Source: Turnera subulata (Eukaryota > Streptophyta > Magnoliopsida > Malpighiales > Passifloraceae). From it: DNA of 64,000 nucleotides. The stretch is taken from NCBI GenBank assembly GCA_028386065.3, contig JAKUCV010004776.1, positions 38,290 to 102,289 of the forward strand, written 5' to 3'. This document shows, in pieces, positions 1-64,000 of the stretch. The notes beneath the pieces were generated by a model. It was not told the DNA's origin and did not search any database. It saw only the letters and a list, made by a program, of their open reading frames with translations. The translations under genes and the position numbers were made by a program. Each line of letters starts with the position of its first letter. The first letter of the stretch is position 1.

Positions 1-594
1 AAAAAAATAAAAAAAAGGAGAAGATGCAGTGGTTGCAGAAGGTGGTGCAGTGGTTGTGGAAGTGTTGGAGCTGGTGCAAATGGAGCAGTTAGTGGAGCTT
101 TGCAAGTTGGTCCCTATAGTTATAAAATCTTGCAATTTGGTCCCTGCGGAGTGCCTATAAATAGGTTTCTCATTTGCACTTCAAATCATCCCAAGCATTC
201 ACAACAATTGTGAATAAGAGAGTGAAAGAGAGAGTGTTTGAGAGGGAAGAAAATTGAGGAGAAAAATCCCCTCTTAAATTAGGGAGTGACAAAATAGTGA
301 GGAAAAATACCTTAGGGGTATTTTTTGACAAACACTTGGGAAATACCTTGTGAGACACTATTTTGGGTATAACTCTAGGTTGATTATACCCCTAAAATTT
401 AGGGAAGTCTCTCTTGTAAGCCTACTATTTTTATAGTGGAAGTTTTTCCGATGGGATCGGGATTGTGGACGTAGCCCGGTATTTGGGTGAACCACGTTAA
501 ATACTGTGTGCCATCTATTTCTTTTTGTCCTCCACTTGTTTATTTCCTTGTGAGGTGATATTATTTCCGCAAGATAGTGCCACCGGGCCCAACA
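1..594 (+). mobile_element. Copia-like LTR, 3' portion (partial)
   Basis: The stretch reads like the R-U5 part of a plant Copia LTR. A TATA-like CCTATAAATAG lies near 153-163. It is followed by an AG-rich leader and, at about 455-515, the block GTGGACGTAGCCCGG and GAACCACGTTAAATA that is typical of several Copia LTRs. It ends around GGGCCCAACA near 594. The 5' LTR boundary lies outside the window and no coding region is seen, so this may be a solo LTR or the 3' LTR of an element to the left. Assignment rests on remembered Copia LTR style, not on an alignment. Confidence 0.5.
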
Positions 595-1590
595 TTTCTA
601 GCATTCTCCTATTACATATATAGATTCTCTAGAAATGAAGTAGTTTTAGCTTTCAGTGTATGTTATGTTCAAGGTTGTCCTTTCTTCTTGCATTATAAAA
701 GCTGCTATGTAGATGTTAGCAGAAGATAATTCTCATCCTGAGTAATAGGCTTATCACTATCTTGTTTCAATCCTTATCGTCTTCAACTCCCATTGTACTG
801 GAGTTCTTGTATGAGTGTAATGCTAAACTACTTGTACCAAGACAACTGACGGCTACACAATTGGTGTGCCAATTTTCTAAACACAACAAGTTTACTGGGG
901 TTAGGTTTCTACAGTAGATCTGTTAGATTTCTTTCAATTTTATGAATCCGTCAATGTCAGGCACCTGTGAAAGTGTTTGGCTACAGGAAAGTGGGTATAT
1001 AGAGAGGAAGTAGTTATTCAAATAAAAGCAGCTATTGATGCAACGAAGGGACTGGTCTTTATCATTGTTGTTGCAGCAAGAACTGATGCTTGCAGGGCAC
1101 TGGACATTCTTTTCATGACACATTAACTTCAGACGCAGAGGTGAAGGCTTACAGTGAATGCTTCCCCCGAGCTCCAAAATTGGTAAACGTGTTTTCCTTG
1201 TTAATAGCAAATAACAACTTTTAAAGTTGTGTGAACTGTGAAGCTTGCACATACGCTCTATATCTTCCCTAGTCTCGTCTAGCAAAGGGAAATTTAACAG
1301 TTATCAGTTGTGATTCGTTTGTGGATGCATATCTTTATAAAGAGTTTTCTTTCCAATTATCCTGTATTTGAGCCCAAAGCTTATCCGATGATAGTAAATA
1401 ATTAAATACATCCTCTGAAGTAAAGCTGTCCGAGAGCTTGTAAATCTGTAACATGTTCTACATCTTCCCTAATGTTCTACATCTTCCCTAAATTCATGAT
1501 GTATTTTTTTTATGATTTATTGTTATTTTTTAGTTTATTTTAAGTTTGAATTTATGGTACCAGTGATGTAGTTAGGCCAAAAAAATAAAT
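595..1590. other. No gene recognised
   Basis: AT-rich sequence without a convincing coding frame. The phrase ATGTTCTACATCTTCCCTAA is repeated in tandem near 1452-1490. Nothing else is recognised. Confidence 0.4.
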
Positions 1591-1663
1591 CGACTCCGCT
1601 GGGGATCGAACCCAGAATCTCTGGTTCCGTAGACCAGCGCCTTATCCATTGGGCCACGGAGTC
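1591..1663 (-). tRNA. tRNA-Arg (anticodon ACG)
   Basis: The minus strand folds as a complete 73-nt tRNA. The acceptor stem GACTCCG pairs with CGGAGTC. The D arm contains GGCCCAATGGATAAGGC, which is box A. The anticodon arm is CTGGT-CTACGGA-ACCAG, so the anticodon is ACG. The T arm contains GGTTCGATCCC, which is box B. There is no intron and no encoded CCA, as expected for a plant nuclear gene. On the plus strand it is preceded by AT-rich DNA; a T-run (CTTTTTG) lies upstream of the gene rather than downstream. A34 would be read as inosine to decode CGU/CGC/CGA. Confidence 0.95.
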
Positions 1664-2233
1664 CTTTTTGTCAAACTTCCCATCTTTTAATCTTAATATA
1701 CAATATTTGGGGTCATGAATTGAAGACTACTTATATGTGTCAACTGTTAGAATTCGTTCATGGTTCAAGAAGATATTATTAAAGACCAGGTCAGAAAAAT
1801 AAAGCATAAGATAATATGTTAACCAATCTGCACATCAATTAATTTCTCTACCGAGGTGAATCAATTATCATAAGTATGCTTTCTTTTACATGGCTTCTTT
1901 ATATATATGTATACATATATGTATGTGTGTTTTTTTTTTCTTTTGGGAAACATATGTATGTTTGTTTTTACTTGCAAAGATCGGAATAAGTATGATCATA
2001 TTCGACAGTAGCATTTTTATTACAACATCCATGCAAAGTAGTACAAAACTTCTAATCATATAGCAAATTACATTTTCTATCCCCAAATCGAAAACAAAAA
2101 TAAACCCATGCGCGGGGGGTGTACAAACTAATTTTGTTCTACTCATCTAATACCGAACATTTTCCTAATTAGTTATCCATTTACACAGGCATCATCATAC
2201 AATACCACAAAATAATACATTACACCGTACACG
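1664..2233. other. No gene recognised
   Basis: AT-rich spacer between the tRNA and the 3' end of the SPH gene, with a short T-rich/TATATG microsatellite near 1901-1960. The part nearest 2233 is probably 3' UTR of the minus-strand gene. Confidence 0.4.
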
Positions 2234-2683
2234 TTACTTTTCCCAGTCCCATCTCTTCAGGTAGCTCTTATCATCATTGCAAAAATAGATGCCATCATCC
2301 TGTGCTCGCCAATAACAATTCCCCGTATCACAACAACTTAGTCCCTCCACAGTGGGTGCATAAACATCAAGCTTCTTGTGCTTATCCCCCCACCTCATGT
2401 CACAAGTGAAGAGTGAGTTCCCCATGAAATCGTCAAAGAATCTGAAATTGAAATCTTGATTGGTGTAGAGGGTATGCTTCCCAAGGTCGTCATCCTTGGA
2501 CCAACAGTGGAATTGCAATGGCATAGCATTGTTGCTGAGTCCATTTTTAACAAAAACTCTAAACCTGATGCAGAATCCATAAGTTTTAGCTGCCACGGCT
2601 GGTAATGATTTCGGCTCCCATGGAAGAGCAAGGAAAATTACCAAGGCCGGAAAGAGAAAGGATCGAGCTACACTAGAGAACAT
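2234..2683 (-). CDS. SPH / plant self-incompatibility S1-like secreted protein
   Basis: Single-exon gene for a 149-residue protein. A hydrophobic signal peptide covers about residues 1-32, so the product is predicted to be secreted. The mature part has the S1/SPH pattern: VFVKNGL (43-49), the strongly conserved HCWSKDDDLG (59-68), the segment DFNFRFFDDFMG, FTCDMRW (92-98) and CYW...DDGIYFC (123-135). Cysteines are at 38, 60, 94, 117, 118, 123 and 135. SPH proteins are small secreted plant proteins named after the poppy S determinant; most homologues have no known role, so the name does not imply self-incompatibility here. The length is normal for the family. The ATG at 2683 is the only start that keeps the signal peptide. 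Confidence 0.9.
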   Translation of the reverse strand: MFSSVARSFLFPALVIFLALPWEPKSLPAVAAKTYGFCIRFRVFVKNGLSNNAMPLQFHCWSKDDDLGKHTLYTNQDFNFRFFDDFMGNSLFTCDMRWGDKHKKLDVYAPTVEGLSCCDTGNCYWRAQDDGIYFCNDDKSYLKRWDWEK

Positions 2684-4224
2684 GTTTGGAGTTTTCTTTT
2701 TTTTTTTTTACAAATTACAATTGAGACTCAAACTCGAAACCTGAAGCCCCTGAAGACTCCCTCCGTATCAAAAATTTATGATGATCCAAGAGGTTCTACA
2801 TACTGCTTCAGCTGCACAGTAATGACGTACCTGACCATCGAAGAACTATATATTACAAGCTCAAGGCACAGACAAATAAAGTTGTTTCTCCTTCTTTGGT
2901 TTGATACAATTGCGTATGCAAGTCTTGCTTGTGTAACGTAGGAACGTTATGAGCCTTCGATCCTCTCTTTTTTTTTCTCTCTCTCTCTGTTTTCCAATAG
3001 AGAAAAATACAGGAACAAAGTACTGCAAGCTACATAAGTTCCATCAAATGATAATAGCGAGAAAGGGGTTGATTATGATAGCCTAGAAAGATGATTAGGG
3101 GAAGTAATTTCTAAACTCCAATTGAAATTTCTGGTTTACCATCCAACTTGCGCGAAAGCCGGTTTCTGTATAAATGTATATGAGGAATACAAACATTACA
3201 AATCTGCTCCATTAATTAGTTCTCTAGTCCTTTGACCAATGTTTCCCTTCCTTTCTGACCAGCAAAATTGCCTCCATTTCGTTGACACTTAACAACCACT
3301 AGTAGTAGTAGACCACATTACAATAAAACTTTTTAGTTGAGAAGCAAGAAACCAAAAATGTTGTTTTTTTTTCAATCTAAAAAAAGGATGCTTTTTTTTT
3401 CTTGCGTGTGCAAATATAATGTCCAAATATATTGATAAATTTATTAACTTATGGCTCGTTAGCTTTCTTGCATTTGTAAAAGGGTGAAGTTATCTCCTTC
3501 ATCGACCACACAAGTATAAAAAACTTATTATGAAGAAGAGGGATGCGAGCGTTTATGACTTGGCGATCTTCTTGGTAATATTTTTAGGTAAAAGTGGACT
3601 TACTCTCCCCAGCCTTTAAAGCCTGCTACATAATTAGCTGAAATATAGAAAGGCCCACCCCTACCCAAACCAATCTCCTCTCTCCCTGATTGGACCAATT
3701 GATCAATCCCCCATAATCTACAATACAATCCGGCGTGTTCTCACTTCACAAGCTTCAAACTTTTAGATCCAAGTACAATCCCTCACTTGGATAAAAAAAA
3801 AAAAGAAACACTTTGGATCTAATCCAATAACGATTATTACTAGTATTTATTAATCTTCTTTTTTTTGGTGTATAACAGCAATCAACTTTAGTTCTATTAA
3901 TTTATAAGTTATAACTATTTAGAATTTAATTTTTTAATAATAATTTATGATTAAATATAAAAAATATATTAACAATTTGTAGTTGTCCCCTTAGGAAAAA
4001 ATCCAGTCTTGCTTGGTATATCGTAATCTTAGAAATTACTCCCAACTCCAAACCACCACCCTCAATCCCACTAGTGAGATCGAACTCATGTGACTGCTGA
4101 AACCCAATCCAAATTAGGAAATCCCACGGTACTAAATTGCGTGGCATTTTGTCATTGTTCCTCCCAATGTATAAGTATAAATACATTAAGGTTCAAAAAA
4201 ATACATTAGGATGGAAGGAAAAAT

Positions 4225-4260
<36 letters not shown>

Positions 4261-4537
4261 ATTCATGAGATAGGAAATTGACCCCATGGCCATGGTTTTT
4301 GAAATTATTGCTATATATTATTTCCTAAGAAATTCATAGTTAAGCGCATACCATAGACAACTAGACCACCTGCTTGACTCTCACATTTTCATCATTAATT
4401 AAGAGTCCCTGGGATAAGATGGCAAAACTACTCTTCTCCTCTTCTTCTTTTTTGGTATTGCCCATCCTGTTTATTTTCCAACTTGCCGACGATCCACATC
4501 TACTTATAAATACTTATAAAGATATTTATCAGACAAC
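2684..4537. other. Non-coding spacer with a (TA)n microsatellite
   Basis: The upstream region of the SPH gene (minus-strand TATA-like AATATATAG near 2846-2854), then AT-rich sequence with no plausible gene. A perfect (TA)n run lies at about 4228-4257. Short frames here show no family similarity I recognise. Confidence 0.4.
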
Positions 4538-4554
4538 TTGTTTCAACTATATAT

Positions 4555-4876
4555 TTTTTTTTTGTTGAAGAAAAAAAAAGGCATCAGTGGTGTCATCATC
4601 GCCCCGTCGGTCCAGGCCCCGGTCAATACTGGTTACATCCTGGCATTAGACCCTCCTCATAGGAGAGACCGCCCAACCGGGGCACCAGCGGACACCCTCA
4701 CCTGCTACGCGTCATAATACCGGAGAATCACCGGGCTCAACGGCCAGCACCCCACCGTGTGGAAGGCTATATTCGGCCGCATCACACTATGGGGCTTGAC
4801 TGGAAGCGCCGGGATTCGAATCCGAGTCTTAGAGATGGCAGGTTGAAGGCCTTGCCACTGGGCCACCACCCGGTGG
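4555..4876 (-). mobile_element. tRNA-derived SINE with 17-bp target duplication
   Basis: On the minus strand this 322-bp element starts with a Pol III promoter. Box A TGGCCCAGTGG is at 4865-4855 and box B GGATTCGAATCC at 4823-4812, with tRNA-like spacing. Its 3' end on the minus strand is a T-run followed by TTCAAC and an A-run. It is flanked by an exact direct repeat TTGTTTCAACTATATAT at 4538-4554 and 4877-4893, which is the target-site duplication. SINEs are non-autonomous and rely on LINE machinery; an L1-clade LINE lies at 21.6-27.4 kb. The SINE family is not identified. Confidence 0.85.
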
Positions 4877-4893
4877 TTGTTTCAACTATATAT

Positions 4894-6646
4894 ATGCTTC
4901 TCAATCTAGCAACATTGCATGTTACTTATAGGTACTCCTTGATCTGTTTAAACAAAACGTTGTTGCTATAGGCTGTCTGTCCCACAAGATATCATTTCAA
5001 TATTAATGCGTAATTATCTGAAAAGATTGTAACAGAAAATTTGTCAAAAGTTGAATTAATCTGGATCCCCATAGGAGACAACACGAACATTAATCGGGCA
5101 ATAATACATATATATATAATATATGTGTTTATGCATGAAGATTACTCATATAATGTAATTGGACAAAGAAACGATTAAGCTCTGGGGTTACTCTTTTACT
5201 CTTTTTCTTGATAAGAACGATATTTCATTAAATAAAAGGAATTACAAAATTTCCGCCAATATTTGTTGTCCTTACCACCAAAAACATTTGCAGCAATGGG
5301 TGGAATGCAAGAAAATAGAATACTGCTGCTAGTGACACAAAATACGCCTACCAACAGAAGCTACATTATTGAAACCTAAAATATCGTACGAAAAAAGTGA
5401 AATAGAGTACTTTTTTATATATAGTATTGCATGAATTAGCATCCCCCACAAACTGATATGCTTGCTTTTGTGCCGGTGAATTTTTATCTGACAGTAGTTG
5501 AGAATGCGACTGAAAATGACAGAACCTTTTCTGAGGATGCAATAAATATTTCTATCTACCAAGCACATGGATGCAGCGGTACAATGAGAAGAAATCTGAT
5601 GCCCATTGCAAGTGCATGAACTGTTTTCTACTTTCTTTTTTTGGTCAATATTGAATATGGGTTCTCCATCTTTGAATATGATATTGATCTCTAGGCGGAA
5701 AGAGCATATGTGCTTTAAATTTGGTTCTATTTAGATGTATATAGGTACCCAAGTTTTTCTGTGTTATTCAATTAGTAGCAAAGGAATCACTTTATATTAA
5801 TGACGAAGCTTGCTTTTAACAAGTAACTAAGCGTTTCCCTAATTATAACTACTCGGATCTTTTTTCTGCCAAAGGTTCTCAAGACAGCAATGGCTTCCAT
5901 CCCTAATTATACCACTTACATTTTCGCTGTAAAAGTTCCCAAATTAAATCAAGGTTCTTAATCAAAAGACCGTACATCTTTTTTAAGGCCAAGTTCTCAA
6001 ATCAAGGCTAGTGTACTAATTAACTGCTTTAGGCAGCTTAATTACACAAATGCTGGGAAAGTAAAGGATAAATTAAGCCCATCAAAATTTGTACCAATGA
6101 TAATAATCATAATCATACATATATATAGAGGACAAATATAACTATATAAGAATCTTGTATGTGTTCCTAATATTATTAGAAATAGAATTCGTGAGAAAAA
6201 ATTTACAATTAACTAACAGCTTTGTTTCCCTTCCACAGTGTTAATAATTGTCTGCATGTAATTAACCAGGTTGCAAGGTTTTTAGTGGTGGAGCATCGAG
6301 CATCACAGGATTTTGCGAAATTGTTTCTCTCTTTAATTAAACAACTGCCAAAAAGAAATGGCAAATATAGCTGCCGTATAGAGAGGACAAATGTATAAAC
6401 AAGCCTTAAATCACATAAATTAAAGAGTTGTTGCAACTTGGGTTAATTAAATAATTATTAAGGGATCACAGCCAGCTGGGGCTTTCTTTCCATGGAGCGA
6501 GAAAGTGGGTTATGTTCCATTTTCATGAAGATTTGCATTGCAGCTACACTAAACGCGTGATGGATGGGATAAAAGGAGTCTGCGTGTGTATTAAATGTGG
6601 CCAACAGTTAGTCGTTGAGATATACTTAAATGCAGAATGTAAGGGC
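4894..6646. other. No gene recognised
   Basis: AT-rich intergenic sequence. No frame has recognisable similarity. The last few hundred bases are the upstream region of the glycine-rich protein gene. Confidence 0.35.
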
Positions 6647-6652
6647 TATAAA
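6647..6652 (+). promoter_or_regulatory. TATA box of the glycine-rich protein gene
   Basis: TATAAA in the context GGCTATAAAGGACCC, 70 bp upstream of the ATG at 6722. This predicts a transcription start near 6680 and a 5' leader of about 40 nt. Confidence 0.6.
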
Positions 6653-6721
6653 GGACCCTGGTTGTGTTCAACTCCTCACACCAAACAATCTTAACTATCT
6701 TCTTCAAGACTAATCAACAAA

Positions 6722-7981
6722 ATGGTTCATGGCAAGACGAGAGTTGCCTTAATATGTTTGCTTGGCCTTCATGTTCTTTTGGTCAGTACTGTGTTTGCTA
6801 GAGATGAGGTCGCTGTTAATAAGAATGAGGAGGAGCTCCTAGGTTTTGGAAAGGGTGGTGGATTTGGAGGCGGAGCTGGTGGGGGTGGTGGGTTTGGTGG
6901 TGGAGCTGGTGGAGGCGGTGGGTTTGGGGGCGGAGCTGGAGGAGGTGGTGGCTTCGGTGGGGGAGCTGGTGGTGGCGTAGGTGGAGGTGTTGGCGGTGGG
7001 ATAGGTAAAGGAGGAGGGTTTGGTGGTGGCATTGGAAAGGGTGGAGGGATAGGTGGTGGCATTGGCAAAGGAGGAGGATTTGGTGGTGGGATAGGAAAAG
7101 GAGGTGGTTTGGGTGGCGGAATAGGTAAGGGTGGAGGTTTTGGTGGTGGTATTGGAAAGGGAGGTGGCATTGGAGGTGGAATAGGAAAAGGAGGAGGACT
7201 TGGTGGCGGGATTGGCAAAGGTGGTGGTGTTGGTGGAGGAATAGGCAAGGGTGGAGGTCTTGGTGGTGGAATTGGAAAGGGTGGTGGGGTAGGAGGTGGC
7301 ATTGGAAAAGGAGGAGGATTTGGTGGCGGTATAGGGAAGGGCAGTGGCATTGGCGGAGGAGTTGGTAAGGGTGGAGGCCTTGGTGGTGGAATTGGAAAGG
7401 GTGGTGGAGTTGGTGGTGGGATTGGAAAAGGCGGAGGTATTGGTGGAGGAATAGGTAAGGGTGGGGGCCTTGGTGGTGGAATTGGAAAGGGTGGAGGACT
7501 TGGTGGTGGGATTGGAAAGGGAGGAGGTCTTGGAGGCGGTGGAGGCATTGGTAAAGGGGGTGGATTAGGTGGTGGGATTGGAAAAGGTGGAGGCCTAGGA
7601 GGAGGAATTGGTAAAGGGGGTGGTTTTGGTGGAGGAATTGGCAAGGGAGGTGGTATAGGTGGTGGAATTGGAAAAGGTGGTGGTGTAGGAGGAGGCATTG
7701 GCAAAGGTGGTGGGATTGGTGGTGGTTCTGGGGGAGGATTTGGTAAAGGTGGTGGAATTGGAGGTGGAGGTGGAGGTGGAGGAGGTGGTGGTGGTGGATT
7801 TGGAGGTGGTTCTGGAGGTGGAATTGGTGGTGGATTTGGCAAAGGTGGAGGATTTGGTGGGGGAGTAGGAGGTGGGTCTGGAGGTGGGTTTGGTGGAGGG
7901 TTTGGTGGAGGAGGTGGTGGCGGCGGTGGTTTTGGTGGAGGTTTTGGAGGTGGCGGGGGTGGTGGCATTGGACACCCATAG
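6722..7981 (+). CDS. Glycine-rich secreted (cell-wall type) protein
   Basis: Intronless gene for 419 residues. Residues 1-26 form a signal peptide (hydrophobic core LICLLGLHVLLVSTVFA). A short charged stretch follows (RDEVAVNKNEEELLG). From about residue 42 to the end it is almost only glycine, arranged as degenerate units of the type GGGIGKGGGFGGG, about 25 copies with F, I, L or V as the variable residue and one lysine per unit. The last 90 residues lose the lysines and become GGGFGGG runs. This is the class of plant glycine-rich structural proteins exported to the wall. The regular lysine spacing is noted as a possible crosslinking or polyanion-binding feature (inference). Reverse-strand proline-rich frames are shadows of the repeat. 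Confidence 0.9.
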   Translation: MVHGKTRVALICLLGLHVLLVSTVFARDEVAVNKNEEELLGFGKGGGFGGGAGGGGGFGGGAGGGGGFGGGAGGGGGFGGGAGGGVGGGVGGGIGKGGGFGGGIGKGGGIGGGIGKGGGFGGGIGKGGGLGGGIGKGGGFGGGIGKGGGIGGGIGKGGGLGGGIGKGGGVGGGIGKGGGLGGGIGKGGGVGGGIGKGGGFGGGIGKGSGIGGGVGKGGGLGGGIGKGGGVGGGIGKGGGIGGGIGKGGGLGGGIGKGGGLGGGIGKGGGLGGGGGIGKGGGLGGGIGKGGGLGGGIGKGGGFGGGIGKGGGIGGGIGKGGGVGGGIGKGGGIGGGSGGGFGKGGGIGGGGGGGGGGGGGFGGGSGGGIGGGFGKGGGFGGGVGGGSGGGFGGGFGGGGGGGGGFGGGFGGGGGGGIGHP

Positions 7982-10690
7982 AAATTACGTTGCATGCATG
8001 CAAGCAACTGAAAAAGAAGACCAAGATATATTATTAATTACTCTATATAAATTTCAATATATTGTGTTCTACATATAATTTTTTCTAAAGAGTATTTATG
8101 CTACCAGCAATAATCATCTTGTATTCTCCCGCTTATTTATCATTCTAAATTTTAATGTAGACAATGCTTGTGTTTCTCCAAAAAGGTTGTGCCCAATGCA
8201 TTTCTTATGAGAAATTAATCCTACATTTCGTATGACATTTTTAATTTCTGTAGCCTGGTGCGAATCGACACCAAAAGAGTTAAAAGTTGGAAGAAATTTT
8301 TTGAAACAGGTGTGGATGCATCTCCATTTGATTTGCTCGATTAATGTCTGCCTAATCATGTGTTCATGTCAAATATGACTCCAAAAATATATGTAAGCCA
8401 GTAAGAATATCATGGTCCGCTCCACACCACATGAGTAAAAACATATATAGCTAGCTGCTCATCAAATGACAGATATATATATTGATCTACCCAGCAGAAG
8501 TTCCTTAAATTCCAAGTTCCTATTGTAACCACTAGAGTTAATACCAACTTATAATTGTGATATGTACTGCTGTGCTGTGCCCGCATTTTCTGACATCAAT
8601 TTATGAAGTGGAACATGCATGAGGTCAGGTATGCTTACAATCCCAATTCGTACGTTCTTTGTTTTTTTCTTATATCCACCTAGTAATCTAGGTTAGCTCA
8701 TCTTTGATATTTCTTCAAGGAATGTCAACAGGACCAGGCTATGTCAAATTGGGTCCAGGCTAATCTCGACAAAATTAACCGTAGAGTTCGACAAAAAAAA
8801 AAAAACAAAATTAACCGTAGAGTATACTATATTTCCAAGATCAATATGCCTTTTGGTTAAGCTATAACATGCTAATCTCACTTGCGTCATCACTCGAGCG
8901 CGAAGGAATCCAACTGGGTTTTTGTCTTTCGGGTCTTGAATCAATTGGGTTGATAGCAAGAACCCCGACTGCTGTCTCCTGATGGGCCTGATGGGATGCA
9001 ATGCAACATATTTGCTCTAATCCAACTTGGGCAAAGATTTTTTTTGGTCTGGAACTTGGGCAAAGATGATGATAGCTCAAGAATATTAAGTAATTAAACT
9101 TTGGGCCTAATATGTACAAGTATGTCCAACTTTCTGCATAGCCCAATAATAACCAGTAATTTTCTTAAGCAAGGAATAATGTGATTTAAGGGGATCAAAT
9201 TTTACTAATTACCATTGATTATTATTTGTAATGAGATCGAACCTAGACAGATTACTTATTGGCTTCCATGAATTTTTGCCGAGGCTTCCATGAATTTAAT
9301 TGGTAGGGGAAACCCAATTGCATAATCACTTTATATAATTTGTCCCAGGAATTTACATTGTACTACTTCTTCCACTGTTGGTTGGTATTCACCAGACGGC
9401 ATCAGCTCCAATTCCAAGGCTAATTGTAACCAACCCAGCGGGCACTCCACTATTATCAGACAGCTGTAAAATTAAAAGAAGAACAGCAAACTCTGTTTTA
9501 GATCATGTCTTTGGCCATTATTACATGACAAAAAGTAAGTGTCAGAGATAGATAGATTGATAGAGAGGAAGAGAGAGAAGCAGTTGTTTGATGGGGCCGG
9601 CAGTTGACTAAACTGTGAAGGGGAGGATTTTAAAACTAAAGGGTCCCATTCCATTTCGCTGCTGAACAACCAAGCTGATTAGTGCAGTAGTGGTAGTTTT
9701 TAATGGATTTAACTACCTACCCCCTAAGTATTTTATTGTTTAAAACCAGTAACAAAATCTTCCTTCTGTTCACATCTTCGAATTTGGAAACCCAAGAATA
9801 TCATGACTATTCTGATTTCATAATTTTAACCCCACGCTTGCACTTCCCCTACTGTTTGTTTAGTTCAACAACCATACTTCCCGTTCCTGGTATATTAATA
9901 CTTTTTAGTATTAGAGTAAAGAATATCAAAGTAAATTAAAGTCTTCGTAGAGAGGGAGGAAAAGGACGGGGTGCACAGGAGAGGAGGAAACTTGTTATTG
10001 GAGCATTGGATTCTTTATTTGGATTGGTGGAGATGCACTGTGGTGGTTTTTATGTGTTGTGGGCTCGGTCAATACTTTTTTCCGGTGAAAGGTACTTTCT
10101 TTTTGGATGGTTTTTTTGATCCCTGCTGCTATCTTTTTTTTTTTTTTCTTTAGCGTTAGTATCTTACTTTGTTTTACTTTTCAACTTCAGCTTCCAATGA
10201 TTGTTTTTTTGTTGATTTCTTGGTTGTGTTGCACTAATTCATCCGGGGGCTTGCTGGTTTTTCTGGGTTTGGACTTTGTTTCTGCCTTTACTTTGGGTTT
10301 TATCTATGTTTCAGTTTGAAGAGTGTTGAGTTCTGGTTTGTTCATCTGCTGCATTCTGTGAAATTTGTGGTGTGTGGTGTTCATTGTGACAGATGATTTG
10401 AAGGTAGGATTCTCAGTTGTGTTTTTGAGTGGTTTGAATTGTCTAGTTCAGAGCAATTTCTGATTAAGATGGTATTTTGGCTATTCCTTCTCAAAGGTCA
10501 TCTCGGTTCATTTGAATAACATTCACTGGAAAGAATTTCTGCTATCATATCTTTTTGGAGGGTTTCCTTTTTATATATGTCTTCTGTTTATGATACTGTT
10601 TGTCACTGATGTTATATATTGTTCAAGTTTCTAAAGGGGTTTTGAATCTTTCACTTTTTGATAGAACATTATCACCCGGAATGAAACATT
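7982..10690. other. Spacer and untranslated 5' region of the NPGR2-like gene
   Basis: No protein gene recognised from 7982 to about 9900. Two small local duplications are visible: AAAATTAACCGTAGAG around a poly-A run (about 8768-8823) and GCTTCCATGAATTT (about 9260-9295). From about 9950 the sequence (GAGAGGGAGG, then TC/T-rich stretches) is likely the transcribed leader of the gene starting at 10691, probably with a leader intron that cannot be placed exactly. Confidence 0.35.
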
Positions 10691-13600
10691 ATGACACTTA
10701 AGAAGTGGACAACAAGGTGGGGATTCAACATTAAAGCAAGACTATCAAAAATGATGAAGTGTATTCGATCAGGGGAGCAATTGCGTATAGATGACACTGC
10801 TGCATCATCAGAATCCTTAGCAACTAGGGACTATTCAGCCAGTGGCTATTCATCTAGAGCTGGTGAGATAGATCCTAAGCTTGACAATAGCAACATTGAA
10901 GAGGCAGAGTCCTCTCTTCGGGAGAGTGGTTACCTTAACTATGAGGTCAATTGCATCTATTTTCTGCCTGTTATCTCCTTTATCATGATTGTTATATTAT
11001 TAATCTCGAGTCTCAGTTCTGGATTGCTGGCTTGGAGGTGGATGATGAAACAAATAAGATTTGCTTAGTATCTTCTCAGACTTACTTTCTGGCAACTTAT
11101 ATGTTGATTGGTGCGCATCTATTGAGACCTTTACTTTCTAAGAAATCAGTTTTGAAATGTATCATGGTCTTCCTTTATAGAAGAGGCTCTAACAAAGTTA
11201 TGAAGTGATGCTGGTTAATACACAGACTTTGAATCTCAGCCATGATGCTGCTTTTTCATTGTGAGCTTCAACAACAGGAATGCTTCATGTGTTTTAATGT
11301 TTCGAAAAAATAACTTTTCCTTGCATTGTGAATGGATTATTGACACAAGAACACTGCTTTATGGTGCATCAGGTACCAACAGACGAATATAACTATTCAC
11401 TTTGTGATATTTTTTGTCCATCTTATTGCAGCTCCTCAACAATTTCACAGTATTTATACTTGATGCAAATTTTAGCAAAATTATGAACAGAAAAATATCA
11501 GTCAGGCTAAATTGGAACTCTTATTAAAAAAAAAATAGTGGCGTTGACATCGAATTTGAGACACTTATAACTGTAGAATTATTCTGAGGCAGTCATTTTC
11601 CCATAAGACGGATAACCAGTACAGCACCTCTTGGATATTAACACCTCATTTTTGTGCTTATCTGACCCAGCAAGTCCAGTTCCCTTTATTTAGTTGGTTC
11701 TTTATTCCATCTTTTTAAGTCTTTTTAATAGTTTTCCAGGCTAAAGGGCCATTTTTATTTGCAGGAAGCAAGAGCATTACTAGGCAGACTTGAATATCAA
11801 AAAGGAAATATAGAAGCAGCACTTCATGTTTTTGAAGGTATTGACATTGCTTCTGTGACTTCCAAGATGAAAGTCTCCCTTTCTAGAAGATGTGAGCAAA
11901 ACCGACGGCGTTCTCAAAGTGATGCTGCCCCAACCATGTCTATGCATGCTATTAGTTTATTGCTTGAAGCCATTTTTCTCAAAGCAAAATCATTGCAGGG
12001 TCTTGGAAGGTTTGGAGGTACATTTCATTCTTTTCTCACTCCCAACCATTCATTATCCCTGTTTGGTGCAGTGGCGGAAGTCTTGGGTTTCTACTCATAC
12101 TTGCATAGTTCCTGAGTTTTGAGAGCCCCTGCTTTGCAGCCTTTCTTACGGGGACCCTGCATTGGCAGGACCTAAACTGGGTAACAGACTTCCCTTACTT
12201 TGCATTGGATGTTTAAGTTTGGCATCTGTCAAAGTAGAATAAAGAAATACTTTTTCTTGGGAAAAAAATAAGGACAAAAAAGCTGTGGCATGTATCTATG
12301 TTGTTGTCTTGCCTTGTATTTTATCCATTTCTGTGTATTGTTGTAGTGTGATTAGCAATGGTGGGTGCGTGTTACTGGCATGAGTATGTACATGCACAGA
12401 TGAAAGATTAAATAACGTGATTAAATGTTATCTAGATGGTGGTATGCCTCTATTTCATGGCTGTCCTTTCTGGTTTTTCAGAGGCTGCTCAGTCATGCAA
12501 AGTGATTTTGGACACCGTTGAGTCTGCATTACCAGAAGGCCTGCCTGAAAATGTTTCATCAGATTGTAAACTGCGGGAAGTTCTGGACAAAGCTGTCGAA
12601 TTGCTTCCAGAGTTATGGAAACTCGCCAGAGCTCCTCAAGAAGCTATCTTGTCTTACCGACGGGCTCTAATCTATCATTGGAATCTTGAGATAGAAACCA
12701 AAGCAAAACTAGAAAAAGAATTTGCTGTTTTTCTTCTCTATAGCGGTACAGATGCAAGCCCTCCAACTCTCCGTTCGCAGATGGAAGGATCCTTTGTCCC
12801 AAGAAACAATGTAGAAGAGGCTGTTCTTTTGTTATTGATTCTTCTAGGGAAATTTGCTCATGGAAGGATTGGATGGGACCCAGCAATCATGGATCACCTT
12901 TCTTTTGCGCTGTCTGTTTCAGGGGAGCTAAATGCACTAGCCCATCAGGTGGAAAAGCTGCTTCCAGGGATCATGGAGAGAAGAGAAAGATATTGCACGT
13001 TGGCTCTCTGTTATTATGGAGAGGGTGAGGACATGGTTGCGTTGAATGTTTTAAGGAATATGTTGAATAACAGAGATAATCCTGATTGTATATTGGAATT
13101 ACTTTTGGCTTCAAAGATTTGTGCTGAAAACATTACTTGTGTTGAAGAAGGGGTAACTTATGCTCGTAAAGTGCTTTCAGAGTTGCATGGGAGATGTAGC
13201 CAGATGATAAGTGCTGCAAACTACTTACTGGGACTTCTACTTTCATGTCAGTCCAGATTAGTTGCTTCAGATTCTGCAAGGACTTTGAAGCAGTCTGAAG
13301 CACTTGAGTCTTTTGAGTCTGCTGAGAAAATGATGAGAGAAAAAGATCCTGATATCTTGTTTAATCTTAGTCTGGAAAATGCAGAGCAGAGGAAGTTGGA
13401 TGTTGCCCTTCATTATGCAAAGCAACTTTTGAAACTGGAGGCTGGGTCCATGGTTAGAAGCTACATCCTTTTGGCTCGAATATTATCAGCTCAAAAACGG
13501 TATATAGATGCAGAAACTGTAATCAATGCTGCTCTAGATCAAACTGGGAAGTGGCACCAAGGCGAACTGTTGAGAACTAAAGCTAAACTAAAGATTGCAC

Positions 13601-15479
13601 AGGGCCAGTTAAGAAGTGCAATAGAGACCTACACTCGTCTTCTTGCTATAGTCCAAGTCCGGACTAAGAATTTAAGTCCTGAGAAGAAGTTTCTAAAGGT
13701 ATGATTATTAATATATACATCTTACTAAGCACAAGTATCCCTTTCCTCATTCAGTTCACATATTTTGTAGGATCTTCATAATTCCCTTAAATATTTTGAG
13801 ATTGAACATCTTCGTTGTCCAAATTCAGTTACAAAGTGATCCTTGAATGCAATTCAAATTCTGAGAACTATTTATTAGTTGAAATTGGTATGTTATGTCT
13901 TTCAGGAGCTTTCAAAATGGCAAGGTTTCTTGAATTTTAGGCTTCATGCTTTTTTCATATTTAATTAATTTTTCAAGGATAACTATTTGTTTTGGGAATT
14001 TAAAAGGGAATCTTGTGTACTAAACTCTAGCAAAGGTGAAAGAAATTAGACTTCCATTTTTCATGTATGACGATAGTCAGAGAAGAGCTTTTGTCAGAAT
14101 AGTAATTCTTCAAAAAATTTCTCATGCTCAATCAAACTCTGATCGGTTTTCAATATTCATTTTTAATGCTCATATACAGAACACTTGCTATAAAGCTTTT
14201 TAATCACTTTCATCTATCGCAGCTCAAAAAGTGAACACAGTAAAGGGAAAAGATGGATACTGAATATTCAACTGAACTTTGGATGTTAATACTCAATACC
14301 ATGGTTTCTTCTTTGTCTTTTCTGATTTTGGTTTTGATGTTGTAGAGTCGGGGACAGCATGATAGAAAATTGGAAATGGAAACATGGCATGATCTAGCCA
14401 ATGTGTACACAAGTCTGTCCCAGTGGCGGGATGCTGAGGTCTGTCTCTCAAAATCCAAGGCGATCAGTCCTTACTCTGCATCAAGATGGCACTCCACAGG
14501 TATAATGGTTGTTCATAAATGTTTCAGTAAATTCCGACTTTTGTACGTGAATGCATTACTTACCTGCCATTCTACATTGAGGACACAGGCAAACTGGCAA
14601 CTGAGTTATCAAATTGTTTATTTTTTTGTTCTTAGGAGGGATTTCTGTTCTCTCTCCACTAGGCCTTGCTACCATAAAATCTTTGTTCTTGAAACCATTC
14701 CTTCTCCGTAGAGACTGAATGCATTGGTGGAATTGTAAAAACAACCTTTTACAAGAACCAGTACCCTAGTTCGTAATTTAAGATACTTTATGTGATGTAT
14801 GTTTGAACAAGTGCAGGCACATTTGTGCCAACTTGTCAACTTTGAGGGAAAAGGAGACCGCCTGTTGAATTACTTTAACATTTGTGAAGTGCATCGAAAT
14901 GCAAAACATTCCGTACTTTCTATCTGCTGTCTCCAATCTTGTTCAATGTATTGTCCTTTAAACAATTCTGAACTAAGTGCTGCGCACATTTAAGTTTTAG
15001 GCTAGCAGAATGATGGGTCTAAAGCTATTCATTTGAGGGATGCATACAGAATAAAACTATTCTTGTCAACCAGCAGCTTAGAATTTTTGGTTGAATTTGT
15101 CCTTCAACATATTTTTCTCGAGGCCATATGTTTTTGTTGATAAGAGTTGATGATTTTGATAGGTATGCTCTATGAGGCTAAAGGCTTGCACCAAGATGCT
15201 CTTAAAGCATTCAGAGCTGCATTGGATGTTGAACCTTCCCATGTCCCCAGCTTGATATCCACTGCTCGCATTCTCAGACGGCTGGGAAGCGAATCCATCC
15301 CCATCATCAGAGGCTTTCTGACGGATGCTCTTCGACTCGAGAAGACTAACCACTCGGCCTGGTACAATCTTGGCCTGGTCTACGAGGTTGATGTGAGTGC
15401 ATCAGCAGTTGATGTTGCTGAATGCTTTGAGGCTGCAGCTCTTCTGGAAGAATCTGCCCCAGTTGAACCCTTCAGATGA
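10691..15479 (+). CDS. NPGR2: NPGR2-like TPR protein (NO POLLEN GERMINATION RELATED)
   Basis: Model: join(10691..10945, 11765..12017, 12482..13698, 14346..14499, 15163..15479), all junctions GT/AG and in phase, giving 731 residues. The N-terminus has MMKCIRSGEQLRIDD and ESLATRDYSASGYSSR, then NIEEAESSLRESGYLNYEEARALLGRLEYQKGN, close to remembered Arabidopsis NPGR2. The rest is a series of TPR helices ending in the conserved SAPVEPFR. The NPG family is known as calmodulin-binding TPR proteins; NPG1 is needed for pollen germination, and family members act as the TTC7-like scaffold of the plasma-membrane PI4-kinase alpha1 complex. The length matches the family, and no frameshift or internal stop is seen, so the gene looks functional. 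The start at 10691 fits the expected N-terminus. Confidence 0.92.
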
Positions 15480-16256
15480 TGATCCCTAGAAAGTGCAGTT
15501 TGTCTTTCTAAGTTTCCATAAGTTCACAATGTAGATGCAATTACTGGATATGTTATTCATACATTACGTCCCAATTTGTAATGTTTGACATCAAAAGCGT
15601 GATGGGGCAAAGAAAAGGAAGAAAAAAAAATAGAGATGGTTTGCTTGCTTAATTTCCAAGTTAAAGTCCCTGTAAGGCAGTATCTTCTAAGAAAGTGAAC
15701 CGTACCTAGTAGTAATTCCTCACTGAGAAGTTGGCTGATGTTAATACTAAGTCCAATTTTTTCAAAAAAGGTCTCTTGTTAAGAAGATTAATTTTTTTAT
15801 AATCAAGAGAGGTTTTAATTCTCCTTATTCAACATTTGCTATTTTGGCGAGCCCATAACAATATAAGAGTGTTAGTTCTCTTTAATTATCGACAAAAGAA
15901 AAACTTTAAATTCCTTCATAATAAATAAAGACTAGCAATTTGACGAAAGAAAAAATAAATACCAAAGAGCTGCTGCTACCATTAAACACGATTAAAGGTG
16001 GAGAATTGAATTTTCTAAAGCCCTAATTCCAAAAACACAGCACTTTATTTGTAGCCATATTCCTCGCCTCCTTTTCTCTCCAATCCCATTACTGCAGTCG
16101 AAAATTAAACCCTAAAGTCTCACCTTTGATTTGTGGGTTTTGTTCATTGAGGTGTAAATCTGCTTCTATTTGAATTATTTCACCCCTTTCTTTTTTTACC
16201 GTGGTTGAATGTGGAGATTTTTAATTGAAGTTTCAGGCTTATTTCAGGTCCAAAAT
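15480..16256. other. Intergenic: 3' UTR of NPGR2-like and promoter/leader of eIF2B beta
   Basis: The first about 150 bases are probable 3' UTR. From about 16010 to 16256 the CT-rich stretch with AAACCCTAAAG looks like a plant housekeeping leader, possibly with a leader intron ending at TTTCAG just before 16249. Confidence 0.4.
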
Positions 16257-19200
16257 ATGCCAGAGACCCAACTTCTAGTGAATGAGCTTGTGACTAAGCT
16301 CAAAAAACGGTGAGTTTAAAGGCTCAAAGGTTGTTTCTTCATGTATGTTTACGGGAGAATTTAGGTGCTTGTGTATTTTGATTTACCCTTTATTTCTAGA
16401 TTAACATAAATCTTTAAGATTCTATGACTGTTAATCTTAGCTTTCATATGAGAGAAAACATGATAAAAACGTAACTTACATGTTTTTCGCGATATAAACG
16501 TGAGTAGTTCTTTCTATTTTAGCACATAAGCATATGCATAGACATTTTATCCTAGTGCATATATTGATACTTGGTGCAGGTTTAGCGTGTAAAATTGTGC
16601 ACCTATGGAAGAACATAAATTGGTTTCCTTTTAATTTCGTTTTCTGGTGAAGCATGTTTATTTGAATCTATTATTGTGGCAGGAAGGTGGAGGGTTCACA
16701 GGCAACTGCGAAGGCGACAGCAGAGTTGCTTAGAACTGTGTTATCCCAGCAAAGGGTGCCACAGGATAACCAGGCTGCCACTCTTATTGAAGCTGTGAAA
16801 ACTGCTGGAGAACAACTAATTGCTGCAAACCCTGTTGGTATGTTTCACTAATTGCTTTAGTTTTTCTTGCTTTGGATCAATGTGTGCCTCAGATGTTGCT
16901 TATTTTCATGTTGATTGTAATAGCCTTTAGTGTGATTTCTCAAGCAAAAGATCTTTCTGGTGCAGAACTTGCCGTTGGGAACATTGTAAGGCGTGTTCTG
17001 CATATAATCAGAGTGGAAGACCTTTCTGATGTGAAAAATGCTGTTGAAGGGTTGGCATTATCTGCTGGTACTACTGACTATGGCGTAGATGCTGAATGTG
17101 AAGATACCGGGATCCCGTCCTTGGCTAGAAACTCATCGTGCCAACCTTCTTTGCATAACCTTCTTGACCGTATGCCTGACTCAGGAATGTCTCCACAATT
17201 TTGTGCTGTGAGGAATGTTTCTGAAGGAAAAGGCAAATGTAAGCTAATATGTCTCCATGTGCTAAAATTCTCGTATCTTGCTGCATAGCATTTTGATACT
17301 CATCCCCGGAATTTGTGTCATGATTAAGTAGTTTTGCATAAAAATATTTCAAACTTACAATTCCCATTATCCAAGTTTTCATAGTAAAAATTCTGTTATT
17401 TTGAGAGCACATTGTGTTTAAGATTTATGTTAAAAAGTGAATTATCCCGTGCAGCTGACAGGAACGCAAAGAACCGGAAGTTGAAGCATGATGTGATAAG
17501 TGCGGTCAATGAACTCGTAGAAGATATCGATACCTGCCATGAACAGATCGCAGAGCAATCAGTGGAGCTTATTCATCAAAAGTACTCTGAACTATTGCAT
17601 AGAATCATTTCCTCTGAGGATTTTTCCTTTCATGCTTTGTTTTACCTGGATTTTATATTAATGTTTTACTTGTACAGCTTCAGCGTCATATCAATATATG
17701 TATTGTAAACTCTGCTATTTCTGAACTTGCATTATCACGTCTTACAGTAGCTACTGTGTCTCAGTTGCTGCTTCTCACCTACATAGATCTAACTACGTAA
17801 CTATGTTTTCCAGTGAGGTGATACTAACTTTTGGTTGGTCAAGAACAGTAATGAAATTCCTACATGCTGCAAAAGCAAAAAGAAGGTCCTTTCAGGTTTT
17901 TGTTGCAGAGGGAGCTCCCGGGTTTGTACATCTCCACCTCCCCATTCCTTTAGCAAAATCTAGTTGACCTACTGGTTGCCTTGTGTAGGTATTTAAAATA
18001 GGTACTGTCACTTGTAATGTGTTTTTACTTGGTAATGAATCAGATATCGAGGGCATTCCCTTGCCAAAGACTTGGTTGCAAGAGGTTTGCAAACTACACT
18101 TATTACAGATTCTGCAATCTTTGCCATGATTTCTCGGGTTAACATGGTAATTGCTAACTTCAATCGTGCTTCCGCTACAATCAAGGGTTTTACTGAATAA
18201 CATTTAGCTGCTTAATCTTGAACACTGTGATGAAGGTTATAGTTGGAGTTCATGCGGTGATGGCTAATGGTGGAGTGGTTGGACCTGTTGGATTGCATAT
18301 GGTTGCACTTGCTGCACAAAAGCATGCTGTTCCATTTGTTGTACTTGCTGGTACACACAAGGTATGCTGTAGAAAACTTCATCCAAAAGCGCATTTGTGT
18401 TTCCATTGGGCTTGTTCTGAATTACACTCCTTGATCTCTTAATAATCATCTCAGTCTTCAAGGTTTTTGGTGCTTTCCAATTTCCCCCTCTAGAAGTGCA
18501 AGTCTGAAGTTGGTTAAGTGTAGGCCAGACAGCCTTGTCATTCCATTTTATTAAAAACCGGAAAGTTTTTAGTTTTCATCAATGAAGGAGCAGGGTCATA
18601 ACACTTGAAGAGAAAAATCCTCAACTATGTTTGGCTGATTGCAGGCTTCCTGTATTGTTTGTGGCCTTGTGCATATCTTTTTCCTGGTTTCCTGGTTGTA
18701 ATGGATATAAAAGTTCATGTTTTACAGTTATGCTAAGTGCTGCTAACCAAATTCTATTCTCTTAATTACCTCATTCCTTCTTCCAGTTATTAGCTTTGAT
18801 TTTGCTACTTTCTGTTCCCTTCTGTTGGCTACTTCTTCACACAATGTTTCTGTCGTTGTATGACAGTTATGTCCATTGTATCCACAAAATCCGGAAATAC
18901 TGCCGCAGGAGATGAGATCCCCATCTGAGCTCTTGCATTTCGGAGAATTCTCGGACTGCATGGATTTTGGAATTGGAAGCGGCACCCCTCTTCTTCACGT
19001 TATCAATCCTGCCTTTGAATATGTTCCACCAGAACTTGTTAGTCTCATCGTTACAGAAGTGTAAGACGATCTTTGTGTTACTATTGCAGTGTTAATTATA
19101 GCATTTCTATAGCATATCCCAACACACTTGGATTTCAGATGTTGAAGATTTATGATCATTAATCTAAGTTATATATCTTCCTGGTAACAAATATACCATT

Positions 19201-19488
19201 CATTCTTTTCCTGATTATTTGCAAGAATAACCTTTAAATAAGTTTGTTCCATCACAGTATGTTCAGTGAGAACCACCCACATAGCTTAGCTTCTCCAACT
19301 ATTGTTGGTTCTATCCTTTCTTCTCGGTTTACAGAAAATTTTCCATTTGTGACTCTTGGTCTGAGTTTCAATCATTATCAAATTTATTTTGCAGAGGAGG
19401 ACATAAACCATCATATATGTACCGGCTTCTTGCTGATTATTACTCTACTGATGATTTGCTTCTGCCGAAGAACTGTTCCGTGAAATAG
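16257..19488 (+). CDS. Translation initiation factor eIF2B subunit beta
   Basis: Model: join(16257..16309, 16683..16837, 16966..17238, 17455..17581, 17814..17921, 18044..18146, 18236..18361, 18867..19060, 19395..19488), all GT/AG and in phase, giving 410 residues, the usual plant length. Diagnostic segments are ELAVGNIVRRVLHIIR, KLKHDVISAVNELVEDI, CHEQIAEQSVELIHQNEVIL, GVHAVMANGGVVGPVG, MVALAAQKHAVPFVVLAG, LCPLYPQNPEI and SYMYRLLADYYSTDDLLL. eIF2B is the nucleotide-exchange factor that recycles eIF2-GDP; beta belongs to the regulatory alpha/beta/delta subcomplex with the Rossmann-like IF-2B fold. This copy is intact. Exons 5-9 recur in decayed form at 30.1-31.5 kb, and exons 8-9 in fragments at 34.5 and 45.7-46.7 kb. 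Its 3' flank carries a MIR482 hairpin on the opposite strand. Confidence 0.95.
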
Positions 19489-20609
19489 TAAGTTTTCATA
19501 AATGAAGCACTGCTGCTAAATTATTTGTTACTCTTTTGCATTGTTTGTTGGGATAGAAGTATGTATTCATGGTCCTGAAATGTACCAAAAGTGCTGAGAG
19601 GATCTAGAATTGGTGTATTTAATACACAGTGCAATATCATGCTTCACCAGATTATGTCATGTCTTTTTTATGTTTCCCCGGAACTGATCATTGCTAGTAC
19701 TAACTTTTTGCAGACATACACTTGTGACAGAAGTTGCCGAACAGGAAAAACAGTCCTCTGTTCCATCCTATAGAAGAAGAACAGGGGGTGGAGATTTTTG
19801 GTTATCTATTTTGTTTTTGATACATAAATAGGATGCTAATGTAATATAGGAGGAAGCATACATTAGGACTTCAGATTTTCCCCAAAAGAAAGAAGCTTTC
19901 AATGTTTGAAACGTGAGAATTCCTGTTAACAACAAGTTGAGTACTAAATGTATATGAGAGCGCTTGGATAAGCTTTAAGAATATGAATAAATAAGAAGAG
20001 GAAACAAAGAGTAGATAGCCGTGGGAAACATAGACATGAATATCTTGATTGCAATCTGCTTACAATTTGCAACAGTTGGATATGAAATTGGTTGTTTCTT
20101 CACCACCCACCCCCCCAATCTGGTTCATGCTAACGAGCTAGCAAGTTTGAAATCCAAGATTTGAGACCAGACTTTCTTTGAATCCAATAATCGGCACTTC
20201 ATAACAAAAGGGAAAAGACGAATGTATCAAATGAACACTTCTACTGTCTGTTATCCTAATGGACAAAAACCTAAAACACAAGACCACAAAACTGGACATA
20301 GCCACCTCCAACTTAGTAAAAGAGGATCTCTCGGTGGTTATTAGCTTATCAACACCTCTCCTCTCCATCATATGCTAATTAATTCCAAACATGATTTAAA
20401 TCTGAACAAAGAACTAAAGGCAAAAGGTATGTATAATACAAATCAAATAAACTACTACTTAATGAACAACAAAATAAGTTAATTCACCAGACCCAAATCC
20501 AGATCCAGATCCAGATCCAGATCCAACACTACAGAGAGGATAGTAGATCACCGAAACTCACAGTATAACTTATCAATCATCCACAAAGGTAAATGGGGGA
20601 GAGAAGGGT
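19489..20609. other. 3' flank of eIF2B beta; downstream part of the MIR482 copy 1 unit
   Basis: No protein gene. The stretch from about 20150 to 20600 is repeated near 32560-33000 and 47990-48340, for example GGTGGTTATTAGCTTATC and CATCATATGCTAAT. It belongs to the shared duplication unit and may be the 3' part of the minus-strand primary microRNA transcript (inference). A GATCCA hexamer repeat lies at about 20499-20524. Confidence 0.5.
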
Positions 20610-20735
20610 GGGTAAGGGAGGAACTTTAGGAAATGATAGGAATGGGCGGGATAGGGAAGACAAAAGAAAAAACTCGCTTTGTCTTCCCAATCCACCCATT
20701 ACCTACAACTTCCTCTAGCCCCATCTTCCTTACCC
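20610..20735 (-). ncRNA. MIR482: MIR482/2118-type precursor hairpin, copy 1
   Basis: Read on the minus strand, 20703-20681 forms the 5' arm and 20660-20639 the 3' arm of a stem, with an A/T-rich loop of about 20 nt between them. The stem extends outward through GAGGAA/TTCCTC to GGGTAAGG/CCTTACCC. The 22-nt 3p product begins UCUUCCCUAU and ends CGCCCAUUCC, in the style of known miR482-3p. The reverse complement encodes GMGGIGK, the P-loop of NBS-LRR resistance proteins, which is the known miR482 target site. 22-nt miR482/2118 members are known to trigger phased secondary siRNAs. A TATA box at 20818-20826 and an ACGCGT block at 20890-20895 lie upstream. Expression is not shown by sequence. Confidence 0.88.
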
Positions 20736-20817
20736 ATCTCCTCACTTCTGCTTCTTTCCTACCCTATCTTCACATTCACAGTACAAAAGCCACACACAGG
20801 AGGAGGGCAGACTAGTT

Positions 20818-20826
20818 GATATATAG
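20818..20826 (-). promoter_or_regulatory. TATA box of MIR482 copy 1
   Basis: CTATATATC on the minus strand, about 80 bp upstream of the stem-loop. The same CTATATAT core is at the same relative place in all four copies. Confidence 0.65.
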
Positions 20827-20884
20827 AAGGGCAAGATAATTGTAATCAACTTGCACTTCCTCGAAGGCGCATGATAATGACTTT

Positions 20885-20901
20885 CAAAGACGCGTTTCCC
20901 C
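20885..20901 (-). promoter_or_regulatory. Conserved ACGCGT (CGCG-box) promoter block, copy 1
   Basis: Minus-strand GGGGAAACGCGTCTTTG. ACGCGT fits the VCGCGB box bound by CAMTA transcription factors. It lies about 64 bp upstream of the TATA box and is conserved in all four MIR482 copies. Confidence 0.5.
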
Positions 20902-20905
20902 AGGA

Positions 20906-21640
20906 ATATTATTAGTTTAACACTTTAACTAGAGTGAAAGAATGTTAGTAGTAATGAATTATTACCACTAAAGTCTAATCCCCAGGACTATTGTTACTAC
21001 TAGCTAAATTAGACTTAAAAAAAGATTAGTACTAAATTATTATCACTGAAGTGTAAACTGTAGAGCTACCACCCAACCCAAAATCATGGATCAACTAAAT
21101 TTGCGCTTATTTATCATCTTCAACTAAATTTGCGCTGTAGTACCAAGTTAAACTTTTTTTTTTTTTTAACGATAAGTTAAACTTGTTTTGTACTACACAG
21201 GACTATATTTGGATGTATGTACTGTGAATAGAAAATTACTCCACTACAAGTTACAACCGTAAAAAAGATAATTCAGCTGGACATGGAACTTGGGAGAGGA
21301 AGCTAGGTTGTTAAACCCAGCCCGACCATCAACCGGGAATTGGTAGCGAGTCAATAGGGTTGTTTAATTCTTCATAAATTTTGTAAAAAAAATTAAGGGG
21401 AAAAAATTTTATAAGGAGATCCAATCCAAAAAAACATCATAAACCAATATGATTAAAATAATATTAATAATCCTAATTTTGTGTTTTACACATTTAAGTT
21501 TCCTTAACTAGCCTTAGTCTTAATAAGCTAATGGGCCGTATCAAGCTAATGGGCCGTATCATCTCAAGCTTAATCTAAAATAAATAATTTTTTGAACTAA
21601 TAAATACACAGCCCAACTGAATCCTAATTCTAATAAATAA
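20906..21640. other. Upstream flank of MIR482 copy 1; end of duplication unit 1
   Basis: AT-rich, with runs such as TTACTACTAG and a segment at about 21223-21320 (GAAAATTACTCCACTACAAG through GGAAGCTAGGTTGTTAAAC) that recurs near 34280-34450 and 48965-49000, marking the unit's right edge. AAGCTAATGGGCCGTATC is duplicated at about 21526-21560. The LINE 3' tail begins at about 21641. Confidence 0.4.
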
Positions 21641-21686
21641 TTTTTTTTCTTTTTTTTGGTACTTCGGAAAGGAAAAACATAGTATA

Positions 21687-24600
21687 TCAGGTGCGCAAAA
21701 GAGCAGCACCAGATACATCAGAATGCAAAGAAACTAACACAGCAGGCGGAGGAGCCTGCCAAATACAAAGACGGGCCTCCTGACGAGCTCCTATTTTAGC
21801 CAATACATCAGCACTAGCATTCGCCTCAAGAAAGATGTGGCAAATACTGCAATCCCAGGATCTAGAGATAAACTCCTTGATGTCCAAAACCAGCGCAGCA
21901 AGAGGATGAGTCACAGAGACACCCGTAGAAATTAGTTGGACAGCAACCTTGGAATCACTCTCCAAAATCACCTTTTGAAACCCACGCTCCCAGGCTAGCA
22001 GGAGCCCCTGCTTAATATCGAATAACTCAACAGAAAGAATTGTTGTGAACCCTATATGAGCAGAAAACCCACATATCCATCCCCCCAAATGGTTCCTTAA
22101 CAAACCACCAGCCCTAGTGATGCTTGGGTTCCCTAAGGCACTCCCATCGACATTAATCTTTAACCACAAAGCAGGGGGAGGCCTCCAATTCATCCAATGA
22201 GCTTGACGTAATGGGGTTATAGGGGCTGCCGAGGAGAAGGCAGCTTGATACTCATTCACCAAACTCGTCGCCGTATCAGCTAGATTTCGAGGAGGGGTCC
22301 GCTCATTCTCAAACACAAACAGATTCCGGTCTGTCAGCTCATTCTCAAAGCCGCCAATATAGCACAACAAAGAAGCTTGACCAACCCGGTCTGTCAGCTC
22401 CATTGGCATTAGCATCAAACCATGACAACAAATCAGCAGCACAAAAGGAGCTACGTGAGGCTGCAAGCACCACCAGATCCCAAACCTCCCCAACCCTCAC
22501 ACACTTCCGTAGTAGATGGTCTACATCCTCCTCCACCAGCCCACACAAGAAACAAATGGTAGAATTAGCAATCCCTATAGCATGCCTGCGGGAATTTGTC
22601 AACAGTCGATTCCAGCGAACCAACCAGACATAAAAAAGGATTTTATAAGACAACTGCAAGCTCCATACCCATCTCCAATCAATGTTCTGCACAACACCAA
22701 CATCCTGAGTTAACCACTTGTAGGCCGATCTGGCAGTAAATGCACCATTTGAAGCGAGCCCCCAATACAAAATGTAGAACCCGAGACCGAGAGAGGGACT
22801 GCTTGGATCTGGTGGAGCACATTCTAAGGGAGCAAGCCATGAAGAACTGTGCCATCCCATTCACGATTGAAAATTATGTCCAAAACCCTCATGTCCTGCA
22901 ACTCCACAGGTACCTCGGCAACACACAGTTCTGAGAGGGATGAAGCACCAACCCATCTATCATGCCAAAGAGAGACTTCGTCTCCCGAGCCTATACGCCA
23001 CCTAAGACCATCCTCCAAAGCATTGATACTGCGGACAATCCCCTTCCAAAGTGGTGATGTTAACACACTTGGAGAATGTGACAAAAGGTGATCATTCCCC
23101 AAGTATTTGGCTCGGAGTAAATTCGCCCACGGCTTATCCACCTCCTGCAACAAATCCCATCCAACCTTACCCAACAGGGCTATATTGTTCTCACGTGCCC
23201 GGTAAATGACCAACCCCCCCTAGACCTTGGGCTTAGTAACAGCATCCCAATTAACAAGGTGGATGCCGCCAGACTCACCTCGTGACCATAAGAAGTTTCG
23301 AACTAGCTGATCAATAGCTTGACACACGCCAGAAGGCAACCACATTGACTGCATCGTGTAAATAGGAATGGCTGTGAGTGTGGATTGTATCAAGGTAACA
23401 CGCCCCACCAAAGTTAGATGCTTGGCCTTCCACGATTGGAGCCGCTGCTGAATCCGGTCAAGAACATACTTGAAAGTGGCTCGTATGACCCTACCACTAA
23501 GCAGAGGCACTCCCAAATAACTCCCCAAATCCTCCGTAACTACCATATTCAACTCCCCCCGGAGAAAAGCAATCCTTTGGCGCGGTACACATGGTGCAAT
23601 ATAAACAGAGGACTTTTCCGGACTAAGCTGCATCCCGGAGAAGTCACAAAAACACTGTAGGGTATCGCGTACCACTCTTGCCTGCTGAATAGTAGCTTCA
23701 GTAAATAATAACACATCATCGACAAACATCAAATGGGAGAAGGATGGGAAAGTTTGCGATGCTCGAACAGGCTTCCAATCCTGATTTTGAACTTTCTGAC
23801 AAATTAACAGAGAAAGTCTCTCCATACAGAGGACGAAGAGATACGGGGACAACGGATCTCCTTGACGTAAGCCCCTTTTGGCTACAAATGAAGGTAATTT
23901 CTCCCCATTCCACAAAAGAGAAAAGGTAGTAGAGGACACACATGCCATAACCAAAGGCTGCGGAAACCCAAAAAAAAAGAAGAGTGTCCTCCAAAAAGGA
24001 CCAATTCACCCGGTCATAGGCCTTAACCAGGTCAATTTTGATTGCCAAAGCCCCCTTAAAGGAATGGAGTAACTCTTGGGCAATGATGATATTATTCCTT
24101 GTTCCATGACCCGACAAAAATCTTGCCTGTATAGGGCTCACAAGATCATGCAACAGAGGCCAGATGCGATTCATAATTACCTTCGTAAGCACTTTATAAA
24201 GGACATTGCAGAGGCTAATAGGCCGGAACTGCGATACCACTTCCGGGACCTCCACCTTAGGTATTAACACCACCAAAGTTTCGGCAAGCTTAAAATCAAT
24301 GGAACCACTAGAGAAAGCTTGTTGCACCATATCCCACAGATCATTACCAAAAATTTCCCAAAATGTCTTGAAAAATATCGGCTGGAAGCTGTCCGGCCCA
24401 GGGGCCTTGTAATTACCCATGGCGCAGAGGGCATCCCAAACTTCGCACTTATCAACAGCCCGTAATAAGGACACCGCATCAGCCCTCGCAACAGATGGAG
24501 GAGCAGCTGTAAGCGAAGGGGCACTGACCACATCCATAGTCACACCAAATAGGTCCTGAAAGTGAGAAGAAACCTCCTGCTGGATGGATAAGAATAGGGT

Positions 24601-25754
24601 CCGACGACCACTCCCCTGCAATTTTCAACCTCTCATTCTTGTTTCGTTTGCGTCATTAGAATGTGGACAAGTGGTAAAACCGAGTGCATTGATCACTCTG
24701 TACAATCCATTGATTCCGAGATTTTTGGAACCAGAGGATTTCCTCTTACCGTAGCACCTCATTGTACTGCCCCATCAATTCTTTCTCCAAAGAAACCAAG
24801 GCTGAATCAGACCGGGATGCCAACAGCTGTTGGACCCCATGCAACCGCGCTAACAAATGGCGTTTTTTTCGAAACACATTTCCGAAGACCTCATTATTAA
24901 ACTTTTGCAAGGCCAATTGAACCCTGTACAGGGACTGCTCAAACTGACCAGCCGTGTAAGACCAAGCATCAGAAACCACCTGCTTATAGCCATCATGCCT
25001 CAACCAGATAGCCTCAAAGCGAAAAGGCCTAGCAAGAGGAATATTGGAGACACCAAAGAAATAAAGAAGAAGAGGGTGGTGGTCCGAATATGTCCTCGGG
25101 AGATGCACAACTGAGGCCTCAAGGATTGATTCTCGCCACTCACTGTTTGCAACTGCCCTGTCTAAATGACGTTGTACAGTTCTCACATCCCGAACACTAC
25201 AAATCCATGTATAAGCAGGGCCACAGAACCCCAAATCCAACAGATGCAGCTCATTCAGCCGGTGATTGAACAATTGAGCCCGGGTGGGTGAGAAGGCACC
25301 GCTAATAGTTTCAGACGAGGACAAATAATCGTTAAAATCGCCCATCAAAAACCAAGGGGCACTACCCGGAAGCTGAATATTATTAAGATGCTCCCAAATA
25401 GAACTACGAAACATTACATTAGGATGCCCATAGATGGCAGACTCGTACCAAGAGGCACTCGACAAAAGAGAGAAGTGGAAGGTGAGACACTGTGGGTGAG
25501 AAGCCACAGGAGACAGCAAAACCCGGTGACTGTGCCATAATACCCAAATTCCACCCGAAAAAACCAACGGGATCCATACGAACCACCGAATCAAAACCAA
25601 GGCTAAGAGAGATCCGAGGCGCTCTAGCACCACCAACCCGAACCTCACAAAGAAAGGCCACATCCGACCGATGCTGCACACACAAATCCCTGAAACTCTG
25701 CTTAAACTCCCGATTCCCTGCTCCACGAAAATTCCATGAAAGGACTTTAATCAT
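21687..25754 (-). pseudogene. LINE ORF2: endonuclease, reverse transcriptase, RNase H (broken)
   Basis: Starts at the ATG at 25754 (IKVLSWNFRGAGN, the endonuclease N-terminus). A frameshift near 25.56 kb moves the endonuclease to another frame, which continues with WFLMGDFND and TYSDHHPLL. Stops and frameshifts around 24.6-24.75 kb separate it from the reverse transcriptase (VSQFRPISLCNVLYKVLTK, AIKIDLVKAYDRV). Another shift near 23.9 kb leads to LRQGDPLSPYLFVLCMERL and the catalytic FVDD. Then come zf-RVT (ICFLCGLVEEDVDHLL) and a terminal RNase H (KINVDGSALGNP, VILESDSKVAVQL, FLEANASADVLAK). About 1,350 residues would be normal. The reading frame is broken at least five times, so no active polymerase is made. 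Confidence 0.9.
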
Positions 25755-25918
25755 TAGAAAAGAAGAGTAGAAGTAACCTGGAACCCCAACTCAAAAGAGA
25801 GCATCCATTGGAACCACTAGACGGTCATTCTCCAACAAACCCGACGAAGCATGAACCAGCTGCAACTCTTGTTGCTTAGTGCCCACAGACCCATCAGAAG
25901 GCTTAGGGTTCTGCTCTT

Positions 25919-27379
25919 TCACACTGAGAGAGGATTTGGAATGAAGGGAGCTGAAGGTAGCGAGAGCAAGGACGTAGGGGGGACTTGCAGAGGCACTGGT
26001 GCAGCAATTAAGGGTAAGGAAGGTTCTTGAGCGGCTAAGGATGGGCTAGGGGAAACAGTAACTAGGCCAAGAGGGATCACAGAAGGAGCCCGAGGAAGTT
26101 TATCCTTCTTAGGAGGTCCACTAGTCTTGACACTACTAGACGGGCCCGAAATGGGCTTATCAGCAGGCCCAGTAGAGAAGACCAGACAGGTGCTTGTTGA
26201 AAGATCAGATCGTCCACGTTTTAGACGTGGGGGCACCACCCTCATCATATCATTGACCATGGGAACTCGTGGCAAACTAGAAACTGGTTCAACAGAAGAC
26301 ATGTCCTCTGATAGTGCCGCAAACCGATTAACCATTTTGCCACCTGGACCATTTTTCTGCTCAATCGGATTCCAGTCACGAGGCGGACGTCGGACTGGTC
26401 TACCAACCACCATCCACTCCCCAAAGTCTTGCAAAGCCCTAGTAGGAGCAACTGGCACATCATGTACATCCTGCTCCATCTGATCAGAGACCGCAGCACC
26501 AGAAACAGGATCAATGATGGAAATAGGAGTAGAGCATTTTAAGGGCGAAGTACAGGCACTAGCATTATGGCCATAAGTACCACAGGACATGCAGATAATA
26601 TGCAGGCCTTCATAATGCACTTTGAAATGCTCGCTATGAATGGTTACATCAGGGATAAGAGGCAAAGTAAGATCAATCTCCATACACATACGAGCATAAA
26701 GGGCTCGCGAGGTAGTTGAGGTATTCGAATCCACCCGAATGAGGCAACCAACACCCCTGGCCACTGTTTCAAGAAAATCATCATAATAATACATCAAAGG
26801 AAGTCCAGGAAGCCTTACCCAGGCAAGTGTCCTCTCAATAACATCCAACTCAGGGCGAAACTTAGGAAACCACTGGCGAACTATGAGGTAATGCCCTTGC
26901 ACCATCCACGGGCCTCGCTTGATCACCCGCTCTATGTCATCTGACTGAGAGAGTCGTGCGAGAAAGCAACCAGCACCCAGGTCCAGCAAGTCCAGTTGTC
27001 CCTTTGGCTGCCAAATCTGCACCAAACGGGTGCGGAGCGCTTTATAACCAATATCACGGCCCAACACTCGAAGGATCAATGAATCACGCCAAGGGAGGCA
27101 TAACTACTTGTAGTAGTCCTTATCCAATTCAAAGGATGGATGGAGGCGATTGCCATCAACAAAGCTCATGCAAACAACCCCAGCTTCAACCAAGTCCACA
27201 GCAGGTTGCCTATCCTTGGCACGCTCTTGGTCTCACATAAGAGACTCCAAGAAGGACATACGAGGAGAGCTAGTCTCAGCTATATCAGTATCATGGATAT
27301 CAGGGGTTGGATCAGGGGGTTTGACAGGCAACGATGACGGAGGGGGTGCTAGGGGAGGATAGGTTTCAGAGGACGACAT
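25919..27379 (-). pseudogene. LINE ORF1: DUF4283 / zinc-knuckle protein (two in-frame stops)
   Basis: The frame opens at the ATG at 27379 (MSSSETYPPLAPPPSS). It is interrupted by TGA at 27235-27233 and TAG at 27106-27104, and resumes without a shift at PWRDSLILRVLGRDIGYKAL, the start of the DUF4283 domain typical of plant LINE ORF1. A CX2CX4HX4C zinc knuckle follows (CMSCGTYGHNASAC), then a proline-rich tail. It would be the RNA-binding chaperone of the element. Apart from two stops in one frame the ORF is continuous, so the insertion is not very old. Confidence 0.88.
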
Positions 27380-27643
27380 GTCAAAAAAGACTAATAATTT
27401 TTTTTCGAGACCATTGTTATGTGTAAGTCCACTAAACACCAGCCATAATCGTTGCTCTTTTCTTTTCACGCGCGACGATCTTCGTCTTCTACCTTCTATT
27501 TTCTTTGCTTTTCCAACCATTAGTACATTATACCTCCCCGCTTTGAGTTGCAATTTTCTCCCCTCTATCTTCTCCGTGTTGGAAAATTGTGATATATGTG
27601 GTTGATCTTGAAGAGATACACTCCACGACATGTTCCATGTCAC

Positions 27644-28196
27644 TGGAGATGAAGAAAAGCTTGCCTAATGTGTTCTTTGACCCGTCAAAACCGTCAATGG
27701 TTCTAAAAAACGGGAAAACCAGCTAACCCGACTAAGTTTTAAAACACATAAAAGCGGACTTACTTACCGATTAACCGAATGCAACTGGCCGATCGGTCTG
27801 AGTTTGACAAGCATGACAAATGATAATGAAGCAATACATTTTTTCCTGGGAAGGGAAAAAAAACAAATGGGAATTGCAAAAAAAAAAGAGTTAAATTTCA
27901 ATTTACACCTTTTAATTTGAGCTTAAACCTAGTTGGACAACTTCACTTTCACATATTCGAATGAATTGGCATTTTCCATTTTCCAGACTTTTCTCACCAA
28001 TTTGCCTTCACTTTTCAATTTCTTTTTTTAAATTGAGAAATAGGAGAGGGGCTGAGATGGCGAGAGAGGAGACGGAAAAAATGAAAAAAATAAAGATAAA
28101 CCTACTCTATGCAAGTCGTTTAGATATAATTTCATAATGGATGTTAAGTTGCCAATCGGTTTGTAAAAACAATTAAGTTGCTGAAGTGGTTTTAGG
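27644..28196. other. No gene recognised
   Basis: AT-rich sequence between the LINE and the foldback element; nothing identifiable. Confidence 0.35.
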
Positions 28197-28206
28197 CTAA
28201 GCAAAT

Positions 28207-28958
28207 GGACTAATGCCTTTTTTTGGTACTTGTGTTGTTCTTGATTATCACAATTCATACCTGTGTTTCAATTTGGTCACATTTCGTCCCTCAATTAAGT
28301 CGGATTTGCCTAATTTAGTTATTTCGACCGTTTTACCCCTTAAATCAATGACATGTTAGTTTCTTCACCCGGATTCTTCACCTAACCGACTCGAAACCTG
28401 GTGGATACCTAAATCCTAACCGAAACCTGACCCGAACTAGACAATCTTATTATTTCCCTTTTTTCTTTTATTTTATTATTTTCTTTTTTCCAAAAATTTT
28501 TATTTTAAAAATAGATATTTCTTTTCATTCTAGTAATCTGCAATCTATTTTCTTTTCGACCCAAACACCTTCCCACCCAATAACCCAAATATCTATTTTT
28601 AGAACTAAAAATAGATTGCAGATTACTAGAACGAAAAGAAATATCTATTTTTAGAATTAAAATTCTTGGATAAAAAATAATAAAATAAAAGAAAAAGGAA
28701 AAATAATAATTTTTTAAAAAAATGTCCAGTTCGGGTTGGGTTTCGGTTAGGCTTTGGGTATCCGCCGGGTTTCGGGTCGGTTAGGTGAAGATCCCTGGTG
28801 GAAAAACTGATACGTCATTGATTTCAGGGGTAAAACGGTCAAAATAACCAAAATAGGTTAATCTGGCTTAATTGAGGGATGAAATGTGACCAAATTAAAA
28901 CACCAGTATGAATTGTGATAATCAAGAGCAACACAGGTACCAAAAAAGGCATTAGTCC
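28207..28958. mobile_element. 752-bp foldback MULE-type MITE with 10-bp target duplication
   Basis: Almost the whole element is one inverted repeat. The ends are GGACTAATGCC and GGCATTAGTCC. The arms, each over 300 bp, match inward through TTGATTATCACAATTCATAC, GGTCACATTTCGTCCCTCAA, the ACCCGAACCGAAACC-type stretch and AAAATAGATATTTCTTTTC, meeting in a short centre around 28560-28610. The target duplication CTAAGCAAAT is exact at 28197-28206 and 28959-28968. Very long terminal inverted repeats with a 9-11 bp target duplication fit Mutator-like non-autonomous elements. There is no coding content. Transcription would give a long double-stranded RNA. Confidence 0.88.
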
Positions 28959-28968
28959 CTAAGCAAAT

Positions 28969-29560
28969 TCAAATTCTGAATTTGCGAATCTGAAGTTCAA
29001 CAAATGCAAAGCCGAAACTATCAGCGAATATGTTGATAGTTTTGAAGAGATTGCGAGCAAAAGTTAAGATGGTTGGTGAAAATGTGTTTAACAAGAGGAT
29101 GGTAGAGAAATTTTTTGTTATTTACCAAAGAGGTATGTTGCTAAGATTTATTTTCTTGAGGAAAATAAAAGATTTAGCTAATATGTTAGTTAATAAATTG
29201 GTGAGCACTTTGTAAGCTCAAGAACAAGGAATAATCATAAGGCAAAGAGAAATAATTGAAGGTGCATTGGTTGCAGATGTAGGCAATGACCAAAGGAAAA
29301 TTTTCAAAAGAATTCTACCGTATTTTCTTATTGAGATTCTAATAAAGTAATCCATTTCCCAAATGTCAATATTACAAAAACAAAAACAAAAAAAGTCATA
29401 TGAAATTTTTGTTGGTGAGGCCCTCATAAAAAATCCAACAAGGGCAAACAAATGGCCCATAACTTAAAAGTATGCAAATAACAATAAACCAACGAAGTTA
29501 ATATTGTTCACCAGGAGGAAGAATTTTTGTTTATGATAACATGTTAAGACAATATTACAT
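28969..29560 (+). pseudogene. Decayed Copia gag fragment
   Basis: A plus-strand frame from about 29030 reads VGENVFNKRMVEKFFVIYQRG and then KIKDLANMLVNKLVSTL-stop-AQEQG, followed by EGALVADVGNDQRKIFKR. This matches the layout of the UBN2-type gag of Copia elements (NKRIVEKILISLP, LVNALQAQEQR). Stops and missing parts show decay. No LTRs are recognised around it. Based on remembered family patterns only. Confidence 0.5.
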
Positions 29561-29807
29561 GTCTAGAGCAAATATTTTTGCAAAAGTTCTATCTAAATGA
29601 AGATTTGAGTATCTACAAGCTTAAAGTCAAAATCAGTCAAAGAAGAATGTTGAATAAGTGACTTTGACAATTTAGATAAATGTTAAAAGTAATTAAAGGT
29701 GTTAGCCTAAGATTAAGTCAGCCAGTAAAAATTAGGACCACTATGTCGTGTACTAGTAGGTTTAGTTAATGAGATAATGATTTAGCATAGACATAAATTG
29801 AATAATA
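29561..29807. other. No gene recognised
   Basis: AT-rich continuation, possibly more of the decayed Copia element, up to the SINE target duplication. Confidence 0.3.
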
Positions 29808-29825
29808 TGGACCTTACCAGTTGTT

Positions 29826-30061
29826 TTTTTCTTTATTCTAATGAGTGTCCCAGCTCGACAAGCCAGGCTATTCTCATCCGTGGCCCGACACCCAATCTCG
29901 CTTCCCGGGCATTTAGCCTAAGACCATGAGCGGGGTCCAACATATTTAACCACTCTCAACAGGTGCATTTTCCATACCTCCACGTTTATCCGGATCGAAC
30001 CCGGGACGTGTGAGTTAAGGAGTCGCCGCATGCTGGACCACTCCGCCAACACCTTGTTGGT
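29826..30061 (-). mobile_element. Second tRNA-derived SINE with 18-bp target duplication
   Basis: 236-bp minus-strand element. Box A TGGCGGAGTGG is at 30048-30038 and box B GGTTCGATCC at 30001-29992. The 3' end on the minus strand is A-rich (AATAAAGAAAA). The direct repeat TGGACCTTACCAGTTGTT flanks it exactly at 29808-29825 and 30062-30079. The body differs from the SINE at 4.6 kb, so two SINE families are present. It inserted just beside the left edge of duplication unit 2. Confidence 0.87.
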
Positions 30062-30111
30062 TGGACCTTACCAGTTGTTCATCTTCCCTCCACTTTACAA
30101 AAACCAACACT

Positions 30112-31565
30112 GACAGCAGTTACTGCGCCTCAGTTGCTGCCTGTCGGCTACGTATATATCTAACTGCTTAACTATGTTTTCCAGTGAGGTGATACTAAGT
30201 TTTGGTCGTTCAGGAACTGTGATGAAATTCCTACATGCTACAAAAGCGAAAAGAAGGTCATTTCAGGTTTTTAGTAGCAGAGGGAGCTCCTGGGTTTTTT
30301 TGCATCTTGGCCTACTGGTTGCCATGTGTAGTTATTGAAAATAGCAACTGTAAACTTTCTCATAATATGTTTTTATTTGGTAATGAATCAGGTATCAAGG
30401 GCATTCCCTTGCCAAAGACTTGGTTGGAAATTGGAAGAGGTTTGCAAACTACAGTTATTACAGATTCTGCGATTTTTCCCATAATTTCTCGGGCTAACAT
30501 GGTAATTGCCAACTTCAGTGGTGTTTCCTCTACAATCAAGGGGTTTACTGGATAATATTTAGCAGCTTAATCTTGAAAATTCTGACGAAGCTGTTGGATT
30601 GAATATGGTTGCACTTGCTGCACAAAAGCATGCTGTTCCAATTGTTGTACTTGCTGGTACGCATAAGGTATGCTGTAGAAACTTCATCCAAAAGCGCATA
30701 TATGTTTCCTTTGGGCATGCTCTGAATTCTCCCCATTTAGAAGAGCAACTCTGAAGTTGGTTAGGTGTAAGCTAAACAGCCTTAGTCGTTCCATTTTATT
30801 AAAAACCCGATAGCTTTTTAGTTTTCAACACTTGAAGAGAAAAATCCACAACTATGTTTGGCTGATTGCAGGTTTCCTGTATTGTTTCTGGCTTTGTGCA
30901 TGTCTTTTTCCTGGTTTCCTGGTTGTAGTGGATATAAAAGTTCATGTTTTGAGGTTATACTAAAGTGCTAACTAACCAAATTCTATATCCTCTTAATTAC
31001 TTCATTCCTTCTTCCAGTTATTACTTTGGAATTGGAAGCGGCACCCCTCGTCTTCACGTTATCAATCCTGCCTTTGAATATGTTCCACCAGAACTTGTTA
31101 GTCTCATTGTTACAGAAATGTAGGATCATCTTTGTGTTACCGTTGCAGTGTCAATTAGCCTTAACAAGCACTTCTCGCTGCTTTCCTTTACAAACCGTCA
31201 TGAATATACCATTCATTCTTTTCCTGATTATTTGCAAGAATAACCTTTAAATAAGTTTGTTCCATCACAGTATGCTCAGTGAGAACCACCTATATAGCTT
31301 CTCCAACTATTGTTGGTTTTGTCATTGTATTTTGTAGGAAAGATAGAAGTCTCTATCATTTCTTCGATTTCATAGTACATAAATTTTTCCATTTATGATT
31401 CTTGGTCTAACATTGTCTATTTTATTTTGCAGAGGAGGATATAAACCATCATATATATGTTCCGGCTTCCTGCCGATTATTGCTCTAGTCATGATTTGCT
31501 TCTGCAGAAGAAAACTGTTCCACCAAACAGTGAGTGTTCATAAATGTACCAGAATGCTGAGAGGA
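30112..31565 (+). pseudogene. eIF2B beta pseudogene, exons 5-9 (duplication copy 2)
   Basis: A genomic copy that keeps introns, so it arose by DNA duplication and not retroposition. Exon 5 (from 30185) matches but has an extra base at GTTTTTAGTAGCAG, which shifts the frame. Exon 6 (30392-30501) carries a 7-nt insertion after GACTTGGTTG. Exon 7 has lost its first half including HAVMANGGV. Exon 8 has lost most of its 5' part. Exon 9 (from 31433) has extra bases in the SYMYR segment and has lost the stop. Exons 1-4 are absent. The product could not work as an IF-2B domain. Confidence 0.9.
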
Positions 31566-33018
31566 TCTACAGCTGAATTATTTGTTACGCCTTTGTATTG
31601 TTTACAGGGATAGAAAGTGCAGCATGTCTTTTTATGTTTCCCCGGAACTGATCATTGCTAGTACTAACTTTTTGCAGGCATACACTTGTGACAGAAGTTG
31701 TCGAACAGGGAAAAAAAGCCCTTTGGAGATTTTGGGTTATCTATTTTGTTTTTGATACATAAAATGGATGCTAATGTAATATAGGAGGAAGAAAACATTA
31801 GGATTTGAGATTTTTAATGTCTTAATGTATGTGGGAGCTTGGATAAACTTAAGTATGACCCAAAGAAAGAACGTCGTGGGAAACACAAAGTATTCTATAA
31901 CTTGTTTAGATTTTGCACAACCTTGTGCTTCGTAATTTTGGGATAATTAATGGGAGAGAAGTTTCATGGAATATTAACGTTAAAATCATCCCATAGTTTA
32001 GTTCCTGTTTTCAAGTTACGGTATAGTTAGTGTACTCTCTACCTGCTCTTCAAATTCGTGAAAGGTTAGTAAGAAATGCATCTGTCATGTGATCCCTGTC
32101 TGAAATCAAGAGAATGAATATAAGTCAAGCAACTCAGCTGTCATGGATGTTAAAGAATCGATTAAACTAGCAATGGCTAAGAGGACTACACAGAATCACT
32201 AGGAAACTGATTCACAAATCGTTTGGAAGGCCATGGAGGGGGTGTGGACAACATCTAGCTAGGAATCTACCTTCGATGTATCCCTCGAACCGCAAACAAA
32301 GTTGCTGATTGGTTTGCAAAGGCAACAGTTAGAGATTGGGCTTCCTCCATCATGGAACAGGACTGTATGAACAAAAGAGCTCATTAAATGCGGAAAAGAA
32401 TGCCTTTCAACAGAAAGCAAACTGGAGAAGTATGGAATAAAAGCAGGACACCACCACACATATATGCTTTCTGATTAAAAAGAAAGAAAGAAAAAAAGAG
32501 CTGGAAACCACAATCTTTTCAAAGATGTGGATATTTACCCATCCTACCAAAACTATGAATCCAATAATCAGCACTTCGTAACAAAAGGGAAAAGACATGA
32601 ACACTTCCCCTGCCTGTCATCCCCCCCCTGGACAAAACTTAAAAACCGAAGACCACAAAACTGGATAAAGCCACCTCCAATCCAACTTAGTACGAGGTTC
32701 TTTTGGTGGTTATTAGCTTATCAACACCTCTCCATCATATGCTAATTAATTCCAAACATAAATTAATTCTGAACAAAGAACTAAAGGCAAACGGTAGGTA
32801 TAATACAAATCAGACAAACTACTTCTTAATGAACAACAAAATAAGTTAATTCACCAGATCCAGATCCAAAAACTACAGAGAGGGTAATAGATCCCTGAAA
32901 CTCACAATATAAATTGGGTATGAAACCTAAAACCAACTTATCCAAAAACAACGAAAGAATGGAAAGAAAGAGAAAAAAAAAAAAAAGGCATGTAAGGTAA
33001 AAGGGGGGAGAGAAGGAA
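31566..33018. other. 3' flank of pseudogene copy 2; downstream part of MIR482 copy 2 unit
   Basis: Matches the flank of copy 1 piecewise (for example AAATGGATGCTAATGTAATA, CCGTGGGAAACA, GGTGGTTATTAGCTTATC, GAACAAAGAACTAAAGGCAA), with insertions of unknown origin at about 31900-32450. No protein gene seen. Confidence 0.5.
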
Positions 33019-33143
33019 GGGTAAGGGAGGAACTTTTAGGAAATGATAGGAATGGGTGGAGTTGGCAAGACCCAAAAGAAAACCCTAGGTCTTCCCAATC
33101 CACCCATTACCTAAAACTTCCTCTAGCCCCATCTTCCTTACCC
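33019..33143 (-). ncRNA. MIR482: MIR482/2118-type precursor hairpin, copy 2
   Basis: On the minus strand the 5' arm is 33111-33088 and the 3' arm 33070-33049. They pair with one bulge and one G-G mismatch over about 20 bp, and the loop is about 17 nt. The outer stem has the same GGGTAAGG/CCTTACCC pairing as copy 1. The 22-nt 3p product begins UCUUGCCAAC and ends CACCCAUUCC, the UCUUGCC subtype, different from copies 1, 3 and 4. The complement reads GMGGVGKT. The promoter elements are conserved. The protein-coding partner of this unit is a pseudogene, whereas the hairpin is intact. Confidence 0.88.
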
Positions 33144-33213
33144 ATCTCCTCACTGCTTCTTTCTGCCCTCTCTTCACACACACAATACAGCAACCACAGA
33201 GGCAGACCAATCC

Positions 33214-33221
33214 ATATATAG
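33214..33221 (-). promoter_or_regulatory. TATA box of MIR482 copy 2
   Basis: CTATATAT on the minus strand, about 70 bp upstream of the stem. Confidence 0.65.
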
Positions 33222-33275
33222 ACAGAACAGAAGGGCAGTGCAAGGAACTTCCTCGGCGGTGCTGGATAATGACGC

Positions 33276-33292
33276 CAAAGACGCGTTTCCCC
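33276..33292 (-). promoter_or_regulatory. Conserved ACGCGT promoter block, copy 2
   Basis: GGGGAAACGCGTCTTTG on the minus strand, identical to copy 1 over the 17 bases, about 60 bp upstream of the TATA box. Confidence 0.5.
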
Positions 33293-34514
33293 AGCAATAT
33301 TATTTATTAGTTTAACTAGGTTAAAAAGAATATTAGTAGTATTATTACTAAAAAAAAATTATTAGTAGTATTACTATTACCACTAAAGTCTAATTTATTA
33401 CTACTAATATTCGTATTTATCATCTTGAACTAACTTTATTACTATTTACTACTAATATTCTTTGTTTATCGTCTTGAACTAAATTTGCTTTGTAGTACCA
33501 AGTTAAAGTTGTTTTGTACTACAGCGGACCAACTTCTACTAGGCTCTTCAAGCCAATGTTCGAAGTCTAAAGATCCAAAGACCGAATATCCAAACTTTCT
33601 TTGGTTTGGACAGCTATTGTCCGAACTATTCGAAATTTTGTATAACATAATGTGTTGTCTTTTCCAATTTTTAGAACAAATACAAACCTTTCTATATCAT
33701 TTAAGAAGAAAATAAATATAAGATATGATAACATAATAAATATTTCAAGTTCATTATAAAGCCAATAAACTAATAAATGATTCATTTTTTGGCTTAAGAT
33801 TGAGAATTTACATTGATATATGCAAATATAACATACAAAAAAAATGGCAGACCACACAAAAATTATAATTAGTGTTGCCCTCTTTCCGCCCCCTCCAAGA
33901 GATTAGAAACTACATAAAAGAGGAATATCAAAATAGTTAAGCCAAGAGTATAATTGGCTGCTAATAATGCTAGTTCTATAGCTACTTACAGAGTTATTGT
34001 AGAGGCAAATTAATTTTTTTTTTTTAGAAAAAAGGCAAATTAAAACTGAGAGTGATATAATATGGGCTCTTTTATGTTTTAAGTCCAGGTCCAATTGGAT
34101 CTTTAGACTGACCAAAATTTAATTAAGGTGACCAAACCAATATTTATTAAAAGAATGGTTTTGACCGGTCCAAACTAAAATTTTAAACTTTGATTCGGAC
34201 TTAACCGAAATTCATAAATATTGGTTCGAACATTGGATTTTTCGGTCAGTTTGGATCCGGAGCTCACCCCTACTGGGATGTACTGTAAAAAGAAAATTAC
34301 TCTACTAACAGTTGTGAAAAAGATAATTCAACTGGACATGAAACTTGGAAGAGGAAGTAGTGTAAAAAGAAAATTACTCCACTACCAGTTGTGAAAATGA
34401 TAATTCAACTGGACATGAAACTTGGAAGAGGAAATCAAGGTTGTTAAACTCGGCCTAGAGTAAAGAGTGAGGAATTGGGTATCAATAGTTTATGAAAAAA
34501 TAGAGGACACTTTT
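33293..34514. other. Upstream flank of MIR482 copy 2, with a 77-bp tandem duplication
   Basis: No gene. At about 34281-34434 a 77-bp segment starting GTAAAAAGAAAATTACTC and ending ACTTGGAAGAGGAA occurs twice in tandem; unit 1 has it once, at about 21225-21300. Duplication unit 3 starts almost at once, at about 34515. Confidence 0.45.
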
Positions 34515-34649
34515 AAAGGTATGCTAAGTGCTAGGTGACTAAATTTTATTATGTCGTTGCATGAAATACTTCCACCGGAGATGAGAACCCAATTTGAGCT
34601 CTTGCATTTCGGAGAATTCTCAGATTGCATGGACTTTGGAATTGGCAGT
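34515..34649 (+). pseudogene. eIF2B beta exon 8 fragment (copy 3, left part)
   Basis: CTCTTGCATTTCGGAGAATT and ATGGACTTTGGAATTGGCAG match exon 8 of the intact gene (18,900-18,980). The exon is then cut at about 34649 by an insertion of about 11 kb and resumes near 45670. The upstream intron end is also recognisable (GCTAAGTGCTAG, TATGTCGTTG). Exons 1-7 are absent. Confidence 0.8.
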
Positions 34650-35681
34650 TGATATGTGTGCATATCGTATATTAATTTAGAGCATAAAATGTCCCTTTGG
34701 CCAAATATTTAGTTAGAAACGAAGCATTTTATTTACGGTTTTAGCCTATTTTCCACTAGCATTGTCTTCACTAATTGATTCTTGCTTTCAGGTGTCTTTT
34801 GATGCAAAATAACCTGTTTTTCATGGGATTCAAGCTTTTTGTGGATTTCTGAAAAGATTAGAGCTGATTCGATGATGATTTTCTGATGAAGAGTTTTCAA
34901 CAGAGCCACTCTGCTTGCAACCCACATATCAGAACCTGAAGCTTATTATAATTTGCGCCAAATCTGCTGCCTATTTAATAGGAGTTATTTTAACTTACCA
35001 ACTTGCTGGATACTCCTGGGAAAGAAAGAATCCTGCCTCGACTAAAGAAAGAAAAAAAGAATCCTAGAAACAGTAACTTCTAGATTTTAGCTACCTAAGC
35101 TAACTTCTAGGAATGAATGCTAGGGTTTCTTAGTGTGCTTAAAAGGTGGAGTCGACTGCAGTAAGAATTCATTCAGAATTCATATGACAAGCAGCAACTG
35201 AAGTCAGAGACTCCTTTGTTGAATTTCTTACTAGTTTATTTTGGTTTGTAACATGAATTATTCCTCCATGTTTGTTTGCTTTCTAGCAATGAACTAAACT
35301 CTCCTTTCTAGATCATAAGGGATGTAGCTGCTCGACTCTTTTTATGGTTTAATTATTCCTCCAACAGTTTCTTTTATTTGAGTTCTAGATTAATTTATGC
35401 ATGCTTGATCCAAGTATAAAGGTTGATCATCTTTATTACTTGTCTTAGGCATTAAGCTAGGTATCGACAGGAGATGTTTGTCGCTGGAACGACATAAATT
35501 AACCCTAATCTAGGTGCTAAAAGGCAATAAGTTATTGTGGACCAAGTAACAATATTGAACATCATTGTTTTTTTTTTATTCTAATGAACATCATTGCTCT
35601 TAGGAATAGGTTTGATCTATGATAGTAATAAAATTGACCTCTGAGACGAGATTATTCTTCCAAAAGTTGATAATTTCACCC

Positions 35682-38600
35682 TGAAATGCCCCGTCACGTA
35701 TTTACCGTACACAGTAAACACGTGCCGAAACTGTGACAACCCAACCAATCAAACCCAGCATACAGTGTATAAAACATAAACTCTGGCTCAATAGCCCAAA
35801 ATATAAACTATAATATGGCCCTACGACCCATCATCAACACATATCACCCGAACCCGGGATCATCTATAACATCATAATCGGCCCAATGGCCCAACAAAAT
35901 AATAAATTGCACAGCGGAAGACTTATAAAACTCACAAAGACACTGTATGCGATACTAATGCAAACTATGGATTCGAGTCCTGTCCAAGGGATAACGCCGC
36001 AGCCTGTCTGGTATGCCACATACCTGAACCACAAATAACTCAACCTACGGGATGAAAGCCCGCAGGCGAGGGGTGAGTCCGAAGTGCTCACCGACGAAGG
36101 ATAAACAGAGATATATAATCAACCGTAATACTTTCGAAGTAATACAACCATCATAACAGAAGAATCTAACACAAACAACATGACAGAGGAATCCAACACA
36201 ACAACACGACAGAGGAATCTTACTAAATCATATCAAAGCCAAGACCAAAGAATGCTTAATTATTTTTATCACCAATGTTATCTTCCGGGCCCCGTCACTG
36301 GATAAGCTAGGGTCGTACCTGGTTATTAACTAATTCTGGATGCTAGGCCCAACCACAATCCGGGATCAACATCCCAATATCACAAATTCGGGATCAACAT
36401 CCCAATATCACAAATCCGGGATCAACATCCCAATCAACCAACCAACCGGCCATGACACCACAGAACTAGTCTCTAACCATCTAGTCGTACCACTACTTTC
36501 CAAGTGACAATTATATCATCATCTCAAATTCAATTCCAATTCCATTACTCTAACATCAATTACTCAACTTCTATCATCACAAATTATTTCTCAAGCTCAA
36601 CCAGTCAACAATTTCATATCACTGATACTCATAATTAACAGCTCAATGGTTACTCACAATATCACAAACCAACAACACATTTCAGCAACATCATGCCAAA
36701 ATCCACAGCAAATAAATAGCAAACAGTAATCATCAACAATTTCCATAATAATCATATAACAGCCAATAATTGATTCAACAGTTCAATCAAACAACAAAAC
36801 CGACACAGTATTACAGGCACATATCCAAGGTTATCCATCCTCACCTGATGTGTCTCTGGAACTGCTATCCGGTCAACCTTGATACCTTATATATATACAC
36901 ATAGCAACACAATCACTTATAATGCACCGACAAGATGATTATGCATGATGCCGGTTTAACAGTATTTAGACGGCTTATCGGTTCATTTCATTATCTCCTT
37001 AATTACCTTATTACTAAACAGTTCATCTGATCTGATGGCAATTAACTGATTAAGTATATCCAGTCAATATGTCAAAACATACTTGATTTTAGATTAAAAC
37101 TGAAGCCGAGCGTCCAAGCCGTTATCCCGATCCTTAGGTCGCTTAAGATAAGAAAATACATAATTACGTTGTTTAAATCATATATAAGAGATCTTATTAT
37201 AAAGTATATAATATTCCATAAAGTACTTATATCCGATTAAAATAGTAATAAATACGTATTTGTTTAGCAACCAATGAAAATAGTGGTAATTCGCTATACG
37301 ATATATGTATATTCTTGTACAAGATTAAGATCAGTAATTAAAATAGGATATAGATCCAATATTATCTTAGCTTAGGATTACGGAAATAAAATAATAAAAC
37401 CAATACATGTGTAAACATGTTTAATATTATAATTAATAGCATGTCTAGTAAAATATTAACAATTGTACCGTGGTATATTGTAATACTCAAAGATGATAGA
37501 TTTGACAAGTTAACTTAGGTTACTATTTGTAAATGCCTCTAAAGAAAATTAGTTCAAGTTATATATAAAACCTGTAAAGGTATAATCAAATCCAAATAAT
37601 ATCGAATTATTAGCCGATGAGCATGGTTCCAAAACAATTTGTTAATCCGTCAATTAATAACGTTAATGAGTCTATAATCATGTCCGTTAAGAGTCCGTCC
37701 CGAGAACATGGGCTTCCGCACGTTCGGCCCGTTTCCGAGTCCGTTGCGCAAACCGAGCCCAAACCCGAGCCAAGGTGAAATGAGTCCAAGGAATTACCCA
37801 AAGGTCCATTCCCGAGTTTGCCGGAAAATTCTCGGGACTGCCGGAGGCTCGCCTGAATCCGGCCAGAAACACTGTTGACGGACCCTTCTCGGCTACTATT
37901 CGCCATTCCACCAAACACCAAATCCTTCCCACCACACGTCCTGTTCATCATCACACCCGCCATGCCCAGGCAACCCTCCAGTGACCACTTTCCACCACTC
38001 ACCATGTCCACAGTCCAAAATTCTAGCACCCACACTCATGGCAACTCCACCGGAAACATCAAATTCCCAAAACATCAACAAAAACGCACTCGATCAGTCC
38101 AATCCATCCACAATCGGGATAAAAGAAAAGAAGGGAGCCATGGAGGAAAAGGTAAAGGCCGTCCTTACCCTCACAACCACGTGGTCGGCGACGCAAGCAG
38201 CAGCTTCCCCGTTGGCGTCTCCGGCTTCGGGTCGTGAGCAAAGGCGGAGGAGATCAAACGGCACGAACCAGATCAGGGTGAGGCGACGACGGCGGCAGGG
38301 GAAGATGGAGAAGGAGGAGCAGGGCGAGAGAGGACGGATGGTCGGCGAGGAGGCGGCGCGAGGACAGAGGCGGGACAGGAGTTCTCGGCAGCAGGGGGCA
38401 GCGTCGGCTTGGGAGGAGGTGGTAACGATGGTGGTCGACGGTGCCAAGGGAGTGAGAGGAAGGCGGCTGGGCGGGCTTGAGGGAGGAGAGCAGAGCAAGG
38501 CGGCGGATGGCTTCGTCGGTGACAGAGCTGAGAGCAGCGGCATGTTGGGTGTGGCCGGCAGCAAAGGGTGGGGGAAAGAAGAAGATAAAGGGAATTAAAA

Positions 38601-39392
38601 GAAGAAGAAACAAGAGAAACAAATGAAAAGAAGAAGAGAGAGAGGTGAGGTGCTCGGGTGGTGCTCAGGTGAGGGAGAGAAAGAGGAGATGAAGAAGAAG
38701 GAGTGCAGAGAAAATAATTGAGAGGGAAGAGAGAGAGAGAGGTGTGCGTTGGGGAAGGAGAGTGGGTCGGTTGGGGAAAAGAAAAAGCAGAAGAATAATG
38801 GAGAGAAGAAGACAGAGTGGGGGCAGGAAAAAAAAAGAAAAGGAGAGGGGCCGACATGTCGGTCACGGGCGAGGAGAAAAAGAAAGACGGGAGAGAAAGA
38901 GGGAGAAAGAAGAAAAGAAAAGAAGAAAAGGGAGAGGGACAGGGGTGTATCCGTAATTTTCCGTCCCGAGTCTAAAAATATGACTTAGGCTCAGAAAATC
39001 CGATTATTTCCCTCGAGCATCGCCGCCTTTTCTGTGAAGGCCCACTCCCTGAGGGACCCACCATATTCAGGTATTGTTACATCACATCCCTCAGCCCACA
39101 CCTCTTGGGTTTAATCCTTTACCATGCTGCAGCACTAGGGATTCGAACTCGGGACGTGATGCTTTTTATCCCCCTCAAGGAGAGCACCTTCACCAACTCA
39201 TCTGTCTCGAAATTGGAAACCAAGGCTCGGTTAGTTAGAAAGATACTCCCGAGCGCGGGAAAACCCTCGGTTACGAAAAATGACGCTCGATTTACCTTGA
39301 ATTAATTACCCAAGATTAATTCAACAGTAAATCACGATAAAAAGACTTTTACAGTCCCGGTAAAAATCCAAAATTTTACCCGGGCTGTTATA
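35682..39392 (-). repeat. 3' LTR (left copy) of the LARD element
   Basis: 3,711 bp. It differs from the other LTR by a SINE-like insertion at about 39025-39203 and by scattered, mostly C/T and A/G changes (8 in the first about 185 bases compared, apparently fewer elsewhere). The terminal CA is mutated to TA at 39391-39392. It contains a 28-bp tandem repeat (CGGGATCAACATCCCAATAT...) in about three copies from 36361. Long frames around 37.6-38.9 kb come from G/A- and C-rich sequence and are not considered genes. Confidence 0.9.
39025..39203 (-). mobile_element. SINE-like insertion present in only one LTR
   Basis: About 180 bp absent from the same place in the right LTR (around 45118). On the minus strand it has a clear box B-like GAGTTCGAATCCC. 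Box A is weak. No target duplication is recognised. It inserted after the LTR element did. Confidence 0.5.
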
Positions 39393-39537
39393 GTCTACCC
39401 ACCTTAAAAAGAATTTCGTCCCCAAAATTCCGTCGTCTTATCTGTGGGTCCTACCACGATAAGCTTCTGGCACACTCTGCCAGGTGTCCAATCTCAACCC
39501 GAGATACCGCTTATACCCTTAAGCGACATCTCGTCCT

Positions 39538-39545
39538 CTATAAGA
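39538..39545 (+). promoter_or_regulatory. TATA-like box before antisense ORF A
   Basis: CTATAAGA, 36 bp before the ATG at 39581. The resulting leader would be only about 10 nt. Confidence 0.35.
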
Positions 39546-39580
39546 ACCAAACCTCATGACTGGCATGCTCACACACAGTC

Positions 39581-39958
39581 ATGGACTCTCCACTGAGATC
39601 AAGAACAACCTCAGACTCCGAGAACAACAGCTACATCGGTGGCATTACCTTCCCGACAAGCTCCGATGAAGAACCTCCGAAGAAACGGTTCAAGACCAAC
39701 ATCTTCGACCTGAAGGAACACATGGTCGTCTCCCCAAAACGGCGAAAGAAGCGCGCCGGCAAGAAAGTTGAAGATCGAAAGGGCAAGGCGGCGGCTGAAA
39801 GCAGCACTCCGCAGCAGACACTGACACAGCTGAACGTCTCTCTGAAGAAGATTAGCTCGGCGGTGTTGCAGATCGAACTGGCGTGCGCGGAGCTCTTCCC
39901 TCACATGAAGAACATACAAAAACTTGTAAAAGATCTAGAGAAGCAAGTAACTCAATAG
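39581..39958 (+). CDS. Antisense ORF A in LARD: basic, coiled-coil protein, unknown function
   Basis: 125 residues, not recognised from any family. Residues 1-31 are rich in S, T and acidic residues. Two basic clusters look like nuclear localisation signals: PPKKRFK at 32-38 and PKRRKKRAGKK at 52-62. Residues 81-125 have a heptad-like pattern of L, I and V suited to a coiled coil. Codon use is rich in G/C at third positions, unlike the host exons nearby, which suggests a different origin. The orientation is opposite to the retrotransposon. ATG, stop and AATAAA-type signals (AAATAAATAAAATAAG near 39992-40008) are present. Antisense extra ORFs are known in some plant Ty3 elements of the Tat lineage; this is a different layout. 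Confidence 0.55.
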   Translation: MDSPLRSRTTSDSENNSYIGGITFPTSSDEEPPKKRFKTNIFDLKEHMVVSPKRRKKRAGKKVEDRKGKAAAESSTPQQTLTQLNVSLKKISSAVLQIELACAELFPHMKNIQKLVKDLEKQVTQ

Positions 39959-40704
39959 AGTACTTCTTCTCCTGTTGTAAAACTATTATGAAATAAATAA
40001 AATAAGTTTCTTTTTAAATCAAAATCCCTTGTGTTACGAAATCTCTTGTTAAACAGAAAAAATAAAACACCTCAAAACAAAATAAAAATCAACTATAAGA
40101 ATATAAAATTAAATATTAAGAAATTAAAAGCAAAACTCGTTTAACAAAATCAAAACATAAAGAAGTTAAAACAAAAATATATTTCATGATCGGTGCTCGT
40201 TTCGGACGTGAACATCCACGAACCCAAGAAACGTAACACGCGCAACTAACGGTGTCGTCTGTCTCCCTCGAGGAAAAGACATCTGTTAACTCACACGGTG
40301 ACGATCACGAGCACGTACTGTGTCCCTCGAAAGAAATGTTACCCACTTGTTCACAAATTCCACATGAGCCAAAAGCGTCTGTCAAGTCTCGCATCTCTCC
40401 ACGATGTCCGAGCAGGTGCAAGCTTGTCGCACATGCACTCCACTCGAGGTATGGTCCCATCAGTCCAGCCTCAACGGTCACGGATGCATGTGATAAAAGA
40501 TGCAAGGAAAATATAGAAAAGCCATAAAAAGAATAGACAAAGTAGCCAGAGCGAAAGAAAATCATGAGATGGAAAAAGGCTGAAAAACTCTAGCATTGTA
40601 ACCCAAAAAACGTATAAAGCAACGAGGCAATAAATAAAGGCAACGGCAAGTTTCAAAAAGCAAATCCTGAAAATCGAAAACAATAATCACGCTCCCCATA
40701 AGTG

Positions 40705-40712
40705 TATAAAAG
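40705..40712 (+). promoter_or_regulatory. TATA box before antisense ORF B
   Basis: TATAAAAG in the context AGTGTATAAAAGACGGAGCG, 114 bp before the ATG at 40819; a strong match to the plant TATA consensus. Confidence 0.5.
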
Positions 40713-40818
40713 ACGGAGCGGTGAAGTGTAAATTATCAAAAGCATTTTAGAGTAACAAAACGCTAAGGCAACCAAAACCACAACGTTCAACGAACAAAAC
40801 ACCACACGCTTCCAAAAC

Positions 40819-41505
40819 ATGATGCCTGCTCCATCTTCTGTTTTCTTCGTCGAAGGTGCCAACCTAGGCAGAAGAAACCGTCTGGCCTATAGCATGGTCA
40901 ACGAGCGTGCTGAAGAGCTACCGAACGAGCTCGGCAGGGTGCCGCGTCTAGTCTTTGTCGACGAACTCTACTCATCGCGGTTCTTCGTCACTCCCATGGA
41001 AGAGGTATTCTTCCTAGAGGACCGCGGCACTCTGAGGACCTCCTACTACGGCTCGGCAAACTCCATCATGTTCTTCATCTCCGAAAGGCTACAGGAGTTC
41101 AACTTGGAGTCCACTTGCCATACTCTGGAGCAAGGTACCTACTACCAGCTCTCGATGACGGCTCAGAGCATGCCCAGAGTAACTCGTCTGCCGGTAACTT
41201 GGCCAAAGGCTCGACTACTGGTGTGGAACTGTAGAGGAGTCGCAAGGCGTTCCCAGGAGTTCTCGCGTACTCTGAGGGACTTGAAGAACCAATACAAACC
41301 AAACATGGTTCTTCTGACGGAGACCCAGTGGCAACCTCAAGACGATCACGGCCTCATCCCACTCCGGTTCCCTCAAGCAAACCGGTTCGAGCTTCCAGGT
41401 CAGGACAACAGGGGCGGCATATGGTTCTCGTGGAGCGACAGCATCCAAGTCAACATCAACAACGACCCCACTAGCTTCAGGGTCAATGTCGTTCCGAGAA
41501 GATAA
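40819..41505 (+). CDS. Antisense ORF B in LARD: N-terminal half of a LINE-type endonuclease fused to an unknown domain
   Basis: 228 residues. Residues 1-130 are not recognised. Residues 131-226 resemble the start of the apurinic-type endonuclease of plant L1 ORF2: RLLVWNCRGVAR (with N137), KPNMVLLTETQ (with E168), and GGIWFSWSDSIQVNI for the second strand pair. The protein ends there, so the later catalytic GDFN and SDH motifs are missing and nuclease activity is not expected. It could keep a DNA- or partner-binding role (inference). GC-rich third positions contrast with host genes. A TATA box lies upstream, and A/T-rich polyadenylation-like sequence follows the stop (TATAAAATATCAATGTAATA). 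Confidence 0.6.
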   Translation: MMPAPSSVFFVEGANLGRRNRLAYSMVNERAEELPNELGRVPRLVFVDELYSSRFFVTPMEEVFFLEDRGTLRTSYYGSANSIMFFISERLQEFNLESTCHTLEQGTYYQLSMTAQSMPRVTRLPVTWPKARLLVWNCRGVARRSQEFSRTLRDLKNQYKPNMVLLTETQWQPQDDHGLIPLRFPQANRFELPGQDNRGGIWFSWSDSIQVNINNDPTSFRVNVVPRR

Positions 41506-41776
41506 ATGTATTTTCTTTTTATAAAATATCAATGTAATATTTATCTTTGTAATGGAATTATCAGTATTAATAATAATATTTATATTCCCGCTTATCTATG
41601 GCATCATTTACCTCTTATGTGTATGTTCTGCGACAGTTGACGTCTCTTGACTGGATCCATAATGCACTAACTAAAATGATATAAAATAATAAACAAATGG
41701 AGCGAACTATGCAAAAAAGGACAACAAACTCACAAAAACTGCCCAACAAGACCTAACGCCCGCTCCGCTACCAAAA

Positions 41777-44700
41777 TGAAACGCCCCGTCACGTATTTAC
41801 CTTACACAGTAAACACGTGCCGGAACTGTGACGACCCAACCAATCAAACCCAGCATACAGTGTATAAAACATAAACTCTGGCTCAACAGCCCAAAGTATA
41901 AACTACAATATGGCCCTACGGCCCATCATCAACACATATCACCCGAACCCGGGATCATCTATAACATCATAATCGGCCCAATGGCCCAACAAAATAATAA
42001 ATTGCACAGCGAAAGACTTATAAAACTCACAAAGACACTGTATGCGATACTAATGCAAACTATGGATCTGAGTCCTGTCCAAGGGATAACGCCGCAGCCT
42101 GTCTGGTATGCCACATACCTGAACCACAAATAACTCAACCTACGGGATGAAAGCCCGCAGGCGAGGGGTGAGTCCAAAGTGCTCACCGAAGAAGGATAAA
42201 CAGAGATATATAATCAACCGTAATACTTTCGAAGTAATACAACCATCATAACAGAAGAATCTAACACAAACAACACGACAGAGGAATCCAACACAACAAC
42301 ACGACAGAGGAATCTTACTAAATCATATCAAAGCCAAGACCAAAGAATGCTTAATTATTTTTATTACCAATTTTATCTTCCGGGCCCCGTCACTGGATAA
42401 GCTAGGGTCGTACCTGGTTATTAACTAATTCTGGATGCCAGGCCCAACCACAATCCGGGATCAACATCCCAATATCACAAATCCGGGATCAACATCCCAA
42501 TATCACAAATCCGGGATCAACATCCCAATCAACCAACCAACCGGCCATGACACCACAGAATTAGTCTCTAACCATCTAGTCGTACCACTACTTTCCAAGT
42601 GACAATTATATCATCATCTCAAATTCAATTCCAATTCCATTACTCTAACATCAATTACTCAACTTTTATCATCACAGATTATTTCTCAAGCTCAACCAGT
42701 CAACAATTTCATATCACTGATACTCACAATTAACAGCTCAATGGTTACTCACAATATCACAAACCAACAGCACATTTCAGCAACTTCATGGCAAAATCCA
42801 CAGCAAATAAATAGCAAACAGTAATCATCAACAATTTCCATAATAATCATATAACAGCCAATAATTGATTCAACAGTTCAATCAAACAACAAAAACGACA
42901 CAGTAATACAGGCACATATCCAAGGTTATCCATCCTCACCTGATGTATCTCTGGAACTGCTATCCGGTCAACCTTGATACCCTATATATATACACATAGT
43001 AACACAATCACTTATAATGCACCGACAAGAAGATTATGCATGATGCCGGTTTAATAGTATTTAGACGGCTTATCGGTTCATTTCATTATCTCCTCAATTA
43101 CCTTATTACTAAACAGTTCATCTGACCTGATGGCAATTAACTGATTAAGTATATCCAGCCAATATAATTAATTTTAGATTAAAACCGAAGCCGAGCGTCC
43201 AAGCCGTTATCCCAATCCTTAGGTCGCTTAAGATAAGAAAATACATAATTACGTTGTTTAAATCATATATAAGAGATCTTATTATAAAGTATATAATATT
43301 CCATAAAGTACTTATACCCGATTAAAATAGTAATAAATACGTATTTGTTTAGCAGCTAATGAAAATAGTGGTAATTCGCTATACGATATATGTATATTCT
43401 TGTACAAGATTAAAATCAGTAATTAAAATAGGATATAGATCCAATATCTTAGCTTAGGATTACGGAAATAAAATAATAAAACCAATACATGTGTAAACAT
43501 GTTTAATATTATAATTAATAGCATGTCTAGTAAAATATTAACAATTGTACCGTGGTATATTGTAATACTCAAAGATGATAGATTTGACAAGTTAACTTAG
43601 GTTACTATTTGTAAATGCCTCTAAAGAAAATTAGTTCAAGTTATATATAAAACCTGTAAAGGTATAATCAAATCCAAATAATATCGAATTATTAGCCGAT
43701 GAGCATGGTTCCAAAACAATTTGTTAATCCGTCAATTAACAACGTTAATGAGTCTATAATCATGTCCGTTAAGAGTCCGTCCCGAGAACATGGGCTTCCG
43801 CACGTTCGGCCCGTTTCCGAGTCCGTTGTGCAAACCGAGCCCAAACCCGAGCCAAGGTGAAATGAGTCCAAGGAATTACCCAAAGGTCCATTCCCGAGTT
43901 TGCTAGAAAATTCCCGGGACTGCCGGAGGCTCGCCGGAATCCGGCCAGAAACACTGTTGACGGACCCTTCTCGGCTACTGTTCGCCATTCCACCAAACAC
44001 CAAATCCTTCCCACCACACGTCCTGTTCATCATCACACCCGCCATGCCCCCGCAACCCTCCAGTGACCAGTTTTCACCACTCACCATGTCCACAGTCCAA
44101 AATTCTAGCACCCACACTCACGGCAACTCCACCGGAAACATCAAATTCCCAAAACATCAACAAAAACGCACTCGATCAGTCCAATCCATCCACAATCGGG
44201 ATAAAAGAAAAGAAGGGAGCCATGGAGGAAAAGGTAAAGGCCGTCCTTACCCTCACAACCACGTGGTCGGCGACGCAAGCAGCAGCTTCCCCGTTGGCGT
44301 CTCCGGCTTCGGGTCGTGAGCAAAGGCTGAGGAGATCGAGCGGCACGAACCAGATCGGGGTGAGGCGACGACGGCGGCAGGGGAAGATGGAGAAAGAGGA
44401 GCAAGGCGAGAGAGGACGGATGGTCGGCGAGGAGGCGGCGCGAGGACAGAGGCGGGGCAGGAGTTCTCGGCAGCAGGGGGCGGCGTCGGCTTGGGAGGAG
44501 GTGGTGACGATGGTGGTCGACGGCGCCAAGGGAGTGAGAGGAAGGCGGCTGGGCGGGCTTGAGGGAGGAGAGCAGAGCAAGGCGACGGATGGCTTCGTCG
44601 GTGACAGAGCTGAGAGCAGCGGCGTGTTGGGTGTGGCCGGCAGCAAAGGGGGGGAAAGAAGAAGATAAGGGGAATTAAAAGAAGAAGAAACAAGAGAAAC

Positions 44701-45302
44701 AGATGAAAAGAAGAAGAGAGAGAGGTGAGGTGCTCGGGTGGTGCTCGGGTGAGGGAGAGAAAGAGGAGATGAAGAAGAAGGAGTGCAGAGAAAATAATTG
44801 AGAGGGAAGAGAGAGAGAGAGAGGTGTGCGTTGGGGAAGGAGAGTGGGTCGGTTGGGGAAAAGAAAAAGCAGAAGAATAATGGGGAGAAGAAGACAGAGT
44901 GGGGGCAGGAAAAAAAAAAAAAGGAGAGGGGCCGACATGTCGGTCACGGGCGAGGAGAAAAAGAAAGACGGGAGAGAGATAGGAGAGAGAAAGAGGGAGA
45001 AAGAAGAAAAGAAAAGAAGAAAAGGGAGAGGTACAGGGGTGTATCCGTAATTTTCCTTCCCGAGTCCAAAAATATGACTTAGGTTCGGAAAATCCGATTA
45101 TTTCCCCCTAGCGTCGCCCAAGTCTCAGAATTGGAAACCGAGGCTCGGTTAGTTAGAAAGATACTCGGGAAAACCCTCGGTTACGAAAAACGACGCTCGA
45201 TTTACCTTGAATTAATTACCCAAGATTAATTCAACAGTAAATCACGATAAAAAGACTTTTACAGTCCCGGTAAAAATCCAAAATTTTACCCGGGCTGTTA
45301 CA
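41777..45302 (-). repeat. 5' LTR (right copy) of the LARD element
   Basis: 3,526 bp, colinear with the left LTR. In plus orientation it starts TGAAACGCCCC and ends GGGCTGTTACA. It contains the same 28-bp tandem repeat (from about 42456). On the minus strand it is followed at 41776 by the primer-site-like TGGTAGCGGAGC. Confidence 0.9.
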
Positions 45303-45665
45303 CACCCTAGGTTGTTACCCGTCAAGAAACCGAGTGAAAAGTTGTAGGTTTTTAGTAGACAATGTTCGCAGACATAGAACAAAGTCGTCCTGTTGATGAA
45401 TCTGGGAGGGTAATTAAGGCATAAAAAGATAAAGTTGTGAACCCCAGTTGATCTAGATCATCTAAAACTTGATATTTTCGTATCATTATAGTTTATCAGC
45501 ATTTATTTATTGTTGATCACAATCTCAAATCTCAACTTTCAAATCATTGTTTCTTTTATTGTTTTTAGCCTAACGGAATGAGTCTGTTGATTAATTAATT
45601 TGCCTAGTCATTATGAATACGACCTTGTGTGATATCTCGATCTGTGCACTTGCAGATTTGGCACA

Positions 45666-46690
45666 TGAGCAGTCTCACCCCTGTTTATATTATCAATCTT
45701 GCCTTTCAATATGTCCACTTATTAGCAAGATTATCAAAATCGGACCGGATTGCCCGGTTCAACCAAGTTTAACCGAGATCCGCCCATGCACCGCTCCGAA
45801 TTACTATGTTTTCTTCATGGTTTTTTAACTGGTAAGAACCAGAGAAAATATATAAAATTGAAGTAAGATTTGAAGCTTTGACATATGATATTTAAAATCT
45901 CTAACCTAACTATACTATTACAAATTACAAATCAACGTTATTTTTAGATAAATTTTATTATGTATTGAGAATCACTTTAATTTTAACTTTTACAGCATTA
46001 GAAAATTACATATATAGTCAAAGTTTTAGTGTATATATTTTAATTTTTAAGAAATAAATTATATTAATATTAATTTAAAATTTTATCATCTTCACTTTAT
46101 TTATTTCATCATATACTATCCAAAAAAAATTATTTATTAATTATTTTTTAAATATTTAACATTATAAAATTATTATGATGAATATATTTTAACTATTTTT
46201 TTTAAAAAAAATTTGCGTATTAAAATGGTCGGACCCTGATTTTCTTAGGCATCCCCTTTGCCGGTTCTATCCAGTTGCTTGTGACTCTCATCGTGTTACC
46301 GTTACAGTCTTCATTAGCCTAAACATGCATTTCTTTCTTAACATCTTTGTGTTACCGTTGCAGTGTTCATTAGCCTAAACATGTACTTCTTGCTCCTCAA
46401 CCTCTGCTTTTCTTTTCTAATTGTCATCAATATCAAACTATCTGCAGACAGAACTGAAGCACAGACATTTCTATAGCATATGCAACACTTGAGGATCTAA
46501 GATGTTGAGAATTTATGACATTGAAATAGGTTATATAGCTTCTATGCCATTCATTATTTTTCCTGATTATTACAAGAATAACCTTGAAATTATTTTGCCC
46601 CGCCTCAGATGTTCGATGAGAACTTCTCGCTGACTATTACCCTACTGACGATTTGCTCCAGCAGAAGAAAACTGTTCCATGAAATAGAGG
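45666..46690 (+). pseudogene. eIF2B beta exon 8-9 fragments (copy 3, right part)
   Basis: CACCCCTGTTTATATTATCAAT continues exon 8 (intact gene: CACCCCTCTTCTTCACGTTATCAAT). It is broken again at about 45727-46275 by an AT-rich insertion whose left end is AAAATCGGACCGG (hAT-like MITE in style), then goes on as CTTGTGACTCTCATCGTGTTACC. Exon 9 survives at 46623-46686 (LADYYPTDDLLQQKKTVP, then a stop). A segment ending ATTAGCCTAAACATG is duplicated in tandem at about 46290-46383. Confidence 0.8.
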
Positions 46691-46949
46691 GTTTTCACAA
46701 ATGAAGCATTACAGCTAAATTATCTGTTCCGCTTTTGTATTGTAGGGACGATCTGCTTTCCCTCAATTTGTGAGGGGCGGTGAGTTTCAACAAATACATC
46801 AATCGTGTGATCCATCGCTGAGATCTAGAGAATATAGCAGCAGCAACAAAGAATAAAGTGCTGTATGAACAAAAAACAAAGGCTCATGTGGAAAATAGCG
46901 AATTAGAAGTAAAGCAAAAAGGGTAAAGAATGGAATAAGAGCTGGAAAC

Positions 46950-46986
<37 letters not shown>

Positions 46987-48343
46987 TTTGTTATAAAAGA
47001 AAAAGGAGTTGTTGGAAACCACAGGAGCACAATCTTTTGGGAGATTACACTTTGTACGTGAATGAATGTTTATCCTACCAAAACTACTAACCCAGTAAGT
47101 TCCATCACCACTTCCGGCTGTATTATTACAACGGACGCGGCCAATAATAATTAACATGACCCAGGAGGAGCTGAAAAAGGGACTCGCTTGCTGGATGAAG
47201 TGTAGCTCAATCAGAAACAAACAAACAAAAGAAAGAATGAAAGAACCAATATCCACTGAAATGTATCCCAACCATGGCAATCATTTCCGCCAAACCATAT
47301 CAGGCAAACAAAATGGTTATATTGTTTAGCAAACAAATATCAGAAGAATAACTGCACAAGGTTAAAAAAAAAGGCCCAATACACAAAAGGCACTTCTAAT
47401 TCCCGAATCAGTAGAGGGTCGTTCGATTATAAGCACAGAGAAGAGCTCTTGCTCTCTTCCACACGCAAATTCGTGGGTAAAATTCTTTTTTGTGTACTTT
47501 CACTTTCTCGATTTCTCAAATGTTTCTCAAATGATGTCCCTGTTCTTTTTTTTTCAGGGATTTTGTCCCCCAACTTAGAGTTACCGTTTGATTTTGTCCA
47601 TTTTACCTTTGTTAGCAGGTGGTGACTCTTTGGACGACGGCCCTAATTATTAGTTAGTTATTTGCTTATTTTTATACCTATTAAAGCTAAAATTTAAGAA
47701 AAATTTGACTAATTAAGTAATAAATATCATCCTATATCTTTTCTCCCCTTTTTCCAAATCATTAAAGCTAAAATTTAAGAAAATTTTGTCTAATTAATTA
47801 CACCAATTAATTAATAAATGTCATCCCATAACTTTTTTTTCTTATGTTCAAATTTGTAAACTGTAAAATCAACAAACCCAAGCACCAACACAAACGACGT
47901 CGTGCCACTCCTCTTCACCAATCAGCACCTAAAGGCAAATCCAAATCGGAAGAACTAAAGGCAAAAAGTAGAATCAAACTCCAATTCAAACATTTTTTTT
48001 ATCTCACGAATGTCAAAGGAAACCAAGCTTAAAAACACAAGACCACAAAACTGGACAAAGCCACCACCAACTTGTAAGAGGATCTTTTGGTGGTTATTAG
48101 CTTATCAACACCTCTCCATCATATGCTAATCTAAATATGAAGAACTTAAGGCAAAAGGTATAATCAAATAACTATTTAATGAACAGCAAAACAAGGTGAA
48201 TACACCAGATCCAGCTACAGAGAGGGGATACATCACTGAAACAACAGTTTAATTTGGTATGAAACCTAAAACCTAACTTACCCAGAAAGAGATCAAGCAA
48301 GCAGGGAAAAAGGCAGGTAAGGTAATATGGGGGAGAGAAGGAA
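46691..48343. other. 3' flank of copy 3; downstream part of MIR482 copy 3 unit
   Basis: Matches the flanks of copies 1 and 2 in parts. Contains an (AT)n microsatellite at about 46953-46984. The stretch 47400-47990 is not shared with the other units and holds no recognised gene; its insertion is bracketed by two copies of an AAGAACTAAAGGCAAAAAG-like phrase (about 47958 and 48140). Confidence 0.45.
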
Positions 48344-48489
48344 GGGTAAGGGAGGAACTGAAGGAAATGATAGGTATGGGTGGAGTTGGGAAGACAAAAT
48401 TAGCAAACCCCTCTACAAATAGAGCTATTACCAAGTCTTCCCAAACCACCCATCACCTAAAACTTCCTCTAGCCCCATCTTCCTTACCC
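48344..48489 (-). ncRNA. MIR482: MIR482/2118-type precursor hairpin, copy 3
   Basis: On the minus strand the 5' arm is 48457-48435 and the 3' arm 48394-48373, with a loop of about 40 nt. The outer stem again ends in GGGTAAGG/CCTTACCC. The 22-nt 3p product begins UCUUCCCAAC and ends CACCCAUACC. Its complement reads on as IGMGGVGKTKLA, the P-loop plus the residues that normally follow it in NBS-LRR proteins, so similarity to the target gene extends beyond the mature microRNA. The promoter elements are kept, although eIF2B beta in this unit is shattered. Confidence 0.87.
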
Positions 48490-48554
48490 ATCTCCTCTCT
48501 GCTTCTTTCTGCCCTATCTTCACAATGCAAAAGCACAGGAGGCAGACTAGTCAA

Positions 48555-48562
48555 ATATATAG
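48555..48562 (-). promoter_or_regulatory. TATA box of MIR482 copy 3
   Basis: CTATATAT on the minus strand, about 65 bp upstream of the stem. Confidence 0.65.
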
Positions 48563-48628
48563 ACAGAAAGAGAAGAACATTGCAAGGGATTTCCGCGAAG
48601 GAGCAATGCCTGTGACGTCAAAAAGTCT

Positions 48629-48645
48629 CAAAGACGCGTTTGCCA
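48629..48645 (-). promoter_or_regulatory. Conserved ACGCGT promoter block, copy 3
   Basis: AAACGCGTCTTTGAG on the minus strand with ACGCGT at 48634-48639, about 72 bp upstream of the TATA box. The adjoining GGGG of copies 1 and 2 is changed here. Confidence 0.45.
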
Positions 48646-50454
48646 ATGAATATTTTTTTTAACATCCAAGTTCCAATGAATATTACTACTAGTTAACTAG
48701 AGTTAAAAGGAGGGTTTTTTTTTTTGAGGGAAGAGTTAAAAGGAGGTTAGAAGTAAATTACTACCACTAAAGTCTAAAGCATAGTTAATTATGAGTTAAA
48801 GAAGGTCAGGTCAGTTTGGTACACAAAAAAAAAAAGGTCAGGTCACTACCACCAAAGTCTAAAGCTACCACCCAAATTTGCTTTGTAGTACTAAATTAAA
48901 GTTCTCTCAGAGAAAGACTAAATTAAAGTTGTTTTGTACTACTAGTGGACTATAATAATGAGAGTGTACTGTAAGAAGAAAATTACTCCATTACAACTCA
49001 TCAAACAAAAAAAAAAAGTTACAAGTTGTGATGAGGAAGGTCATCAAGCGGAACTCAAACTTCAACCTTTGGGTCACGTGATTTTAGTCCATCCGTTGAG
49101 GTTATTCTGGACCAGTTTATTCTTGTGTGAGCTTGAGCCAAATGGCCCCTGTCTCGGGGTTGATACAGAGACCACAGTCGCTACGGCCCGGTGATCTGGA
49201 TACTTATGATTTAAATTTAAGCTCCCGTTGCAAGGGCACAATATCTAAAGGAGGGAAAAATATGATGATCCAAGTGTGGGTAAGAATCTTTTACATATAG
49301 ACTATTTTTATATAGATAGAAAAATTATTTTGACTTCATTAATGAACATAGGATATTTTATTCACTAACCAATTACATTGATAGTTATTTTCATTTAAGA
49401 TTACTTCTAGGTTATTTTGTATAATATTAATTCATGTATACCCATAAATTATATGTATTTTAAATCTTTATCTTCGCTTAAAATTTTGTTAGTTGCATCT
49501 TAAGTTTTTATTTATATTACTTATTATTATGATTTTAATAACCCCCACATATATAGAGATTATAATGTGTGATTTAACTTATGTAAATCAATTATTATTA
49601 AGATTTAGGTTGATCCGAACAATGCTCCATCTTAGTTCCTGAAAACTAGAAGAAACATTGCTTGTAAATATTGTATACGTACATAGAATTTCCCCCTTTT
49701 AAAGAACATATTAATACTAGTTGTAATGTCGTGATATTGCAGCTAGAGGTATGCCTTGCTTCCTCTCCACCCGTTTAAGCGGAGGAGAGAATCATTTACG
49801 GTCGCCCGTCAGACTACGCTCCGGGTAAAAGCAAGGAGCTCTTAGTCTTCAGGTTGCGGGATTGAGTCCCCATTGGATGATACTCATTGAGTCCCCATTG
49901 GATGGGTCCTCATTCCCTTGTTGAAACCAGTTCTATCCCTCTGCTTCGCTCCCCTACTGCCTACTAGTTCCTCCGCCCGCTCTCTATTGGATTAAATTTC
50001 ATCTAAAGAGCCATAGGTTCTATACCAGTGATAACACTGAAGATAATTTGAAGTTGGAAAATGTGAGTAACAAGAACATGCTCTAATAACTACTACCCCT
50101 TTCCCATTTGCCAACAAAGCGACCAAACAGAAAGAACTCATTAGCATCGTTGTCCACAGACACAGATGCGGTGTAACAACTTTATTTGAATTGCTATCAA
50201 AGATTTAACGAAAGGATTGGTGGTAAGAGTAGCTTAAAAAACTATCATCCCCATCTAAAATGCCAAGGTAAGCACGCGCAGTGGTGGTGGTAAATGGGTA
50301 GCAGTGCAGGTCAATCATAAATCCTGAATGACAAAGAGAGAGAGTCATAAAGGGTAGATCCATAAAGAGAAGGGGTTTTACCTCGAAATAAAGACTTACC
50401 CAGTTGTAGCCGATCATTACCAGGAGCTGCGAAAGCAACGTTGTAGAGAAGGAA
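48646..50454. other. Spacer between MIR482 copies 3 and 4
   Basis: Up to about 49000 it still resembles the upstream flank of the other units. Then it is AT-rich. At about 49740-49990 a GC-richer patch (GCGGGATTGAGTCCCC, duplicated CATTGAGTCCCCATTGGATG) may be a retroposon remnant but could not be classified. No eIF2B sequence was found beside copy 4. Confidence 0.4.
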
Positions 50455-50628
50455 GGGAAAGGGAGGAACTCTAGGAAATCACAGGAATGGGCGGGCTTGG
50501 GAAGAAACCCACACAGATGAACAACTACCCACCTCCCTCTCTAAGGTTGAGGTTAAGGTTGCCCACCTTCATCTTCTTCCCGTGCCACCCATATCCCGAA
50601 ACTTCCTTCAGCTCCAACTTCCTTACCC
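50455..50628 (-). ncRNA. MIR482: MIR482/2118-type precursor hairpin, copy 4
   Basis: On the minus strand the 5' arm is 50598-50573 and the 3' arm 50505-50484, with a longer loop (about 67 nt) than the other copies. The 22-nt 3p product begins UCUUCCCAAG and ends CGCCCAUUCC, the copy closest to the soybean-type miR482a-3p as I remember it. The complement reads GMGGLGK. The flanks keep the AGTTCCTCCC/GGAAGT outer stem, but the copy is more diverged than copies 1-3 and lacks a recognisable eIF2B neighbour. Confidence 0.83.
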
Positions 50629-50699
50629 CTCTCCTCTTATCCATCTTTCATGAGTTTCCCATTTCGCAGATGAACGAACTAGACCCAACTGATAGGTCA

Positions 50700-50707
50700 A
50701 TATATAG
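50700..50707 (-). promoter_or_regulatory. TATA box of MIR482 copy 4
   Basis: CTATATAT core on the minus strand, about 72 bp upstream of the stem. Confidence 0.65.
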
Positions 50708-50716
50708 ATACAATAT

Positions 50717-50722
50717 CACGTG
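50717..50722. promoter_or_regulatory. G-box CACGTG, only in MIR482 copy 4
   Basis: Palindromic CACGTG (context TATCACGTGACG) 10 bp upstream of the TATA box. The other three copies lack it at this place. G-boxes bind bHLH and bZIP factors. Confidence 0.4.
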
Positions 50723-50763
50723 ACGCAGCAGCCTTAGGCTGGCTAAAGGGAAAAGCAAAGTTT

Positions 50764-50780
50764 CAAAGACGCGTTTCCCA
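50764..50780 (-). promoter_or_regulatory. Conserved ACGCGT promoter block, copy 4
   Basis: GGGAAACGCGTCTTTG on the minus strand with ACGCGT at 50769-50774, about 62 bp upstream of the TATA box. Confidence 0.5.
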
Positions 50781-50853
50781 AACTAAATTAATTAATCAAA
50801 TCAAAAGAAGCACATCTCTGCTCTCCAAGTTCCAACCCCAAGAAAGTTATTTT

Positions 50854-51009
50854 CCCCAGATTTTTTTTTAAAGTGCTGCTATCTCTTCACTCTTGAAATA
50901 ACCTATAATCAATTTTTTAACCGCAAAAGTTCCCCAGATTTTTTTTTAAAGTGCTGCTATCTCTTCACTCTTGAAATAACCTATAATCAATTTTTTAACC
51001 GCAAAAGTA
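50854..51009. repeat. Two tandem copies of a 78-bp unit
   Basis: The unit starts CCCCAGATTTTTTTTTAAAG and ends TTTTTTAACCGCAAAAGT. It is repeated almost exactly at 50854-50931 and 50932-51009, just upstream of the MIR482 copy 4 promoter. Confidence 0.85.
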
Positions 51010-51371
51010 GTCATGAATGAAAGCGTCAAGCGTCAGTTGTAATGTTACAGGGAGGGCAATTGTTAATGTTAAAAACGAGATAACGCAACTATCAAGAAAA
51101 AGCACCAAGCTTATCTCAAAATAAGGTAACTAACGCGCCGAAGCAAAATTAAGAAGCAGAAAAAACAGATTGATCATTAACCAATTCTTGCAAGAACCAA
51201 AACAAGGCAGGATAAGAAGAATACAGGACTCATAAAAAGGACATGCATCACAAGCTAAAGCCATAAAAACCAAGCATTTCACTTGCCAAAACTCATCATG
51301 TGTGCGTTAATCACCCAAATCAAAGAAGTGCACTTGTTACAAATGATAAGGCAGCGATAAATTTTCTTAAA

Positions 51372-51926
51372 TCACTTCTTGCTAAGATCAATGCCGGCCT
51401 TTTTAGCCATGGCGTCGAGGCCGTTCTTCTCAATAGTCTTCAAGGCCTTAGTGGAGAGCTTGAGGTAGACCCACCTCTTCCCGTTCTCCCACCATATCCT
51501 CTTGTACTGCAAGTTCACCTGCTGCCTCTTTATGGTCTTGTGGTTGGAGAACGACACCTTGTTCGCCTTGTTCGCTCTCTTCCCGGTAAACGGACACACC
51601 CTACCTGCAACCACCAAAAACACCCACCAACCACAAAATCAACAACAAAACCACAAATGAAGAGGATAAAAACAAAACCCAGAAAGAAAGATGGGTTCTT
51701 TACTGGCTACAATGGGTTGAAGAGCCGGAGCGGAATTGGTGGAAAGGCCGTATGACGCGTCGGTTGTGTTGTGAGAAATTCTGATGCCGTTGAATTGAGA
51801 AGTGAGGGATCCCAGTCCGGGGAAGGAAGTGGCGTTGGTTCTAGAAACGGAGGGTATCTTCGGAAGCTGTGGTTTACGGTAATTTTGGAATAGCACACCG
51901 GAGGTTGCCATGGCTGCTGCCGCCAT
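51372..51926 (-). CDS. RPL28: Plastid large-subunit ribosomal protein bL28c
   Basis: Model: complement(join(51372..51604, 51704..51926)), two exons, GT/AG, 151 residues. The first about 74 residues are serine/alanine/threonine-rich with few acidic residues, a chloroplast transit peptide. The mature part begins at [20 protein letters not shown] and continues [36 protein letters not shown] and GIDLSKK, the bL28 family pattern. The protein is imported and assembled into the plastid 50S subunit. The intron sits at the transit-peptide/mature boundary. Start: the first ATG at 51926; a second in-frame ATG lies five codons later. Confidence 0.95.
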
Positions 51927-52585
51927 TTTTATCTGCTTACTAGGGGAGGAAATGCTTTGTGCTCCTCTGTTTCTTTCTTTGAATGGATAGATTGGATAGA
52001 AGATGACGGCCTCGTGTTTTGTTTGGTCTTGGGCTGGGCTGGGCTGGTCTGGTTTGCAGGTGCCCAGTGGGCCACTAATTGTTCCTGAGATTATTCGGCC
52101 GCATTTTCTTCTGTTAAATATGCTAATGGGTAATTATTGGCTGAATCGATCACGAAACAGTAGAAAAACCAGTAGAAGTGTAGGACTGGTTGGGGTGAAG
52201 GACCCCGAGCGGGCAATGTAAAATCGATTGGGGAATAAGGACCAAACGGATACTCATACAATCCATAAGAAAAAGGATGATGATTGGTATTTAGTATCTA
52301 TTTCAGCGTTACCCATTGGTATTAACTAAGGCACTAATCCTGTGATGCACACCCATTCTACATGAATAAACAAATGAATCACACACATCTACTAGCATAC
52401 CAATCACTGAAAAAGAAACCAGAGACTAATAGCTATGGCTTCAGCATTCTAAACAGGTCCATTCTGGACTTTTTCCTTCTACCTCTCATGAGCAAGGGTG
52501 TAAATTAGACAATGTTTCAGTAGAGCTGCAAGAAGTTGGACAGTAGTCAACAATATGGAGACAGAGTTCACTGATTAAGCATCAG
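51927..52585. other. Promoter of RPL28 and 3' flank of the U2AF-like gene
   Basis: No extra gene. The GGGCTGGGCTGGGCTGG-type repeat at about 52030-52052 and AT-rich sequence after it; about 52440-52585 is probably 3' UTR of the minus-strand gene. Confidence 0.4.
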
Positions 52586-55500
52586 TCACTGGGTAGCACC
52601 TACTCTATTTGGAAACCGGGCCCGGTAGAGATCAAGGGGAACATATTCCACCATCACAGCACGGTCATCAAATAACCGGCCATGCAAACTATGTGCCGCT
52701 GTGCATGAGGATTCTACTCTTCCAAACTCTACGAAAACACAGCCTGGCTCAAAAATGGCTTCGAGGTTACAACCTTGCTTCTCACTTTCTACCTTCTCTA
52801 TGGCATCAGAGGCAATATTCTTGGCGTCATTAGTCGGGCCTTCCTCACATTGTCCGTTGGCTTTCGCCGAATTCAATTCTTTCTCAGCCGTAAAGTTGCA
52901 GTCTACACTGATGCCCCCATTTTTAATATCAATAAGCTTCTCACTGCTGTCATCTAATTCATCCATTAAGTTGTGCTGCTGTTGGGGGAGTTCTTCAGAT
53001 TCAGATTCACCCGTGCTAGCTGGGTCTTCAACAATGGCCTCACCATCTTTGCAGCCTAATTCATCTTTTGAGGTGCACTGCTGTTGAGCATGTTCTTGAG
53101 AATCAGATTCAGATACATTCCTGCATGCTGCAGCTTCAACAATGACCTTGTCAACATTGCAGCCTAATTCATCTTCTGAGGTACACTGCTGTTTAGGGAG
53201 TTCTTGACAATTGGATAAACTGCTACGTTCTAGGTTGTCAACAGCCACATCATTAGAATACCCAGATGGTTGGCATGTCCCCTTGCCTTCCATAATATTC
53301 CGGTCAACAGCTTCTGTGACAGTCTCTGTTTTAGCACTTGTTTGATCAGGCTTTAAGTCTTGCTCTCCACCATTAGATCCCATGTCCCGGCTTACTTCAC
53401 ATGCTTCAGAGATGGGATTTGCACCATACTCGACAAGTTTAACAGATTTGACAGTACCATACCTGCAGGAGGGAAGAATTAACAAAATACTATATCAACC
53501 ATGGTTCAAACTACTCTGGATGAGAATTCCAACTTAAGAATGGACATTTTCCCATACCTTACACACTCTAACCTAGCATCTTCTAATGTTTCTTCAATTT
53601 CTGTACGAGTCAACAATGAAAGAGCTGCTGGATCGAACTATTTCATATTCAAGAGAGAAAAAAAAAATGTAACAACAGGATAACATGGCGGCTTTAAAAT
53701 CAGAATCAAAATGCGAAACCACCAAAATAAGCACATGCATTTCCAAGCGACCTGAAACATACCACGTTTTTAAGCTTCAAGACCTCTGTAGGCTTCTCAA
53801 GAAGTGGTTTTGCATGCTCAGGGATCCCGTGGACCAGTGAGTTTCCACCGCTTTGCTCCTTGTAAATAAGTTTTTGGTTAATGCATAGTCCCATTAACAC
53901 ATAGTAGGGATATTGGAAAATACTTCATGGGAGACAATCTAGGGTGGTCATTAAGTACCAAGGATGATGTATACTGAATAGCTTGTACAGCAGTTATTAC
54001 TTGGCCGCCTAACTTCATACCATTGAGGCCCGCACATGCTTTATGAGTAATTGACTGGTCTGCGTACTGATATTGAGAATAAACATTAAATTGTATGAGA
54101 CTTGGTACCCAGCCCCAGGGGAGAAAATGACACATACAGCAAGAGAACAATGAGAAAATAACTAAAGTCGTACGTACAACAGACTGCAGCTAAAGTTAAC
54201 TGCATCTGTAACAAAGAAGGCATGCCCCAATTGAAGCAAATAGGAGGTAGCAAAAGCATGTAAACTGTTACCTCCAGAAAAGCACATGGCTCGGTGAGAT
54301 CCTTCCCGTTCTCAAACTGATATGCCTTCAAAGGTCCAAAAGCACTAGCAATCTCCATAAGCTAAAAAGCAAAAGGAGTATTTTAAGATGCTGAGGAAAC
54401 TAGAATAATAAAAACTGATATTCAAAATGTAGGAGAGAAGAAAACTGGAAACAGAGAGATTGAGAAATCGGAAAGAGTGGAATCTAAAAACCCTAGGGTC
54501 TATTCTTGAAGCAAGAGAGTCAACATAAAATGCAAACTTCGGGTAACATTACCATTTTAGAGGTAAGAATCTTTGAAATTCCACCAATGAAAATCTGCAT
54601 CAAGAAGTCAAAAAGGAAAGCATGATATACACAAGATATCCAATACATAGAATGCAAGTAGCCATAGCTAACAGAGTGCAGTATAGACAGTGCATTTTAA
54701 GGGGACAATGATGTTTGATGGAAGTGGAAGATATGGAGATTCGCTTGAAGAAGAAATACATATTCACTTTCGCCATCCATGTCTGGAGTTCAAACCATGC
54801 ATCTTAACAGTCAGTTATAATAGAAGCTCAGGATAAGTAAGAATACTAATATGAGTGGTAGCTGCATGATGTCTCAGCAACTGTACCCAGGTAACAAAGT
54901 ATGAGTAGATCAATAAGCTACGATAAGCCAACAGTCTACCATCTTTTCCTCAAACAAAAGACCTACATAATTTTGGGTAGTGCAAAACTAATAATAAGAG
55001 CTGAAGAAAATTTCTTGGGCAGACAGACTAACGGGATGGAGTCATTAGATTCTTTATATACATTATATATGTAAATTAATCACTTTTTAATCCTGAGAAG
55101 TTTTTTCCCAAACTTTTACAGGAAGAAGCAAATATCTTTTGGTTCTCCACTTAACAAGTTCCTTTCTCCCCTACTTGCAATGGAAGAAAATACGGATTAT
55201 CAGGTGTATTTTCACTCAAGTGCTATCAGGTGTATTTTCCATGTGATTGGAATTTATCTTCCCTAATGTTTCTGACGCTGGTTTTCTGAAGGTTTTACTA
55301 GAAATTCATACTGAAGACTCAAGATTCCTACACAAGGTCTAGAACATCTGCTTGAGGAGAAAAAGGAAAGGTAATGGTCATCTGCTTCTGTCTGAGGAGC
55401 AAAATACGGCAGACCATACCATGCTAGGTGAATCTTTCATTTTATCACTGACAGTATCATATTTGACTACAAGGACAGCCATACCTTGTGAGGTGAATCT

Positions 55501-58500
55501 TTCACGTTATCGCTGACAGTATCAACAGCAATCACTGACTGCTCTGCAACTAGTGATCGTTCTGGTTCAGCAGTCTGCATGAAAATAGCAACTGTCTGAA
55601 AACCTGCTACATGGATTGTAACACAACATACCTCAGATAGATGCAAAGCAGCAGTAGATTCAACAGCAGACAAACTTTAAGTAAAAAAAATATTGCAAAT
55701 AAGATTCTCTAACAATTAATGTATAGGCATATACGGCAAAGAAATTTAAGCAAATAATTCTATTTAAAAAAGCATAGTCATGGGAAGTTGGGAGTCATGA
55801 TATGATTACAGCAAAGAAGGCATGTATCATGAGAAATTGAAATACAATAATGGTAAATAAAGCAGAGGAGAACATTTTTCAAGAACGACAATGTGAGACA
55901 TGAAATTATTTCCAGCAATCAAGGGTACTCATTACATTATGAACCTAATGTTGAGTGACGATATTTTCTAGAGATTAAATATAGTGCGGTTCCTTAAAAA
56001 GAAATGCAGTAAGACATTGGAAAAATTACATCGTTTCAGCTTAAAGATCATCAATCTTTGTCCCCAGAAATCGAGGATGTTGCTTATCATAAAGTGGAAC
56101 TGCAAATGTTTAAATCCATCAGAATACTCAACTTGTACCAGAAATATCCCAAAACAATTGGTTTAATTGCCCAGATCTGTCACTGCATTTGCTAAGTATA
56201 GACAAAAAAGAAATTGAGTAGCAAATAAAGCTCAATTACAGCTTCACTTATAACTGAAGTAACATTGTAACAAAAAAACATAACACTGCATTATTACACC
56301 TCAAGAATGTTACCTAATGGCTGAGAGAGCTAGAGGAAAAAAAATCTCTGAAACTAGTATATACTCATAGGGAGGATTAGCTCGTACACCATATTTTTTT
56401 TGTTAAATGGATTACAATGTTTGGATCGCTACTGAACATTCATCTTGAAAGCAATTCGGTTTAATAAATACGATATTGCTTATTTATTTGTTTGGTTGAT
56501 CCCAAAGCTCTGTTCAACATAAAAAACTGAGAAATATCATCTTTAGAGGAACTACAAACCACAAATAACTGTTGGATATCTTAATGATACCTATAAATTA
56601 ATGAGCACAACAGGAGGTATGCTATATAAGATGTCCATACGACATGAGAAGGGCAATTTAAGCAAATGGTAGATGACAAGGCATCAAGCAGAAGGTTAAG
56701 CATGACCATGAGAAGCTCCAGATGCCAGTATTACAGGCGATGCACTATTATATACTTTGTATCAAGCAAAATATTTGCACTTAAGTTAACATATATAAAA
56801 ACTTCAAACTTGGAAATAACCGTTTATTGACACTAAGTACCCTAAACATGTGCAAACAAAATCTTCAGAAATTAAATGCCAAACAAAAAAATACAGCACC
56901 ACATTCCAAATATCAAATGTCTATTACTGTTTGTGCTGCCTAGGTCAGTATCTGAATACCAATGCCAGAAAAAGAAGCTCCAAGCACATCAAACTTGCCA
57001 CTACACCTGGATATCTTCTTATTTAGGAGACAGCTTCATCACCCATCCAGTATGTGAATTAGGACACACCCAATATAAAAACCCTATTTAAGAGATTCCA
57101 ACATGACCGTCAGAATAAATCTCAAGTAACTGCGAAAAAAGCATGTTCCATGCGCACAGCAAAAATTCTCAAGTTACAGCAATATTCCTAGAGTTCCAAT
57201 TCGGTGAACAATTGTAATTTGCTTCCATATAAAACCAAAAATGAGTTGAAATCCTCTCCTTTCTAATTATTACACAAACATGAATTGTTTCATGTCCTAT
57301 TATTTGGAAGACAACAACTACAACCAGAACTAGACAACTGATCAAGTGATTGGTAGTAAATGGTAAACCTTGTAAAGCACAAAAAAAGATAAATCTAATT
57401 GTGATTTTTGTATATTGACACTCCAGGACCCTACTTCTCAAAATGGTTCTAGTCTTTAGTAGGAATAATAATTTTCCTCAAAATGCAAGTGATATTTCAC
57501 GAATAAGCAGATCTTTCATTTTTAGGAGTCGGTATCTGGAAGATTACCTCCATTGAGTTTTTCCTCAGAAAAAATGGTGACATAAGAGTTATTACAATTC
57601 CCTTTACTTTCCAATTAGCAAGGAAATCAGTCATGCCAAGGACAGAGGTTTTTTACATCCCAAATCCTCCAGGAAGAAGCCACAAAAGTCTATCTCTGAC
57701 GAAGTCATTCAAGCCTATAGTTCCAAATACACTAGTAGAACAACCATAACTCCTTTAAAGACATCTAATAGACCAGGTCCCCAAATCTGTTACATTGGTC
57801 ACTGATCCTGAGCTTTTGATTCACCACTGGCAATTACTTATTTAAGATCAGACCCTAAAATGAAATTTATATCAAGAACGGTACTAATAATTGCTTCAGA
57901 CAATGAGGCACAAACTTTTCAAGACCAGAGGTGAACATGGCTATAATATATTCTAGCTCTTATGAATTAACCTCAACAAGTCAGTCATTCTTGTGGGCAT
58001 AAGAATAGAAGCAGCATTTAACTGAAATGAAAATTGAAATAGACACAATTAAGAGTAAGAATCTACTGAAGTTGCATGGTCAAGTTAAACAGCTTGGTGC
58101 GCATGTATATATATGAAAAAAATAGCACTTTTTGTCAAAAGAGAAACAAGCAGCAACATTCTTATCAAGCCTAATCAACTTTCGTATACCAAGAATCATT
58201 CAAAGCGAGGAATGAAACATTCAAACAGTAACAGATCATAATTATGCAGGAAAGAAATGGAAGCGTATGAGGCTATAAGGATAAAACAATGAAAATGGAT
58301 GGGATGATCATTCTTACTGCCACTTCAACGTAATCTTTGGGACGTCTAATTCTGATAATGGAACCAGAGAAGGAAGTGCCATCAAATGAAATAGCTGCTG
58401 AAGCATCCTCGGGTGTAAGGAATTCCACAAGAGCTTGGCTCTTTTCTTTGTGTATCTGCAGTTACAAGATGGCAAAATGCTCAAAACTCAAAAAAGTATA

Positions 58501-60255
58501 ATATGAAACTAGGAACATTTTATCATAAGAGAATAAAAAACTTACAATGCAGCTAATACAGGGTAGGCTTCCAGGGATACGATTGACACCCGAAGAAATC
58601 AAAAAATTGTTGAGCCATTCCATCACAGCTTTCTCAGAGGCTGAAGCAGGAATGTTTTCCACATATAGCCTCCTCATAGGACGGGTAGCTTGTGTTAGTT
58701 GAACAGAGTCAATCGAATTATTATTAAAGGTTTGTGAAACAATAGCTGATATCCCAGATAGATGCTTTGCAGCAGTTGACGCAGTAGGAATGACGCTGAC
58801 CATTTGCTGAATGTTAGGCAATGCAGATTGGTTTGACACTTGGACATTAGGAGGAGCAATATCAGGAAAGTTATTGTCAGTCCCTTTTGGTGCAAGGTCC
58901 CATTTAGGTCTTTTCTTCTCTGGTGATTGTTTGGTTGGAGAGGGAGTTTTAACAGCAGCCTCACTTCTTCTTTTCCTGGGAGAATATCCACCAAGCCCAC
59001 TTGAAGAGCCAGTATGTCTCCTGTAGTGGCTGCTGGAACCATTATCAATCATCTTGCTTCTGTCAGCATCAGAATGCTCTCGTCCAGACCTGCCTTTAAG
59101 AGAATGTGAAGGTGGCTCGTCATGTGTTTTCCCATGATGGGATACACGTTTATGGGCCCTTGGTGAGAGTGAGATGGACCTTCTACCCCTACCACCACGC
59201 TCTCGACTCCTAGAACGTCTCCTTTTCATCCTCGACTCCTCATGGTGAGATTTTGTGGATTCTTTCCTTTCTCTTCTCTCTAATGTTTCTAAATTACGCC
59301 CTTTTCCTAAATCATGTGCTTTGGGACCATTCCTGTCTCTATCTTTCTCATCAACTTTATTGTGATATTTTTCCCCAATCGTTATTTCAGATTTTAATCT
59401 GCGGGGCTCAACATGTCTGTCTTTCTCCACTAGATCTCTGGGACGCTTCTTTGCATCTTCATTCTCAGAATTCTTGCTTAACCGCTCATCCCTTCTCCTC
59501 CTGTCATGAATTTTCTCATCAGTTCTTCCTCTAGCATCCGCTCTCAGATCTTTGCTCAACCTGTCCTTCATTTTGGTCTCTGAATCCCTCACATCTCTAT
59601 TTTTATGTTTAGACAAGCAGGCATCTTCCATGGCAGCACTACTTTCTTTCTTTCTAGAACTTCCCTTCACACGTTCCTTTGGCAAACGCTGTTGGGCACT
59701 AGAAGAATGATTTTTACCGCGCCTTTCTGAATCATGCCCTTCTCTATCTTCATACTTACCTAAATAACCATCCTTCCTAGAACTATGTTCTCCATTCTTA
59801 ACAGAGCGTACACGTTCCTCCGACAACCGATGCCTGACACCAGGGGAATGATCCTTATCATGTCTTCCAGAGTGCTGAGCTTTTTTCTCTTCATGCTTAG
59901 TTAACTCGTCATCCTTCACCGAACCCTTCTCCTCCTCCTTTCTAGAGCCTTCCTTCACCTGTTCCCCTACCGAGCTAGACCGAACACCAGGAGGAGAATT
60001 CTTACCGTCGCCATTACCCCTTTCAGGCCCACTGAGATCAGAAACCTTATCAGCAACACCATCTCCTCCTAATGCACCTCCTAATTGACCTCCTCCTTCC
60101 TCATTCTCAGCTACTTTCTTGTTTTTCCTATTAGACATGATCTCATCATAGCTGTAAGGCCTTGTGCGGGCGGCCGTGCCGTCATAGCACTGATCCCCTG
60201 AAACCTCACTACTACTCTTCCCATGCCTATCCGCGTCACGACCAGATCTTCCCAT
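52586..60255 (-). CDS. U2AF65-like RS-rich splicing factor with three RRM-type domains
   Basis: Model: complement(join(52586..53462, 53558..53637, 53763..53858, 53959..54066, 54272..54361, 54553..54594, 55485..55574, 58318..58455, 58546..60255)), all GT/AG and in phase, 1,076 residues. Residues 1-450 are highly charged with RS, RE and RK runs (RRRSRSRERGGRGRRS). KKRPKWDLAP with W452 resembles a U2AF-ligand motif. RRM1 starts at about 528 (RRLYVENIPAS); RRM2 has IFIGGISKIL and CAGLNGMKLGGQ. The C-terminal UHM-like domain begins at VLKLKNV and ends FVEFGRVESSCTAAHSLHG with an acidic insert of about 200 residues. It probably acts in 3' splice-site recognition in the nucleus. Closest remembered relatives are the long plant U2AF-like RRM proteins, not canonical U2AF65. 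The upstream frame from 60267 lacks ATG, so 60255 is chosen. Confidence 0.88.
55575..58317 (-). other. Long intron 2 of the U2AF-like gene
   Basis: 2.74 kb, AT-rich, GT at its 5' end (58317-58316) and AG at its 3' end. No transposon or nested gene recognised. Confidence 0.5.
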
Positions 60256-60769
60256 CCTCGCTAACACAAAGCTAAATTAATAACAAAGCAACTCTTCTGC
60301 CTCGGTACCACACAAGCAACATTCCATTTCTAATTTCACCAAACAATAATCAGCATATATAACCTACACACCACAGTTAATGCAAACGTTAGCTCGTATC
60401 ATAGCTCACTAGTTATCAAAAACAGTGCTACCAAGTAACCAAATTCACATTCAAAAAAAGACAAAACTAAGAGAAAAATTCAAAAAAGAAAAAGTAAAAG
60501 AGAAAATATCGACTCTATTGTTCGTATTACTAGTCCCTAGTGGGCTGCCAAAAAAAAAGGAAATGGAAGTATGAGTGCACTGTTGTTTTCTCTAGAGAAC
60601 ATAGGAGCAGCAGAATCAAGTGAAGTAAACGAAATGGATAGATTGTTGTTATTGTATAAATAAGCGAATGTGTTTTTTTTGTTTTTTTCAATTTTTTGGG
60701 TACCTGACGGAAGAATGAACGGTTAGTGGCGGCGCTCAAGTGAAGGAAGGTGAGGATTCCGGCGGCGAA

Positions 60770-60810
<41 letters not shown>

Positions 60811-61000
60811 CAGGAATTTTAACGCCGTGTGAAGACGGAGCACCGTGCACTCAGGGTGGCAGCGCAAAAATAGAAGAGTGACCTGAAACCTAGTCGGTAA
60901 AGGTTCTTCTTCTTTTCTTTTTCTTTTTCCTTTTTCCTTTTTCTTTTTTTTATATATGACCTTTTCCTTTTTCAACTGAGATTCAATTTTTTGGTAATAA
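60256..61000 (-). promoter_or_regulatory. Leader with 5' UTR intron and (GA)19 microsatellite of the U2AF-like gene
   Basis: A probable 5' UTR intron runs from CCGTCAG|GTACCC (about 60705) to AATTTAG (about 60273) on the minus strand. The leader upstream contains a perfect (AG)19 run at 60772-60809, (CT)n on the sense strand, a common feature of plant core promoters and leaders. Confidence 0.45.
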
Positions 61001-62261
61001 AGCCCGAATAAGGAGCATTATTATTAAGCATTAACCGCTGTCGATCCATGGACTTTTTAAAATTCTTCATCATCCTGTTATTTTATGTAGAATCTAATAT
61101 TTATTTTAAAAAAAAAAATTGGTTAAGGAGAGGTTTTTATAATTTACTTACCGATGATCAGTATTCATTACCAATAAAGAGAGAGATGGTTAGGAGAGTG
61201 ATTGAACCTATCCAACTATTAAAAGCCAATCCTCATGGTGATCTAACATATGTTATTTGTTTGTATATATAAAAAAATTATTTTATAGTAACTTAAAAAC
61301 CTTTTTTCCAATGTCATATAAATATTGGTTTGGATTAAGAGATGTTTATGATTCCTATCTAATATTTTGTAATATTGCTAGTTTCCCTTAGATTCAACTA
61401 GTTGTCATTCTTTGTCCAATATGCAAATTACGTTTATAATTTATTGAATGATACAATAAATATTGTTGAGTACAAGATCCTTCGCTTGTATTTCAAAAAA
61501 AAAAAAATGAAGGGTACTACATCCATTAGATTAAATTTAAAGTATACTTGGATTTTTACACATGAAATGAAGCATTGCTTAAATAATGGTCTATTTCTTA
61601 AAAATAATAAATAAGTCTCTTCACTTACTCCCTTGTAGTTGCAACATTGCACAAATTGATACTTCTCCCCCATAATAACCTAAAATAACAAAATTTATCT
61701 TTCATTTTTTTTATATATTCAAACCTAATAATTAATCACAATCTTAACCCCAAACTATCTTCAATTCTACGCCCATCAAACCCTTGAGCTTCTCAATAAA
61801 ACCTGAGACAGATACCCTATGGTTAACAAAAAAATCTCATTTTTCTTGTGTTTTTCCAATGGTTATTGTTTTTGCGTCCTTATCTACTTTTTTGGGCAGA
61901 TCCTAATCCCTTTGGTAAAGAATTTTATCAAGTGAGCCAAAACAGATCTAAATTTAATTTTTAAAGAGCTTTTCAGGCCATTTATTATTAACTAAAGTAT
62001 TTTTCTGGAAGGTTTTTGGTCCAATTGACTAGGCCGATTGAGAATTTGTTTTATGATGAATTTTTTTAGTTTTAATTATTTTTGTTAGATTTCTTAAAGT
62101 GATTGATAGAAAAATATAAGAGCCATGCTTTTCAACTGGGTTTGGAAGATACTATTTTTCCTTTTGTATTATAAGACGATTCTCTCCCCTCACTCAGGGC
62201 TTGATCGTAAAGCCTTGAAAGAAAAGATAGCTTGAGATTTGTAAAACTACATGGCGATATG
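61001..62261. other. No gene recognised
   Basis: Strongly AT-rich intergenic DNA with many A- and T-runs; no identifiable element until the LTR-like TGTTAGCC at 62262. Confidence 0.35.
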
Positions 62262-64000
62262 TGTTAGCCTAAACATGGGTCTAATACTTTAATTAGTGTT
62301 AATCCATAATTAACCATGTTTAGTGTGTTGATATATTATGATTTTGATGACTAACAAACTGGATTAGATGTTTGCCATATATACTTGTGTTGAGTTTTCT
62401 CGCAGCTTGGTTTTCAGCTTGGTTTCAGAAGAAACCACACCTGTCTGACAACATCGTGGTCCCAGCTGCAAGTGGCCAAGTGGTCCCAATGGTCCATACA
62501 GCAATTAAGGCCAACTCCCAACTACTCCAACGGGCAGAGAAAATGGTCCAACACTGGACAGAAGACTTCAACCCTTGTCTCTCACCTCTCTTTGATCAAT
62601 TATGTGTCCAACTTTGTGGTCCGAATTGCCAAAAATGGAAAGTCTTTATACAATGAAGGCAAATGGAGAGTGGACTTCCTCAAAATGAAGCAGCAGCATC
62701 CTGCAGAGCGTCAAGGTCTGATCTGGAGCTTCATGGGAGATTGTAGCCGTTGGAGGAAGAGAAAAATATCTCACCTATCCCCACCAACTCAAGCACTATA
62801 TAAGGAAGGCCATTGCATATCTTTCTTCCTTAACCCAGTCATTTGAAAACGTGCTATTGAGTTGATTCTTGAGCTTATACCTGCTGTATTCTTGCTGTTC
62901 TTGAGAGCTTTGAATTTGTGCTTAATCTTGTTCTCCAAGTCCTTACAAAGGGTAGAGTATTTAGGCAAGACTAGTGTAGTGTTGCTGGGTCCTCAAATCA
63001 GGGTTTTGATTTGAGTAAAGGTTAGAGTTTAGCCTGGGAAAAACTTGTAAAGGTTAGAGCTTAGCCTGCAAAAGCTTGTGTATGTAAAGGTTGCAAAAGC
63101 TTGGTTTCGGTAATAGGTTGAGGCTGATCCCGCAAAAGCCTAAGTTAGTGAGGGTTTGAAATCCTAAAGGAGGGTCCTTTAGGTAGTGGAGTACCTGGTG
63201 AGGGGGAACCACTCTAAAATCACTGTGTCATATTCTCTCTTCCCTCTGCTCTCTTATAATTCTGCTTGTGATTACTGTCAGTTCTGTGAGTGAGTGGTTT
63301 GTGAAGAAACCATTTGGTTTTTCAGAAACCAAACCAGAANATGAGGGTAATAGCATCAACAAAGCACCCTACTTCGATGGTGCAAACTTTGATTACTGGA
63401 AGTTCAGAATGAAGATCTTCCTTGAAGGCAAAGATCTGGAGATGTGGAACATAGTCCAGCATCCTTATGCCAGACCACTAAGGGATATGCAGTTCTGGTC
63501 AGAAGAGGAGCTCAAAAAGGCTAAGCTTGATGCTCAAGCCAAGAATGTGCTTCTTTGTGGAATAAGTGAGAGTGAGTTTCAAAGAGTCAGATCTTGTGAA
63601 ACTGTATATGAGATCTGGAGGCTTCTATGTGTCACTCATGAAGGCACAAACCAAGTGAGGGAGTCAAGGCTCAATCGTCTTATGAGGGACTATGAACTGT
63701 TTCAGATGGTTTCTGGTGAAACCATACAGGAGATGGATACTCGCTTCACAATTATGTGCAACAGTCTTGCAACTCTTGGGAAGGTTATCACACACAGAGA
63801 GAAGGTTGCAAAGGTACTTAGTTCTCTACCTAAGGAATGGGAGCCCAAGGTTACTGCCATAGAAGAAGCTCAGAACTTGAACACTCTCACTTATGATGAG
63901 CTGATTGGCAAGCTTGTAGTGCATGGTTCCAAGCTTGAAACCAAGGAACCAAAGAAGAAGGACCTGGCCTTAAAATCCCAAGATTCTGATGATGATAGTG
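62262..64000 (+). mobile_element. Copia retrotransposon, 5' part (LTR, leader and gag), continues beyond the window
   Basis: The LTR is inferred to start at TGTTAGCCTAAACATG. The U5-like text GGAGTACCTGGTGAGGGGGA and ACCACTCTAAAATCACTGTGTC (about 63189-63230) is typical for Copia. No canonical primer-binding site TGGTATCAGAGC was found, so the LTR end is uncertain (about 63250-63300). The gag frame follows. Confidence 0.65.
63340..64000 (+). CDS. gag: Copia gag (UBN2/DUF4219 type), partial at the window end
   Basis: Open frame to the last base with no stop. It begins around EGNSINKAPYFDGANFDYWK, the DUF4219-like start, and continues through LLCGISESEFQRVRSCETVYEIW, REKVAKVLSSLPKEWEPKVTAI and LTYDELIGKLVVH, the UBN2 core, into a lysine-rich and acidic linker (KEPKKKDL, SDDDS) that normally precedes the zinc knuckle. 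An ambiguous base N at 63340 hides the exact start codon; the frame upstream is open back to about 63202. The visible part is intact, so the element may be young. Confidence 0.8.

Follow-up and report, generated by a model that had tools for sequence, protein, structure and literature searches.

We found that four hairpin loci on the minus strand of a 64,000-nucleotide stretch of Turnera subulata DNA (contig JAKUCV010004776.1; the whole stretch analysed, hereafter the window) are very probably explained as four paralogous MIR482/2118 genes, standing as separate units, each of which would release a 22-nt 3p microRNA against the P-loop codons of NBS-LRR mRNAs. For miR482/2118, the family itself, its targeting of P-loops and its occurrence in clusters are already established, and the evidence below supports the four loci as putative new members of it. 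The copies are separated by 2.1, 12.4 and 15.3 kb, and the cluster spans 30 kb on one strand; duplicated segments were found, and a LINE and an LTR-type element inserted between copies have lengthened the cluster. The loci (h1 to h4), their predicted mature strands and their predicted stars are as follows.

20601..20743, minus strand: MIR482/2118 candidate precursor h1 (MFE -81.8 kcal/mol, z -7.10 over 20600-20775; RF01911 1-170/170, 62.5 bits, E 4.7e-10)
20639..20660, minus strand: h1 predicted mature miR482-3p, 22-mer TCTTCCCTATCCCGCCCATTCC (RNA form UCUUCCCUAUCCCGCCCAUUCC)
20680..20700, minus strand: h1 predicted star, 21 nt
33010..33151, minus strand: MIR482/2118 candidate precursor h2 (z -6.23 over 33010-33180; RF01911 52.1 bits, E 1.6e-7)
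33049..33070, minus strand: h2 predicted mature miR482-3p, 22-mer TCTTGCCAACTCCACCCATTCC (RNA form UCUUGCCAACUCCACCCAUUCC)
33088..33108, minus strand: h2 predicted star, 21 nt
48335..48499, minus strand: MIR482/2118 candidate precursor h3 (z -8.60 over 48335-48500; RF01911 61.4 bits, E 8.7e-10)
48373..48394, minus strand: h3 predicted mature miR482-3p, 22-mer TCTTCCCAACTCCACCCATACC (RNA form UCUUCCCAACUCCACCCAUACC)
48434..48455, minus strand: h3 predicted star, 22 nt
50445..50637, minus strand: MIR482/2118 candidate precursor h4, the most diverged copy (z -6.78 over 50440-50640; RF01911 49.0 bits, E 9.2e-7)
50484..50505, minus strand: h4 predicted mature miR482-3p, 22-mer TCTTCCCAAGCCCGCCCATTCC (RNA form UCUUCCCAAGCCCGCCCAUUCC)
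50573..50594, minus strand: h4 predicted star, 22 nt

The preliminary description had placed four 3' arms at these mature-strand positions, beginning with UCUU, ending in CC and lying antisense to codons for GMGGxGK, and every one of these particulars was confirmed. It had also claimed arm pairing over about 20 bp and proposed a folding check for a stable stem with at least about 16 paired duplex bases; in the MFE folds, 20/22 bases of the 22-mer are paired in h1, h2 and h3 and 19/22 in h4, and the stability of each hairpin was matched by none of 200 dinucleotide shuffles (z -6.2 to -8.6). With this pairing and foldbacks of 142-193 nt, the loci fall within the structural criteria for plant miRNAs, which in the version of Axtell and Meyers reportedly comprise a foldback shorter than 300 nt, at most five duplex mismatches and a duplex free of a secondary stem. 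Covariation was scarce (two-sided change in 1/48 consensus pairs) because the four sequences are very alike, and was dropped as structural proof since the variation is too small. No other 22-mer within five mismatches of any of the four occurs on either strand of the 64-kb window.

Family membership was assessed with Rfam, where MIR2118 (RF01911) aligned end to end (1-170/170) with all four loci at 49.0-62.5 bits (E 4.7e-10 to 9.2e-7), below its gathering score of 85 in every case, and MIR2118_2 (RF04185) matched more weakly (23.7-35.3 bits vs. a gathering score of 120); the sole match in the window at gathering threshold is a tRNA. The four share with RF01911 the full-length structure, the long lower stem, the 3'-arm miRNA and the CCCAU/CC core, but score below both curated gathering scores. 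A model made from the four and run on the window retrieved each of them on both strands and, beyond these, one weak match in low-complexity sequence. Plus-strand matches of this model and of RF01911 at the four sites were attributed to the palindromic stem, and a candidate fifth copy at 60774-60945 (17.4 bits, E 0.014) was rejected as GA/CT low-complexity sequence. The miR482/2118 identity first proposed for these loci is therefore supported by the full-length, sub-gathering RF01911 alignment, the folds and near matches to published peach and cassava miR482.

Peach ppe-miR482c, UUCCCAAGCCCGCCCAUUCCAA (PMC11642718), has 20 identical nucleotides with the h4 22-mer but lies in a register 2 nt further 3' and differs from h4 in its last two bases; this shift suggests that the true h4 mature strand may be 50482-50503, and the register of the mature strand is accordingly uncertain. 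Cassava miR482/2118 is 22 nt long, has NB-LRR targets verified by 5' RACE and triggers phasiRNAs (PMC4730657); its nearest variant, listed as a PHAS trigger, differs at 2/22 nt from h2 and from h3, 3/22 from h1 and 4/22 from h4. The seven cassava sequences taken from that paper for comparison all differ from each of the four. Exact mature strings (U-spelled for h1-h4, T-spelled for h2 and h4) were not found in print, and one of six shorter strings sought was found, in peach miR482.

All four 22-mers, whose 22-nt length is itself predicted, are antisense in frame to GMGG[V/I/L]GK. They vary at six positions, five of which are third codon positions (hypergeometric P 0.0043), and the sixth swaps only V, I and L; because most of their variation falls on codon wobble positions, the four may as a set cover synonymous P-loop variants. 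A six-frame scan of the window for G[MIL][GAPS]G[VILMFS]GK gave four matches, all opposite the four hairpins, and GxxGxGK[T/S] gave three, all at h1-h3, h4 being missed because it reads GKK. With these two patterns in six frames of the 64-kb window, from which motif variants could escape, no NBS-LRR P-loop was seen outside the hairpins, so the window shows no target; Pfam likewise gave no NB-ARC in the 20 ORFs scanned, out of 74 of at least 100 aa, and an NBS-LRR gene in the window was rejected on both counts. The expectation that ORF-based annotation would list the complement as short P-loop-like proteins held at one locus, h3, where a frame of at least 100 codons (48277-48615) crosses the hairpin, and failed at the other three, where an in-frame stop precedes the motif shortly. 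Judged from complementarity, the four would target the P-loop of NBS-LRR mRNAs and tune resistance genes.

Upstream of each hairpin lies the same arrangement of two elements.

20820..20827, minus strand: h1 TATA-like box TCTATATA
33215..33222, minus strand: h2 TATA-like box
48556..48563, minus strand: h3 TATA-like box
50701..50708, minus strand: h4 TATA-like box
20885..20897, minus strand: h1 13-mer AAACGCGTCTTTG
33276..33288, minus strand: h2 13-mer AAACGCGTCTTTG
48629..48641, minus strand: h3 13-mer AAACGCGTCTTTG
50764..50776, minus strand: h4 13-mer AAACGCGTCTTTG

In all four copies the 13-mer is identical and stands 66-78 nt upstream of the TATA-like box, and the hairpin base follows 64-84 nt downstream of the start of that box. 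A polycistron is not favoured, given a separate TATA-like box for every hairpin and the wide spacing of the copies. Donor-like GTAAGT downstream of the hairpin in h3 and h4 reads ATAAGT in h1 and h2; shared splicing was therefore rejected and no conserved intron is claimed. What we infer for expression, start sites, dicing sites, targets and phasiRNAs is as follows: local duplication on one strand would have produced the four paralogues, each most likely a separate Pol II unit ordered as 13-mer, TATA-like box and hairpin; dicing would release the 22-nt 3p miRNA antisense to GMGGxGK codons; and NBS-LRR mRNAs transcribed from other parts of the genome would be cleaved, with RDR6-dependent phasiRNAs to follow.

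The 14-mer GAAACGCGTCTTTG was not enriched in a search allowing up to three mismatches (6 matches vs. 3.25 expected; at least 6 in 10/100 shuffles), and the case for the 13-mer consequently depends on exact identity, place and spacing. By descent, h1-h3 have a longer common word of 16 nt. Between h4 and the other copies, 0.49-0.68 of aligned sites differ in the leader and three segments downstream of the hairpin, but the 13-mer, the TATA-like box and their spacing are kept, and this conservation suggests that these NLR-controlling microRNAs receive a specific input. The transcription factor that would act on the 13-mer is suggested by its sequence, which contains the CAMTA core ACGCGT and, on the opposite strand, the RSRE core CGCGTT. 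We tentatively raise the possibility, more doubtful than not, that CAMTA-type factors set miR482 output in all four copies at once through the 13-mer, and hence NBS-LRR levels, as a calcium-stress switch; were this true and general, wound and calcium signalling would be joined to the brake on NLR genes. The 13-mer is the useful part of the finding in that it gives a testable promoter hypothesis.

The switching of MIR482 genes themselves seems little studied. A mulberry MIR482 promoter has been examined with a reporter (PMC5770470), a Eucalyptus one by a deletion series (PMC12787873), and poplar MIR482 promoter motifs have been catalogued (PMC3445618); CGCG is absent from the main texts of all three. 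The shared 13-mer plus TATA-like box arrangement at MIR482 genes was not found in print, and no published CAMTA-miR482 promoter link was recognised in a literature search that included the accessible parts of PMC10417383, PMC8558223, PMC10441928, PMC5770470 and PMC11917013. In the accessible text of PMC11917013 the single mention of CAMTA falls within the name of an NLR, and PMC8558223 searched the promoters of rice miRNAs for CAMTA and RSRE sites, with a main text that does not contain miR2118.

We considered whether the loci could instead be inverted-repeat NBS-LRR or MITE-like fragments that merely resemble miRNA genes and yield siRNAs or no product. The long stems and the P-loop likeness of both arms (sense in the 5' arms, antisense in the 3' arms) would suit such fragments; however, the miRNA family model aligns over its whole length, and so also in the lower stem, with all four; Pfam at E 0.01 found neither NB-ARC nor any other domain in the open frame that crosses h3 (48277-48612); the frames at h1, h2 and h4 are stopped as described; and the lower stem varies at 5/80 sites among h1-h3 vs. 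62/246 in the flanks (Fisher P 1.1e-4), pointing to selection on the stem. This makes a fragment origin highly improbable. That the loci are MIR482 by origin, but with at least one copy now a silent relic and one or two genes as the functional unit, is appreciably less far-fetched yet still rather unlikely: h4 is diverged and has a predicted loop of 67 nt, and transposable elements lie inside the cluster, but every copy retains its fold, P-loop-preserving variation, TATA-like box and 13-mer, h4 among them despite its divergence.

We also considered a second product of these genes, a 22-nt small RNA beside miR482-3p (e.g. UAUCAUUUCCUAAAGUUCCUCC in h1) that in-register sequential dicing would release from the conserved lower stem, in addition to DCL1 guidance. 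The 3'-arm lower stem is 38-39 nt in all four, about 22 + 16, the 22-mer adjoining miR482-3p starts with U in all four, and among h1-h3 the lower stem varies less than the mature strand (5/80 vs. 6/22 sites, Fisher P 0.012). This last difference is lost, however, once h4 is added (15/80 vs. 6/22, P 0.38), a long lower stem is already part of the Rfam MIR2118 model, stems of 15-17 bp are kept purely for DCL1 guidance (PMC8688358), and two U-spelled 16-nt lower-stem pieces, from h1 and h3, were not found in a literature search. We regard a second small RNA as improbable.

Protein similarity indicated the Malpighiales as the likely order of the host: among the best 120 of 1188 matches listed for an NPGR2-like query, with scoring confined to the 7986 candidates that shared most words, the nearest named proteins were those of Ricinus (79% identity) and Hevea (80%), and one further record reached 85%. 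Populus, a member of the Salicaceae, belongs to the Malpighiales. Its MIR482-MIR1448 pair consists, like our cluster, of tandem MIR482 duplicates, but these are transcribed together, with an internal region of 80 nt (PMC3475693), whereas each copy here has its own TATA-like box. Tomato miR482a, b, d and g likewise form a group of four neighbouring family members, on chromosome 6, within 8.2 kb and with no coding genes between them (PMC4700956), compared with 30 kb here, where a LINE and an LTR-type element intervene. In the tomato miR482b subclade, stem and loop are more conserved than miR and miR* (PMC4700956). In the Populus pair the lower stem has 4 variable sites and the duplex 1 (PMC3475693), whereas among h1-h3 the lower stem is the less variable part.

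The preliminary description had read four miR482/2118-type microRNA genes from the sequence alone, and the cluster does hold four real genes of this known kind. Their precursor hairpins and predicted mature 3' arms, which lie at the positions originally proposed, are as follows:

20601..20743, minus strand: hairpin h1, 22-mer at 20639-20660
33010..33151, minus strand: hairpin h2, 22-mer at 33049-33070
48335..48499, minus strand: hairpin h3, 22-mer at 48373-48394
50445..50637, minus strand: hairpin h4, 22-mer at 50484-50505

Each region folded, as had been expected, into a single long stem (z-scores for h1-h4: -7.10, -6.23, -8.60, -6.78; 0/200 shuffles as stable as the native fold for each), with 20/22, 20/22, 20/22 and 19/22 predicted miRNA bases paired and predicted stars of 21, 21, 22 and 22 nt. 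A miRNA/star asymmetry of 22/21, as predicted for h1 and h2, is associated with the triggering of phasiRNAs. No further 22-mer on either strand of the 64 kb came closer than 6 mismatches to any of the four. Four stood at exactly that distance: three on or overlapping the complement of a 5' arm, those of h1, h2 and h3, and one elsewhere, at 52718. A pattern drawn from the four 22-mers matched those four alone in the window, which is a check of uniqueness rather than an independent test, since the pattern was made from them.

At its curated threshold, Rfam gave a sole match in the window:

1591-1663, minus strand: tRNA-Arg (ACG), 60.3 bits

A relaxed scan of 20500-50800 gave 33 matches with E up to 10; the four best were h1-h4, each aligned to the entire RF01911 MIR2118 model (E-values 4.7e-10, 1.6e-7, 8.7e-10, 9.2e-7; 62.5, 52.1, 61.4 and 49.0 bits, all short of the gathering score of 85). 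Where alignments were printed (h1, h3 and h4), they include the lower stem, the part of the hairpin below the miRNA/star duplex; the long lower stem is therefore a trait of the family and not new to this cluster. When h1-h4 were used to build a covariance model, it matched these four hairpins, their positions on the plus strand and a single stretch of low complexity.

We compared the 22-mers with eleven sequences excerpted from three papers (7 cassava, 3 peach, 1 poplar; shifts -4 to +4), a set separate from peach miR482a, poplar miR1448 and the tomato members. None of these eleven was identical over its full length to any of the four, the smallest difference being 2 nt. The cassava variant UCUUCCCUACUCCACCCAUUCC, given as triggering phased siRNA production from disease-resistance genes, differs from h2 and h3 at 2/22 nt, from h1 at 3/22 and from h4 at 4/22 (PMC4730657). 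Peach ppe-miR482c has 20 identical nt with h4, in a register 2 nt downstream of the h4 22-mer and with its last two bases different (PMC11642718); judged by the peach sequence, the mature register of h4 may lie 2 nt further 3' than first described (50482-50505, minus strand). Folds, full-model alignments below the gathering score and near matches to published miR482 together uphold the identity proposed for the stem-loops.

The testable point of the cluster is a putative promoter element common to h1-h4. Upstream of each hairpin is a TATA-like box, TCTATATA, starting 64-84 nt from the hairpin base, and above it stands an identical 13-mer, AAACGCGTCTTTG, at 70, 66, 78 and 68 nt for h1-h4. This word occurs four times in the window, exclusively at these places, and no longer word is present in all four 400-nt upstream stretches; when each stretch was shuffled, the longest common word was 8 nt (1000 trials). 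Because h1-h3, which have a 16-nt word in common, have flanks common by descent, we applied a stricter test in which these were kept and h4 alone was shuffled (longest common word 10 nt, 2000 trials) or swapped for random pieces of the window (at most 9 nt, 1664 trials). Once the 13-mer was masked, the next common word was TCTATATAT. Against a promoter reading, however, TCTATATA is not rare (n=11 in the window, both strands), and a 14-mer allowing up to 3 mismatches was not enriched (6 vs 3.25 expected). The 13-mer core ACGCGT occurs 7 times in the window, 4 of them in the 13-mers, and CGCGTT, on the other strand of the 13-mer, 6 times (both strands), again with 4 in the 13-mers. The RSRE is described as CGCGTT and the CAMTA core as (A/C)CGCG(C/G/T) (PMC10417383), and RDR6 and BN2, of the RNA-silencing pathway, are reportedly activated by CAMTA3 (PMC10441928). 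CAMTA proteins, or possibly other factors, could act at the 13-mers.

Six positions vary among the 22-mers. Read against P-loop codons, 5/6 are third codon positions and the sixth falls on the first base of the codon for the variable residue, so that each of the four corresponds to GMGG[I/V/L]GK; the probability of at least 5/6 variable sites falling in the seven third positions (0.0043) is a guide and no exact value, since the copies are related. In cotton, the nucleotides that vary in P-loops targeted by miR482 are reported to occupy third codon positions without exception (PMC3877274), and the family is said to be driven by the diversification of NLRs (PMC10575705), so this wobble pattern is expected. 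No NBS-LRR P-loop was seen outside the hairpins in six frames of the window; any targets of h1-h4 would therefore act in trans.

Among h1-h3, variable sites numbered 5/80 in the lower stem, 6/22 in the mature strand, 2/20 in the star and 62/246 in the flanks (leader plus 200-nt downstream segment; columns gapped in any compared copy dropped). The lower stem differed from the flanks (P 1.1e-4) and from the mature strand (P 0.012); mature vs star (P 0.24), mature vs flanks (P 0.80) and star vs flanks (P 0.17) did not differ significantly. With h4 included (lower stem 15/80, mature 6/22, flanks 139/222), the lower stem still differed from the flanks (P 8e-12), but not significantly from the mature strand (P 0.38). 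The tomato miR482b subclade likewise has a conserved stem and a faster mature strand (PMC4700956), whereas Populus is reported to show the reverse of the h1-h3 pattern (PMC3475693). Sequence is conserved on both arms, with compensatory change almost absent (1/48 pairs), which would allow a second small RNA adjoining the miRNA; the conserved stem is more simply read as guiding DCL1.

Elsewhere in the window we noted the following:

2234-2707, minus strand: self-incompatibility protein S1 homolog (PF05938, E 4.5e-27)
6695-7981, plus strand: glycine-rich ORF with GGGIGKGGG-type repeats, the opposite strand likewise open in three frames
12436-13704: NPGR2-like protein; in the best 120 of 1188 matches, nearest named records Ricinus (79%) and Hevea (80%), and one further record at 85%
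58462-60276, minus strand: long RS/RD-rich ORF, presumably recalling the N-terminus of the splicing factor U2AF large subunit; no match in a Pfam scan

The stretch 17741-20953 has a related copy in 30110-33341, the pieces being 72-94% identical. A further relationship, at 76%, links 48022-48594 with 32632-33252. Two insertions separate the hairpins:

22348-27103 (span of tested ORFs), minus strand: broken LINE between h1 and h2, with zf-RVT, reverse transcriptase, endonuclease and DUF4283 in separate ORFs
35677-45307: LTR-type element between h2 and h3, with a 5-bp target-site duplication, CACCC, at 35677-35681 and 45303-45307
35682 to about 39392 and 41777-45302: its LTRs, 96.8% identical over 3358 aligned bases, the first carrying about 180 additional bases towards its end

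In the LTR-type element a single internal ORF was tested and gave no Pfam match, so the element may be non-autonomous. The cluster spans 30.0 kb, or roughly 15 kb without both elements, which brings it nearer in size to the tomato cluster of four in 8.2 kb. At 50852-51008, with about 75 nt between it and the 13-mer of h4 downstream, a 78-bp unit is perfectly duplicated in tandem, as 79-base copies with a one-base overlap.
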